Source: Pohlia nutans
Lineage: Eukaryota > Streptophyta > Bryopsida > Bryales > Mniaceae
NCBI GenBank assembly: GCA_022496805.1
Contig: CM040100.1
Location: 18,009,009-18,073,008 of the forward strand
DNA: 64,000 nucleotides
Direction: 5' to 3'
Under the pieces are notes generated by a model, which saw nothing but the letters and a program-made list of their open reading frames with translations, did not search any database and was not told the DNA's origin. The stretch's first letter is position 1. Each line of letters starts with the position of its first letter. This document shows, in pieces, positions 1-64,000 of this stretch. Made by a program: the position numbers and the translations under genes.

Positions 1-83
1 CATACATTGATCAATCAACAAAATCATTGAAGTCAATTATTGACTAAAGATAAACATATATCCCCGGGTATGCAACTTCCATA

Positions 84-672
84 TTAACCCCTAAACATAC
101 CAGGGTGTCCCTGGAATCGACAATTTGAGAAAAATCATCATAAATTACTATTTAGAAGAATATTTTGAAATTGATATACAAATGAAAGTTCTAGATTTTG
201 AATTTTAGATTCCATCCGTACGGTTTGATTCACTAATACTATCACCAATATTTAATTATAAATTTTGAATGTTAAAATTAAAAAATTCCTTCTAAATTCG
301 ATTACAAACAAAATTTTAATATTTTTTGAGTAAAATTTGTTGGAATGAATTTGAAATGAGATACTTAAAAACGTGGTGATTCTTTGAAATTTTTGTGTTT
401 CTTAAATCTATGACCTCATTTTTGCAAGGCCACTTTTGAACTACAGTCAATGCAATTTTGGCTTGGTCAACGACTTGACATACTTCTACATTTGTAATTT
501 TAGAAAAATATGAAATCAAGTATGACTAAATCCAACCGTTAGATAGGAGAACAACTTGGTGAAGAATCTCCAAAAAAATGGATGACTTTCATCCAATCAT
601 TGATGAGAACGTGAGAAGGGTTTGAATCTGTTAGTCGTCCAGTTTCTGGACGCTGTGACGTTTAAGGGTTAA
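84..672. mobile_element. TTAA-flanked MITE (589 bp)
   Basis: Begins TTAACCCCTAAA and ends TTTAAGGGTTAA, so both edges are TTAA followed by CCC or preceded by GGG. A perfect hairpin (CGTCCA, 5-nt loop, TGGACG) lies at 636-652, 20 nt from the right edge. The interior is a diverged relative of the 577-bp family at 13752, 28105 and 58187. No coding capacity. Boundaries are seen directly; piggyBac-like origin is inferred from TTAA and CCC. Confidence 0.75.
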
Positions 673-689
673 AATGGCTTAAAGGGGTA

Positions 690-912
690 TAGTCCGATAT
701 GGATACCACTTTTATGTGTCTCACAATCTCACATAGTGTGACTTATATTTAACTCATTTTATGTGTACTAGAAATTCCGTTTGTAACACTATATATATAG
801 TTGGAGCCATAGTGTCTATAACACCCTCTAATTTTTGTAATTTTCCAATGTTTTTTTCTTACCAAAAAGATATTTCTCGAAAATCACACTATTTTTTGGA
901 GGGGTACCTATA
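690..912. repeat. Dispersed ~225-bp repeat, copy 1
   Basis: Clearly similar to 17375-17600 inside an ATG9 intron: both contain a CACATAGTGTGACTTA-like core, a CTAGAAATTCC block and a GAAAATCACACTATTTTT-like block. The ends of the second copy are weak inverted repeats around GATATGGG(T/C)ACC, suggesting a MITE. No coding potential. Confidence 0.55.
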
Positions 913-1985
913 TCAAGCCATCATTCTAAAGGATAAATTTTGTAAAAATCATATAAAATATATAAAAATAAAAAGACCTGAGAATTAGGTGAAGACCAAA
1001 TTAAATGAAATAAAATTTAGAAAATGTTTCCCGGTTGCATATTTATTAAAAAAGGCTCCACAACATATTTAAAGAATTGAAACACCTATGCATAATAAAA
1101 AAATTCATATGAGAAGTTGTCTCCAATTAAAATTAAAAGTCATTGGCAATGTTTTATTTATAATAAGATAATCTTAAAATTTTATCAAAAAGTCCAAAAA
1201 GTTGGCTAGTTTGGCCTATGCTACATGTATCAAAAAACTCATATAATTAGGTTTTTAATGCTATTATTGTCTTCAAGGAATATTCAATTCCTATATATAA
1301 TTACTTTTTTGGATTCCTTGTCAAAAGGACTATAAAAGCCCGGGTACGCAACTCCCGTATTATATGGCCCTGATTATAATCACTTATAATGCATTTTAGT
1401 CCAATCTCGAGTGATATAATTTGTTTTAATGTAGAAAACTCTTGTAGCCCTTCTAAGTTCTAACAAGGAATCCAAAAATGTAATTATGTATAGGAAGTGA
1501 ATATTTCTTGAAGCATATATTTGCATTAAAAACCTGATTATATGAGTTTTTTTAATACACGTAGCATAGGCCAAACTACCCAACTTTTTGGGCTTTTAAT
1601 AAAATTTTAAGATTTTTTAATCATAAATAAATCATTGCCAATGACTTTTAATTTTAATTGGAGGCAACTACTCGTGTGGATCTTTTAAAATTAGGCATAG
1701 GCAACTTATTGGTCTAACTATTGGGATAGAAAACTACCGATTTGTGTTAGGATACGGTTGAGGTATGTGCTTTGTAAACCATAGGTGTTTAAAAATAGGT
1801 GTTTCAATTCATTGAATGTATATGTTGTGGAGTTTTGTTTTTTAATAAATATGCAACCCAACTTTTTCTACATCTCATTTTATTTAATTTGGTCTTCACC
1901 CAACTTTTTGCTCCTTTTATTTTTGTATTATTTGATATAATTTTTACAAAAGCCATCCTCTAAGCCGTTTTAATACCGATGCCCC
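900..1985. repeat. Large imperfect inverted repeat
   Basis: The left arm (about 900-1340) and right arm (about 1430-1985) are reverse complements with scattered differences. Matching blocks include GGTGAAGACCAAATTAAAT, TTGCATATTTATTAAAAAA, CACAACATAT, CCAATTAAAATTAAAAGTC and TTTGGCCTATGCTAC. The right arm holds about 120 extra bases near 1690-1810. A related GGGAGTTGCGTA end recurs at 1340, 1990 and 2130. Probably a foldback-type element with no ORF. Confidence 0.6.
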
Positions 1986-2129
1986 CTGCGTATAATATGG
2001 GAGTTGCGTACCTAGGTATAAGAGTTTTCTACATTAAATTTTTTTATCTCACTTGAGATTTCGGCTTGAGATTGGACTAAAATGAAATAATGTGATTATA
2101 ACTAAGTGATTATAATCACAGCCATATAA

Positions 2130-2985
2130 TACGGGAGTTGCGTATCGAGGCATATATTATTTTGAAATAGTGTTTTCTACAACTATACTAACCACTAGAA
2201 TATACATTCTTTATAACTATCAATAACCAATTAAGTAAGTATTAAAAAATTTGTGACTACATTTACATAATAGTAAATTTGCTTCTAATATTGATTCATT
2301 TTTACTAAACACACATATCAAAGTATCAAACCTAATTTACTCCATTGACACTAAAAATCACACCAAATTCTAATTGGGCTATCTCGTGCACTTTATATTA
2401 TATATAATATAAAACAAAAGCATCCCCTTATGAGTTAAACATATGCATCATTCACACAAAATAATTTTATTGTATCTATTGTAAATCAGTTTTTATTTTT
2501 CCAATAAAAGGTAGTTAGATAAATAGGTCCATTGACTCCATTCAAGCTAATACGAACCAGCTAACTTGTCAGCAGTGTTTTTTCAGTGCTTTTCTGAAAG
2601 CATTTCTAAAGTGATGTTTGATTTAAATTTTATTAGAAAAGAATTATGTGATATGTCAATGTTTGCAACATGTATATAAAAGACATAGATTTAGTACAAG
2701 ATGAAAGCAATATTGTAAAAATTTGAATATTAAAAGCACTAAAATAGCTTTGTCATTAGTAGTTTTAATGAGTCACTAAGGACTTTTCTAAATGATAAAT
2801 AACACTTTTTTGGTAGAAATTTTGGGATAATCGAATGAGAATGATGTTATATGAATGAAAATTGAAATCAAAACATTAAAAATATGTTTTTTGAATGAAA
2901 ATCATGACTATTTTGTCTCCAACGACTCTCCAAAAACCTCTCCAAAGCACTCTAAATGAGGCACCTTTGGCTCGTATTAGCTTGA
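2130..2985. other. AT-rich intergenic stretch
   Basis: I see no gene, RNA gene or clear element in this stretch. Confidence 0.5.
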
Positions 2986-3354
2986 GGGTACATTCACAGT
3001 AACACGACCCAACCCCGCCCAGTTATAACGACTCTTGATGAGTGCTTGGAAAATAATATCTTCAATTTATGTAGATATTAGAAAAATTTAAGGACATTTT
3101 GCGACATATTTTGAACATTTTAGCACATTTTAGTCGTTATTAACGACTGGTTACGACCATATTTTAGTCGTTTTGGAGTACCAATAACTTTCCAAACATT
3201 GTCAAACTTTAGTATATTGTATAATGACATATATTATATGTAGTTACTAATTTATATTGCATTATCAATTCATATGATAAGATTATTGCTTAACAATCCA
3301 TTAAATTAATCACTGGTTACAGTTTCCTTGGGTCGTGTTACTGTGAATGTACCC
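2986..3354. mobile_element. MITE with 26-bp TIR, copy 1
   Basis: The termini GGGTACATTCACAGTAACAC and the reverse complement at 3331-3354 form an almost perfect inverted repeat of about 26 bp. The flanks are TTGA on both sides. A second, same-sized copy lies at 49444-49813, flanked by TTA. GGG termini with a 3-bp TTA-like duplication resemble PIF/Harbinger MITEs, which is an inference. Confidence 0.7.
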
Positions 3355-6200
3355 TTGAATGGACCCAACTAATCCATTATAAGGTCATATTCAAAATGCA
3401 AATTACTCCATAAACTTTTGGCACCCTCTCTTCAATCTCTTATTGTCATTCTTTGTCCAAATCTAACCTTATAATAAGACACTCAAAATCTAACTTAGAA
3501 AACCCCATATGATTTAACATATATACAATACTACTAATTAGGAAGAAGTTACCTAATTAGGTCTTCCCAACACGCTAATTTCCTTTCAAAGTTGTCATAA
3601 ACGACAGAGATAAAAATGGAAATAATGTTTATTATGGAAAAAGTCACATAGAGCTCGCATCCATTACTTATAGAGGGTATTAAAGATATTTCTTGAATAT
3701 TCTAAAACATCCATAGAATATTAAGAATATTTTTAGCATATTTATAGATATTATTCATATAAAAGATGTCCTACAAGATAACATGATTGTCGACTGATTG
3801 TCTCATCTGTGACAATCATAGGATCAAAAAAATTAGCCCTAGGGTTAAAAGTTTTGTAACTTTAGAAGAACAAATGAAAATGAAAGGTGCTAATGAGAAA
3901 AGAAAAGGGATAAATGAGAAAAAAGGGGGGCTTATGAGGAAAAAAAAAAAAAAAAAAAATGCTTGTGAGGAATTTTTATGAAACCCTCTTATTCTATTGT
4001 TTGGAAGGCTAATAGTCATGATCCTCCCATGTTTGTCATAAGTCATAACCTTGATTTCTTCTTAATTGACTTATGCTTATAGGACATCCATTCAACATCA
4101 TTGTGAAACCAAATTATCATCTAGATGGACAACAAGATCTCAATCATCTAAACAATCATTGAGGATAGAAAGTGGAGATTTCATCTTAACATTCTTTGAG
4201 CCGCCAAGATCATCGTTGTTGTCCTTCGAGTTTACATTCCAGGAAGCCGTGGTTGTCCTCTGAGTTTTTCTTCCAAATCAAGACTCCTCGGAATCAAGTC
4301 ACACAAGACAAAAATAAAATTTTATCAAATCATGTCAATCTCAGTTAGAATGATGATGCAAACCAGAGAATGATATCATGTTTTAGGGTTCAAAGTTCAA
4401 AAGAAGGAAATCGAACCCATATCCTTCTTTATTGAGCTCATGGGCTATAGAGATGGATGATCAATGGATGGTGTGGCACATAGAAGTGTTTGGAGTTTTA
4501 GGCTCACAAACATGTTGATCAATTAATGAATCGGTAAACTGTGTTGGATTACTGCAGGGAAATGGTCTGATATGGGTACCTTGAAAAGCCCTTTTAACTC
4601 TTAAATCAGCCCCTATGGCAATTTTGAATGAGTCCATTTCTAAAATAAAATAAAAAATGAATTGAACATTAGAGAAAATTCCAGCCCAAAGGAAGGCTCC
4701 TTTTTTGCATGTGAAATGTGCATATAGAGGAAATATCAATCAGAACTGACAGTCAGAAACATGTAAGGTGAGCAGTCAGCTCATGTGCCCCGTCAGATTC
4801 ATACTAAAAAAATAATTAAAAATAATAATTTTGATTTTTTTAAATTAAAATTTTGAAAAAAAATCTATTTTCTTGTTCTCCCGTAACTGCGCATCTGCCG
4901 AATCTGAAAGGGCCTTTCACAAGACTCAAACTTCCTATAATGTGGATGTGGTTTTAGTTACCTACACTCATAAAGTATGCTAAAAAAATTCACATAAGAA
5001 TTTGAAGAGTTTTAAAAAATTTAAAAGAGATGTTTTGTACAAAAATCAGAGTTTGTCCCAACTACTTAAGAACATCTGAACATCCAAAACATTTGTTAAA
5101 AATATCCAATGACGTCATTTTGGTACGAATTTTTGATATGAAGTACATCTAGATATGTGTTTTTTGAAATGATTAATTTGAAGGATCAAAAGTATTCTTT
5201 ATCTTGTACTACAATGCCTCCACATGCTGATTTTCAACAATTTTTCCCACGAAGCATAAAAACATGAAAATTAATTAATTAAATTAAAGATTTAGACTTG
5301 AATTAAAGTATTTCATGTCATCTAGGTGCATGACTATTTACAAACAGCATCAGATTTGAGGTTCCTTACCCCAAAAAGCTTCGCAACCAATCCTAACAAT
5401 TAATGGGAATTAGCACTAGAAAATACGATGCAACCTATTGCTAGAAGTGCGCGCGCAATGCAACTTACCATTAGAAATGTGATGCAATCTACTAGAAATG
5501 CAATACAATCTATTGGGAGAAGTACGATGCAACGCAACTTTACATACTTAGTGCTAGAAATGAGATGTGGTATAGCTCTAAAGAATGTGGTGAGGGAGTA
5601 GAAGGACTTAGGGATGATGGATATTCTCATATTCCTAATTATACTTTCTACTTTTCGAACAGAATGCAATGTGAATTAGGGCTAATGGATTTCATTATAC
5701 TTTTAATTTTTCAAAAGATCTTGTGATGCGAGTTAGGGCTAATAGATATCATTATATTTTTTAATTTTCAAAATAACTTTTTGTGCCAAGGAAAAAAAAT
5801 AGGCTTCTAAAAGTCTCAATGCACTCATGCATGTGTTCACACCATATAATTATTTTGTAAACCTCTCCTCACCCCAAGCTTTTTTTTATACATATATGAT
5901 ATCATCAATTGACTGATGCATACAACATATTTTATGGGATATCATAATTAGTGTGAAGGGTTGCATCCTTCACCTTTCAAAAGCTTGACTAGGCTCAATG
6001 GTTATGTCACTTAGGATGACTAAGCCTTATTGTTTTAACTTTTAACCCTTAGCAATGTAATCATAATTTGTTATGGTTCCAATAGTCACCACGTCTTTCA
6101 TCCTTAACTTCTATAATAAAAGCTCATGGTTCAATAGTCACAACCTTGTTTCATTCCTTTGAATCAAGACACAAGTCTATTTTATTGAGGGATTGAAAGT
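3355..6200. other. Intergenic, no gene seen
   Basis: This stretch is AT-rich. A purine run at 3880-3960 contains a long poly-A tract. The short ORFs here are low-complexity and look accidental. 5430-5540 contains short repeats of the type GAAATGCAATGCAA. Confidence 0.5.
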
Positions 6201-6212
6201 GTTCATTGCAGA

Positions 6213-6625
6213 TCTATCACCTTGTCTCTTACAAGGCCCTTTTTACTTACCACGGACTTTTACAATGTCTTTTATTCGATCCCTCTTATTCACGGTCACA
6301 TACTTTTACCGTATATACACAATCATTTATTGTGGAGACCGCCTTGTTCACCTTGGACTTTCATCTTGTCTCTTGTAAAATCCCTCTTGTTCACAATTTA
6401 CCACAAACTTTCATTGTGTCTATTGTAGGGTACTTCTTGCTCACCAAAGATTTTCACCGCGTCTCTTCACTCTCTTGGGATGCCCATTTTTACTCGCCAC
6501 GGACTTTCATCGTGTCTCTTGCAGTTGGGATCCTTTTTGCTCACCACGAACTTTCATCGCGTCTCTTGCAATGTCACCTTTTTGCTCACCATGGACTTTC
6601 ACCAAGTCTTTTGCAAAGCCCGGGC
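6213..6625. repeat. Degenerate ~55-bp minisatellite
   Basis: About seven or eight diverged units of the form CTCACCACGGACTTTCATCG followed by TGTCTCTTGCAA and a short T-rich stretch. The repeat keeps several overlapping frames open, which explains the apparent long ORFs here (up to 146 codons). I do not consider them genes, because the peptides merely follow the DNA repeat. Confidence 0.65.
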
Positions 6626-7292
6626 ATCCATTTGAAGCGTATGTGACAAGTTTAGTGTCAAAGCTAAAAACTATGCTCTATGGAGTTTAAACACTATTGT
6701 AAATAATAATTGGAAATGAATCATTAATTTTGAAAATAAACTCATCAGGGTGCACTCTAAAAAGATCCACCTTGATTATGATGAACAAAGTGGTGCCTCT
6801 TTTTATTATAGTCTTTGGCACCTTGCCAACACATGGTACAATATATTGGAAGGCAACTGTCCTAAATTGCTTTCACACCTGCAAGGCTGCAATCACAATT
6901 GGTTTCACAACACTTTTTTTGAAACAATAAAAGTATGACCCACATCATCAATTCCCTGTTCCACATCATCAATTCCATGTTCAAATGTTGATTCTCTATA
7001 CAGGCATAAGGGCGTACGTGCTGCAGTACTAGCTAAAGAATGTTATGCAAGTCGGTCCTTTTAGCACATTTGCACCCATCGATAAAATTTTATTTTTACA
7101 ATTAATTGTCATTTTAGTGTGATTTGTGAATCTTAAATAACCCTGAGCTAAACTCAATTTCAGCTTCGGCTAACATAGTTAGAGATAGACTTATTTTAAC
7201 TAGCTACTTTATAAAAAAATAATAATAATAAAAAACCCTCTTCCCAAACTTGCATAAATGCATAATAATCCTAAGAGAGACTGAAAAGGGGC

Positions 7293-7299
7293 TATAAAA
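7293..7299 (+). promoter_or_regulatory. TATA box of the WRC gene
   Basis: TATAAAA sits just before a transition to less AT-rich DNA and a CT-rich tract (7395-7450, many CTCTC blocks) typical of plant core promoters and 5' leaders. Transcription would start around 7325, giving a leader of more than 1 kb before the ATG at 8589 that probably contains introns. It is the only good TATA box upstream of this gene. Confidence 0.5.
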
Positions 7300-7324
7300 C
7301 GAGGACCTTTGTAGGCTGAGCTAA

Positions 7325-8588
7325 ACCTGAAGATCCTTCCAGAGAGGACCGCTCAATTCCAGACCTATTTTAAAAGCAGAAGCTCAGATCCTTCTCATCC
7401 CATTTCACTCTCGCTCTCTCACCTCATCCCGTCTCTCTGCTTTCTCGAGCTCTGCAGGCACGGGGCTGTCTGTAGACTCTGATTCTGTCTATCTTCGAAC
7501 GGTGAATTGGAACCCCCAACGCTGAGCTCCAGTGCATGTCACCTCGCGGTACCTTTTCCTTCTATTTGTGATTCAGAAGATTGCTGTGTACATGAATTGT
7601 AGACTGTACTCTGATTATTCTGCTGCTTCACTTCGATCTGATCCATATTCTTCTGTGAAAGTTGCTTGAGATTGAGACCTACTGCTTTCAGGATTCACAA
7701 TGATTGAAGTAGAAATGCCTTGCGTTAGGGCTGCGCTTTAGGGAAAATTTCTCATGCAGGACTTCGCCTCTCAGGAGCATGCAGCTGGTCCGGTAACTCG
7801 TTTCTTTCATGTAAGTTGCTTGTTCGATCGATAACCGAGATCTATTCTTTTTCCACGCATCATGAACGTATCGCCTTCCCTCGGAACAATTCTCTTGTGC
7901 GAACCAGATCGATCATTTAGAAAATGTTGCTGGCATAGAGTCCGCTGCTATTGATCGGAATCAATCAATTCCGCTACTGGAACTGTTCCATTCATGTTGC
8001 CATGCAGTAAAAGTGTAACTATACGAAGTCATGATATAAATCGAGCAGCTATTCAGGGTTGACGATCCACTTTATAGAACTGGCTCGCTTCGATTGGAGT
8101 CGACCGGTGAAATGATTCGTGGTCTGGGTGGGGTGCTAGCTCGGCCAGTTGAAACCCGGTGAGGAGTTTCTGTGCTCGTTGGCGGTAGGTGATCGAGATG
8201 CCTGCATGCCAAGGTTTTATAGTTCAGCCTCGGGTAACGTCGTAAGCGTCGACGAAAAATCATAACAACTTGATGAAGTACTTATTAACATCGTCATGTC
8301 TCTTATAACCATTTGACTTGCATTGTGTTTTCCAGGTGAAATGATGTCTCATCACAAGTTTAATCGGAAATGATCTGCTTTCGATGCCTGTCTTTAATCG
8401 ATGTGCAGTTGGAGCAATGCAGGTGGCGGCACTTCTGGGGGAGATCACACTGACGCCTTGAAAAGCGGGAATTGCCGAATATATTGAAGCGGTCCACGGT
8501 GAGACGGTTGCTGAAGTGTCTGACTTGAGCGAAATCCGCTTGAAATCGACAGAGGTCGAGGGAGGAATCACGATGACGTACGTCAGTG
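7325..8588 (+). other. Long, probably spliced 5' leader of WRC gene
   Basis: This stretch has higher GC than the upstream DNA and no convincing ORF. Possible splice signals occur (for example GCG|GTACCT near 7548 and TTTCAG|GATT near 7690), but without transcripts the leader exons cannot be fixed. Confidence 0.35.
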
Positions 8589-10845
8589 ATGGAGCCTACT
8601 TCTTCGTCGACTATTTCGGGGCGCCAAGGGGAAGCAGAGCCGGCAGGCGATGAGGAAGGCTCCAATTTCTCCGTGGATCGAGTTTGCCAGGTCCAAGACC
8701 CTGTGACACGACATTATAAGCGGCGGCGAAGCAATTCAGTAGCACCTTTGAGAGGCGCTGCAGCTCCGCCTCCTCTTGCCATAGGTGAAGATTCTTCCAT
8801 GGAGGCTGCACGTATGAGCATACTTGAGGTACGTTCTCCTTCCTTGATTCCATCTATCTCTGTAAGTTGCGCAATTAAGAGCTGATATGATGGATCCAAA
8901 TGAAAATGATTTAGATTGTGGGGTTGTAAACTGAGTCTGCCGCCTGCATTGATGTCTTTTTTCACATGTATTTTCATTGCTATTGAGTTCTTTGATATAA
9001 ATCAGGGTTCCCGCTTGATGCAGAAATTAACAGTTGGTTATTGTTGTGCAGATTGACAGAAAAGAGGGTATTAAAGGACTGCGTGAGGGGTTGCCGACGA
9101 AGACAGCCATTGGAGCATGTATGATGAACTCAGATCCTGTGCAGACAGACCCGGAGAGTGCGTTCACTTCACATTATCTGGAGCACTTGGCTGCTGGCAG
9201 TGGAGGAATCACAATACGAGAGCTTTTTGCAAGTTTTAAAGCGCAGACAGCATTTCCAAGCATCTGGAACGAGCAAGTGCGGTCTTACCTGAAGAACAAT
9301 CCAGTCATCGACGAAGTGATGGTAGAGTACCTTCAGCTTGACAAGCAACAACCACCTGAACGCGGCCTATCAACTACCGACAACAGCCGCGACATGAGTG
9401 TGACCTCGAATACTTCTATGCCATCGCCGACGACAACCAGTGTTCCTGCAGATTCGCACCCCAATGAAGGTTCGATTGAAATCCTTGAGCGTACCTGTGC
9501 AGTTTGAAAGAGACCCTAAACCCTGAGCTAACTAATTTACTTTAAACCCTACAATAGAGCACTTTGTAAGGTTGACAGAATTCATTAAACTGTGCTGTTC
9601 AATGGTCTCCCAGGACGGCCAGGAGTCTGGACTCCGAGCAAAGCACGCAAGAAGACGATTGAATCAGTTCAGACCAAGTCGGTCGAAAAGACGCAACAGA
9701 GTACGGGCACAGTGCAAATGGTTTCTGCATCCAATGACGTTACGGCAGCAGATCCTACATATTCACAGCAGGCTGCACACGCTCGGAAGGATTCGTCGGA
9801 CAATGAGGCTCAGCTGGATGACCGTGGCAAATCCACTCTTGGCATTTTGCAAGCGAAGCAGGCTAAAATCCTCGCCGAGACCGGATTCCAGAAGGGTACA
9901 GTGCGATGTGCCAGGAGAGACATTGGCAAGAACTGGCGGTGTCCTTTACTGGCTATGGCGGGTCATACTCTCTGCGAGCATCACAAAGCCAAGTCCCGAG
10001 CCAAGTATGCTAGACAGAAACTCCAAAAACGCAGGCGGTCTCCCAGTCAGAAAATTCCAGAACTTGAAACAGGCAGATCCATGAAATTACACGTGGTGCA
10101 GCCCGCCTCTACCGAGATCATACTGCCACAACCCAAGTTGGGGGATCGTGCTGCCACAACCGAAGCTGAAGAGGAAGCAAAAGCGATAAATGTGCACGTC
10201 GACAGAGCCAATTCAAGGTCTTTGAAAGCGCTGCATGCCAAGATTCGTGCGGAGAAGGGCGATGAAAGTGGGGTGCGATGCGGCCGGAAGGACCGAGGCA
10301 AGGATAGTACCAGGAAGTACTGGCAGTGCCCCATGAATGCCATGAAGGGTCAAACGCTTTGTGATCATCACTTTCTTCTGGCTGAAGCAAACAGAGCTCG
10401 ATACGCAGCTGCACAGCACAGGAAGAAGGCTGCTGCAGCCAAACGTCAAGACAACCTAGACTTCGAGAACGCCAACAACAACGACGTGGGATTGTCTGGA
10501 AGCCACACAGAATTCCATCAAGTCCCAGCCGAGGTGCCGGAGTCAATTCCACTCAAGCCCAGCATCGACACTCCGAGCCAAGCTGTGTTAGATGAGAAGT
10601 TAGAGGCTCCAGACATAGCCGATGGAATTTCAGAAGACGATCATGATGATCGCGCCGACTCAGATGCAGCAGATCAGTTGCTACCACACATGCTCAAGAA
10701 CGCATCCAAGAGATGGCATGTTGCACCTAGAAAGACCACCGATGCAAATGTGAAGGTAAACTCTCATGACCGGGAGACGTCGCGAGCTATGAATGGTGGT
10801 GGAAGGAAAGCTCAGCTTTTCAGATCTCTGCTTAAATCGTTGTGA
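8589..10845 (+). CDS. Protein with two WRC domains, 3 exons
   Basis: Exons are 8589-8828, 9052-9469 and 9614-10845. Junctions are GAG|GTACGT...TGCAG|ATT (phase 0) and GAAG|GTTCGA...CCCAG|GA (phase 1), giving 629 aa. The ATG at 8589 follows an in-frame TGA. Residues about 316-343 form a WRC domain (C318, C329, C340, H343, followed by a KRRR-rich basic tail). Residues about 440-472 form a second one (C442, C458, C469, H472) with an enlarged first spacing. WRC is a plant C-C-C-H zinc-binding, DNA-binding domain best known from growth-regulating factors. The QLQ partner domain of those factors is absent, so this is a WRC-only protein of unknown target. A KRRR cluster at 44-47 and the basic tails suggest a nuclear location. 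Residues 81-200 form a conserved-looking block that I do not recognise. The acidic, Asp-rich C-terminus (near 560-575) could be an activation region. Confidence 0.85.
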
Positions 10846-11460
10846 CAATGTCAGTCAGTGGTGTTTGATGCTAAATGCTCCGAAATCGATCAGTCGACTG
10901 TTTAACTTGTAGCTTTGAAATGTACAATTTAATTATCACCCTAGACGGCAAATTCTTGAGACTAAAACGCTGGCCAATGAACGCAGTTTAGGGTTTAGGG
11001 TTTAGGGATCGAGATCAACTTGATGCACTTAGTGCTTTCATATTGTAGACCTGATCTACAGGTGTAGATCTGCAAGACTTTTGGATCCTTGGAAATGGAC
11101 GTCTTGTTGTTGCATCAGTTATTCAACATGGAGTACGTCGTCAACAACTAGATGATTGATTGATTGTGTTGCTCCGGCCCGGCTGTATCCGGTGAGGAGT
11201 CTCACAGATGTTCATGGAAGAGATAGCAAGTTGAAGTTGAAGCATCAGAGTAGTACAGTTGGGCTTTCACAAGTTATACCATGTGTCTCCGGCCCTTCTT
11301 AAATAGTTCTTCATCAGTTCAAACTCATTGCCAGTTTCTGGTTTGATCTCTCTGTTTCTTATTAAAGGTCTTAATTCTCTTATGGAGCAGCAAGGATGAA
11401 TTAGACAGATTACCTTTTGAAAAATGTAATATGGGCAGCTTTCGAATAAAAGAGCTAGCT
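10846..11460 (+). other. 3' untranslated region, WRC gene
   Basis: Non-coding sequence follows the stop codon at 10843-10845. An AATAAA-type signal occurs near 11445. The exact polyadenylation site is not visible. It includes a short telomere-type repeat at 10986-11007. Confidence 0.35.
10986..11007. repeat. Interstitial telomeric repeat
   Basis: Three consecutive TTTAGGG-type units (plant telomere sequence) lie just after the WRC stop codon. Similar short tracts occur at 19319-19340 and 28832-28857. Confidence 0.85.
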
Positions 11461-11639
11461 ACTTACCATTTGATACCGGTATACATGAATTAGTGTTAGA
11501 GGTCGTGAACTTGCTCTATTCTTCAGCCCTCATTTGCACTCCAGGTGATCTGCAGAGTGCTAAGCTTCTTCTCTGAGAGTTCAATCTGCTTGAAGATGTG
11601 TTTAGGTGACCCTTCTGTGATGATTCATTAGGTTGATCA

Positions 11640-12780
11640 GAGTATGTTGTATTTTTTGTAATTGAAAATATAATATACTTATTTGATTCTATATTTAAAA
11701 TTTAAAATTTAAAATTAATTGTTTTTAAATTAATTAGTGGATATTCACATAATTGTCACTTTGAAGGCAGGCAGGCTGAGAACTAAAATGTACGTCAGTT
11801 CTAGTTGTTAATCCTTGAAGGACTTACCAAACCTCAGACTTTTTGGTATTTTTGGAGAATCTTGGTCATAATTTCTACTCCATTGCACCCAATGGGGTTT
11901 TTTTTAGATGCCAAACCTAGCACTTTTGAGAGATCTATATTTTTTTAAATAGAACCAAAAAAATTAAAAAGAGAATCACATTTTGGGTGCACTGGAATCA
12001 AGAAAGCAGGTTCGGCACCTTTTTGCCAAATATTTAATTATTTTTTAAAAATAAATTTTGGCAAAACAAGTATTCTTTTAAATCCTTTTTTTCCCTTACA
12101 AACAAAATTTTGAAAAAAAGATTCCCAAAATAAATGGCATCTACTTTGAAAATTATTTTTCACCAAACCTGCTTATAAACTACGGTAGTCTGTCACAATT
12201 TAAATTTTCCTCAATGGAATGTCATACCTCAATTTTTGGATGGAAAATAAATTGAAAGAACACTAAAAAGAAATCCCACCAACAATAATATGAAGATGGT
12301 GGCCATTTTTGTTAATGAATGGAATTAGAACAATTATGACAATGTGAATTTTGTAGCTTTGAAGACATGATTGTAAGTGAACAAGTTTTGGGGATTATTT
12401 TTACATTAGAATATATTTCTTGATGTCTACTAAATAGATGGATTTGAGATTCACACAATTTGTATTTATAGCCTCCTACAGTCAGCTCCGTTGAAAATTT
12501 ATAATTAATTCATTATGTTTCCAAATCTTTTACAACCACTTAGAACATTTTGTTTCATAAGGATTTGAATATGAAATTTAGGCTTACTTTGGATTGAAGG
12601 TTTTCAAAATCATCAATAGGGATACTAAAACATTTAAAATTTGTCATGCTCAACACCCAAACATTTTAGAGAATGTTCTTGCAAGACCCAAGTTTAGTAG
12701 AAGATGTGTTCCAAATATTTGATAAAGTGCTAGCTAAATTCATGCCCAACTCAGCTTGATGACCTTGATGATAATTATGT
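11640..12780. other. Intergenic, no gene seen
   Basis: AT-rich sequence without recognisable genes or well-bounded repeats. Confidence 0.5.
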
Positions 12781-12783
12781 GTG

Positions 12784-12915
12784 TAAGGTACACGAACCTA
12801 TTACCTTCATGTTTTCAATTCCACCCTCAAGGTAAACATTTTTGGTTTGAAATGTACACCACCAAAACATGAGGGCATAATTGAAAACATGGTGGTAATA
12901 GGTTGGTGTACCTTA
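12784..12915. mobile_element. Palindromic MITE (~132 bp)
   Basis: The ends TAAGGTACACGAACC and GGTTGGTGTACCTTA are near-perfect inverted repeats. The arms continue for about 45 bp (TATTACC, ATGTTTTCAATT blocks), so the whole element would fold into a long hairpin. Confidence 0.65.
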
Positions 12916-13024
12916 GTTAGTACTCTTAACCAGGTGCCAGCTGTGTTACACCCTCGGAAATCGATGTCTTATTGTTGGATGATTAACTTGATATCTTCAT
13001 TGCTTTGTTTGACTTTATTTAAAT

Positions 13025-13105
13025 GATGTTCCCTCACATTGGATGAATTTCCTTCGCATTGAATGATGTTCCTTGGCACTGGATGATGTTCCCTCACATT
13101 GTTTT
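13025..13105. repeat. Short ~24-bp tandem repeat
   Basis: About four imperfect units resembling GATGTTCCCTCACATTGGAT. Non-coding. Confidence 0.6.
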
Positions 13106-13751
13106 AAGGTATTGTATCCTACTTATGACATGTGACCATTTGTGACACCTACCAATGAAAGCTCCCATTTGTATCATTAATTTATTTTTTCATTGTTGCT
13201 TTGCAAAAAAAATATGAAAATAAAATGTGAAAGTGTCACTTATGGGTGGAAAAAATAATAATTTGGAAACATGAACCTCTTCTGTAAGGCCATCTAAAAA
13301 ACTATTCAAATCATGTGATCGTTTTGGATTAAATACATGACTGTTTAGTATAGGACTTTTTCCCTAATATTGGGGAATCTAGTGACAGTTTTAGAAAATC
13401 TTCAAAAAATTAATTGAAAACTACATAATTCCGCTTGCTATGACATTATGTTTTAATTCACCTCATGTGATTATTATTTTTTTAAATCCCATCACCTTTC
13501 TAAAATATCATATTCTAAAGGGATCAGGAGGGCCACCTTACAATTACAATGCCACGCGTGCGTGCAGATATGAAGAGTATCCATAGTGTGCTCACCCTCC
13601 CAATATGTGAACTGGGATGTAGCTCCCTACAAGATTGTGGCCACTGCCCTTTTGAAGCGCAACCTCAGTTTTGATCCTCCTGGATTCAACTTCTCCAGTC
13701 TCTCTGCCACTTGGACTTCTCCAAGTTCTAATTTCAATTTTACATCAAACA

Positions 13752-14328
13752 TTAACCCCTAAATGCCTAGAGCCCTCTCCAAATTCGGTAGTTTTGCAAA
13801 GATGCATTATAAAATGCAACCTAGAGGGATATTTTGAACTTGATATATGAATAAAAGTTGTCCATTATGAATTTTAAATTCTATCCATACGGTTAGATCT
13901 ATGATTGCTATTACCAATAATTTTGTATAAAATTTGAAACGTGAAATTCAAAATTATTTTGTAATTCAATTATGAATAAGATATTGACAATCTACGGATG
14001 AATTTTTTTGTGATTGGTTGAAATGTAATACTCTAAGTGTAGTGATTTTTGGAGATTTTTTGGTTGCTTAATTATATGAGTTGACTTTTTTTAGAGCACT
14101 TTTACACTGAAATCTTCATTATTTTGGGTGAATCACTACAACATGAAATGAGGCATAAAAATTTCACAAATCATCCCCTTTCTAATCGGATCACATATGC
14201 ATGATGCTAACTTCCCATAGAATCTACAGTAAAAATTCCACACTGCTAAAAGTGCATGATGGATGAGAAATTATGGATGAAATTTGTACATCGTCCAAAA
14301 AATGGACGCTTAGGCAGTTAAGGGTTAA
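13752..14328. mobile_element. TTAA MITE, 577-bp family, copy 1
   Basis: Edges are TTAACCCCTAAATGCC and GGCAGTTAAGGGTTAA. The perfect hairpin CGTCCA/TGGACG is at 14292-14308, 20 nt from the right edge. It is the same length (577 bp) as copies at 28105-28681 (reverse orientation) and 58187-58763 (reverse). It is AT-rich and has no ORF. The right TTAA is shared with the next element. Confidence 0.85.
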
Positions 14329-15061
14329 CCCCTAAACGCCGCCCAGACCAAAAAATGGCTTATGAATGAAGCTGACTGTTCAATTCCAAGTGCTACGTGG
14401 ATGATTTCCATCCAATTCTTTTGTGAAGGACTTTGCTTGGTCATGCCACCCCTTCAAGTTAAATTCAGATCATTCAAGCTATTTTTAGATTTTACATGGG
14501 GTCCCAACTACCAAAAGAGTCATAAAAACAGTTCACCGTGTAGTGTATTTTGAAATTTTTTGCTTGTTCTGCTTAAACTAAATTTAGACCATGAAAATGA
14601 GTTCCATTGCATTTGAGCTTAACTAACAAAATGAAGCTTGCCACTTCTAATTTCAACTCCACTTTTAATTTCTGAAAAAATTTGAAAATTGAGTGTTTTA
14701 TTGTAGTTACAAGTTCGGTAGGCATTACCAAGGTGTAGCAAAAAAAATCTAAATTTAGATATACAGTTGATTTTCATTAACTAAACTGTTCTTCATTGTG
14801 ATTTGCACCTTTGGTAAAAAAAATCGGAATTTTCTAGTACATTTTGTAATTGATATAGATTTTCTTTACAATCACTTCAAAAAAACCATAGCAATTTCAA
14901 ATTTTCACCAAAATTTATGAAAAAATCATGATTTGTAGGAGACATGTGACTTCATCTACTAAAAATATAAAATTGAATTATTATATTATTTTTAGTCACA
15001 AAATTGAGTGTGACAGATATAGCATGATTCCATGGTCATAGGCCTAACCTTTAGGGGTTAA
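14325..15061. mobile_element. TTAA element abutting the previous one
   Basis: Starts TTAACCCCTAAACGCC and ends TTTAGGGGTTAA, reusing the TTAA at 14325-14328 that closes its neighbour. A decayed hairpin (AGACCA, 5 nt, TGGCTT) sits 20 nt from the left edge at 14345-14361. The interior differs from the 577-bp family. The short ORF inside (63 codons) has no recognisable features. Confidence 0.7.
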
Positions 15062-16640
15062 GCTAGAAAGCCTTAATAAGTGTGACCACAATCAGTGGTT
15101 TAATTTTTCAGTCCTATGGGATGGTTCGAAAAAATCCACTTAAATACTTTTTTCAGATTCAGTAGTTTTGGGCTTCCAGCTTGTCCGCTGAAGTAGCAAT
15201 GACAGTTTCTCATTGTCAAGAATTATTTACTATAGTGTGAATTCTGCAATAAGGTGTCTATCCTACCTTGTCATTGAAGCATAGAAGTGTGTGGTTAGAA
15301 CTGAATAAGGTACCGGGGTGGTCTACCTAAGGTAGAAATACGGAAAATTGTGAGGACCCCATGAACCAAACTGTAGACTTTTATTGAATAGAGACATTCT
15401 TCACTCATTTCTGAGAATGTTTGACACCTGTGACAATTTTAGATGTAAGATGTCATATTTCTTAAAGGTGAGTTAATTTGGTAGGAGATTAGATAAGCAC
15501 ATGTGGTTCATGGGCAAAATGTCCTATCAGTTTTGGGTGATTCCTTGCACGAAATTGTTTATCACAATGCTTTGTTATTGAAGAGTTTAGGAAATAGTTT
15601 CAAGGTTTAACAAACTTTTCATGGAAATAAAAATTATGGAATCACATTGCCACTTCATGATTTTTCTTCTCTCTATAGAAAGATAAGTCCTTGCCATAAC
15701 TCCCATTTCTATTGTACAAAACTTCTTATATTCTTGAAATGTCTATTTTCAAGGATTTTCTCTTGTGTGGTAAGGGCCTAAGTGTCATACCACACGAAAG
15801 GTCTCAACCTAAAAAAAAACTATGTCTCAGTTAATCTACAAAAAGCTACAAAATCCTACTAACAAGTCTCTTTATTTCTTTGCCTCTAGAGATGGACGCA
15901 AATGAGTGTGACCGAGCTGGTCTAAGTGGATACATCTATTATATTAAATGCACATTGTCACACCATCTATCATGACATTGTTGTCACAAAAACAGTCATG
16001 TTTTCATTCAGAATGTTTCATCCTCTGTCATCTTGAATTTTTTTCATCCTCTATCATCCTGAATGTTTTTCATCCGGTTCTACAAGACTTTATCCAATAT
16101 TTTTCATCCGATTCTATAAAACTTTATCCAATATTTTTCATCCGGTTCTGTAAGACTTCATTCAACTCTCCAAGTTCATTGTTGCAGTGCAACAGGTATG
16201 TGCTAAGGTAGAAGACCCGATTTCCAACCGGGACAAATTCCCGACCAGTGCCAGGGCGTACATTTTAGGTTGGACCTCGAAATTCTCATGTAGCCGGTAT
16301 GGACATTTTAGGGGTGGACAGTTTTTGGCACCTCTACATCTCTAACTTCAAAAATTCATAAGTAATTCAATAATAGTCTGAAAAATATGGTTCGAGTTGG
16401 ATTGGGCTTGTACAAACTCTGCACATATTTTTGAATCATTTTGATAGCCACTCCAAAAACAGAACTTGCTGAACCTGAAATTCGGACGGGAATTGGGTCC
16501 GCTACCTTAACTAGTTTCATTTAAGGGCATTGAAAGAGGGAGCCTGGGCGGTCCACTGTACTTCCAGCGGACATTGGTAATTTAAAATCCGGGAGACTTT
16601 CAAAGCATGTGCACAACAATCGTTAGATCAGCTTGGCCAT
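15062..16640. other. Intergenic with a small tandem repeat
   Basis: 16062-16170 holds three imperfect ~37-bp units built on TTTTCATCCGGTTCTACAAG. The rest shows no gene. The region 16200-16600 lies downstream of the ATG9 stop codon and may include its 3' untranslated region. Confidence 0.45.
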
Positions 16641-16648
16641 GGCTGTCT

Positions 16649-18601
16649 TTAGTATGCATCCCGGGCAAATGGAAATTCCAAACGAGGACCATGAATTCCC
16701 CTCCTTCTCGACATCTCCATCTGCTCTTCACCATCATACAAATCATATTCATTCTCACTTTCAGCAATCATCGCTTGACCTGGAACAAACGTCGGAGGCT
16801 GGAAAAGGCTGTTTTCAGGGTTAGTACTACAACTTGCTGTTGACCTGCCGCGAGCCCACCACCGGCTAGTTTGACAGTCCATGGGCAAATCTGTCACACC
16901 TCCTGGAGGCTCTGTTATATCACCACGGTCCTTGATTGGTAAAGTTCTCTCCTTTGTTACTGTAACCCAGCCTTCACGATCACGCAACAAACGGTCAGCC
17001 TCTTGTGATGATTCATAAAACTTGTCCAGCCAGTACATGTGCTCCGAATTTTCCGCAGCTGGTCCTCGCAGGTCGGTGTAATACGAGCCGGAAGGAGGGA
17101 TGTTCACAATAGTGTGTCCAAAGCTGCTAGAGCGAGTATTAGAAAGTCTAGATAATTTTCCAGACCGTCTGAGTTGAGCAACAGATGAAAACTGCTGACT
17201 CATCATGGATGCATTCTCCTCATTTCGTACACGGAAGTCGGCCAACGTTGACATGAGTTGTTTGCCCTTTCCATCAGGTTCCCAATTGGGATAATTCGTT
17301 TTGAAGCTGCAAGAATTCAAAACAATTCATGATTAGCAAATCCTCCATAGTGGTATGTGCATACATAACTGGGTACTGGCCTCATATGGGTACCGGTGTG
17401 ATGCGTCACACTATGTGTGACTTATGTGTAACTCATGTGCTAGAAATTCCATTTTTAACACCATGTATGCAGCTGCAGCATACCATCTATAACATTATTT
17501 AATTTATGTAATTTTGTAGTTTTTTAGTCTTATAAAAATGATATTTTTTAAAAATCACACTATTTTTGAAGGGGGTGCCCATATCACACCATTGTCCAAT
17601 TGTCACTCTTAACAACTGAGCATAGTTGCTATTGTTAATCACACATTATTATTTATTATTATTCTTATCATTGTTGTTATAGTTGTTGTTATAGTTGGGT
17701 TTGAATGTCAAGTGAAAGAGGATTCCAATGCACTATAGCATGTATTATTTAAGCACCATATGAATAAGTTATGAGTTTTCAAAGTATTGCTTGTAAGTGT
17801 ATCCAAAATTGATCTTAGAAGTTTTCATGTTCTACATGTGTAATCAATATCTACGTTTTAGTGTTGCTTTTGGGTTCAAATGTAGGGGTCGCAAATTAGG
17901 TCCATATATTATGGATGTACATACCTTAATGTAGAAGTGAATATTTTCCATATGGAAGTTGCTCCAATGAACAGCTAAAGTATTATACAATGAAAGTATT
18001 ATACAATGAAAGTCTAGTACCGAAATTTAGTTACAATTTTCTACTATTAATTACGCAGTCGGTGTTACGGTGGCCGGCAGTGTTTACCTTATGAAAGATT
18101 TCTCCATTTTGCCTTGTGTACTGCGTCGGTCCTTCCTCGAATGAAAGGGAGATCCATACTTGGAGTTTCCATGATGCTCAAAGTCGAAGACACTCAAGCT
18201 GCAAATGATGATTGCCATGTCAGTAAGGCAATATACGTAAAATTAATTCTTTGGAAAATTGTTAAAGATCAAAATGCTAAAGAGATTAATTCTAAAGATT
18301 CTTCTTTTTTTACAAAATTTACAGTATGTCTGCTATCATACCATAGCATACCAAACTTGAAATGTATTAATAATAGGTCACTTTGTATAGAAAGGTCAGT
18401 TCCAATAAATACAGACTATAATTTGTTTTTCAAGCCAGACAGTAAGCTCAGGGCTGCAATGTACTAAACATGTACGAGTATACATGAGTGCACAAAAGGG
18501 GTATTAGTTTGAACACTGTCGTATTACGTATACATACAATAAACACATTTAGAACTAAAAGTATTCATGTATACTCGTGACGTTAAACATATATTAAAAC
18601 G

Positions 18602-18641
<40 letters not shown>

Positions 18642-21600
18642 ATATATATATATATGTATATATGTATATATATATATGTATATGTATATATATATATGTA
18701 TACAAAGGTATTTAGACATATAACCTCTCATATACAAGGGGGTTTTTAGTAGGGGTCATGAATGCACTTGATTCTCAAACATAATGTAGAGTGCACCCCC
18801 CGGGACACTAAGAACCCAAATAGCTGTTTGAGCCACAAAAACAATATTGAAAACAATCCTTGTTGAAATCCTAACAAATATAATTATGCCATAATACAAA
18901 CACTAATGAAAAAGGGTTTTGTTTCTGCACTCTTTTTTCAGACACTATTTTCAACACTTTCTAAGTACCAATAAGTCTGTAGTGTTGGCTCCAAAAACAA
19001 TGTTGAAAACAATGTTGAAAAGAGTGTCAAAAACAACACCCTAACCTTTTTTGGTAGTGCCAAACCACTCATTTAGAAGCAGGCTAGTTTGTTCACCTGC
19101 AAACGTGGCCAACACCTTCAATATGAACAGTAAAATCCTCTACAAACTGCAGCACATCGTCTACACACTGTAACACAGCCAAGTATCGTACCAACAGTAA
19201 GTTTCAGAACTTCAGAATCTAAATGTGATCAAATACCTACTAGGCTATACAATCACCATTTGTTCAAACTTAAGCCATGAAAGTCAACAACTACTAAAAG
19301 TCTCCTTATTACATTGTTTAGTTTAGGGTTTAGGGTTTTAGTTTTTGACAATAGCCTTTAGGGCTTGGGGTTTTAGATTTCGACATTAAGATAATTTAGT
19401 TTACCTTTGGCAACGCAAAGATGAGAATGAAGGGTGTCACAAAGATGGACATGATCTCCTCAAAGAATAGAGCTGCTCTATACTGCATGATAAAACAAGT
19501 TCCCGAATTTTAAGGTTAGCTAGAATAAGCACACAGTGAACAAACTTGAATGACCCTTTAGAATTGTATACACTACAAAGAAATGAGACTCCTGTTATAC
19601 TCGCTCCATCCCATATAATTACGTTTTTTTTTCAGATTTTGATTTTGTCCTAAATGAATTAGATGACACCCATTTTCAAATGTTCATAGTGCACAAATTT
19701 CTTGGAGTTAAAAGCGAGCCTAAGTTTGTTTAAATTATTTGTTTCATTTGGTAAAACAGTGAGCAACAAATTAATATTGAGGGTCAACAAATTAGTTGTA
19801 AAATGATATCTTAATTTTTCAAAAGTGAAAGAGCTTTTATTACCTTAAACAGACCCTCAAACTCGCGCTGTACAGTCTCAGTATGTTCGGCACCTCGCCA
19901 ATGTTTAGGCATATAATGGGTATGGCTTGAAATCTGTTGCATGACCCCCTTTGGATCTAAAACCTCATGGTTTTCTATTATGAATTGCCTACACAAGGCC
20001 CAAATTACGAACAACAAGACGGATTGGTACCAGCCTAAGTTGTGGCTTTCAATCTGCCCAATCCCAAAAAAAACAAAAAACAAAAAAACACAAGGTTGTT
20101 AGACTCACAAAGTTTTTAATGGTAGATTAATGTTAACCCCTAAAGGACCGAGGATTCATGATTTTTTTAAATGGAAAATTCAATTATCATATTGTGAAAA
20201 ATAGCCCGGGGTGCACTGTACTAAACACGTACACGTGTACAGAAGGGGTATTAATTTGAACATTGTTGTATTACGTATACATACAATAAACATATTTAGA
20301 GCTGAAAATATTGACGTATGCTTACATTAAATATATATTTAGGACAGAATAGATCTGTATACAAAGGTTTTTAGACACATAACACCTTGTATACATGGCC
20401 AAGGTTTCTAGAAGGGGTCATGAACACACGTGGTCTTTAAACATAATGTAGAGTGCACCCTCCGGGAAAGATAGAATTTAGATGGAACCAAAATTTATAT
20501 CACCAGAATCAACGAATGTGTTGAAAAAATAAGTTTAAACCAAAAAACACTTCAAATGGAACCTATTAGTAGTCAAAAATGCTAAAAAAAAAACATGAGA
20601 CCCAATTTCATCCTTTTGGGGTTAATCTAATAGAAGATTGTGCATAAATAAATACATGTCAAAGTTATGGGAGCTTTGTTTTTTCAAAACATGAATTCTA
20701 TATGGAAGAAAAAGAAATTTGGACAAATTCTTGGAAATCGACATTTGCCTCAATAGATTTTTGTAATTTGGAAAATGAGTGTTGAATTTGCTGCCAATTT
20801 ACAATATTTAAAAACATTAGATCTATATTAAGATAATGTTGAATTAGTGTCAATTTAAATTTGACTTATTTGTTAACTTTCATTACTGGTTTTTAGGGTC
20901 GCTTCACACTATGGTCGAAGGTTGAGAGGCCGTCGATTTCCACCAATTGGATTGCAAGAAACCAAGAGTTCGGCCTCTTGACCCTTCACACTAGAGGCCA
21001 AAGTCCAAAGGCCATCACCCTCCAAAATGCTTACATGGCAACACGTTTTGATCAAGGCGACGGCCTCTCGAAAAAAAGTTTGGGTCGGACGGGAATGGAA
21101 ACCCAAACTATGGTCGAGAGGTCGTCGATTTCTTTTCATAAAAAATAAAAACTATATTTTATTGCCTATTTTCAGTAGATTTCTTTGGACTCTCAACAAA
21201 GTTTGGCCACTCAATCCCACGGCCTCTCAACTTGGATGGCCATAGTGTGAAGTGGCCCTTAGTTTAAAGGTTTATCTTCAAATTGAGCACTATTTCAAAT
21301 TGGTAATTCAACCACCAAAACTGACCAGTGTGTTTGTTAACATCTATTTACAACATTGTGCATTAAATACAACCTTAATTTTTTACTAAAACAAAGTTTG
21401 AATGATTTTAACATCAATTATACCAAAGATACTAACAACATTCTAGTTGAACAAGCTGGGTTGAAAATAGTCACACAAAGCTACCTAAAATCATTTGCTT
21501 TCTAAATAGTAGAAGTGTTAATGATGATTCCAATTACAAAACCAATACCCATATTTAGTAATTTAGAACTACACAAAACCAAAAATCATATTGAGTAATT

Positions 21601-24600
21601 TAGGGTTTAGATTATACTCACATGGCCATTTAGAAGGAATTTGTTGATAAAGTCCATGAAAATGATAAGAATTAAAAATGAACCTGCTACGTATGTAACG
21701 AATTTTGCAATATATTCCATAACATGAGATGGAAACATTTTCACATATTCCATAGCAGGCTTATAGCTTAAATTTAAACGGTGTTTGAATATATGCTCCA
21801 ACTGGTAGTAAAAAACACCAAGTGTAATGTTAGGCCTAGTAGTAAATATTGTAAACGTTAAATTGTCCACTTTTTCATTAGGACCATAGTCTCAAAAGAA
21901 CTCTATTTAGATTGAAAATTTTATTAATGGTAAACCAATGTTAATGTAGTAGGACATTAGATCTATAGTAACTTAATATAAGTTAATGTTTGATTTGATG
22001 TTTTGTTGATTTGAATGATACTAATTTTACATTAGTATTGGATCAACGTCATTTACTTTACGCTAATGTTAACTTTAAAACATTATTCAACTCAATACAA
22101 AGACTACAATCATGAATGAAATGCCAATTAATTTAACAATAATTTTTTTTGATAATTTAATGAGAATTAGTTGTAATGATCATCTTGAAGTAGAAATGAT
22201 TATAGAATATGGAGAATGGAATTGAAAATATTACAAATGTTACTACCTCATTGAATTCTCGAAAGTTCCACTTTGCCAAATTTGACCACCTCCTCAAACA
22301 CATTAATTCAGGATTCAACATTCATAAATAGAAAGTAGAAGAGCATGAATATCACATAGAAAGGTGACACAGCTGCCATAGCAACACCAAGCCCGATCAA
22401 TCGCTTGCGCATTTGTGCATGATCACTTGTGAAGTCTCTATCCAACATATTATTACTGCAATGCAAATGTTATAAATAGTCTAAATTAGAACACATGAAA
22501 TGATAATATGGTATCATTCAATAAAAATGCAAGTTAGTAGTCACATTTTTAACCACAACTTATTTAAGCATTCCTACACAAACTAATTAAATTACTATAC
22601 CTTACACTAATAACACTAACTTGCACAAAATTCCAATTTTTGAAGTGCAACAAATACAGAAGTTTATAGTATTTTAATAAAATTGATATTACGTGATATA
22701 CGCTATCATACTATCTCAAATAGTGTAAGTGTTAACCGACTCTCATCCAAATCATATCATTTCATCCAAATTTATTCCGTTAGTTCCCACTATTAAGTAG
22801 ACTAAGTTTATTCAAATTAGTGTGAGGACTAATTACACCACTATAGGTGGAGGGCAGGGTTGACACATTTGTATAATATATGATCATTATTTTTGAAAAT
22901 TAAGGTTTGACAAATAGAACATTCATGGATAGTTTTCTTTTTTCACTTACTAATTAAATGCACTAGTACGAATGCTGTCACTTTTAAACTAGTCATTTGT
23001 GATTTAAATGGTCAAGTCTAGTGGCTCAATTTTTATCCTTCGTGCCCATTTTAAGTCAAAAGGGACCAGTTTCAACGAACCACGTATTTTCACAGATAAT
23101 GTTTCTTTTTTAAATTAATATTTCCTAGGTTTTCCAAATTTTCTAAATTTTAATTTTAGAAATTATTTTTGTGGATGCTCTCAAACAATCTACTTGCTAA
23201 ATATGCATTACATTAAATAATAATAATAATAATAATGATAATTATTATTATTATTAGAAGAGAAATGAACCCTCTAAGGTGCTTTTTTGATGTTCGGGCA
23301 AAAATCTAATTTTTTATTAGAATTCTTTTTTAAATAAAATTAATTTAAAAAATGAAATGTTAATAAAATGAAATAAAAAATATCATTTAAAAATATTAGA
23401 ATTTTTTTTAAATGTTCAAAGATTTTTTTGAATAATTTTTTATATTAATAATGTATTTAAAATTTAAAAAACTTTTAATATTTAAATATCCAATCTGAAA
23501 TGTCAAACCCATGCCACATCAGATTTCATTTTTTTAATATTTTTTTATTAATTAAATATTTTAAAAAAAAAATTCAAAAAGTTAAAATAAAAATAAAAAC
23601 TTGAGGCCTCTTAGAGGTCTCAAATTTCTTGTAATGTAACAATAATAATAAATTTTAAATTTTAAAATGCTAAATTTAGTAAATATTAAAATATTAGACA
23701 TATTGAATATTAAATCTTAGAAAATAAAGAATAAAAAAACCAGTGACAAATTTAACCGATAATACTTGCCTGTCAAACATGGGTTGAAAAATGCAGAAAT
23801 GAAGGCTCCATTCAACCATCTTTGTGAAGAGCAGTCGCTTGTCTTTGCCGCCATGGGTTCGCATAGGCCCGGCACCGGGCACCCATGACGGCAAATCAAG
23901 GGCTAATATTCCCTTATTCAACATACCAATGAGGTAATTTTCCTTGCGCATGATGCGGCTCACTATGTCCTGCGCTGAAAGTGGCCGCACAATACACAGC
24001 CGTTCATGTTGCTGCAATTGTACAATTCTGTCAACCAACGTCGGCCACGCCATTGTTTGTAATTCTCTTTTGGAGATTGCAAGCCTGCCACTCAAAAAAG
24101 TAAAGACTATGTTAGCTACTAGTTAGCATATAATGATATCCAAATGCTACTAAACAAGGTTGTCACCAAAAAAAAACTAATTTGTAAAATATATTCCACT
24201 CTTAGAAAAGGTGGCGCTTCTCAAGGAAATGTCCAGGCACAATCATTGTGTATGTGTGGAATTGGGCACCATTTGCCTGGGCATCTCTCTCAGTAGTGTC
24301 ACCTTTTCTACTAGTGTTTAGGATACTTGAAAAGATTCTAATAACAATATTTCACAATTTTTGAATAGGATAAATTGTAAATAACATATTTGACACTTGT
24401 TTGATACTCCTCTGTCCTTAAATATTGTCCTAGTTTTTGGCACATTTTAATTTAACGCTTTCTTTTTCAAATAAAGTTGTCTCAGTACTCGAAAAATGGT
24501 CTATCTCTGATAGTAGCATGAAACTTTTGTGTCACTCTCATTGTCTGCTTTATTTGAAGTGGAAAGTTTGGTCTCACTTTTGAAGTATACAATATAGGAC

Positions 24601-26572
24601 AAAATATTGCAACAACAAAAAAAAATGTCAAAAACTAGGACAATTATTTATGGACAGAGATGGTAAGTTAGTAAGTATAATCACAAGGTATGTTTGGTAT
24701 TCTAGCTTACCTAAGTTAATATCTACGATACCCAGCCATTAGGGTTGGCATCCTATGCCAAATGATTTATTTATTTGGAAAATTCCTTTTCAACACATGC
24801 CAAATCATGTGAATATTCTTCAAGATTCTTTTTTCACCAAAGAGAATAGAATTTTTTTGAAAAATAATTTCCTAAAGATTTGGGCTTTTCTTCTTATATT
24901 CATTTTTTATCGATCTTGAGGACCATATTCTAGATAATTGAAAAAAGAAAAAAGAAAAAAGCATTGAATGCCATGATGTGAAGGACAGTATTCACCTTGT
25001 ATGTATAAATTCTTGGACCTCGTAGGTGCCAGACATGCCATGTATAAAGAGCCCACAGCGCAATAACCAATATAGGGAGACTAAGCAAATGTACAACCAA
25101 TATAAGGAGACTAAGCAAATATACAAGAGTTTCAAGATCCGGGAGACGGGCGTGAATGGAGTTAACGCATGCGTGTATAGAATTCCTTCTTCTATACCAC
25201 TTTTGATGTTGAATACTCGTGACCAATTCAAAGAATATATAAGGAAACCCGAGAAGAGGATCGTGAACCCCAATATGGCAAGCTCGTACAACCCCTTCAT
25301 GGGTATACACCATATGTATAAGCCTTTATTAGAGTGATATTGATAAATTCGTTGAAAAAAGTTATCGAGATCGGGTATTGCCGCCCACTTGAAAGTTTCG
25401 CCTTGAAAAAAGTTTGGGACATCATCATTTTTACTTCCATCAAGTTGACGATATTGGGGCAGCTCCACTTCATCCTGCAGGAAAAAAAGGACTTATAGCT
25501 CAAAAAGAAAAAAGAAAATAAAAATTATAGCTACAAACATTGCTTCCATTAAAAGTAAAAATATATAATGTGCACTTTTGTTTAAAAATATATAAATTGC
25601 AAGGTTACACAATAAGAGGGTTAATGTTCACCAATCCCCTTTCATTCATAGTGTACTTTTTGAAAATTGTATGGTAAGAAGGTTGGTGATCATCGAAATT
25701 TGTCACTTAAATTTATAATTATAATTTTATATCATGTGCACTTTTCACACTGAATGAAAGCAATGTTTTCATTAAAAGAAGGTTCCCTTTCACCATATGA
25801 CAATGAAGCCCTAAAAAACCAAAGAAACCCAATTTGGTTGTTATGTTCTTTTTAGGACCTTACCACACAAGTGAAAAGGAAGTGAGATGGAAAGTATTAT
25901 TAGTTTGCACAAGCAAAGCACTATCACTAGCAACAACCTCTTCAACAATGGCCCACATCAACTTTCTATCTTAGGTTTAGTTTAATGCATCACATGTGGC
26001 ATCTTTTTACTAAGAGAATTATGGAATTCTTTTAGGTACTAGTGTTTTTTGGGAGTGTGTGAAAGAATAATAAAGGAAAGCTCAATCATAGAAGAGTAGC
26101 GTTTTCAACTCATATTTGTGTGATAAGGCCATATAAGAGACTCTTTTTTTGTCTTATTTTATTGATTTTTGGATAAACATATTCATTGCTCTTCAGTGAT
26201 GATTATGATGGTTAGTAAAATTATACCCAATCTAATTAAATTAAATTTTTCACAATACAAGCAATCAAATTGGACATAAATCATTTTTTTCTAGGGATCA
26301 ATACCTATGGGACAATGTAATATTACATACAATTTGTTATTCTAAGCATACTTGGATTGCTAATTAATATAGAGTTCCAATGAAATTGATAACGATATGG
26401 CAATGCAAATTTAATTGACAAGTATTGCATATGTATAAAACCATATATAAATTAAAATCCTTCAAATAAAAAGACCTTCCAAATAAAATCTTTGAAAGAA
26501 AATTGTTTGAACAAAAAAAGGGATTGATATGAGAAGGGAGAACAATTGTACCTCGTAGTTGCGGAACTTCAT
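16649..26572 (-). CDS. ATG9: Autophagy-related protein 9 (ATG9), 10 exons, with frameshift
   Basis: ATG9 is the multispanning lipid scramblase that seeds autophagosome membranes. Exons in transcript order: 26552-26572 (tentative), 24996-25474, 23770-24084, 22247-22455, 21622-21801, 19844-20053, 19405-19482, 19097-19167, 18088-18198, 16649-17306, about 776 aa. All phases fit except inside exon 4. Landmarks: PDLDNFF (41-47), membrane segments after it, [13 protein letters not shown] (213-225), WVPGAGP (234-240), RRWSNL in exon 4, FKHR at the start of exon 5, [10 protein letters not shown] (446-455), VDDVLQFV and GVGHVC in exon 8, QGKMEKSF in exon 9, [12 protein letters not shown] in exon 10. 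Exon 4 has one base too many (209 nt): the frame reading DRDFTSD...NVE hits TGA, and RRWSNLAKW resumes in another frame. Exon 2 has a 30-bp tandem duplication. The gene is either a decaying copy or contains a sequencing error. Family assignment is firm; function of this copy is not. Confidence 0.88.
17375..17600. repeat. Dispersed ~225-bp repeat, copy 2 (ATG9 intron 9)
   Basis: Similar to 690-912. The ends GATATGGG(T/C)ACC are roughly inverted. It lies between ATG9 exons 9 and 10. Confidence 0.5.
18455..18802. mobile_element. GTGCACT-type TIR element in ATG9 intron 8
   Basis: The left end (GGGCTGCAATGTACTAAAC) and right end (ATGTAGAGTGCACCCCCCGG) match those of 20203-20466 and of 61665-61925. 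It contains a TA-rich microsatellite at 18603-18705. No transposase. Confidence 0.65.
18603..18705. repeat. (TA)n / TATG microsatellite
   Basis: About 100 bp of alternating TA and TATG units. It produces a spurious ORF of Tyr, Ile and Met residues. Confidence 0.9.
20133..20625. mobile_element. TTAA element in ATG9 intron 5, with nested insertion
   Basis: Edges are TTAACCCCTAAAGGACC and TTTTGGGGTTAA. The flanking thirds align with 34427-35033 (shared AAGGACC, GATTC, ATTCAATT, GGAACCAAA blocks). A second element (20203-20466) is inserted inside it. Confidence 0.7.
20203..20466. mobile_element. GTGCACT-type element nested in a TTAA element
   Basis: Ends are CCCGGGGTGCACTGTAC and AGTGCACCCTCCGGG. 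The flanks AAAAATAG and AAAGATAG look like an 8-bp target duplication with one mismatch, as hAT elements make. Its absence from the homologous element at 34427 shows it arrived second. Confidence 0.65.
20896..21258. mobile_element. PIF/Harbinger-like MITE in ATG9 intron 5
   Basis: Termini GGGTCGCTTCACACTATGG and CCATAGTGTGAAGTGGCCC are inverted repeats flanked by TTA on both sides (20893-20895 and 21259-21261). Relatives are at 44300, 49817 and 56108. The overlapping short ORFs are not gene-like. Confidence 0.75.
23219..23260. repeat. TAA/TTA trinucleotide microsatellite
   Basis: A run of TAATAA units followed by its inverted counterpart ATTATT. It lies in ATG9 intron 3 and would fold back. 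Confidence 0.85.
24197..24316. mobile_element. 120-bp CACTA-like hairpin MITE, copy 1
   Basis: Ends CACTCTTAGAAAAGGTG and CACCTTTTCTACTAGTG are inverted. The interior contains TGTGTGGAATTGGGCACCA, conserved in copies at 49139-49260 and 54878-54997. CACTAGTAGAAAA is a typical plant CACTA terminus. It lies in ATG9 intron 2. Confidence 0.75.
24409..24663. mobile_element. Stowaway-like MITE in ATG9 intron 2
   Basis: Ends CTCTGTCCTTAAATATTGTC and its inverted partner GACAATTATTTATGGACAGAG enclose about 255 bp. The pattern follows the Stowaway family. Confidence 0.6.
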
Positions 26573-26579
26573 GATGCAC

Positions 26580-27950
26580 AAACCTTGTCAAACCATCTAC
26601 CGTAATTATAGTAAAATCAATAGCAAAGGTTTTTTGCCATCTTAAACCAAATTTTGTACTAACCAACTCCCATCATGAATCTCTCACATAATCATCAATT
26701 GATTGAAAAACAAAAATTCATAATAATACAACACTATTTTTCTAAATTAAATAATATAAATGTTATTGAGCTTTAGAATTTTGAAATAACAATAGATAGA
26801 CCAAGTTAGAATTTTTAAGAAAGAAAACAAGCAATGAAGGTTGACTTCTATTAGTTGAATATATACTTAATTGCACCTTAACATTTTACTTTTAAAAACA
26901 TGTTACAAATATCCATATAGAAGAAAAAAGTAAAAGAGATCCTATTAATTTAAATATGGAAACGAACTATGTAATATAATAGTAAAAGGTCTCCATTCTA
27001 ATGTCTCAATCTCTTTAGCTAAAAGTACTCAAATATGCTTCAAATTTCAAGTGCTCAAAGGTCACAAATCTATGTTCTCGGACCTTGCATGGTGCTTGTT
27101 TTAAAGTGAATTAGATTAAAAAGGTTGTAGCATGAATACTCTTTCAAAGATTTGAAAACCGTGGAGTATGCACTTCTCTTTTATTTTTTTGTTATAAATT
27201 AAGAAGGGATTGGTTGCAAAGGCTCATCAAAGTTGAAGAAGCTTTGTTGCTTCATAGGAAGCTATGTTAAAGAGATCTATGCAATTTCCACAAATTACTA
27301 CACTTTCCACAAATTACTACACTTTCTATAAGCAACTACTCGCAATTTTTTTTACCGATTTCCTAAAAAACTACCACAACTTCAATTAATAAAAAATTAC
27401 ACCTACAATCTCTTGAAAAAGAAAAATACATTAAAAAAAGAATAATTCAAAATAATTCAAAATAAAAATAAAAATTCAAAACCATTGATCAACAAACTTT
27501 GCAAGAGTTGTTTGCAAAAGAAAAATCTTTTCTAAAAGAAATGAAGGTAAATATTACTGAATTCTAAAGAAAGAGAATTATCAATCAACCAATCCAACAT
27601 AAGATTGAATTTAAAAAATTTACTACAATTAAACCATAACTCTCGGGAGGTCACTTCCAAATATTATTTAACAATGTGCAAACAAAGATAGGGTCCAAAT
27701 AAATCTTTGAAGATAATTTTTTTAAATGATTTACATTAATAAAGGATGCTCAAAACTTATTACGAGAATTAAAAAGAGTATATTCTCAAAATATTACTAA
27801 TTATAGTAAGAATTACTTTTAATTTTTTGGGAACTTTTAAATACCCTTTGTTCACACGTGATACTCAAAAGATATTACTAGTGATCCCTCGAGCAATAAC
27901 TACAATAATCATACAAAAATCAGGCTTTTAACACTACTACAAAGATAACT
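26580..27950. other. ATG9 upstream region, no other gene seen
   Basis: Very AT-rich. It should contain the ATG9 promoter on the - strand, but no TATA box stands out against the AT background. Confidence 0.4.
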
Positions 27951-28104
27951 CAGGGGGTGCACTCTTTTATGTGTGAGGAATCACGTGAGTGCACAAGAGG
28001 GGGATTAATTTGAACACTACCGTACTATGTATACATACTTTTCACAATATAATCATGAATTCATGGTCCTTTTTGGATTAAGGTTAAGATTCTGACAGAG
28101 GTGC

Positions 28105-28681
28105 TTAACCCCCAACTGCTTGAGCGTCCATTTTTTGGACGATGTACAAATTTCATCCATAATTTCTCATCCGTTATGCACTTTTCGAAGTGTGATATTT
28201 TTACTGTAGATTCTATGGAAAGTTAGCTTCATGCATATGTGATCCGATTAGAAAGGGGATGATTTGTGAAAATTTTATGCCTCGTTTCATGTTGTAGTGA
28301 TTCACCCAAAATTTTGAAGATTTCAGTGTAAAAGTGCTCTAAAAAAAGTCAACTCATAAAAGTAAGCAACCAATATATCTCCAAAAATCACTACACTCAG
28401 AGTATTACATTTCAACCAATCACAAAAAAATTCATCCGTAGATTGTCAATATCTTATTCGTAATTGAATTACAAAATAATTTTGAATTTCACGTTTCAAA
28501 TTTTATACAAAATTATTGGTAATAGAAATCATAAATCTAACTGTATGGATAGATTTTAAAATTCATAATGTACAACTTTTATTCATATATCCAGTTCAAA
28601 ATATCCCTCTAGGTTGCATTTTATAATGCATCTTTGCAAAACTGCCGAATTTGGAGAGGGCTCTAGGCATTTAGGGGTTAA
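28105..28681. mobile_element. TTAA MITE, 577-bp family, copy 2 (reverse)
   Basis: Edges TTAACCCCCAACTGC and ATTTAGGGGTTAA; a perfect hairpin CGTCCA/TGGACG at 28125-28141 is 20 nt from the left edge. It is the reverse complement of the element at 13752 and has the same length. Its right edge directly abuts the gene fragment at 28697. Confidence 0.85.
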
Positions 28682-28696
28682 TGATGATGGTGTGCA

Positions 28697-29015
28697 CAAG
28701 TTATGGCGGTATTGGCTGAAAGGCGAGAAGCTGGGCACGAAGGAGGTTTTCGCAGTATTGCCGGTGTGGCCGGACAACGTCCGCTCCAACGAAGCCGGAG
28801 ACTTTAATTTGGGTGGCGTGCCCTGTGGCCAGAACCCTAAACCCTAAACCCTAAACCAAGGCTTCGATCTCTGCTCATCCGACTCCCCATTTCCACGGAG
28901 TTTCTCTTCGGCTTGGTCGCCGGGCAGCCCCATTCCATGGTCTTATTATACAGCACCACTGGCCAGATAAAGGAGGTTCTGGAGTATCCACCGGTTGTGT
29001 TTTTCTCCACTCAGG
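28697..29015 (+). pseudogene. Strictosidine-synthase-like fragment, broken
   Basis: One frame reads HKLWRYWLKGEKLGTKEVFA and then PDNVRSNEAGDF. After a telomere-type repeat (28832-28857) another frame continues with LLIRLPIS, AGQPHSMVLLYSTTGQIKEV and LEY. Both blocks match neighbouring parts of plant strictosidine-synthase-like (six-bladed propeller) proteins: the conserved RYWLKG...PDNVR segment and the PHAMVLRY-type segment near the C-terminus. Upstream propeller blades are missing, the two halves are out of frame, and a stop lies in the repeat. It therefore cannot encode a full enzyme. GC content is much higher than the flanks, consistent with captured exon sequence. Confidence 0.7.
28832..28857. 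repeat. Telomeric repeat inside the gene fragment
   Basis: Three to four CCCTAAA units separate the two halves of the strictosidine-synthase-like fragment and coincide with its frame change. Confidence 0.85.
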
Positions 29016-29194
29016 CCTACCTTGCCTCCGCTGTCAAACCCCTACACTTTGCCAGCTTAGCTTTTGCTTTAATAATTTATGGTGTTTGAAGCTAACACCA
29101 CAAGGAGAAGGCGTCGCTTTTCACTCAATAGGTGAGTCAAATTGACGCCACTTTGCACTCAGTGCCGAGGCGCTCAAGACTTGGTGAGTGCGAT

Positions 29195-29350
29195 TCCTCA
29201 TGTAAGGTGGATGACCCAATAACCGACGTGTGCTATAAACCAACACTATCTTCAACATGTGTTCATTGAAAGCTTTGAATTCTATATTAGTACTAGATTT
29301 GCGTGAAAATCTTAAAGTGTTGGTTTATGGGCCATCCACTATAGGACAAG
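29195..29350. mobile_element. Small MITE with GTGGATG(A/G)CCCA ends
   Basis: GTGGATGACCCA plus ATAAACCAACACT on the left is matched by AGTGTTGGTTTATGG plus GCCATCCAC on the right. About 155 bp in all. Confidence 0.55.
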
Positions 29351-31355
29351 TGTGTACAATGAACTCTGACATTGTTTCTGAGTGAGAAGTGATGCCTCTG
29401 CTAGGAGTGTAAAAACTTGTCACTCGGTCCATGCTTTGTAATTGTAAATGACATGATCCATGATCCATGTGAAAATTCCATGATCCGTGTGGTCATCCAT
29501 GATCCACGATCCGTGTTGGACATGATTCATGTGAAAATGTGTAATATCTCAGAGAACTTACGAGTTGTTGTCGTTCACACTAGTTTGTAGTGAAGGAAAC
29601 TGTATAGAAGGTTTGAGTTGTTCTTGCTTTCTTGAGAATACGTACTTGTAGGCTAAGGGTTAGAAGCATTAATGTTTTAAGGCAAGGATGGATGAAATCA
29701 GGATGATAAATTGTAAAGTTCATTAATAACATCAAAAACCTTTATCTATGTATGTGAGGAGTGTTTAGGTTTGAAGCAATTGTTACTTCTAAATTTCATT
29801 CTTACAACCTGACTTAGTTGATATTCGTCACAAATAATTAGAGAAGGGACTCTGCTAGCTATAAATTGAAAATGGAAGTATTATACATATGGTGAAGGGT
29901 TTTATTTCAATTGAACAAATTGTTGTGTTTGTATGCTATGGATTTGGGTGTTTTTGTACTATGGGTGTCATAGTTTAAATTGAACAAAAAGAATTTCTAA
30001 TGTTGTGAAGCAGATTCAATGACGTAATATAATAATTAGGGAAAATATCAAACTATTTTAATATAGTAAAAATATAATCTTTTGGAATCTCTTTTATCCT
30101 TTCAAAATATTTTATATTAGTTTAGAATATTTTGGAATCTTCATGTTGATGTCAATTTAGCCGCTTACAAACCATGTGGAATGCATGTTCCAGCTATGCC
30201 ACAAGTTACGTTTTAATTAGCTAACCAAGCTCGCAATTTTTTTTATAGGAACTCTTCATTTTATGGGGTGTTTAATGTAAAGGAACAAAAATTTCCACCA
30301 TAAACCTCTAATATCCACCTTGCTCACATAATCTTTTTGGAATATTTTTTGAATACAATACTTTTATGTTATAGGAATTGAGGAAAAATATTGTCATCAC
30401 TATATCTTCAATGAAACGTATCAATTAAGGCAATAATGTATTTATTTTACAACGACACCCAACACAATGTATTACATTTTCGTCCAAATACTATTTATAT
30501 TATTTTAAATTTTTTCATGTACATACAATCTAGTAGGATACCTTTTCACTGTGGTTAACTTTTTGTTGAAAAACCAATTTTAATGACCAATAGAAAAATT
30601 TCACTGCCAAAATTTTGCTTGTTATGCAATGTCACACTATACATTTTGAACGCCCTACCATGAAAACACCCATTTATTATGTTGATTTTTCCCCATGTAT
30701 ACATATTTTATTAACATTTTTAAAATTGTAATATGTACGTATATTTTTGAATTTCATTTTTTTTAATTGTATACATAAATATTTTGAAGGGAGTTATGAA
30801 CGCACATGATGTGGAGCACACACACTAAGTTCACCCCCCTAGGGTCGTTTATGTAATTTTTATAAATAGGGGAAGTGCACTAGGAGTTGGCTTAAATTTT
30901 TTTAATGTTTTTAGGTTAAAAGTAGTTTCAATCGAAGGCCACACCAAGAGTAACAGTTCAATCTTTGAAATAAAATCTTAATCATTGTCCCCTCCTCAAA
31001 AAAAATGTTCAATTGTAGTCCCCTCTTCCTCAATTTGCATATTCCTCCATTATTCAATGCAATCCAATTTCAACCCAGCTAAACCCCTATGTGACTAGTT
31101 TAAAAACAATCAACCCAAAACTCAACCCAACTCTATACTCATAACATTTTATAATTTTCGGGTTTCAAACCCCTTATTGCTTGGATTGAATTTTATAAAT
31201 ACAATAATTTTTCTTGGAACTATGGTGAGAGAAGATATTTGGCATTGTATGAGGGAATTTAGTACAAATCAAATAAGAAAAGTTTACTTAAGATGTGAAA
31301 AAAAGAACATCCAAGAGTATCCGAGAGAATTGGAAAAAGTCTTGAAATTTTAATT
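29351..31355. other. AT-rich stretch, no gene seen
   Basis: 29430-29540 contains repeated CCATGATCC(A/G)TGTG motifs. Nothing else is recognisable before the right end of the TIR element near 30839. Confidence 0.45.
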
Positions 31356-31359
31356 TTAA

Positions 31360-31702
31360 TTTTTTTGAAACAAATGAATGTTTTATTTCCATTGCGCAAC
31401 AACAAATTACAAACATCACACTATGAACGAAGTAAGCAAGTTTCCATGGTACTCCCTTGAGGATGATTTTTTTGGATTTTTCTTCTTACAATATTTGAAC
31501 TAGACCCAAAGCTCCTAATCATTTCTAACTAAGTGTAACATGAGGCCTAGGAGCAACCTCGTCATGCTCGGGGTTTCTACGAAGCATAAAAATATTAGCC
31601 CTCATGACGTGCATTCGACCAAAATCGAACCGTCGCCCTCTTTGGTGCTAATAAGCACTCCTAAAAAGAACCCACCTCCTGACTATCACCTAGGTAGTTT
31701 AA
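31360..31702 (-). mobile_element. SINE-like repeat, copy 1, with insertion at its 5' part
   Basis: About 340 bp, clearly homologous to 47330-47698. On the - strand the element runs from GGTTC(A/G)AA...CTACCTAGGTGA to an A-rich tail after CATTTGTTTCAAAAA, which is the layout of a plant SINE. A GGTTCGATTTTGGTCGAATG segment resembles a pol III B box. The TTAA element 31699-32127 is inserted at its edge; homology resumes at 32128. Confidence 0.55.
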
Positions 31703-32127
31703 CCCTTAAACGTCAAAGCAAGCCCCACGGGCTTGTTATAAAGGAATAATTGAGGAAAAAAGTAGATTTTCTCAACCAAATCAAGCGAGGATTGGTGCGT
31801 TGGAAAGCTACTGAAAAAGCGATCTAGATTGCAAATTTGCGCCTCATTTGGGAGATTGTGGAGTCATTGATAAGCAATCAAAGTTATTTAAATGAACAGG
31901 AGTTGAGGTTGGGCAGCAGAGGTCGTTTCTTGAAAAGTGCCACAGTGCTACAGTGCCGCAACATTGCTGGCCAGCAGAGCCGTTTTTTATTTTTTTTATT
32001 TTTTTATTTTTTTATTTTTTTATTTTTAAAATTTAAAATTTTAAAATTTTTAAAATTTTTTCGCCTCCGAAAATTTAGACGCCTTCCGGGCTGCCCCGCC
32101 CAGGCCCTCTTGACGTTTAAGGGTTAA
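31699..32127. mobile_element. TTAA element with perfect 18-bp TIR
   Basis: Left edge TTAACCCTTAAACGTCAA and right edge TTGACGTTTAAGGGTTAA are exact reverse complements. A perfect hairpin, CAAGCC, CCACG loop, GGCTTG, lies at 31719-31735, 20 nt from the left edge. It contains T-rich low complexity (31985-32060). The uninterrupted target is present at 47661-47698. A diverged relative lies at 50295-50993. Confidence 0.9.
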
Positions 32128-32499
32128 GGTCATTTTGAACCAAAATCTTGGAAACTTTAGTAGGGATAGAAAGTCTAGGGGTTAATAATGCAATGATGTG
32201 GCTTCCCCCCCAAATTGATTTAATTCAAATTCAATAACAAGAGGAGCTTTTCAAAAAGGTCATCGTCATGCATCCGTCCGACCTTTCTCGAATTATGCAG
32301 CTTGCCCAGGCGATACCCTAACCCTAATTCAAAGAACGTCATCTTGAGCATAGGAACACGTTTAAAAATTTCTCGGATGGTGCACCTCGTGCCTGCGATC
32401 GTCGCGGATTCGTGTGCGCAATGCGAATGTTAGCTTGCCGGTGTCAAGACTCGAGTTCGGGATGGAGAATTTCTGATCGTTTCTTGTCGCAATTAAGCG

Positions 32500-34164
32500 A
32501 TGTCGTCTTCATGGAAGCTGTGCTCCGTGTGGGCGCTTCGGATCTTGCATTCACAGAAGGGGAAGGTGAAAATGTGTTGCTCTCCCTTTTTGTATCATGT
32601 GGAAATAAAAAAGAATCAAGCTGCACGGTATAGGATTGGATATGGCGTTCCGTCAATACTTGGGGTTAGACCGGGGTGGTTAGGGTATTTCCATCGCAAT
32701 AATTCTAGTTTGGCAGCTGCAATAGTGGTCGATTTGGAGGAAGTCGTGGCATTTACGGAGGCGGATCGCGAAGCGAGTCTCGCCTTTCTCACCACTCTAG
32801 GGTTGAAGGGGGAGAATCTGTCACGGTTGCTGAAGAAGTATCCCTTGGTGATGTCTAGTGATTTTAAGGAGGGAGTCCTTTCACTGGTGGCCGCTTTGAC
32901 CGCTCTTGGGGTTTCGGAGCTTCTAGTACCTCGGATTCTGGACAAGAATCCCCAATTGATTTTGCGCATTTTAGAGCGAAATCTTTACAGTGAGAATTTG
33001 GCGTACTTGAATTCATGTGGATTGACATCCAAGCAGCTTGAGCGCGTTGTGAGAATCCATCCTCAGTCCCTGGGCGCCAGCAAAGAGCTTCAGCTTCAAC
33101 CGACCGTGGAGTTTCTTTTGGGCTTGGGTGTGACTGCAGAGAAGATCGGGAAAGTCCTTTCGTTGTCACCGTATTATTTAGGGTACCGACACGACATCAG
33201 CCTGCAGCCGAAGGTGGCCTTTCTGTTGGGGCTTGGTGTGAAACGGGAGAATTTAGGAAAGTTGATCATGGATCAGCCTAGCATTCTTTGTCTAAGCGTC
33301 GGTGAAAACATCATGCCCAAGCTGAAGTACCTGCAATCTGTCGGTGTTGAGCGAGCTCGTTTGGGAGAGATGATTTGCAGGTTAGAGATTTTTTTGTTGC
33401 AAATTGCTACATAAAATTTGGGCTGGCTAATTGATACAAAGGATTTTCGAAAAAAGGAAGGAATAATAGCCAGCTTTTCTACGATGTGAAACCTAGGTAT
33501 CACCCAGGTATTGCCTAAGTAGCACACGTGTATTACCCTGATATTACCTATATATTAATATGAAAAGAGCATCCAAGGAGCCTGGATTGGTCTTCAAAGT
33601 AGAAAAATTGCTAAGTTGTCTCCTGACAAAAAATATCTCTGATATTGCAGGTACCCGGCGGTGCTGACATCTAACCTGGACACCATGAAGTTGAAAGTGG
33701 AGTTTTTTGGAAGTAAAGGATTGGATGGAAAGAATCTCGTCAACCTGCTGACTCTCCATCCAGACCTCCTCGGGAAGTCGCTGGAGTCTTTGAAATCAGG
33801 CTTTGTGAATGTGCAGAACATCGGCTTCACTCAGGCGGAAGTCTGTTCGATTTTGAAGATGCATCCTACCATTCTTGGCAGCACTGAGTCTCATCTGCAG
33901 AAGAAATTCGACTTCCTTACTAATGTTATGAACCGGTCCCTGAAGGAGGTGTTGACGTTCACGGCATTTGTGACCTACAGTCTTGAGAGGAGGATTAAAC
34001 CTCGCCACCGGGTATTCACATGGCTGCTTGCGGAAGGGCTATTGCCACAGAAGAACTACTCTCTTCGGACTATTATTGGTGGTTCAGAGGAATATTTCAG
34101 AGATAGATACTTGGTGTTGCATCCTTTAGCTGAGTCCATGTATAAGGATGCGAAGGCGGGTTGA
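32500..34164 (+). CDS. mTERF-family organelle protein, 2 exons
   Basis: Exons 32500-33380 and 33651-34164 join at TGCAG|GTTAGA...TGCAG|G (phase 2) to give 464 aa. From about residue 85 onward the protein is a chain of ~32-residue mTERF repeats of the form (F/Y)LxxLGLxxxxLxxLLxxxPxxL, for example FLTTLGLKGENLSRLLKKYP, FLLGLGVTAEKIGKVLSLSP and FLLGLGVKRENLGKLIMDQP. These alpha-alpha repeats form a nucleic-acid-binding solenoid. Plant mTERFs act in chloroplasts or mitochondria in transcription, splicing or ribosome biogenesis. The first ~80 residues lack repeats and probably include a transit peptide, but which organelle cannot be told. An in-frame Met further in is possible. The end (about 430-455) has the RHRVFTWLLAEGLL-like closing block common in the family. 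The specific family member is not assigned. Confidence 0.88.
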
Positions 34165-34426
34165 AGTATATCGACATGCAATAGAATGGGTTATAGAATT
34201 TTTGATATTGCAGAATTGGGAGACTGCAAGCATGTTCGGAAGTTTGACGAGAAGACTGCCTACGGCATTGTGGTGAAAATTGTGTGAACGGCAATGCCAA
34301 CTTTGAGACCACAAGTAATTCAGACGGTCTTACCAAGGTTTGTTCTCTTTCTCTCATTAATTTGTTTTCTCAGGGTGTACCTTTCATCTTCCGCGTCTGG
34401 GTAGGATCTCAATCATATGCCGTTTC

Positions 34427-35033
34427 TTAACCCCGAAAGGACCAAGGATTCTTAGTTTTAAAATGACAAATTCAATTGTGAAAAATATAATCAAATGGAA
34501 CCAAATTTTATATCACTGGAGAACATTGCATGTGTTTGAATTATGTCAATCCGAGTTAAACTCCACTCTAGAGAAATTTTCAAAGTGGATCACCTCAACA
34601 TTGCCTTAGTGTTATAAAATTTGCTATTTGGAGAAAGTAATGATGCTGCCTCCATCATTTCTTTTGCTTTTTTTGAAGTTCACAATAGATAAACCAACTT
34701 TAACCAATCATGCTAAATTCTAAACTCTAAAAGTTAATATTATAATTTATACAAATTTTCAAAGGTTAATGCTTTTATATTCATTAAAAAAGATCTAAAG
34801 TTATTTTTGGAAGTTTGACCGTATGGATAATTTGTAGAGATGATGCCCTACATTTTGTTTATTGAACCAAACTTCATCAAACATATGGAAGGCACATATT
34901 ATAACACATCTATGTTTTGTCCAATACCCCTTGGGCTTTTAGGGGTTAAACCAAAAAAACTCCAAATAGGACTACTCAAAAATTCTAAAACAACATGAGG
35001 CCCAATTTGGACTTTTTGGTTCTTTAGGGTTAA
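34427..35033. mobile_element. TTAA element (607 bp) downstream of mTERF
   Basis: Edges TTAACCCCGAAAGGACC and TCTTTAGGGTTAA. Related to 20133-20625 and 41299-41511. A partial stem (AGGCC/GGACT) lies 20 nt from the right edge. Confidence 0.7.
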
Positions 35034-35040
35034 GAGTATT

Positions 35041-35581
35041 ATGCAACTAGCACGTAAAGTAGTAACAAATCTACAAAAGGCGGTAAACTGGTCTGTGAAA
35101 CAGTCTGCTTTTGTGACTGTTGTAGAGATAAAAGAACCTGTATTGTTTACGAGGGACGTTGCAGCTGCTTTGCAAGAAGGGTGAGAAAGGAGGGTTTTGT
35201 TTAGGTTTTAGATTAGCATTCCCTGTCCCTACCAAATGCTCTACTAGATTTCAAAGTAAGGAATACAGAGTGTGGACTTAACTCGCATGGTGATTGTTCA
35301 TTTGCCTTACCCTTGAACATCAAATTCAATTGTGGTACCTAAATGTATGCTTGTTTTAGGCTAATAAGTGGTTGCTTTCCTCTTTTGGTCGCAGGGGTAG
35401 GTATCAAGTCCAAAAGGAAGGACTGGCAACCGCATTCAAGTATCTTGCTGAAGCAGATACACAACTATCTGGAAAAGCCCAGTTTCCGGGCCATGGAAAC
35501 TGCAAATCAAGAGCTGCGGACGGGGCCAAGTTTTTGATTCAATACCTGTTTGTGAGTTTGACACAGAAATTTGAGTTGTGA
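35041..35581 (+). CDS. Hypothetical two-exon small protein (108 aa)
   Basis: Exons 35041-35180 and 35395-35581 join through GAAGG|GTGAGA...TCGCAG|G in a consistent phase, giving an open frame that starts MQLARKVVTNLQKAVNWSVK and continues with GGRYQVQKEGLATAFKYL. I do not recognise a family. It starts only 8 bp after a TTAA element, so it may be part of a longer transcript, such as an extended mTERF 3' region, or the remnant of a gene whose 5' end was displaced. No signal peptide or membrane segment is evident. Confidence 0.3.
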
Positions 35582-37965
35582 GCTACCGCAAAGACCTAGA
35601 GGTTTTAACTTTTGCTTCTGCCAAGGGTTGTAAATGCGAAATGGAGCCATGGGTTGCAGAATGGTGGGGTCTGTTTGTCCAGTTGCTGCGTGTGTATACA
35701 AAGGATGTACAGTATTACGACATTCTCTGGTGTATTGTAAAATGATGTTTGATGTGTGGCAATGTGTCTACTCATGTTGGATAGACTGGCTGCGGCAGCA
35801 ACCTCTTACACAACTGTGAGTTTTAAAAGGTTTTATTAGTACATCCAGGTTGAGTATCTGGTTCATCCTACTCACCGTTTATTCTTTGGGTAGGTGCACC
35901 TCATTTGTTTATTGTACTAAAATGGATGCGGTGTGGCAGATGGTGTCAATCACTCTGTATATGACCCAGAACTTTCACCTATGTTCTGGGAGTGTCTCGG
36001 TTTCAGTCTGTGAATGTTTTTTTTTTGTGGAATCCCATCTCTTTTGACGCTAATTTTTTACTTTGTTATATTTTTTTACACATGAAGTTTCATTTGCAAC
36101 TTGACAGTACAAAGGCAACTAAGGTACTTTCCCCATTCCCATGGCTTTCAGCAACTGTGTGTTTTACTATTATTTGCTTGTTATCATTATTACAAATAAT
36201 GTTATTACAAAAGCAAAATTTACAGATCTTGTTCCCATTTTTTGAAGAGTCGAATGCACTCATAAGTTATGAATTTTTGAAGTTTTGCATTTAGATTTGC
36301 TTTGTCACCCATAGGAATGGAGAAGTCGTTGGAATGGGAAAACTACCTTTGTAGGAACCAAACTGAGCTTAGAGGCTAACCACCTTGGAGGAAAGGCAAT
36401 GAAGTGGAAGTATGTCATTGGTCTATTTGTAACCAAACATACGTATGGTTGTTCTAAATTTGACATGTCAAAGTGTATAATCGCATGTATACACAGTAAC
36501 AAGTATCATTTGCAGAGATTGGAATTTAATATTGGAGATTGCAATAATAATGAGTTCAAAGTGTACATAATTTATTGGAAATGCCCTATAAAAATGAAGT
36601 TCCAAAATAATGAACTGCTTAACCTGAAAATGACACTCTTCAATATTACCATTGTATGGTAACCGTCGAGTCTTCGGCATGAAAATGACACTCTTCAATA
36701 TTACCATTGTATGGTAACCGTCAAGTCTTCGGCAGGTTACATGATGTAACCTATGAATTGATGGATGAAATGTTTCTACAATAGGTGACCAAATGGATGA
36801 GCAGTAGTTGTAGCAGTGTACTTGGTGGAGGAAAAGTTGTATGGATGATGGATGGAGTCTGAAGGTGTTCATTGCGAATGGGTTACGGTTTATTGTTCAT
36901 TCAAATGACAAACGATTGCCTCCCTCTACAAATGCATTGTTACCTTGATTTGTCCTTATTGGCACTACCATTGGGAGCCATCTTCTATTGAAGGTTTGTC
37001 TTTGAAAGTTGCTTACTTTTTATTGTAAATTTAGTATTAAAACAAAATGGAAGTAGCACTTCCTCTTGATCTTCTTTCGGTGAAATAACCCAAAGAAAGA
37101 ACTGAGGAAAACCCTAAATCTATGTGTTCCAAAATAAAAAGTACATGGGAATATGTTTTTTGGTCATGTAATAAAACTTATTCTGCTCGCCTAGTGTGTT
37201 TGAACTTATATTGTCCAACGCTTTGTAAATTGGCTTGTGTGATTGATTTATATAACTGGAAGGTAGGGTTGGCAGTTCCTATCGAATGTTTAATTTTTTG
37301 CTGAATTGAAACAAATGTTTCATAATATTATACGGATAATCTCTTAAATTCTCTTTTTCACCATAGAAAAAATAATTTCTTTAAAAAATTTGGGCATCTT
37401 TTTTTATAATTATTATAATTTTTTTTTGCCAACTCTGCCTTCTAGGTATATAACATAATAGAGCAGTTCAGGATGTCCCCTATTGAAATTGAATCAAATG
37501 AGCATCTTTTAATGAGATCCAATTTTCACCTTTTATAACAAGTCGTACTACTGGTAGAAAGTAATTCTCTTTTCAAGAGAGGAGCTATGCCTAGAATTTC
37601 AATTCTTCCATTTTTGTAGGTCCCCATGGTAATTCACTTGTTGAAAGTTAACATTGCCCGTGCTCACATCCATGCTCATGAAGACAATGACCTTCAATGT
37701 AGATACCTTGCCAATTATAGAAAAGGGAACTTCATGAAGTGCTCTATTAGACCCAATCACCGAAAGCCACGTTCAATACATCGAACCACTCTGAAGTCGC
37801 CACGTAGCGATTCGGCCACCCAGATTCGGGCGCCGTGAGCAGTTTGCCTTTTTCTTCCAAACTTTTACTTTTTGGGCTCACTTTAGAAGCAGATGGTTGC
37901 TTTTTGAAGGTCCAGTGAAGAGGATAGAGTCTCGCATTGTCATTCAATCCTTGACAGCAGCAGCT
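35582..37965. other. Intergenic; Z-ISO promoter region at right end
   Basis: 36625-36734 is an exact-length tandem duplication. The remainder has no convincing gene. 37780-37965 is less AT-rich and probably contains the Z-ISO promoter and leader; no clear TATA box. Confidence 0.4.
36625..36734. repeat. 55-bp tandem duplication
   Basis: Copies 36625-36679 and 36680-36734 differ at only one or two bases (TCGAGTC versus TCAAGTC). Recent duplication in non-coding DNA. Confidence 0.9.
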
Positions 37966-40900
37966 ATGGCGGCCTGCACCGGCGCTGCAGTCCGAGCTCT
38001 GCTCGCAGCTCATCCTCCAGGCACGCGAGCAAACTCCTCTTTGCAGTGCAGCTTTTCTGCGGTGAGTTCTCACCGCTTTGCTCACTTTTGAATGCGAATT
38101 CCAAGTGATACTCCCATTTTCCGAGCTCTAGTGGCCATGTTCTTTGCAAGCACTCGGCGCGAGGGTGTGTTTTCAGGGCTTCGGGTTTGAAACCGCAGAG
38201 ACAATGTCTTGAAAAGATTCCTCAGCTTCTACAGTAGAAGCCCTGAGTTAGGTCAGAATTTTGCTTCGAAGGGTGGAGCCTCGAACCGCAGTCCGGGGAG
38301 AAATTTTATTTTAACCATCTAGGATCCTACATTTTCTTGGACCAACAGGATTTCTGGAGCATTATCTCGGCTAGGCCTTAAGAGAACACGGAATATCAGT
38401 TTTTTTTCCTAAGATTTTGAACTTGATTAGGCAATTCTGAATTTCAACCGGCTCATCTGTAACTAACTAAAGGTCGGTTCTCCCCGGACATTGCCTCGAA
38501 CTACAGTAGGATTTAAGGCTCTAGAGCTGAAAGATAACACAATTCCGGTCAATAAGCAGGATTAAGAGTTATTGATAATTTTTGATGGTAGTTTAAGGCT
38601 CTTATATTTAAGGGGATAGGTTTCTAGGGTTTCAGGCTTGAGACGGTGCGTAAGTAATCCCCTGGAAAAAATTAGAAGACGCCTCGGCTTCTACAGTAGA
38701 AGTCCTTAGAGGTTAGGTCAGCATTTTGCTTCAAAGGGTGTGCAATTGCTGAGCCTCTAACCAAAATAGGATGGAAGGACCTAGAGCTGAACGACAACAA
38801 TAATCAGGATGAACACTTGTTGATAAATTCTGTAGCTGAGCGAAGGTATTTTAAGGTTCTCATTTTCAAAGAGTTTCAGAGTAGGTCTTTGAGTATGTGT
38901 GTTGCAAGTCGCATGGTTCATAATTTTTTTAAAGCACTTTCTTTTCACTTCTTTATTTTCTTTCTGTTTCGACCATCACATGTAATGTCCTTCATTGATA
39001 AGATTTGGCCTCATCTGAATTATACTCCCTCCGTTTCATAATACCCTCCGTTTCATAATAAGAGTCCAAAACCACATATTTTTTTGCGTCAATTTAAGAG
39101 TCCACATTCATTGTGTTGCCTTCCTACATTGATTCCTACTCATTCATTGTGACTCCTACTCATTCATTGTGTTGCCTTCCTACATTGCCTTCCTACATTG
39201 ACTTCCTACATTTTTCATCCCTTTCCATCGAGACACACGGTTCAAAAAGTTGCCATTGTGTTTTCATCCCTTTCAACAGGGCCCGCAACAGGGCTCTATT
39301 TCCATCTTAAATCTCAATTTTTTCTGCAAAGTGGACTCTTACTATGAAACGGAGGGAGTATTTTATATGATATGATCGATGGTCATTCTAAAACCATGAA
39401 ATAAGGAGTTGAGGAAGTATTTAAGTCTAATGCGTGATGAGTCTTGAATTACACGTGATTTCTCAGTATTTACTTTTTTCTATATTGTGTATATGCAGGT
39501 CACAAAAGCTTTTTTGTTAAAATCCAGTTCTAATTTGAGAGACCACAATCATCTGCACAGCAGTGTCTATTTCAGTAGAAGATGCAGGGCGGAGGCGCAG
39601 CCTGAGGTGAATAGTCCGACTGCCCAACCCAACTCCGTGTCATCACCGAAATTCGTGAACTCCGTTGTAGAAGGACCACCGGATTCAGAGCATGGGAATG
39701 TGCTCGTGGGTGAGGACGCGGCTGTTTTCGACGTGGAAGCACAAAAGACGTCGTCATGGATCTACTTCACTTTGGTTCTTGGAGTTGTCATGGCGGTTCT
39801 GTATTATATATGGCTTGATCCAAACACTGGCTACGGGGGAGCTTTTATTGATGCCCTCTCCTCTCTTTCCAGTAACCATGAGGTGAGCTAGGCTACCGGT
39901 TGAATCACAAACTGGCCTTTCTTTGATGTTTCCGTTAACCCCTAAGCGTCCACTGTGTATTTTCTGTAGTGTAGGAAAATTGGACCCCCTGCTGCAAATC
40001 ATCTGTTTGTGTGAAAATGATTTTAAGTTTGACACAATCGACACTGTTGTTCTTGTAGTATAGAACAAGAGTTTTAAAACGATGTATTGCAATCAGAAAA
40101 CCGAGGTAAAATGAGAAAATGCCACCGTTGCAAAGTTCAGTCATGCAGATGGCCATATTGGGCGTTTTAGACGCTCGGGGGTTGAGTTTCTTCTTCTTTT
40201 GATCATTTCTTCTTACAGGAGAGGGTCACAACGTTATCTCAGCTTAGGCCTTGAACGAACATTGATGGTTCTTAGTCATAAACACGCACGCTTTTGCAGT
40301 TGAAGCACTTGTACTCTGAAAACCGTTAGAACTGTCAATCCATGTTCTCAGAATGCTTGGAAAATTAGTCGTGCGTTGTTGGACGGGATTTGGGGCGCTG
40401 AGTTTTCTTAACGTAGCTGACCATTTGTATATTTGATAACGGCGTTTTCGTTGAATGCAGGTCGTGATGTTAGCCATTCTAGTTGTTTTTGCTCTAGTAC
40501 ACAGTGGTTTGGCTGGTCTGCGTGCGCAAGGCGAGAAGCTGGTGGGTGAACGAGCATACAGAGTCCTTTTTGCAGGAATTTCACTGCCCTTGGCAGTTTC
40601 TGCTGTGGTATGGCTCAGACTCGCTTGTCCTGTTTTGTGCAGAGTTAAACTGCATTTTCAGCTAAATGTCTAGTCTGCAGTTACACTGATGTTTGTGCAC
40701 ACTGAAATAGCCAGCTCTCTGCGAATATTTAAGTTGTAAAGTATAGTATCTTCAATCTTTACCTGTATTATCATGGTGTAACACTCTCACCACATCGTGT
40801 GCTTGTATTGGTCAGGTCTACTTCATCAACCATCGATACGATGGTGTGCAGCTCTGGCAAGTTCGAACCATTCCTGGTGTTCACGAAGCGGTCTGGGTAC

Positions 40901-41941
40901 TCTCCTTCATCTCCTTCTTGTTTCTGTATCCGTCGACTTTCAACCTTTTGGAAGTTGCAGCAGTGGACAAACCAAAAGTTCACATGTGGGAGACTGGTAT
41001 CATGCGTATTACCAGACACCCTCAAGTAAGTTGCGTCCATTTCCAATTTGTTATTTTCACTCCTTTCAGCATTCAGCTATTCGATCATGTGCCTAAGTGT
41101 CTCAAACTACTTCCCTCACGTTAACCCCTAAAGTGTCCAATGTAAAAATAGAAAGCACACTTCGGAAGCTATTACTCGATTATAGAACGTATATCTATCG
41201 TTCAAAGATGACATGATTTCTTTTTCTATTGCTTTATTGTACTATCTTCCTAAATGATTTACTGCAACTCCTATAGTGGCCACTTTTGGTCATCAGGTGT
41301 AACCCTCAAAAGTCCAAGGATTCATGACATTCAATCGATCAGTATTTTTCAGATGGGACCAAATTTTATGTCGTCAAAATCAGTGAAGATCATTGCATGT
41401 GTTGGTCCGAAAATTAAAATTAAAAATTAAACAAAAGCAACTCCACATAGGACCTACTCAAAAATGATTCAAAAAGGCCGAATTTGGGCTTCTTGGTCCT
41501 TTAGGGGTTAAAATGAACATGAACTCTTGTTTTAACAACCTTCACCTGAATGAGGTTATGATTGTCTGTTTGGGTGAACTAAGCTGATGAAACGGTTCAT
41601 GGCAGATGGTGGGGCAGTTTATCTGGTGCCTGGCGCACACCGTGTGGATAGGAAACTCCTTCACGTTGACAACATCGTTGGGGTTACTAGCTCATCACTT
41701 GTTTGGTGTTTGGCATGGAGACAAACGCTTGGCAGACAAATATGGGGATGCCTTCGAGCGAGTAAAGGAGCGGACGAGTGTCATTCCCTTTGCGGCTATT
41801 TTAGACGGCCGTCAGAAGTTGCCTGACGATTATTACAAGGAGTTTCTCAGGGTACCATATTACGTCATAGTGGTGTTTACACTTGGTGCTTATTTCTCTC
41901 ATCCTTTGATGCAGATGGGTAGCCATATCCTCCACTGGTAG
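37966..41941 (+). CDS. Z-ISO: 15-cis-zeta-carotene isomerase (Z-ISO), 5 exons
   Basis: Z-ISO converts the 15-cis bond of tri-cis-zeta-carotene to trans in the plastid, between phytoene desaturase and zeta-carotene desaturase. Exons 37966-38061, 39499-39882, 40461-40607, 40816-41025 and 41606-41941 all join in phase 0 with GT-AG introns and give 390 aa, near the usual plant length. The first ~110 residues are Ser/Arg-rich, as expected of a chloroplast transit peptide. The NnrU/Z-ISO integral-membrane core follows: [10 protein letters not shown] (His174), [14 protein letters not shown] (His277), [35 protein letters not shown], and the ending [13 protein letters not shown]. The family binds heme b through conserved His residues; His174 and His277 are the natural candidates here. 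Introns carry TTAA and Stowaway elements, but the reading frame is intact. Confidence 0.95.
38180..38890. repeat. Tandem duplication within Z-ISO intron 1
   Basis: The block from about 38180 to 38600 recurs, shortened and diverged, at about 38620-38890. Shared pieces are CAGGGCTTCGGG/GGTTTCAGGC, CTTCTACAGTAGAAG (a palindrome), GTTAGGTCAG, TTTTGCTTC(A/G)AAGGGTG and CTAGAGCTGAA. It lies within the intron and does not affect coding. Confidence 0.55.
39025..39358. mobile_element. Stowaway MITE in Z-ISO intron 1
   Basis: Ends CTCCCTCCGTTTCATAAT and ATGAAACGGAGGGAG are flanked by TA on both sides, the Tc1/mariner-type Stowaway signature. The left end is partly duplicated (39025-39060). Second copy at 48095-48319. 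Confidence 0.85.
39935..40185. mobile_element. TTAA element in Z-ISO intron 2 (251 bp)
   Basis: Left edge TTAACCCCTAAGCGTCC. The right edge GACGCTCGGGGGTTGA has TTAA mutated to TTGA. A stem of ATGGCC with GGGCGT (one mismatch, one wobble) and a 5-nt loop lies at 40149-40165, 20 nt from the right edge. Confidence 0.65.
41121..41302. mobile_element. Probable small TTAA element, Z-ISO intron 4
   Basis: Starts TTAACCCCTAAAGTGTCC. The right boundary is inferred at the mutated GTAA (41299-41302) where the next element begins. The right end is not clear. Confidence 0.4.
41299..41511. mobile_element. TTAA element, Z-ISO intron 4
   Basis: Starts GTAACCCTCAAAAGTCC and ends CCTTTAGGGGTTAA. It matches the outer parts of 34427-35033 and 20133-20625. 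A 5-bp stem (AGGCC/GGCTT) is 20 nt from the right edge. Confidence 0.6.
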
Positions 41942-44296
41942 CCAGCTCCAGTTGTACATGTAACAAGTAAGGTACATAACCCATTCCCATGGCTTTGAGC
42001 TGATTTGAGTGGATTTCTTTTGTAACAAATTTTTGCATCTTGTCCCGATTTCTTGAGAAGATTTCAATGCAGTAAAATATGTATTATTTGGATACCACAT
42101 GAATTGTTGGAGTTTGAAGCAGTAAGGTCCCAATTGCAAGCCTAAACTTCCCTTGAACCATAAGTATTGCCTTCCCTCTTCAACCAACAGGAAGAGGACC
42201 CCACAGGAATGTCAACCACTGAGTGTGGTAAATGCTTTCCACCAATGACATACCTCCATTCTAACTTGAATTTTTTTCTAAACCAGCAGATTCTTGTTAA
42301 AATAGTCCAGAGTTCAAATTTCAGATATGACTTGCAAAACCTTTTCTAAGGTGATGGCTCTCATGTAATATCTGCCAATATGCTTAGCTGAAGCTAGACT
42401 GGCTCCTTTCTTGGATACCAGCTGGTTCTATTTTTGTTGGCAGGTTGTGAACTTCCCAAGGGAATGAGACATTATATGCTTTGGCCAAAGTGAAGTACTT
42501 CAAAAGTTGCGCTAGCGTATTTCGAGTGATGCATACCAAGCATAACTTCATTCACACAAATGACAAATCATAAGTTGGAGCTTAAGCCACTGTATGCAGC
42601 TGAAACTGTTGTAAGTCATATCTTGACCATCAAGTGTTGCAATTTCTTTAGTTTTTAACATAGGATAAGACACTATGTCATGACCTCACCAATGTAAGGC
42701 ATCTGATACTCAGGATTACACTCTTGCATTGGTGAAGCCATTTGATGGAGTGGCTTACCCTACTCATTACAACTGCGTGCACAAGTCCTTCCCAGCCTAA
42801 TCAAGAGGTTGGTCATTCTCTCCTCTTGAAATACAAACAAGATAAAATTAAATCATTGATACAGTGACCACTTACTGTCCATGCATTTAAGCAGTTTGTG
42901 GGTAAAGGTTTCAATCCACCATACATTGATTCTGAGAGGAAGTAATTTTCTATGTTGACCAAAATTTGAATGAGACTGGTTATGTTATTGGCAAGTATAC
43001 TTGCAGCAGATCACATGGACATTGATAGCATTGAAGCGAAGTGGTCTCCTTGTCGCAAAGTCTGATCAGGAAGGGCTGATTTCTTGTGACGTTGAGTACA
43101 CAGTCCTTTGAGATAATGCTTGGATAGTTACATCTATTGCCCCCCATGTGCAAGTTTTTACATGTAAATGTCACTGAAAATAGTATGAATGGCAGGGGAT
43201 TCATTGAAATCCAGGAACTGAAGGTTATCAATACCATAGGTGGAGGGCAGGGTTGGTGCCAGATGTTTAATTGTTTAACTTTTCGTAAGCTCTTCTACAG
43301 ATTTTCCTCCATTTCACCCTTTGGGGTTTTACACACCGCTTGTTTACAGTATGAGGGAGGTGGGAAATTGGTCAATAGAACTTCAGCAAGACAAGTATAA
43401 GCTACCTTATCGACAATGTGTAGAATCTACTAGTATTTTGAAGAAACCACATTTGAGGTTCTATTTTTGTGGTTTTGCATCAATATTATATTATGCTTAG
43501 AGATTACTTGAATACACAATATAGAAAACAAGCATTTCAGTGTGCATTTTTGAACCTAAAACTTGTAATTAAACATTGTACCAACTAATAATATAAATAA
43601 AAAGTGGTTCTTGGGTATTAAGGAATAGTGTTAAAGTGTGATGTCTAAAGTCATTATATAACATTCAGTAGCTTTTATGTGCTCTGCCTTTCCCTCATGC
43701 GCTCTACTCATCATTTTGGGATGCCAAGTGTCTAATTAGCTACTAATGAAGGTCTTGTTGGGTGAAGAATATGTTGTACATTCTCTTGTGGTGCCACGTA
43801 GAGCCACTACAAGCTATTGACTGTTATGTACCGTATTGGCACTAGCTTGGTGCCAATAGTGACCTTGAGCACCATACTTTTGCACTATTGTTGAAGGCTG
43901 GTCCATACTATCGTGGCCATTTGGTGGACAACTTTGCTTAAAATTGGCCATCTCAGTGCCCAAAGAACATCCTTTTTCCCAGTGCAAAGAGTAATTTTGT
44001 GTGGTAGTTCAAATGAGAGAAAACATATTTCTCTTAGTTATTTTAGGAGGCAATAGAGTTAGCCGAAAAGTCAGCCCAAAGAGGAAAGTTTTAGCAAACT
44101 TGTGTTAAATTCCTCTTTAACTCATATTGAAATATAAAGAGACCAAAAACTAGTTTATGACGAGTTGGGAGACAATCTAAAACAAGGCACTGTCATTATT
44201 CTCCATACCTTGCCATGGCTCCCACACCTTCTACCAAAGTTCCATACCAAATCTATGACACGATACTATTCAACTCAAGTATAGTTCATAGAGAAG
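41942..44296. other. Z-ISO 3' region and intergenic DNA
   Basis: No further gene is supported. The short ORFs here overlap, lack splice partners and show no recognisable domain. Confidence 0.45.
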
Positions 44297-44299
44297 TTA

Positions 44300-44437
44300 G
44301 GGCCTCTTTACACTAGAGGCGAGAAGCCGTGAGGAGAGAAATTTCAGCCAATGGGAGGCCTAGAAACCGAGAAGACCAATTTCTCATTGGCTGAAATTTC
44401 TCTCCTCACGGCTTCTCGCCTTAGTGTAAAGAGGCCC
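44300..44437. mobile_element. PIF/Harbinger-like MITE, near-perfect hairpin
   Basis: Arms of about 54 bp (starting GGGCCTCTTTACACTA, ending TAGTGTAAAGAGGCCC) are almost perfectly complementary around a ~30-bp spacer. TTA flanks both sides (44297-44299, 44438-44440). A transcript would form a long stable hairpin. Confidence 0.85.
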
Positions 44438-44907
44438 TTAGAAGTAAAGCAAAAAGGGAAATTACATGTATTTCTTTTCGGTTAACTCTAATGAGAATCA
44501 AGTCTTGTTATAAAGAATTTATTGTTAGCAAAAGCAATTAACACCATAGCCATTCACCATGCCATGTCAATCTTCCTACATAAAATAAAAACAAAAAATA
44601 ACCAACCATTACCGCTTAACCTTTATCTACCTTGGAATAATAATATAATCTTTTAAAATACTAGTCACGTATCAATTAACTTCTAAGCGTCCCTAGCTTT
44701 TTTGGGCTTAAAAACATCATTGATTTTGAAGTGTTATAGGTTTAAAAGTAAGTGAGGTATAAAAATCTCAACTATACTCTCTTATAGTATACATGTTGTA
44801 GATGACGTGGATCACATTTGGAGCCATTTGGCCATATAGACTGCAAGATCATAATGATTTAGTGTTGAAAAAGGAAGCTAAAATTTTCCTAGCAACACAT
44901 CTATACA

Positions 44908-45493
44908 TTAATCCCTAAATGCCCACATCCCTCTCCAGATTCGGTAGATTTGCAACGATGCATTACAAAATGCAACCAAGAGGGATATTTTGAACTTGAT
45001 GTATGACTAAATGTTGTACATTATGAATTTTAGATTCTATCCATGCGGTTAGATCTATGATTGCTATCACCAATATTTTGTATAAATTTTGAAACTTAAA
45101 ATTCAAAATTATTTTGTAATTCGATTACGAACAAGATATTGACAATCCGTAGATGAAATTTGTTGTGATGGGTTGAAATGTAATACTCTAAGTGTTATGA
45201 TTTTTGGAGATTTTTTGGTTCTTTGATTCTATGAGTTGACTTTCTCAAGAGCACTTTTGAACTATTTTGAACTAAGATTTTAGAATTTTTTGGTGAATCG
45301 ATGCAAAATGAAATGAGGCATAAAAATTTCACAAATCGTCCCCTTTCTAATCAAATAACACATGCATGAAGCTAACTTCCCGTAAAACCTATAGTAAAAA
45401 TTCCACAGTACAAGAAGTGCATGACGGATGAGAAAAATTAGATGAAATTTTCACATCATCCAAAAAACGAACGCCTTGGCAGCTAAGGGTTAA
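44908..45493. mobile_element. TTAA MITE, diverged 577-bp family member
   Basis: Edges TTAATCCCTAAATGCCC and GGCAGCTAAGGGTTAA. Same orientation as the copy at 13752. The hairpin position (45457-45473) has decayed to CATCCA/CGAACG. Confidence 0.75.
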
Positions 45494-47284
45494 GATAGGT
45501 TGTTTGTTTTGTTACGTTAAGATCTTCCCAACCGTACATCCCCTAGTCGCAATATTGGTACTTTCGGGTGCACAGAGTTCGTTTCATCGCATTTGGAATG
45601 TAAAAGTTATAGATTTTCAATCGAATTTTGTCACCATAAATTGAATTAAATTGTGGATATATATTATTCTAAAATGAAAAAGAAAAATAAGAGCATGGGA
45701 AACACGGGAATGAAAGGGTACATAAGGACATGGGGAATACGGGGAGCATAAGGAGCATGGGGGACATGTGGAACACAGGGAACATTTAGGCCAATGGCAC
45801 AGGGCCACACTAGTTAGAGGTGAAATTCAATTTCCAAACCTACTCAAATGAAATAACCATTAACTATAAAGTGGTTCAAAATCATCATATAAACACACTG
45901 GTACAATTCTTTTTAATAAATATCTTTGATGTGTCCAAAAATGGCTTTGAAATGTCAAGAAGGAACCTTAAACATGACCCATTAGACCCAAAAAGCAAAA
46001 AGTGTCCAAAATAGACATATGCATTAAAATGATTTCCAAACATTTAGAGCAACTTGGATTGACATGATTTTTATTTTTTTTATGATAACTAGACTTCAAG
46101 GGGAATTTAACCCAATAATGTTTATTGCAAACGAACATTGGATGAAGGAGAAACAAGCCCCCTAAGTTGCAACCATCAAAATGCACTTTATTGAACCAAA
46201 ATTAAGACCCATGCACTAAAATGATTCCCCAAAATTCATTTGATCTTAAATTGATCTGAAATGTTTATCACACAAACTGAACATTGAGACGCAGGTCTTT
46301 GGAAAGTTTCATTGGAATTAAACACTTTATGCAAAAGTTACAGTTCTTCGAAGGTAAAAGCAACCCAAAAACGTCCAAAATATGGACGTCGGGACAGTTA
46401 AGGGTTAATTAATCCAAGTATCTTTTTCAAGGTCTCTTAAAAACTATTGTTCCTAATCTCTATAGTGTCTAACCTCAAAGAGGGGGGACTAGTCCAACAC
46501 CACTAATCCTTTGTCATGTGGACATTGTATCAAGAGAGGGTCAAATAGACACTTTATTCACGTCAGCCTCGATAGAGGATTGGAATTCTTCTCCTTAATC
46601 AAAAACATGTTTTTTTAGGTAACACAGCATATGTTAGAGCATTTCCACTAGCACTTTGGATACCGCTCTAGCTATGGAAAAATGAATGAGACTGGGTTGG
46701 TGAACAATTTATTTGGCCCGTGATACTGGATAATCCACTAAAAATCAGGGCCCTCAAAATCACTCTTGCTGGTGTATCTCCTCTTCTTCATTGCATATCA
46801 TAATTGCACAATCCATGCGTGGTGACTTGTGAGTGGCTCACTTACTATTTTCAAGAGTCTAATTCAGTGATGTTGGTGGGGGAACTACATGGTGAGGTCT
46901 AACTTTTTGGATGACCTTCAAAGTGCAATCCAGAGTGCTAGTGGAGATGCTCTTACAAAAGAACCATTGTGTGGCACTTATTCCAACATAGTGGAATATG
47001 AGTGGTCCAATTTTATTTTTTTAAACCCTGATCAAAAGCTTCCCGTTGGCATACATCCATCATTTTTGAAACACAGCATTCAAAAAGGATGCATTTATTC
47101 AGGTGGATAGGAAATAACTGAATGATGAGGACATTGACGATGGGTATGATAAAATCCTATTGTCTGCACGCCATCATTTTTAATTTTTTAATTTTTCTTT
47201 TTCCTGTGAAGGCTTCAGTTTGTCCCATACTGTGGCCTGTCAGCTTTCAATCCATGAAAAACTCCAGCACCGTACCCACATAGC
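45494..47284. other. Repeat remnants, no gene seen
   Basis: A TTAA-element right end with a perfect hairpin is present at 46372-46408. Its left end is not clear (a TTAACCC at about 46105 is a weak candidate). 45680-45790 holds short GGGA(A/C)ACA(T/C)GGG-like repeats. Confidence 0.45.
46372..46408. mobile_element. Right end of a TTAA element with hairpin
   Basis: The hairpin CGTCCA, AAATA, TGGACG at 46372-46388 is followed after 16 nt by the terminal TTAA (46405-46408, GTTAAGGGTTAA). The spacing is identical to complete elements elsewhere in the window. Confidence 0.65.
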
Positions 47285-47329
47285 AGGTTTGTGGCTTTTT
47301 TATTTTTAAATTTTTAAATTTTTTTAATA

Positions 47330-47698
47330 TATTTTTTGAAACAAATGGATGTTCTATTTTCATTGCACAACAACAGATTACAAACATCACACTGTGAACT
47401 AAGTGAGCACGTTTCAGTGCTCCCTGCAGGTGATTTTTTTTGGAATTTTCTTCCTGCAATATATTCAATGCTCCTAATCATTTTCAACTAAGAGCGACAT
47501 CCCTACTGTAAACATGTGGCCCTTGAGCAATCTCCATCACGCACAAGGTTCCTATCAAGCAAGGAGGTATTAGCCCTCACGACGTGCATTCGATCAAAAT
47601 CGAACCGCCGCCCTCGTTGGTGCTAATGCGCACACCTAAGAGGAGCACACCTCCAACTGTCACCTAGGTAGTTTAAAGTCATTTCGAACCAATATGAT
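47330..47698 (-). mobile_element. SINE-like repeat, copy 2 (uninterrupted)
   Basis: Homologous to 31360-31702 plus 32128-32145. It carries a single TTAA at 47671-47674 where copy 1 has a 429-bp insertion. The B-box-like segment GGTTCGATTTTGATCGAATG is at 47587-47606 on the - strand. The A-rich tail is towards 47285. Confidence 0.55.
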
Positions 47699-48094
47699 GT
47701 AATTATTTTGGTGCCACCTACACTATTTTGTAGATTACAAACAACGCTCATGCGTCAAGATAGATTTTGTCAAACTAAAAATTATTTTCGTGCTATGTGG
47801 GTATGGTAGGCAAACTTTTCTTCTTTTTTGCTTTTTTGACAGAACTAAAAGAGATGTCATTGCAAGTACACGAGCTATTCTCATTTGTCATGCAGAAAAT
47901 GAAACCCCTGAACATCAAATAAAGTTGGACCAGGCTTCTTGCAAGGTTACCGGCTCAAGGGCATGCAGTCAACTTGCGTAACTTTTTGATGGTTTGCACA
48001 TCAATTTTCACTAGTCCTAATAACTAAGCACTCACTGTAAGCTAGAGAAAAGTGTGCTTATTTCTTGAATGTAAAAACAACCCCAAAAAACCTA

Positions 48095-48319
48095 CTCCCT
48101 CCATTTCATAATAAGAGTCCACTTTTTTAACATGTTTCAACTTAACATTTTTTTGCCAAAAAATGAGTTATTTGTAATAGTAGTATGTAGTTTTGTGTCA
48201 CTCTCATTGTCCGTCCCGTTTGAAGTGAACAGTGCTCACATTTGAAGTATAAAACATAAGAACAAAATCAAGGAATTTTTTTTTCATAAAAGTGGACTCT
48301 TATTATGAAATGGAGGGAG
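48095..48319. mobile_element. Stowaway MITE, copy 2
   Basis: Ends CTCCCTCCATTTCATAATAA and its complement, flanked by TA. 225 bp. Confidence 0.85.
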
Positions 48320-48414
48320 TATGGTAATCAGAAATGAGCTCATAGTGGTGGATGAGGGTGAAAAGCTGGCAGCGTACGATGTCCCGGGATACCCCACTCA
48401 TTCATCCATGGATG

Positions 48415-49135
48415 GTACACTGAAATCACCATGTATTGTGGGTGGGTGAATGGTGTGGGGTACATTCATCCATTTGGAAAAAGAATCATCCATTTGAATA
48501 GATTTTCATCATATCTGGATGAATTTTACCACAGTATTTTGGAAAATTAATTATTGGTAAAACCCCTCGTAAATACCGTGGGCCACAGTATATGGTGATT
48601 TCAGTGTACCAGCCTTAGGTTGTCCTGTCGTTGATAGGAATTCCACTGGCCCATTCAACGTTCGAGGTTGCAGGAATACGCAGAGCTCAAGAAGACTTTT
48701 CAAAGAAAAGAGCTGCATGCTTGTTGGATGAACAATGGAAAAGGAAAGGTACCTTATGGCTGCCCTGCAACTTTGGCATTCACGACGTGATATCTCGGTC
48801 AACCAAACCAGTACACTGAAATCACCATATACTGTTGCCCACGGTACTTACGAGAGGCTTTTACTAATAATTATTTTTTCAAAACACCATGGTAAAACTC
48901 ATCCAAATTGGATGAAAATATGTTTGAATGGATGAGACTATGTCCAAACGGATGAATGTACCCATCACTAGTAGGATTTTGATTCTTTATAATTAGTCCT
49001 TTGTTACTTGAATGGTCCAAAATGACTCTTTTTAAAAAGAATTGAGTCACAAACTACCATTTAAGTCACAAAGGATCAGTTATAAAGGACCAAAATCCTA
49101 CTAGTGCATGCTCCACAATATATGGTGATTTTAGT
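48415..49135. mobile_element. Cluster of MITE ends around an exon-like insert
   Basis: The motif CACTGAAATCACCAT occurs at about 48419 (+), 48597 (-) and 48814 (+), and as a variant at about 49122 (-), giving two inverted pairs. The ~195 bp between the pairs (48612-48807) are richer in GC and include an exon-like open stretch with TTGCAG before it and AAAG|GTACCT after it. Arrangement seen; capture of host sequence is inferred. Confidence 0.5.
48966..49106. mobile_element. CACTA-like MITE (141 bp)
   Basis: Perfect 16-bp terminal inverted repeat CACTAGTAGGATTTTG. It lies inside the previous cluster. Confidence 0.75.
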
Positions 49136-49138
49136 ATA

Positions 49139-49260
49139 CAATAGTAGAAAAGGTGGCGCTCCCCACGAAGATGCCTAAACAAAATCACTACGCATGCGTG
49201 GAATTGGGCACTACTTGCCTAGGCATCTCCCTCGGCAGAGTGCCACCTTTTCTACTAGTG
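49139..49260. mobile_element. 120-bp CACTA-like hairpin MITE, copy 2
   Basis: Ends AGTAGAAAAGGTGGC and GCCACCTTTTCTACT; interior CGTGGAATTGGGCA conserved with copies at 24197 and 54878. Confidence 0.8.
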
Positions 49261-49443
49261 GAGTACCAAACCCACGAGAAGTAGTCATTACCCTATTTCT
49301 CAAGTGCAGCAAATCAAGTCTGTTTTCTTCTTTTTCTAATGAGCTTGTCAAATAAGGTAAATGACCTAATATCAGTGCATTTTTTTTAGGGTAGTTTAGC
49401 TCCCAACTACTATTCATCCATGGTATTTTTAGGGAGAATCTTA

Positions 49444-49813
49444 GGGTACATTCACAGTGTAACAATCCAAGGAAACTGTAACTAGTGATTAATTTAACGG
49501 ATTATTAAGCAATAATCTTATCATTTGAATTGATAATGCAATATAAATTAGTAACTACATATATTATATGTCATTCTACAATATACTAAAGTTTGACGAT
49601 GTTTGAGAAGTTATTGGTACTCCAAAACGACTAAAATATGGTCGTAACCAGTCGTTAATAACAACTAAAATGTGCTAAAATGTTCATAATATGTTGCAAA
49701 ATGTCCTTAAATTTTTCTAATATGTACATAAATTGAAGATATAATTTTCTAAGCACTCATCAAGAGTCGTTAGATTTGGGCGGGGTTTGCTCGTTATATT
49801 GTGAATGCAACCC
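49444..49813. mobile_element. MITE with GGGTACATTC ends, copy 2
   Basis: 370 bp, same family as 2986-3354 in reverse. Flanked by TTA at 49441-49443 and 49814-49816. The latter TTA also starts the next element. Confidence 0.75.
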
Positions 49814-49816
49814 TTA

Positions 49817-50224
49817 GAGCCACTTTACACTATGGTGGAGAAGTTCACCGGTCATGAATTCTAGGGGAATTCTGAAATATGATTGGCTGACAGTGACACT
49901 CTTGTCTAGTGGTGGTTTACACTACAGCCAATAGACCTCTGGTGGAGAACTTTGTACATAGATGAAAAAATGACATGGCTGCCAACGTGGCGACACTTTT
50001 TTGAAAGGGAGTTCTCCGAAGGTCAAGTTTTTTGGGCAACCTCATGCCTTGGACAAGAAACTTGGCCTCCAGAGAACTCCAACTTCAAGGCATTTTTTTT
50101 TTGGTCTTTTCATCTTCTCCGATATACCATCCCCTCGGGACCATCCCTAGCCTCAAATAACCATGTCTTGGGCTGAAATTCCTGACCGACCGGTGCACTT
50201 CCCTACCATAGTGTAAAGTGGCCC
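49817..50224. mobile_element. PIF/Harbinger-like MITE abutting the previous one
   Basis: Ends GAGCCACTTTACACTATGG and CCATAGTGTAAAGTGGCC with TTA on both sides. Related to 20896-21258. Confidence 0.75.
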
Positions 50225-50294
50225 TTAAGAAAAAATTGGCTGATTTTCCCAAAAAATAAGCATCGAGTAATACAGTCTGGGGAGAAATTTTAGC

Positions 50295-50993
50295 TTAACC
50301 CTTAAGTGTCAAATTAAGCTCCACGGTCTTAGTTATGAGAGAATAATGGGGAAAAAAGAAAAGATTTTGTGAACCAAAATAGGAAAGAATTGGGGGAAGC
50401 TATAGTCGGGCAGCAGCTGATTTGCTTTGAGTTGCGGCACTTTTTGTTTTTCAATGTGCTATAACATTCAATAGCCTTCCAAGAGGCTGCCTTTTAGTTT
50501 CATCCACCTTTATATATGGAGTGACCAATGCTTTGTAATTGAATGGACTATTGAATCAAATAAACAATTACAAAACACTATTGAGTTGTGATTGAGTGAG
50601 TGCTTTCGATTACTGTTCACCTTGGTTGATTGATCTTGCTTAATGCCACATGCCCCCATAGCTACTAATGTGATGTGGAATATTCCACATCATTCTATTG
50701 GGGGAAGGCAATAGTCACAAAGGCTACTGAATGTTATGGCGCCTGCCTGGCGCTGTTGAGGCGAGCGGAATTTTTTTTTAAAATACAAAAATGGGCATGC
50801 CTAGCCCTGCAGTTGCCATGTGGTAACTGCTCCACGTGGCAACTGCTCTGGGCCTACAGCGGAAGGAGTCTAGGACAGTTGCGGGGTTTTTTTTTTTTTT
50901 TTTCTTTTTAATATTTGAAGTAGAATGCTCGATGCGGTAGAATTTTGGAGATCCTCTTCGGGTTGCCCTTTCAAGGACCCTTTTGACGTTTAA
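50295..50993. mobile_element. TTAA element related to 31699-32127
   Basis: Left edge TTAACCCTTAAGTGTCAA, right edge TTTTGACGTTTAA. A decayed hairpin TAAGCT/GTCTTA with a CCACG loop is at 50315-50331, 20 nt from the left edge. The right TTAA is shared with the next element. Confidence 0.7.
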
Positions 50994-51564
50994 TCCCTAA
51001 TTGCCCAACCATGCATTTTTTTTGCTTGATGTATAAAAGCAAATTCATATTCTCATCCGTCATGCACTTTTTGCAATGTGGAATTGTTTTTGAATTTTTA
51101 TTGGAAGTTAGCTTCAGGCATGAGTGATCCAATTAGAAAGGGGATGATTTGTGAAATTTTCATGCCTCATTTCATGTTGCATTGATTCACCAAAAAAATC
51201 TAAGATTTTAGTCTAAATGTGCTCTTGAAAAAATAAACTCATAAAATTAAGCAACAAAAAATATCCAAAAATCCCTACACTTAGAGTATTACATTTCAAC
51301 CCATCATAACAAATTTCATTCACAAATTGTCAATATCTTATTTGTAATCAAATTACAAAAGAATGTTGAATTTTAAGTCTCAAACTTTATATAAAAATGT
51401 AGGTGATAGCAATCGCAGATTGAACCGTATGGACAGAATCTAAAATCCATAATGTACAACTTTTATTCATACATCAAGTTCAAAATCTCCCTCTTAGTTG
51501 CATTTTACAATGTATCTTTGAAAAATTGTTGAATATGGGGAAGGGTGAGGAGGTTTAGGGGTAA
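50990..51564. mobile_element. TTAA MITE, 577-bp family, decayed copy (reverse)
   Basis: Starts TTAATCCCTAATTGCCC and ends TTTAGGGGTAAA. The hairpin site at 51010 begins CATGCA but carries a small insertion in the loop. Confidence 0.7.
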
Positions 51565-51619
51565 AGGACGTTTGACAGTTAAAGATTGACTCTTAAACAT
51601 TAAAGTAAGCCCCATTAAG

Positions 51620-51965
51620 GATATTGTGATTTTCAGAAAAACAACAGAATTGGTTTATGTTAGGTTTCATTTTTAGTTCAAAAAGTGAGATTTAAACATG
51701 ATTTTCCAAAATAAGTAAAATCAAATAATGGAAACATACCATCTCATAGTGCATGTTATTCCAATTTCATTAGAATATTTTTTAATTTTTTGTGTTAATT
51801 TGGGATTTTTAGTTGAATTTCAAGAGATAACCTTCCGAACTTTAATTAAAAAATATGATGAATCCAGCCATACAGATGTGATCTTCAATCACATTGGCAT
51901 TTACAACTTAGATTTGTACATCAACTCTATTTCGTTTTTCATCAAACATTTGAGTAAACCGAAAA
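51620..51965. mobile_element. Truncated copy of the 548-bp TTAA family
   Basis: Matches the middle of 52556-53103 (ATATTGTGATTTT, GTTCAAAAAGTGAGA, AAATAATGGAAA, CATACAGATGTGATCT blocks) but lacks proper ends. The 100-codon ORF here is an accident of this repeat. Confidence 0.6.
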
Positions 51966-52555
51966 CAGAAGAGGAGTTGAAGAGGAGTTTCCTCTCTATA
52001 ATTATATTTTCTGACAATCATTGTTTATGAATAGTTTTCATAGTCGGGGCTCTTGGCTTGGGGAAGCGTGCGGGAACTCTCCTCTAGCATTGGAGAGGTC
52101 AGGAGTTCCACACCCTGTGGTGGCGCATGGCCTTGCTTCAGGTTATTCTCCAACTCACTATCGACTAGTTTTGCAGTCATTTTGAACTCAAAACGAGTCT
52201 GAGGTGAATTTAAGGTTTTTTTCCACTTTGAGACGCTCTTTTCGGTTAACTCTAAATGTCCTAATGCTACATTGTTATCCAAATTTTTTCGATTTTTGTG
52301 ATGTTTTCTATTTTTATGTTTAATATGTTGACCCAAAAGGAAGAATCTTATTGACAAACTGTTCCGCTGCCTAAACCTACTTTGCAAGTCACATTTTTCT
52401 GATAGGATTCTAAGCCGTGCAATAATAGAGTTGCTGGTATAGTGCACATCACGGCAGGCTCAAAGCCATTTCAAGGGTTTGTTTTTATTTTTTATTTTTT
52501 ATTTATTTTTATTTTTATGACCCACACAAGCCGCAGCAAGGAACAGGTTAACCCT

Positions 52556-53103
52556 TTAACCCTTTAACGCGCCTGCATCCATATAATGGACAACGAACAG
52601 ATTGAAATCCTTCTCTTTACTACATCCTGTACAGTTTTTCATCCATCCAAAATTTCCTTGGTTCTTGTGCTAGTTGACTACCATTTGTACGGTATGGATC
52701 TTCAAAATAAGATATTGTGATTTTTTGAAAAATAACAATAGTGGTTGATGTCAAGTTTCATTCTTAGTTCAAAAAGTGAGACCTTCAACACGATTTTCCA
52801 AAATAAGTAGAATCAAATAATGGAAAGCATACCATCTCGTAGTGCATGTTATTTCAAATTCATTACAACAATTTTTAATTTTTTTGTGTTACTTTGGGAT
52901 TTTTAATTGAATTTCAAAAGAAAACCTTGAAAAAATAATTTAAAAAAATTACTAAAAAATATGATAAATCCAACCATACAGATGTGATCTAAACATTGAC
53001 ATTTACAACTTTGCTTTGTACATCAACTCCATTTTTGGTATTCATCAAACATTTTATAACGGATCTTTGAAATCAGTGATGAATCGGGACGTTGAAGGGT
53101 TAA
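52556..53103. mobile_element. TTAA MITE, 548-bp family, copy 1
   Basis: Edges TTAACCCTTTAACGC and GTTGAAGGGTTAA. Exactly the same length as 60212-60759, which is its reverse complement in layout. The hairpin at 52576-52592 is decayed (CATCCA/TGGACA). Confidence 0.8.
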
Positions 53104-53507
53104 CGTCCCCTTTCAACATTTGTTTTAATGAATTTAGAAGCATTATCGTTGAATATTCATCAAAATTACAAATTTTATTTTTAGAATTTTAAATTTAGTA
53201 TCATTGGTAAGAACTAGACATTCTATTTAAAAAGTTTAAAATCAATTTTTTCAAAGGAGACAACATCATTAATTTCCTCAAATAGTAAATTTTATAACAC
53301 TAGGACAATATAATGGTCTTTGTCTTTGAAAATATCTCCTAGTGGAGTTTTACTCGGATTGACATAATTCAAATTGGATTGGGAAGTAATCTTGATTTCC
53401 TATTTGAAATATTTTTTATTTTTTAGAAATATATTTTTTTCATCTTGGGCAACCCGTAAAAAAAGGGTAGCAATCATAAAATGGTCGTTTGGTCACTAAG
53501 GGGTTAA
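53100..53507. mobile_element. TTAA element sharing a boundary with its neighbour
   Basis: Begins at the TTAA that ends the previous element and closes with CACTAAGGGGTTAA. A hairpin, CAATCA, 5 nt, TGGTCG (one mismatch, one wobble), is at 53471-53487, 20 nt from the right edge. The interior is related to 34427-35033 in reverse. Confidence 0.6.
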
Positions 53508-54877
53508 GGGTGCAATCATCCCTACAAATCAAGAGTCTAATTACATTATTGGAAACAAGCTCTACTTTGATGCTAACTATGTCCAATACAAGTTTTATAG
53601 TTGAAACAATCTTATGCTCAAATCATTAGAAAAAAATTGGGGCCTTTTGAAAGCCACTTCCATTTGAGATCAGCTGATGCAGATCTCATGGAAAAATTTA
53701 ATTAAATAAAAATTAGATAAAAATAAAAATATATTCAAATATTATTTTCAAATATTTTCAAAATAAAAAATATTAAAATAAAATCTAATCTGACGAAGAC
53801 AAAAGTCGTTCATGTCAGATTGGATTTTATTTTTCAAAATTAACAATATTTTTCCTATTCACATTAGATCACATCAAAGGGCCTTCTGGAGGCCCCAAAA
53901 CTTTTCTAATGGGGTTTTTGCCATATATAGTACATACTATATGTGCTACTGTGCCGTGTACTGTGCATATGATACTTCTTTGTGTGCTACTGTTACTAGT
54001 GCAAAGGGTTGTTTATTCACCAAAAAAGATCACCAAAACATCCCCAACTCAACCAAAAATTTAGATTCTTGATGGAATTGAACACTTTTTGGTGGTCTTT
54101 TTTTATTTATTGAAATAGGCCACTTTGTATACTAGTGTGTATGTATTCTATATATTAGTGTTTTCTTTTTTTCTTTTTTGGGCAATAATAAAGCAAGTTG
54201 CACTAAAAGTAATTGTCTAACACCAACTGAAACCTTTCTTACAAAATCAAGGAAAAATTGGATGGAATAGTCAATTTACTACAAACGTTATAAGAATGTT
54301 GAATGAAAATCTCAATTTCAGATGAAAATAGTGTATCTATGTGGACGAAATCCAAATCCTATCAAACAGATTAATGAATATCAAAACATGTGGTTTCACC
54401 AAAATATATTGTGTCACCTTCTTTGCAATTGCCTAAAAAGGGAAAAAGAAAATCAATTAAATAAATAAATATGTATGAATGATATCCAATGAAAATAACA
54501 ATTTTTTTGGAAGTACACTTTAAACTTGTTATTTTCACACTCTCCAATATCACATTCCAATATTTGGAGAGAATATTTGTTATTTTATACACATGTAATT
54601 GGGCACTTTCCACACACTAGTAGAAATCTTGACTCCATAGACTAGAGAAAAAACCCATAAGAAGACCCCACATGACAAATTAAATTAGTTGTGAGTCTTT
54701 TTGGGCACGCTTCTTTGGTCTACATGGTCAACATTTCTATTAGTGAAATGTACCAACTTTTGAATTCATGTACGTTGGTTACCAAAGGAATGACATAAAA
54801 GAGTTACGAGTGTGCAAAGAATATTTGCTATTATGTACAAATGTGATTAGACAATTTGCACATGCCAAATTATGAAC
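53508..54877. other. AT-rich stretch, no gene seen
   Basis: CACTAGTAGAAAT at 54614 looks like a solo CACTA-type end. Nothing else recognisable. Confidence 0.45.
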
Positions 54878-54997
54878 CACTAGTAGAAAAGGTGGCATTC
54901 CTCAGGGAGATGCCAAGGCAAAATCACTGTGCATGTGTGGAATTGGGCACCACATGCCTGGGCAACTCCCTTGGCAATACCACCTTTTCTAATAGTG
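54878..54997. mobile_element. 120-bp CACTA-like hairpin MITE, copy 3
   Basis: Ends CACTAGTAGAAAAGGTGG and CCACCTTTTCTAATAGTG; interior conserved with the other two copies. Confidence 0.8.
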
Positions 54998-55168
54998 AAC
55001 CCATGTGCGCTGGATACAACGTTGTCTTACTCAACCACTAAATAAAGTGTCGAACAACCTCCCAACCTGTCAAACAAGCATATTCTTACAATATACATGG
55101 ATATTCTAGAATATTCTTGGATATTCAGGAATATTTCTTCTAAGTTGTGTAACATACTTGACACTCTA

Positions 55169-55744
55169 CTAATTAGACAATAGATGTCCAGTTGAAAAAT
55201 ACTGTCGGGCGTGACAACCCTGGTTGGATTCCGATACGAAAGACGGGGGTGATGTAAAAGAGTTCCCAGCGATGGAAGGCCTGCTGTACAGGAGATTGGC
55301 AAACTCAGCAACTACAAGTGAGACGTGCAGGTCCTGCACTGTCTGTCTAACAAAACAAATGCCGCGTCAATGGCATGTGTAGTCATGGCAGGATTGGGAA
55401 TTCAGTACAGTACTAAGCTTAACCCATAAAGGAGGTTGCCCTTGTTCATGTGGTGCGCATACAGGGAAGAACATTCGAATACAGGTGGCGTTTGCTGTAG
55501 CATAACGTGTTCTATGGGGCCAATTTTTTTTTGTCAACCTTATAAGAACTACAAGAAATGTTGCTGTAAAATATTCAGAATTTTTTCTTGTGCGGAAGAT
55601 CGTAAAAGAATTTCATGTAGTGAGAGACAGTAGAACACATTAAGGTTGTTGCATGCATTAGGGGTTAACTATAGTTGTCTCACCAGGAATTTGCTGCCAC
55701 CAAAACATCCTGCTGAAACCCTCTTCTAAGGTAGAAGCACCCAT
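55169..55744 (-). CDS. Hypothetical two-exon small protein (67 aa)
   Basis: Exon 1 55684-55744 (the open frame extends upstream to an acceptor at 55769) and exon 2 55169-55311 join as CCTG|GTGAGA...TTGTAG|TT in matching phase. The product starts MGASTLEEGFSRMFWWQQIP and ends CHARQYFSTGHLLSN. The Arg-rich stretch ending in QYFSTG resembles the end of a plant mitochondrial presequence. It is therefore perhaps the first exons of a gene whose body is lost, or a captured fragment. A TTAA element (55419-55668) sits in the intron. Family unknown. Confidence 0.28.
55419..55668. mobile_element. TTAA element (250 bp)
   Basis: Edges TTAACCCATAAAGG and GCATTAGGGGTTAA. I find no clear hairpin 20 nt from either end. 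Confidence 0.6.
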
Positions 55745-56107
55745 AACTGATAACTTCAGCTTTCTAGCCTGTGAAAGAAAAATAGAAATCACGAAGAACG
55801 CAGTTTTATAATTTTAGTTTTAAAAATGAAATTTCTACAAAATTTCAAAGTGAAATGTTAGTCATCACCCAAAATCGATAACTGGACTATCTCAAATCTG
55901 TGAACATGTGATTTCACAAACTAGCCCAAGTTGATTTTTGGAATTAACCAACATAAGTAATAGTGCAAGAAGTTGATTGGTTGACAGAAATTTCTACACA
56001 AGTGTCATTGAGTTTGGATGAGTTTGGTTGTTATTGATTATGGGTCAGTCTACACGTTGGTTTTGGGTGCATTGCCACTTAGTCACCAACAAATTGGACG
56101 AGTCTAA

Positions 56108-56498
56108 AGCCCTCTTTACATTAGGGTTCGACCTCATTGTTGGCATGAACCCAACCTCGATCCAATTGACAAGTAATTGGATCAATAATCGAACAAATGG
56201 TATAGATGCATGGGATCCAACGATGAGGGTGTATTTGAGGTCTTTGGGCCTAAGTTGTGAACTTGGGATCAAACAAAACCTCTACCCAATTTCCTTGGGT
56301 TGACCCGAAGTTTTGGTACCAAATTTATGCTGCTACGTAGACCGCCACGTAGACCGCCACATAGGGTGAAGAGAAGTTTGAGTTGCACCCTAATGCGTAG
56401 TCCTTTTGGCTCAATTCGCCAAATTCGAGCTATCCTATTGGTTGACATTTGTGATGTTTGGGTTGGGTCAACAATTAGGTCCTAATGTAAAGTGGGCC
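56108..56498. mobile_element. PIF/Harbinger-like MITE
   Basis: Ends AGCCCTCTTTACATTAGG and CCTAATGTAAAGTGGGCC with TAA on both sides. The two overlapping ORFs inside are on opposite strands and not gene-like. Confidence 0.65.
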
Positions 56499-56499
56499 T

Positions 56500-58186
56500 A
56501 AACTCTAGAGATGAGAGAAGAGCATGTTTATACCACTTTTGACCGAGCTCTTGACCATCACTTTTTTTGGGGCGATTTATTATTAAATTTCTTTACAAAA
56601 TATTTTTTTGCAAAAATGAACTTTTGAAATCAATATTTTTTCCCCTAGGAAAATAGAACCAAATTCTCTCTAAAAAGTACCACATATGGATAAAACGCCC
56701 TTCACCAACCAACCAAAGAACTCATGACTTGGTGATAAAACTTAACTCTAAACATACCTTTATACAAACTAGCACTCAACTATCATTACTTCACTTTTTT
56801 CCTTTGTTACTGTTACTGTTACTTTGTTTTGGTTACTATAGTGTCCATCCTCGAAAGGGGAGAGTAGTATTGTTCCAATGTCCTTTTGTCCGGTGGGCAT
56901 CGGGTCATTGACATTACGAACGAACACTTTATTCACGCCGGCCCTTTTTATAGGGTCGGTGTTTCTATCTATCTACCACATATGGGTAAATGCATAAAAC
57001 ACTTGTATTATCTGTTGCGTTCAAGATTAAAACATGGGGTCTTAGATCTTTTGGAATTTTAAAAATAAAATAAAATAAAATATGGAAATTTAGTAGAATA
57101 CTACAAATAGTGTCATGATCTTCAAAACTTTAGGGCCAAAAAGTTTTTTTCCAAAAGTTATACAAAAAATTAGATATTAGAAGATTTCAAGAAAATGAAT
57201 ATTTTGAGGTATAAATTCTTAGAAAATAGTGAAATCATTCAAAAAAGAAAAGAAAAGAAAAGAAAAAGAAAAAGACTCAAAAACTTGCTAAAATGAGATT
57301 CCACCAAAGAAATCATGGAAGAGTGTTTATGAATGTCTAGAAATGCTCCCGCAATTAAGCCTTCTTTGCATCCACGCGGAGGACATGAAATTTACTATTC
57401 TAAGGTAACCCTCACATTGTAGGTGTATGCCTATTGCAGAAATATGCCTCCGAAAGTTGATTTCCAAATTTGTAATTTGTATATTTGAAAGTCTTAAAAA
57501 TACCATGAAAATTAAGAGGGTGACAAAATAGCAAAATTTATTTTAAATAGTATTTTTTGAATCCAAAAATATATAAATTATAATTAGAAGTATGACGTGT
57601 ACCTTCAAGATAGATTTCGGCTCTATCATCTCATTACTTCAAAAGTTATGATACAAGACATGTTGAATGCACAATGTGTGACGCTGAAACAATACAAGTG
57701 TTTCATGCACTCACATATATGAAGAGTTGGAAGCTAAACTACCTTAAATAAATGATTGAAATGCAACCATAAAATAAATGAATGCTAAAATTACTACAAA
57801 ACAAAGGGTGTAACGCAAAGATAATATTGCTAAATTTTAGATGAATGTATAGATTTTTGAATGAATAAATATAGTTCACCTATACTCTACAAGTTTCATC
57901 CAAATCATGGATGTAAATAGCTTTATACTATCATTTCACTAAAAATCACAACTTTTATTGCTTAAAGATTGAAATTAAAAACCAATGCTTCTGACTTCAT
58001 TTCCTCTTCCAAACCCATATATATAACATTATTAATTATAGCAGTTGGAGTCCCTCCTATTGTAGAAGAATATCCCTCTATAATATCTTTTCAAAACTGG
58101 AAAATATTAAGTTCATGTTTTTCTTGCAACTTCATGCAAGTGACGACAAAACAATGGCATGGTGAATGTTGTTATGAAATAGTGTG
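56500..58186. other. AT-rich stretch, no gene seen
   Basis: Short AAAAG/AAAAT repeats at 57061-57080 and 57240-57275. No coding signal. Confidence 0.45.
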
Positions 58187-58763
58187 TTAACCCCTAACCG
58201 CCCAACCATGCATATTTTGCATGATGTACGGATTTGAACTCCGATTTCTCATCCATCATGCACTTTTTGCAGTGTGGATTTTTTTACTAAAACTTTTATG
58301 GGAAGTTAGCTTCGTGCATGTGTGATCCGATTAGAAAGGGGATGATTTGTGAACATTTTATGCCTCGTTTCATGTTGTAGCGTTCCATTCAAAATTTTGA
58401 AGATTTTAGTCTAAAAGTGCTCTTGAAAAAGTCAACTACTAAAATTAAGCAACCAAAAAATCTCCAAAAATCACTATATATAGAGTATTACATTTCAACC
58501 CATCCCAAAAATTTTCATTATTAGATTGTCAATATCTTATTCGGAATCATATTACTAAAGAGCTCTAAATTTTAAGTTTGAAATTGAATACACAAATATT
58601 GGTGATAGCAATCGCAAATCTAACTGTATGGATAGAATCTAAAATTCATAATGTACAACTTTTATTCATTCATAAAGTTGAAAATATCCCTCTTAGTTGC
58701 ATTTTATAATGCATCTTTGAAAAACTGCCAAATCTGAAAAGGATGAGAACGTTTAGGGGTTAA
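58187..58763. mobile_element. TTAA MITE, 577-bp family, copy 3 (reverse)
   Basis: Edges TTAACCCCTAACCGCCC and GTTTAGGGGTTAA. The hairpin at 58207-58223 is CATGCA, TATTT, TGCATG: both arms are changed relative to the CGTCCA/TGGACG of the sister copies, yet pairing is perfect. Confidence 0.85.
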
Positions 58764-60211
58764 GAGATAAAGAGTTTATTTTATTGATGAGGGAGTTAAA
58801 TTTATGAGCAAAGGAAAGGGGTCCTAACTACTCTATTCAAGAATGTTATGAAGGTATCTATAAGGTATAAGAGATTACGATTTCAAACTCTCCTTCAATG
58901 TTTGCACTAAGGGGACAAATTTTCACCCTAATCTAATGTGGTACATGATACGCCAAGTGGAATACATGCTAAACTCTTGAAGGTTATATTTTACCCTTTA
59001 GTTATAATCTTTGAAACATCCATATGTTGAAAGGAAATAATGAAGGAATTTAAACCAAGGAGGAAGGTGGGATCTTTATACTTGTCATTTATCCCTTGAA
59101 GGTTATATTTTTTCTCTTTATATGAACAAACTCTCAACTTGGAGGGCAATATCTAACCTTAGACTACTAGAAAGGACATGCAAATCTATCACTCCTCATT
59201 GGCTTGGAAGTTTTTGCCTTTGTCTTGTTTTGCTGCGCTGTGGGATTTGGATGCAACGACTTGAATGGAGGACCTTGACCCGACCATAGAATCGCCCAAC
59301 AAGGCCGTTGATTGGTCAATGGGGGAAGGGAGAATGGACCAGTCTCGCATGGGAAGATCCTGCATGTGAGCCAGGTTTGACGAGCTATGCATATATTGAT
59401 CTCTTTGCCGTGTTAGCGTTGTGCTACATATTTAATCGAATATTTCCAAATACACCCTAAGTTTCTGTTGGAAAGAACTAGTTTGAACTGGGCTTGAGAT
59501 GCTCTAAACACATAAACCTCCTGAGAAACCACCCTTTTTGTACAACAATTTTGAAGTCACTTTATTTGTGTCACTATGTATTAATAATGTACATATCACA
59601 AAATTTTAAATGTAAGACACTTATATATAGTAATTACAAAGTGACACACATAATCACATTGCACAAATATGGTGGTTTACCTTATACACTACTCTAGTGC
59701 ATGGACAAAAACTCCATTTATTTATTTATTTTTTAAATCATGTAAAGGACAATAAATTTAAGTACAGAAATTGACATTGTGACGGGAATCTTCAAACCTT
59801 GTGCATTCAAAGATGCTCTTATAATATGCAATCAATTCATCAAAATAAATGTGAAGTTGTAGGGGAGTAAATTCAATGCTCTGAGTGCTATGGATTCCAT
59901 TACTTTCAACTGTATTTCAACTAATGCCCATGATCTCTGACATATTGCTGTACTCAATACGCACACACTTGGCATGTCATTCCATGTTAGAATTTAAGGT
60001 AAATCACTCTATTTTGCCATGTGACTATTCGCATGTGGAGCAAGGAAATATGTGTTATTTCGATTTCAACACAACACTATACATATTGTTTGGATTTCTA
60101 ACACAATGAAAAATATAGTAGAGATGTGCTCATAAAGACCCATTCTCAATAAAATGCATTGTCTATTACGCAGTTTCACTTCAAATTTGATGAAATTACA
60201 CTTTTAGAATG
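58764..60211. other. Intergenic, no gene supported
   Basis: 59189-59392 on the - strand has a 67-codon frame (starting MHSSSNLAHMQDLPMRDW) with higher GC than its surroundings. No family recognised; it may be a transposon or gene scrap. Confidence 0.35.
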
Positions 60212-60759
60212 TTAACCCTTTAACGTCCCAATCCATCACTGATTTCAAAGATGTGTTATAAAATGTTTGATGATTCACAAAAATGGAGTGGATATACAAA
60301 CAATGGTTGTAAATCTCAATGTGGAGATCACATCTGTACGATTGGATTTATCAAAAAAATTATTAATATTTTTAAATTAGTTTTGCAAGGTTTTCTTTTG
60401 AAATTCAATTAAAAATCCCAAATTAACAAATTTTTATTGAAATTTTTTGTTACGAATTTGGAATAACATGCACTATGTGATGGTATAATTTCCATTATTT
60501 GATTCTACTTATTTTGGAAAATCATATTTAAGATCTCACTTTTTGAACTAAGAATGAAACTTGACATAAACCAATTCTGTGGATTTTCAAAAAATCACAA
60601 GATCTTATTTTGAAGATCCATACCGTACAAATGATAGTCAACTAGCTCAAGAACCAAGAGAATTTTGAATGGATGAAAAATTGTCGCTAGCTACAAAAAT
60701 GCAGCAACTGAAATTCATCCGGCGTCCACATTCTGGACGCAAGCGCGTTAAAGGGTTAA
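60212..60759. mobile_element. TTAA MITE, 548-bp family, copy 2 (reverse)
   Basis: Edges TTAACCCTTTAACGTCCC and GCGCGTTAAAGGGTTAA. The perfect hairpin CGTCCA/TGGACG at 60723-60739 is 20 nt from the right edge. Confidence 0.85.
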
Positions 60760-60867
60760 CAGTGGGGGATTTAAGCTACATTCTTTTTACTAATAAAAAT
60801 GCTTTCAACGTGAAGATACTCACATTTGAAAATAATAAACAGCTCAAAATTTTCCCATTTTTTGCAT

Positions 60868-61385
60868 GGGGGTGCACTCTTTATTAAACCTTGAAATCAC
60901 GTGCGTTCATGACCCACTTTAAAATACCCCTTGTACAGTTAGAATATTCTTATATTTGTTCATGTATTTTTTTGGATTTTGAAAAAATGCTAAAGTGGCG
61001 ATATAAAATACAATGGTGTAGCCAAATATTTTCATATTCATTTATATTTTGGATAGAACTATCTTTTCATCCACATATTTGGATGACTTTCATTAAAAAG
61101 TGGCAATTTCTTTTGATTTATTTTGAAAAAATTGGAACAATCTAGCATCTTCATCCATTTTTTCTTCAATTTTTTTCCTTCAAGCTTAGTGCATGCCAAT
61201 TATTTTTGGTGCTCTTTTGCATTTAAATGCCTAAAGAGAAATCACTGATGTATAATGTAAATACACAACCCTATTTTCAACCCTAAATATGCTTCTTGTA
61301 TATATACATAGTATGGTGGTTTTCAAATTAATCCCCCTCTTGTGTACGCACGTGATTCCTCACACAAAAAAAAGAGTGCACCCCC
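60868..61385. mobile_element. GTGCACT-type TIR element, complete short form
   Basis: Ends GGGGGTGCACTCTTTATT and AAGAGTGCACCCCC with subterminal CACGTG(C/A) motifs. It serves as the reference for the 2.9-kb element at 27953-30839. Confidence 0.7.
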
Positions 61386-61664
61386 TGTGTTTTTTTGGTC
61401 CTTTTAAATACTCCTTTGCACATTTTGACCATTTTTATTCAATCTAACTAACATTTTTTTCTTCAATCGAGGAAGAGAATTCCCAATCTTAGTTTCTTTC
61501 AATCCAAATTTTGATTTGAAAATAGTTAATTTTTTTATAATTTTGAATTAGAAAAATTTCAAATTTGGTTTTAAAGTTTTAAATGTGATTTTTTTTCAAC
61601 AAAAGCTAATTTTTTCTTCAAACAATTAGTAACTTCATCTTCATTTTGTGAGTTTTCCACTTGG

Positions 61665-61925
61665 GGAGTGCACTCTACATTATGTTTAAGAATCACATGT
61701 GTTCATGACCCCCTCTAAAACCCCCCTGTATACGAGGGGTTATATGTTTAAAACCTTTGTATACATATCTATTCCATGCTAAATATATGTTTAATGTAAG
61801 TATGCGTCAATATATTTAGCTCTAAATATGTTTATTGTATGTACGTCATACGTAGTGTTCAAATTAATACCCTTTATGTGCACTCACGTATACTTGTACG
61901 TGTTTAATTCAGCACATACTGAGGC
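61665..61925. mobile_element. GTGCACT-type element, reverse copy
   Basis: Contains GAGTGCACTCTACATTATGT, TCATGACCCC, GTATACA and a decayed right end. Related to 18455-18802 and 20203-20466. Confidence 0.6.
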
Positions 61926-62302
61926 TTTCCAAGCATATAAAAAGATTATAGAATTTGGAACAAAATGAGCGTAATATGCGTCAATTCCTTTGGGACTGGA
62001 TCTTTTTGAGCCGAACTATATGTCATGTCTGACACTTTTTTCCGACTTGACGTTGTATTAGATGTATGACGTCTAAAGTCGACTGTCTCATTAGACAAGT
62101 GTCAAATATGTTAAAAATTTAGACAAAACATTTCAAACATCCAAGAATATTCAGTGTATATTTTAAGAATACGTTTGTCTGATAGACGGGGAGGTATACT
62201 AGACTAGACGTCTGCAATGCCGTATTCGACAGTATGTCTAGTTGTCAAGTAAGACAATCCTAACCATGCACCAAAATTTGTTTTTTGGTGCAAGGGCCTC
62301 AA

Positions 62303-62722
62303 GGAGTGCACTTAAAGTTAAGACTAGGAATCTCGTGAGTGCATACTTTTGACCCCCCCCCTCCCCCCCCCCTATGTATGTACTAAAAGTTCATCTAAAA
62401 ATTGTAAAAAAATTATGAAGTTGTTAAACACAATCTAAAGTTCTTGTTGTGTAAATTTCAAAAAATAATCACTTGTAAATATTTTTAAATTGATTTTAGA
62501 AGCAAAAAACAACACATTTTAGTTCAAACTTCTATCATTTTTTTAATAAGATTTTAAAAACTTTTGGTCTTGAAATTTATACCAAATGATAAATATATAC
62601 ATAATGATTTGGCACCTAAAAAATCTTAATTTAAAAACTATTTTAAGGCCAAGTATTGAAGGGGGTATGCTATTAAAACGCACTCACGTGTATTCCTAAT
62701 CTTAACTTTAAGTGCATTCCCC
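62303..62722. mobile_element. GTGCACT-type element, 420 bp
   Basis: Ends GGAGTGCACTTAAAGTTAAG and CTTAACTTTAAGTGCATTCC are inverted repeats. Contains the poly-C tract at 62352-62372. Confidence 0.65.
62352..62372. repeat. Poly-C tract
   Basis: Two runs of nine to ten C separated by one T. The - strand is G-rich and could form a quadruplex. Confidence 0.9.
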
Positions 62723-64000
62723 AGGGCAAGGGCATTAATTAATTAATATTGGTTGAGGGGCAGTGTGACGTGGAGGGTACAATTGAATTTCGATGTCAGA
62801 ATTTGACAGCTCCACATTCTTGTAATCCAATTGCAAGAGAGTCTGTTGTCCGCCAACTCGGCACTCAGTTACACCAATCTGCTATTGTAGAACTATTGAG
62901 TTGGCAAGTTCACATGACAAAATTTGATTTGCTAGAAAAATATATCTCTCACGTATGTTGTCGAGGTTTCCCGCGAGGTCCATCGGATGTGCACTGGATC
63001 ACCGATTTTGAGCCTCTCAGATCATAGGAATTGGTAAATAAATTGCGCACGATGTGTTTGTGGTAACAATGATGACAAAGTTTTGAACTTTTGGAAAGAG
63101 AGACAAGGGTTTTGTTGGTAGGGGAAATTTGGAGGATGATGGAGGGTTTGGTGAATGTGAGCGACGATGTAAGAATTAGGTTTAATAGCGAGATGGGAGT
63201 TCACGGTTTATGGTAGCTTCTTGCTCATGTCGAACGACGCGTTCCACTGGGGAGCCGAAAGCTTGCTATAGGTATATGTGTGAATTCACATGTGTGAATT
63301 CTTTGAAATTTGAGAGCTAATTGTGTTGTTATCTTTTTTTCTCTGGACATATGATGTTGGTGATGTACTCTTCCAAGAACGCTCCTTGTCCTTGTAAGTT
63401 CCTGCTCTCTAATTACAATCCTTGCCATTGTTGCCTCTAAACCCCAAAACTCTAGTTCGGTAACAATTCTATTTTTCTCACAATGCTTTAAGAGCACAAA
63501 CCCCAAGGGGTGCACTACGATATCCTGTATGAAACCATATGAGTGAAAAAAAGGAGTATTAATTGTGGGGTGAACTTATAAAATATACATAAGCTTAGGG
63601 TATTACTTTGTTCAATTTCATAAATATACATAGCCAATTTTTAATGTGATAAGAGTTATAAGTTTACATGTAGGGCCATTCCCTTATATAACATGTAGGT
63701 AGGAAGTAATTCTCAAGCTTCTTCATTGAAAAGATTTAAAAAGAGAACGGCCAAGCAAATCAAAAGCATTGACAACTATAACTTGGTATTTAGGAAGGGT
63801 TTATAGAATGTGTAGAAAAATTGCTACTATAGGTGGGTCGAATATAGAGAACCAATTGATTTGTTGAATCAACCATCTCATATGGAGATTGGATTGTGTT
63901 GGTACCAAAAAGATCATGGATCACTATGAACTTATGACATGACAGATCATATCATGGTAAACTTAGAAACTATTATTGCACTAGCTACAATAACTTTTGT
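62723..64000. other. Right end of window, no gene supported
   Basis: Short frames occur on both strands (62749-63027 +, 63225-63515 -), but I recognise no domain, and splice context is absent. A GTGCACT-type end appears at about 63509. Confidence 0.4.

Follow-up and report, generated by a model that had tools for sequence, protein, structure and literature searches.

The window, as we call the whole 64-kb stretch of Pohlia nutans DNA analysed here, contains elements bounded by TTAACCC and GGGTTAA that carry a short palindrome at a fixed distance from one edge. This raises the question of which transposases move these elements and what the palindrome is for. Our analyses indicate that they are almost certainly non-autonomous piggyBac transposons, both MITEs and longer derivatives, which depend for their movement on transposases whose genes lie at other places in the genome, and that the apparent hairpin would be a palindromic site for a dimer of the cysteine-rich domain (CRD).

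Ends, slots and families in the window

We counted 17 TTAACCC and 19 GGGTTAA sequences in the window. These 36 ends compare with about 7 expected (mean 6.9, maximum 12 in 30 second-order Markov runs), which bears out the abundance claimed in the original prediction. Thirteen hairpin slots had also been proposed at 20 nt from an edge, and recomputation found every one of them in place. Seven were perfect 6-5-6 stems, starting at 636, 14292, 28125, 31719, 46372, 58207 and 60723, and six were partial, with four of six Watson-Crick pairs each at 14345, 40149, 50315, 52576 and 53471 and three at 45457. All 13 lay 20 nt from a TTAACCC edge, which reads TCAACCC for the slot at 40149. A perfect stem was present at offset 20 in 7 of the 36 ends, while at the other offsets from 7 to 109 single perfect stems occurred at 68, 69, 72, 73, 77 and 84 and none elsewhere (background across the window, 0.00077 per position). 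When the better end of each element (n = 18) was scored and averaged by family, the stem score at offset 20 was 48.1, compared with a mean of 24.8 (sd 4.2, maximum 37.6) at other offsets. With CCC fixed by the search in all 36 ends, bp 4 was T in 16, C in 18 and A in 2, the commonest letters at bp 5-10 were T, A, A, A, C and G, and a strict CC[C/T]T tip was found in 16 of the 36. In 16 elements, the two ends were compared over 16 tip positions and agreed at 8-14 of them, a figure that counts the defining CCC. A study of corals recognised piggyBac by a CC[C/T]T tip on terminal inverted repeats 12-19 bp long, and also counted a CCCCT family (PMC2872659); the window elements have short terminal inverted repeats with a piggyBac-type tip.

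Family A comprises five copies that are ~79-95% identical. A1 (13752-14328, reverse strand, 577 bp, left end at 14328, slot 14292-14308) has TTAA on both sides and is ~95% identical to A2 (28105-28681, forward, 577 bp, left end at 28105, slot 28125-28141), and A4 (58187-58763, forward, 577 bp, slot 58207-58223) is 83% identical to both and has the palindrome CATGCA..TGCATG. The slots of the other two copies are decayed: A3 (44908-45493, reverse, slot 45457-45473) is 84.8% identical to A1 end to end, and A5 (50990-51565, forward), 81% identical to A1 and A4 in an end-to-end alignment, has two additional T's in its slot loop. Family B is a 589-bp element (84-672, reverse, left end at 672) with a perfect slot at 636-652, and family C consists of two 548-bp copies that are 83% identical end to end, C1 (52556-53103, forward) and C2 (60212-60759, reverse, left end at 60759, perfect slot 60723-60739), plus a fragment without ends (51620-51951, forward, 83% identical to C1 156-499). 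Family D (31699-32127, forward, 429 bp) carries CAAGCC..GGCTTG in a perfect slot at 31719-31735. The left end of element K (50295-50993, forward, four of six slot pairs) is D-like, 80% identical over ~85 nt, and its right boundary is tentative, with A5 sitting at the right tip. Element E was delimited by its left end (46372-46408, reverse, perfect slot 46372-46388), which is 84% identical to A over 37 nt, its other end being uncertain, perhaps at 46107. Element G (14325-15061, forward, 737 bp, slot 14345-14361 with four of six pairs) has the TTAA at 14325-14328 in common with A1. Three F-type elements on the reverse strand share their ends, namely F1 (20133-20625, with a nested non-piggyBac repeat), F2 (34427-35033) and H (41121-41511), the last with GCCCAAATTCGGC centred at bp 25 of its 41511 end. 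Element J (39935-40185, reverse, slot 40149-40165 with four of six pairs) has a decayed tip, TCAACCC, at 40185. A possible element I (55419-55668, strand unassigned) is weak, having only its ends, a TTAACCC and GGGTTAA pair.

The seven perfect slots do not stand for seven unrelated families: three come from family A, the arms CGTCCA..TGGACG of this family recur in B, C and E, and the perfect slots of the window amount to three distinct palindromes (CGTCCA, CATGCA and CAAGCC). The claim that the interiors are unrelated is correct only in part, given the ~70% likeness of A and B inside, the pair in C and the shared ends of F1, F2 and H. As for the hairpin being at one end only, left ends had stems of 1-6 pairs and right ends of 0-3 (12 elements compared, with the right end of L read into the C1 insert), the values of 1 and 3 pairs at left ends coming from the decayed copies A5 and A3, respectively. 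The asymmetry thus stands for the slot itself, but additional palindromes occur at the non-slot end near bp 55 in family A and near bp 20 in family B. Repeated CGTCCA half-sites (11 within elements, 7 outside) were considered as extra binding sites and rejected, their enrichment being ascribed mostly to the slots themselves. An Rfam search of the window returned 0 families at the gathering score.

C1 is inserted at the tip of element L (52548-53507, reverse, left end at 53507), which measures 412 bp without the insert. In an empty-site test, joining the C1 flanks gave TTAACCCTTTAACGTCCC, identical at 18 of 18 positions to the right-end tip of C2. TTAA was duplicated at this one nested insertion, a duplication of 4 bp. 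TTAA was present at both ends in four of the five window copies of family A, the exception being A5 with TTTA on the right, and in 28 of 30 copies of this family from the genome (exact pattern). On other contigs, 40 copies ~95% identical to A2 (A2 included) were scored out of 6129 candidates.

Slot position and covariation across the genome

An early count of covariation used 12 left ends chosen for their palindromic look, leaving out A5, F, H and J; later samples (68 ends, 27 candidates, and 104 and 116 representatives) were made to remove this selection bias. Among 104 slot-blind representatives of 189 ends, the Watson-Crick excess was 0.965 for the centre at bp 25, compared with a mean of -0.033 (sd 0.136, maximum 0.318) for other centres, and was reached in 0 of 2000 permutations. 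Perfect slots were found in 10 of these 104 and many were imperfect. A larger set, 116 representatives drawn from 210 ends, gave z values of 2.4-5.4 for the six pairs between bp 17-22 and bp 28-33, whereas eight of nine other pairs had 0.3-1.6 and the ninth, bp 13 with bp 37, had 2.5. The strongly co-varying pairs were confined to transposon bp 17-33. In the 210 ends, 42 slots were perfect and nine different perfect palindromes occupied the same slot. As a population, the ends therefore have a left-end palindrome at bp 17-33 with its centre at bp 25.

Perfect 6-bp stems with loops of 5 nt are also what one would expect of a folded single-strand hairpin, in DNA or RNA, serving for instance replication, transcription or small-RNA production, its proximity to the end being secondary. 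Covariation alone is compatible with such a strand hairpin and, equally, with a palindrome bound by a protein dimer. Nevertheless, the strong pairs stop at the limits of the stretch bound by the CRD dimer of Trichoplusia ni piggyBac, bp 17-33 (PMC7351741), and a palindrome in double-stranded DNA is the preferable reading of the slot. The centre of the slot was also richer in A/T than its arms in 19 high-stem representatives (75% versus 38%), like a bent CRD site, with 58% versus 55% in 63 low-stem ones, and the slot lies at one end, adjoining the terminal repeat. We consider a working hairpin very improbable. A second alternative is that the palindromes are functionless products of mutation bias, namely quasi-palindrome correction via template switching. 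Paired changes inside family A, CGTCCA..TGGACG versus CATGCA..TGCATG in copies ~83% identical, could be read in this way, but correction should not keep to one offset. In a second sample, comprising 84 kb of sequence that flanks 28 further loci in the genome and 68 ends, 8 perfect stems were found at offset 20 and only one, at 40, among the other offsets from 7 to 59, which makes mutation bias very hard to credit as the source of the palindromes.

Transposases between the same ends

At least 116 DDE_Tnp_1_7 (piggyBac transposase) matches were scored in the 698-Mb genome. TTAACCC and GGGTTAA ends bracketed 9 of the 10 transposase loci read with flanks, the exception being L043, which shows no TTAACCC ends. 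The search proposed earlier, for a piggyBac-type transposase flanked by the same ends, thus found its partner in the moss's own genome, and the piggyBac identity of the elements was upheld. All four transposase proteins compared with Pfam matched PF13843 (DDE_Tnp_1_7), the only Pfam match, with no hit to a zinc-ribbon model in these four; the transposase proteins also match PDB 9c0f and 6x67. Of 10 proteins, 9 kept D at all three positions equivalent to T. ni D268, D346 and D447, while L046 carries N at position 268, and alignment revealed a C-terminal Cys/His cluster in 10 of 10.

Sola3 is a further superfamily that uses TTAA. The chance that Sola3, Kolobok or PIF/Harbinger (3-bp TAA or TTA duplications) accounts for the elements is negligible, and already refuted for the nine with a transposase between their ends: Kolobok shares the TTAA duplication but has 5'-RR..YY-3' termini (PMC9587614) where the window elements have CCC..GGG, the transposase genes that such ends enclose match those of piggyBac, and the nested insertion is consistent with a TTAA duplication of 4 bp.

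Left-end candidates (n = 27) came from 22 of 30 transposase loci, and 8 of 30 had none in the stretch read. Perfect stems at offset 20 occurred in 4 of the 27, with at most one at other offsets (8-55); distance was the sole basis for assigning these four (L051, L055, L059 and L085) to transposase loci, and neighbouring MITEs account for some of the 27, as at L073, L077 and L079. Imperfect slots are common in transposase elements, with 1-2 of 6 pairs in L039, L044, L045 and L049, and a perfect 6-5-6 stem was present in 0 of the 9 fully bracketed ones. Window families A, G and H have 31-110 bp of left end in common with bracketed transposase elements; the left end of G was 84% identical to L041 over 45 bp and the 41511 end of H 87% identical to the left end of L048 over 31 bp. 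Similarly, the left end of D matched the candidate from L051 at 86% identity over 35 bp, and that of L matched the candidates from L059 and L085 at 77-79% over 62 bp. Such shared ends hint at which transposase may move which family, and the elements may be active at present. Within the window, neither the T. ni and piggyBat cores (tblastn, phmmer) nor a profile of 120 piggyBac proteins applied to open frames 30 aa or longer found transposase remnants below E 0.1.

By analogy with known piggyBac systems, a transposase dimer would recognise, at each end, TTAA-CCC together with the outermost ~13-16 bp, and the element would be excised and inserted at another TTAA, which is duplicated. The left-end palindrome would be bound, as double-stranded DNA, by the CRD dimer.

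Relation to known piggyBac systems and to plants

Palindromic CRD-dimer sites have been published for T. ni piggyBac, piggyBat and human PGBD3/MER85 (PMC7351741; PMC11707139; PMC3459987). T. ni piggyBac resembles the moss elements in its TTAA duplication and in a terminal repeat followed by a 17-bp CRD-bound palindrome at left-end bp 17-33 (PMC7351741; PMC3459987). In contrast, it has the same palindrome at both ends, deeper on the right, whereas the moss slot is one-ended and holds many different palindromes; core identity to the moss proteins is 24-28%. Palindromes at the left end only are described for piggyBat of Myotis lucifugus, although it has three of them (PMC11707139); its CRD layout, C..C..C..C..H.G.CF...H, resembles that of the L042-L044 proteins, with a core identity to moss proteins of 21-26%. 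MER85 elements are MITEs with one palindrome, GTTCCA..TGGAAC, bound by PGBD3 3 bp inside the 5' TIR, but they form one family whose spread ended ~35 Mya (PMC3459987), while the moss has many families, in a plant host, and many open transposase frames. Coral CMITEs are likewise MITEs of the piggyBac type that combine TTAA with CCC tips, but are ~100 bp long and live in an animal host (PMC2872659); the word 'palindrome' is absent from the text of that paper.

The original prediction described piggyBac as rarely reported in land plants, which is fair but not absolute. A C-fern repeat table lists 1230 PiggyBac copies, a review counts PiggyBac among seven angiosperm MITE superfamilies and another paper places it among those present in all groups studied there, so we rejected the stronger wording 'unknown in plants'. 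No paper dealing with piggyBac in mosses was among the matches listed in literature searches on native plant piggyBac, and the named organisms were all animals among the 120 matches listed of 1183 in a piggyBac protein search. A MITE survey of 207 plant genomes sorted elements into five main superfamilies, piggyBac not among them in the available text (PMC12550479), and such elements in plants could therefore be assigned to other classes. PiggyBac elements are best known from insects and mammals; this moss genome has many families with open transposase genes.

What is new here is the abundance of piggyBac in a plant, together with a single slot that is filled by nine different perfect palindromes. 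Combined with many open-frame transposases, these palindromes provide material on how piggyBac CRDs read DNA, and the moss set could be a source of new piggyBac tools already resident in plant cells. We tentatively propose, at a little short of an even chance, a piggyBac radiation within one plant genome, in which elements would diversify by swapping the palindromic address of a fixed 17-bp slot, with slow drift in the remainder, and CRDs would co-diversify, each MITE family being tuned to one CRD. If so, these elements would constitute a natural library for the CRD-to-DNA recognition code and reveal a route by which MITEs could switch transposases.

Subterminal palindromes of the window elements

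We counted 17 TTAACCC and 19 GGGTTAA motifs in the window (36 ends by exact pattern count), and simulated windows (n = 30) held a mean of 6.9 and a maximum of 12 such ends. Counted inward from the TTAA, the 6-5-6 stem at offset 20 was perfect in 7 of the 36 ends. At the remaining offsets between 7 and 109, a single perfect stem appeared at 68, 69, 72, 73, 77 and 84 and none elsewhere. Recomputation recovered in place all 13 slots of the original prediction, seven with perfect stems and six with three or four pairs. Family comparison showed that the seven perfect stems represent fewer than seven independent lineages, and the window held three distinct perfect palindromes.

Families were defined by all-against-all comparison and alignment of the window elements. 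Family A comprised five copies (A1-A5, 576-586 bp), family B one copy with an interior about 70% like that of A, and family C two 548-bp copies (C1 and C2) plus one fragment. D and K had a common left end, F1, F2 and H had common ends, and E, G, I, J and L were single elements. The slots read CGTCCA..TGGACG in A1-A3 (decayed in A3) and CATGCA..TGCATG in A4 and A5 (decayed in A5), that is, two paired changes between copies that are about 83% identical. A further palindrome, TGCATTATAAAATGCA, lay around bp 55 of the right ends of A1-A4 (13752, 28681, 44908 and 58763), at a depth similar to that of the right-end palindrome described for T. ni piggyBac, 31 bp inside the 3′ terminal repeat (PMC3459987). 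WRC-domain, mTERF and ATG9 proteins were also encoded in the window; the mTERF gene was split over two open frames (32500-33414 and 33661-34164), by either an intron or a break.

Resident piggyBac transposases

The genome searched comprised 697,796,988 bases in 332 contigs, with the window at 18009009-18073008 of contig C16; the published Pohlia nutans genome is described as 698.20 Mb in 22 chromosomes, and the available text of that paper contains the word piggyBac 0 times (PMC9247546). Starting from 1305 candidates, we scored 116 PF13843 matches, a lower bound; by hand count, 78 of these rows had no stop inside the match. The matches listed were all on contigs C1-C22. The PF13843 search matched 0 of 14 control genomes. 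Ten loci (L039-L048) were read together with their flanks, 7.7-8.5 kb each, and TTAACCC ends stood on both sides of nine, bracketing elements of 5.0-6.0 kb; the transposase anticipated between the same ends was thus found. The DDD triad was retained in nine of the ten proteins and a C-terminal Cys/His cluster in all ten, and core identity was 24-28% to T. ni piggyBac and 21-26% to piggyBat, both of which were matched in a PDB sequence search with one of the proteins as query. The L046 protein (open frame of 1139 aa) had Asn at the position of the T. ni catalytic D268 and would be inactive or repurposed.

The left slots of the bracketed elements presented 1-4 of six strict pairs; in one example, AGGCTC.AAATT.GCGCCC, six of eight pairs were marked by eye about the same centre. 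Only the left-end and C-terminal stretches were read at 20 further loci, where the left-end candidate was assigned by distance from the transposase. Altogether, 22 of the 30 loci yielded 27 left-end candidates, some of them tips of neighbouring MITEs (L073, L077, L079); at offset 20, six had at least five pairs and four were perfect, and at the other offsets from 8 to 55 the maxima were two and one, respectively.

Several window families had left-end matches at these transposase loci. In family A (copies A1, A4 and A5) this end was 77-80% identical to that of bracketed L044 over 99-110 bp, in G 84% to that of bracketed L041 over 45 bp and in H 87% to that of bracketed L048 over 31 bp. Left-end candidates matched D (L051, 86% over 35 bp) and L (L059 and L085, 77-79% over 62 bp). 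No match to K, E, I or J emerged among the transposase loci read.

Enrichment and covariation at offset 20

An initial covariation analysis of 12 hand-picked left ends, biased by row choice, gave 93.1% of cells paired and a score of 0.619 versus 0.222 when shuffled; because of this bias, all strict TTAACCC ends were then taken. Family A was abundant in the genome (40 copies scored, among 6129 first-look candidates), and 84 kb around its copies at 28 loci (2 of 30 were dropped, being inside the window) provided 68 ends. At offset 20, 14 of these had at least five pairs and 8 were perfect; no other offset between 7 and 59 exceeded three and one, respectively.

Clustering blind to the slot produced 104 representatives from 189 ends and later 116 from 210, both sets excluding loci L001-L008, L009 and L031. 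Among the 104, the symmetry axis lay at bp 25.0 with an excess of 0.965 (permutations, 0/2000); other centres had a mean of -0.033 (sd 0.136, maximum 0.318). Perfect stems occurred at offset 20 in 10 of the 104 representatives versus 1/4888 at other offsets. With the 116, the six pairs joining bp 17-22 to bp 28-33 gave z values of 2.4 to 5.4, and nine other pairs tested gave 0.3 to 1.6, except bp 13 x 37 (2.5). Perfect stems were present in 42 of the 210 ends and formed 9 different palindromes; CGTCCA accounted for 28 of the 42, many of which are family A copies fetched by similarity.

Target site and piggyBac architecture

C1 (52556-53103) sits within the tip of another element, and excising it in silico with one TTAA gave TTAACCCTTTAACGTCCC, 18 nt identical to the C2 right-end tip. 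This shows the TTAA duplication directly, at one insertion. One TTAA was common to G and A1. A5 lay at the right tip of K (50940-51010, GACGT/TTAA) and may be a further case of insertion into a terminal repeat at its inner TTAA; on the far side of the junction the K tip is not restored. Of the 28 family A loci beyond the window, 4 (L016, L023, L030, L035) had another TTAACCC end sharing the TTAA of the copy, roughly the chance insertion rate by hand estimate. F1 held a nested insert of ~260 bp (~20205-20466), and related stretches lay at 18451-18805, 61253-61354, 61668-61883 and 27989-28038; the insert, which has G+C-rich ends (CCCGGGGTGCACT.../...GTGCACCCTCCGGG), is not piggyBac-like.

In T. 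ni piggyBac, a dimer of the transposase C-terminal cysteine-rich domain (CRD) is described as binding a palindromic repeat at bp 17-33 of one left end (Chen et al. 2020, PMC7351741), which, with the TTAA counted, corresponds to offset 20 and 17 nt. Human MER85 is described with a single palindrome 3 bp inside its 5′ terminal repeat, bound by the PGBD3 transposase, a parallel to T. ni that its authors themselves draw (PMC3459987), and piggyBat with palindromes restricted to the left end (PMC11707139). From these descriptions, the slot geometry and asymmetry of the original prediction are those of published piggyBac elements, and the architecture is already known. The observation was confirmed and its piggyBac interpretation is supported: one TTAA duplication, common ends, a fixed left-end palindrome, asymmetry and resident transposases between the same ends were all shown. 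By analogy with the structures of relatives, the transposase core would recognise the element tips and a CRD dimer would hold the left-end palindrome.

Within one transposase clade (L042, L044 and L047, with cores 74-95% identical, and L055 and L065, assigned to it on the basis of their CRD), the slot sequences were CATGCA..CGCTTG, CACCCG..TGCTCG, CATGCA..TGCATG and CAGGCG..GGCCTG. These differences suggest, as a lead, that the palindromic address may turn over quickly within a clade. What is new is that a plant should host so many transposases and so varied a set of palindromes in a single slot.
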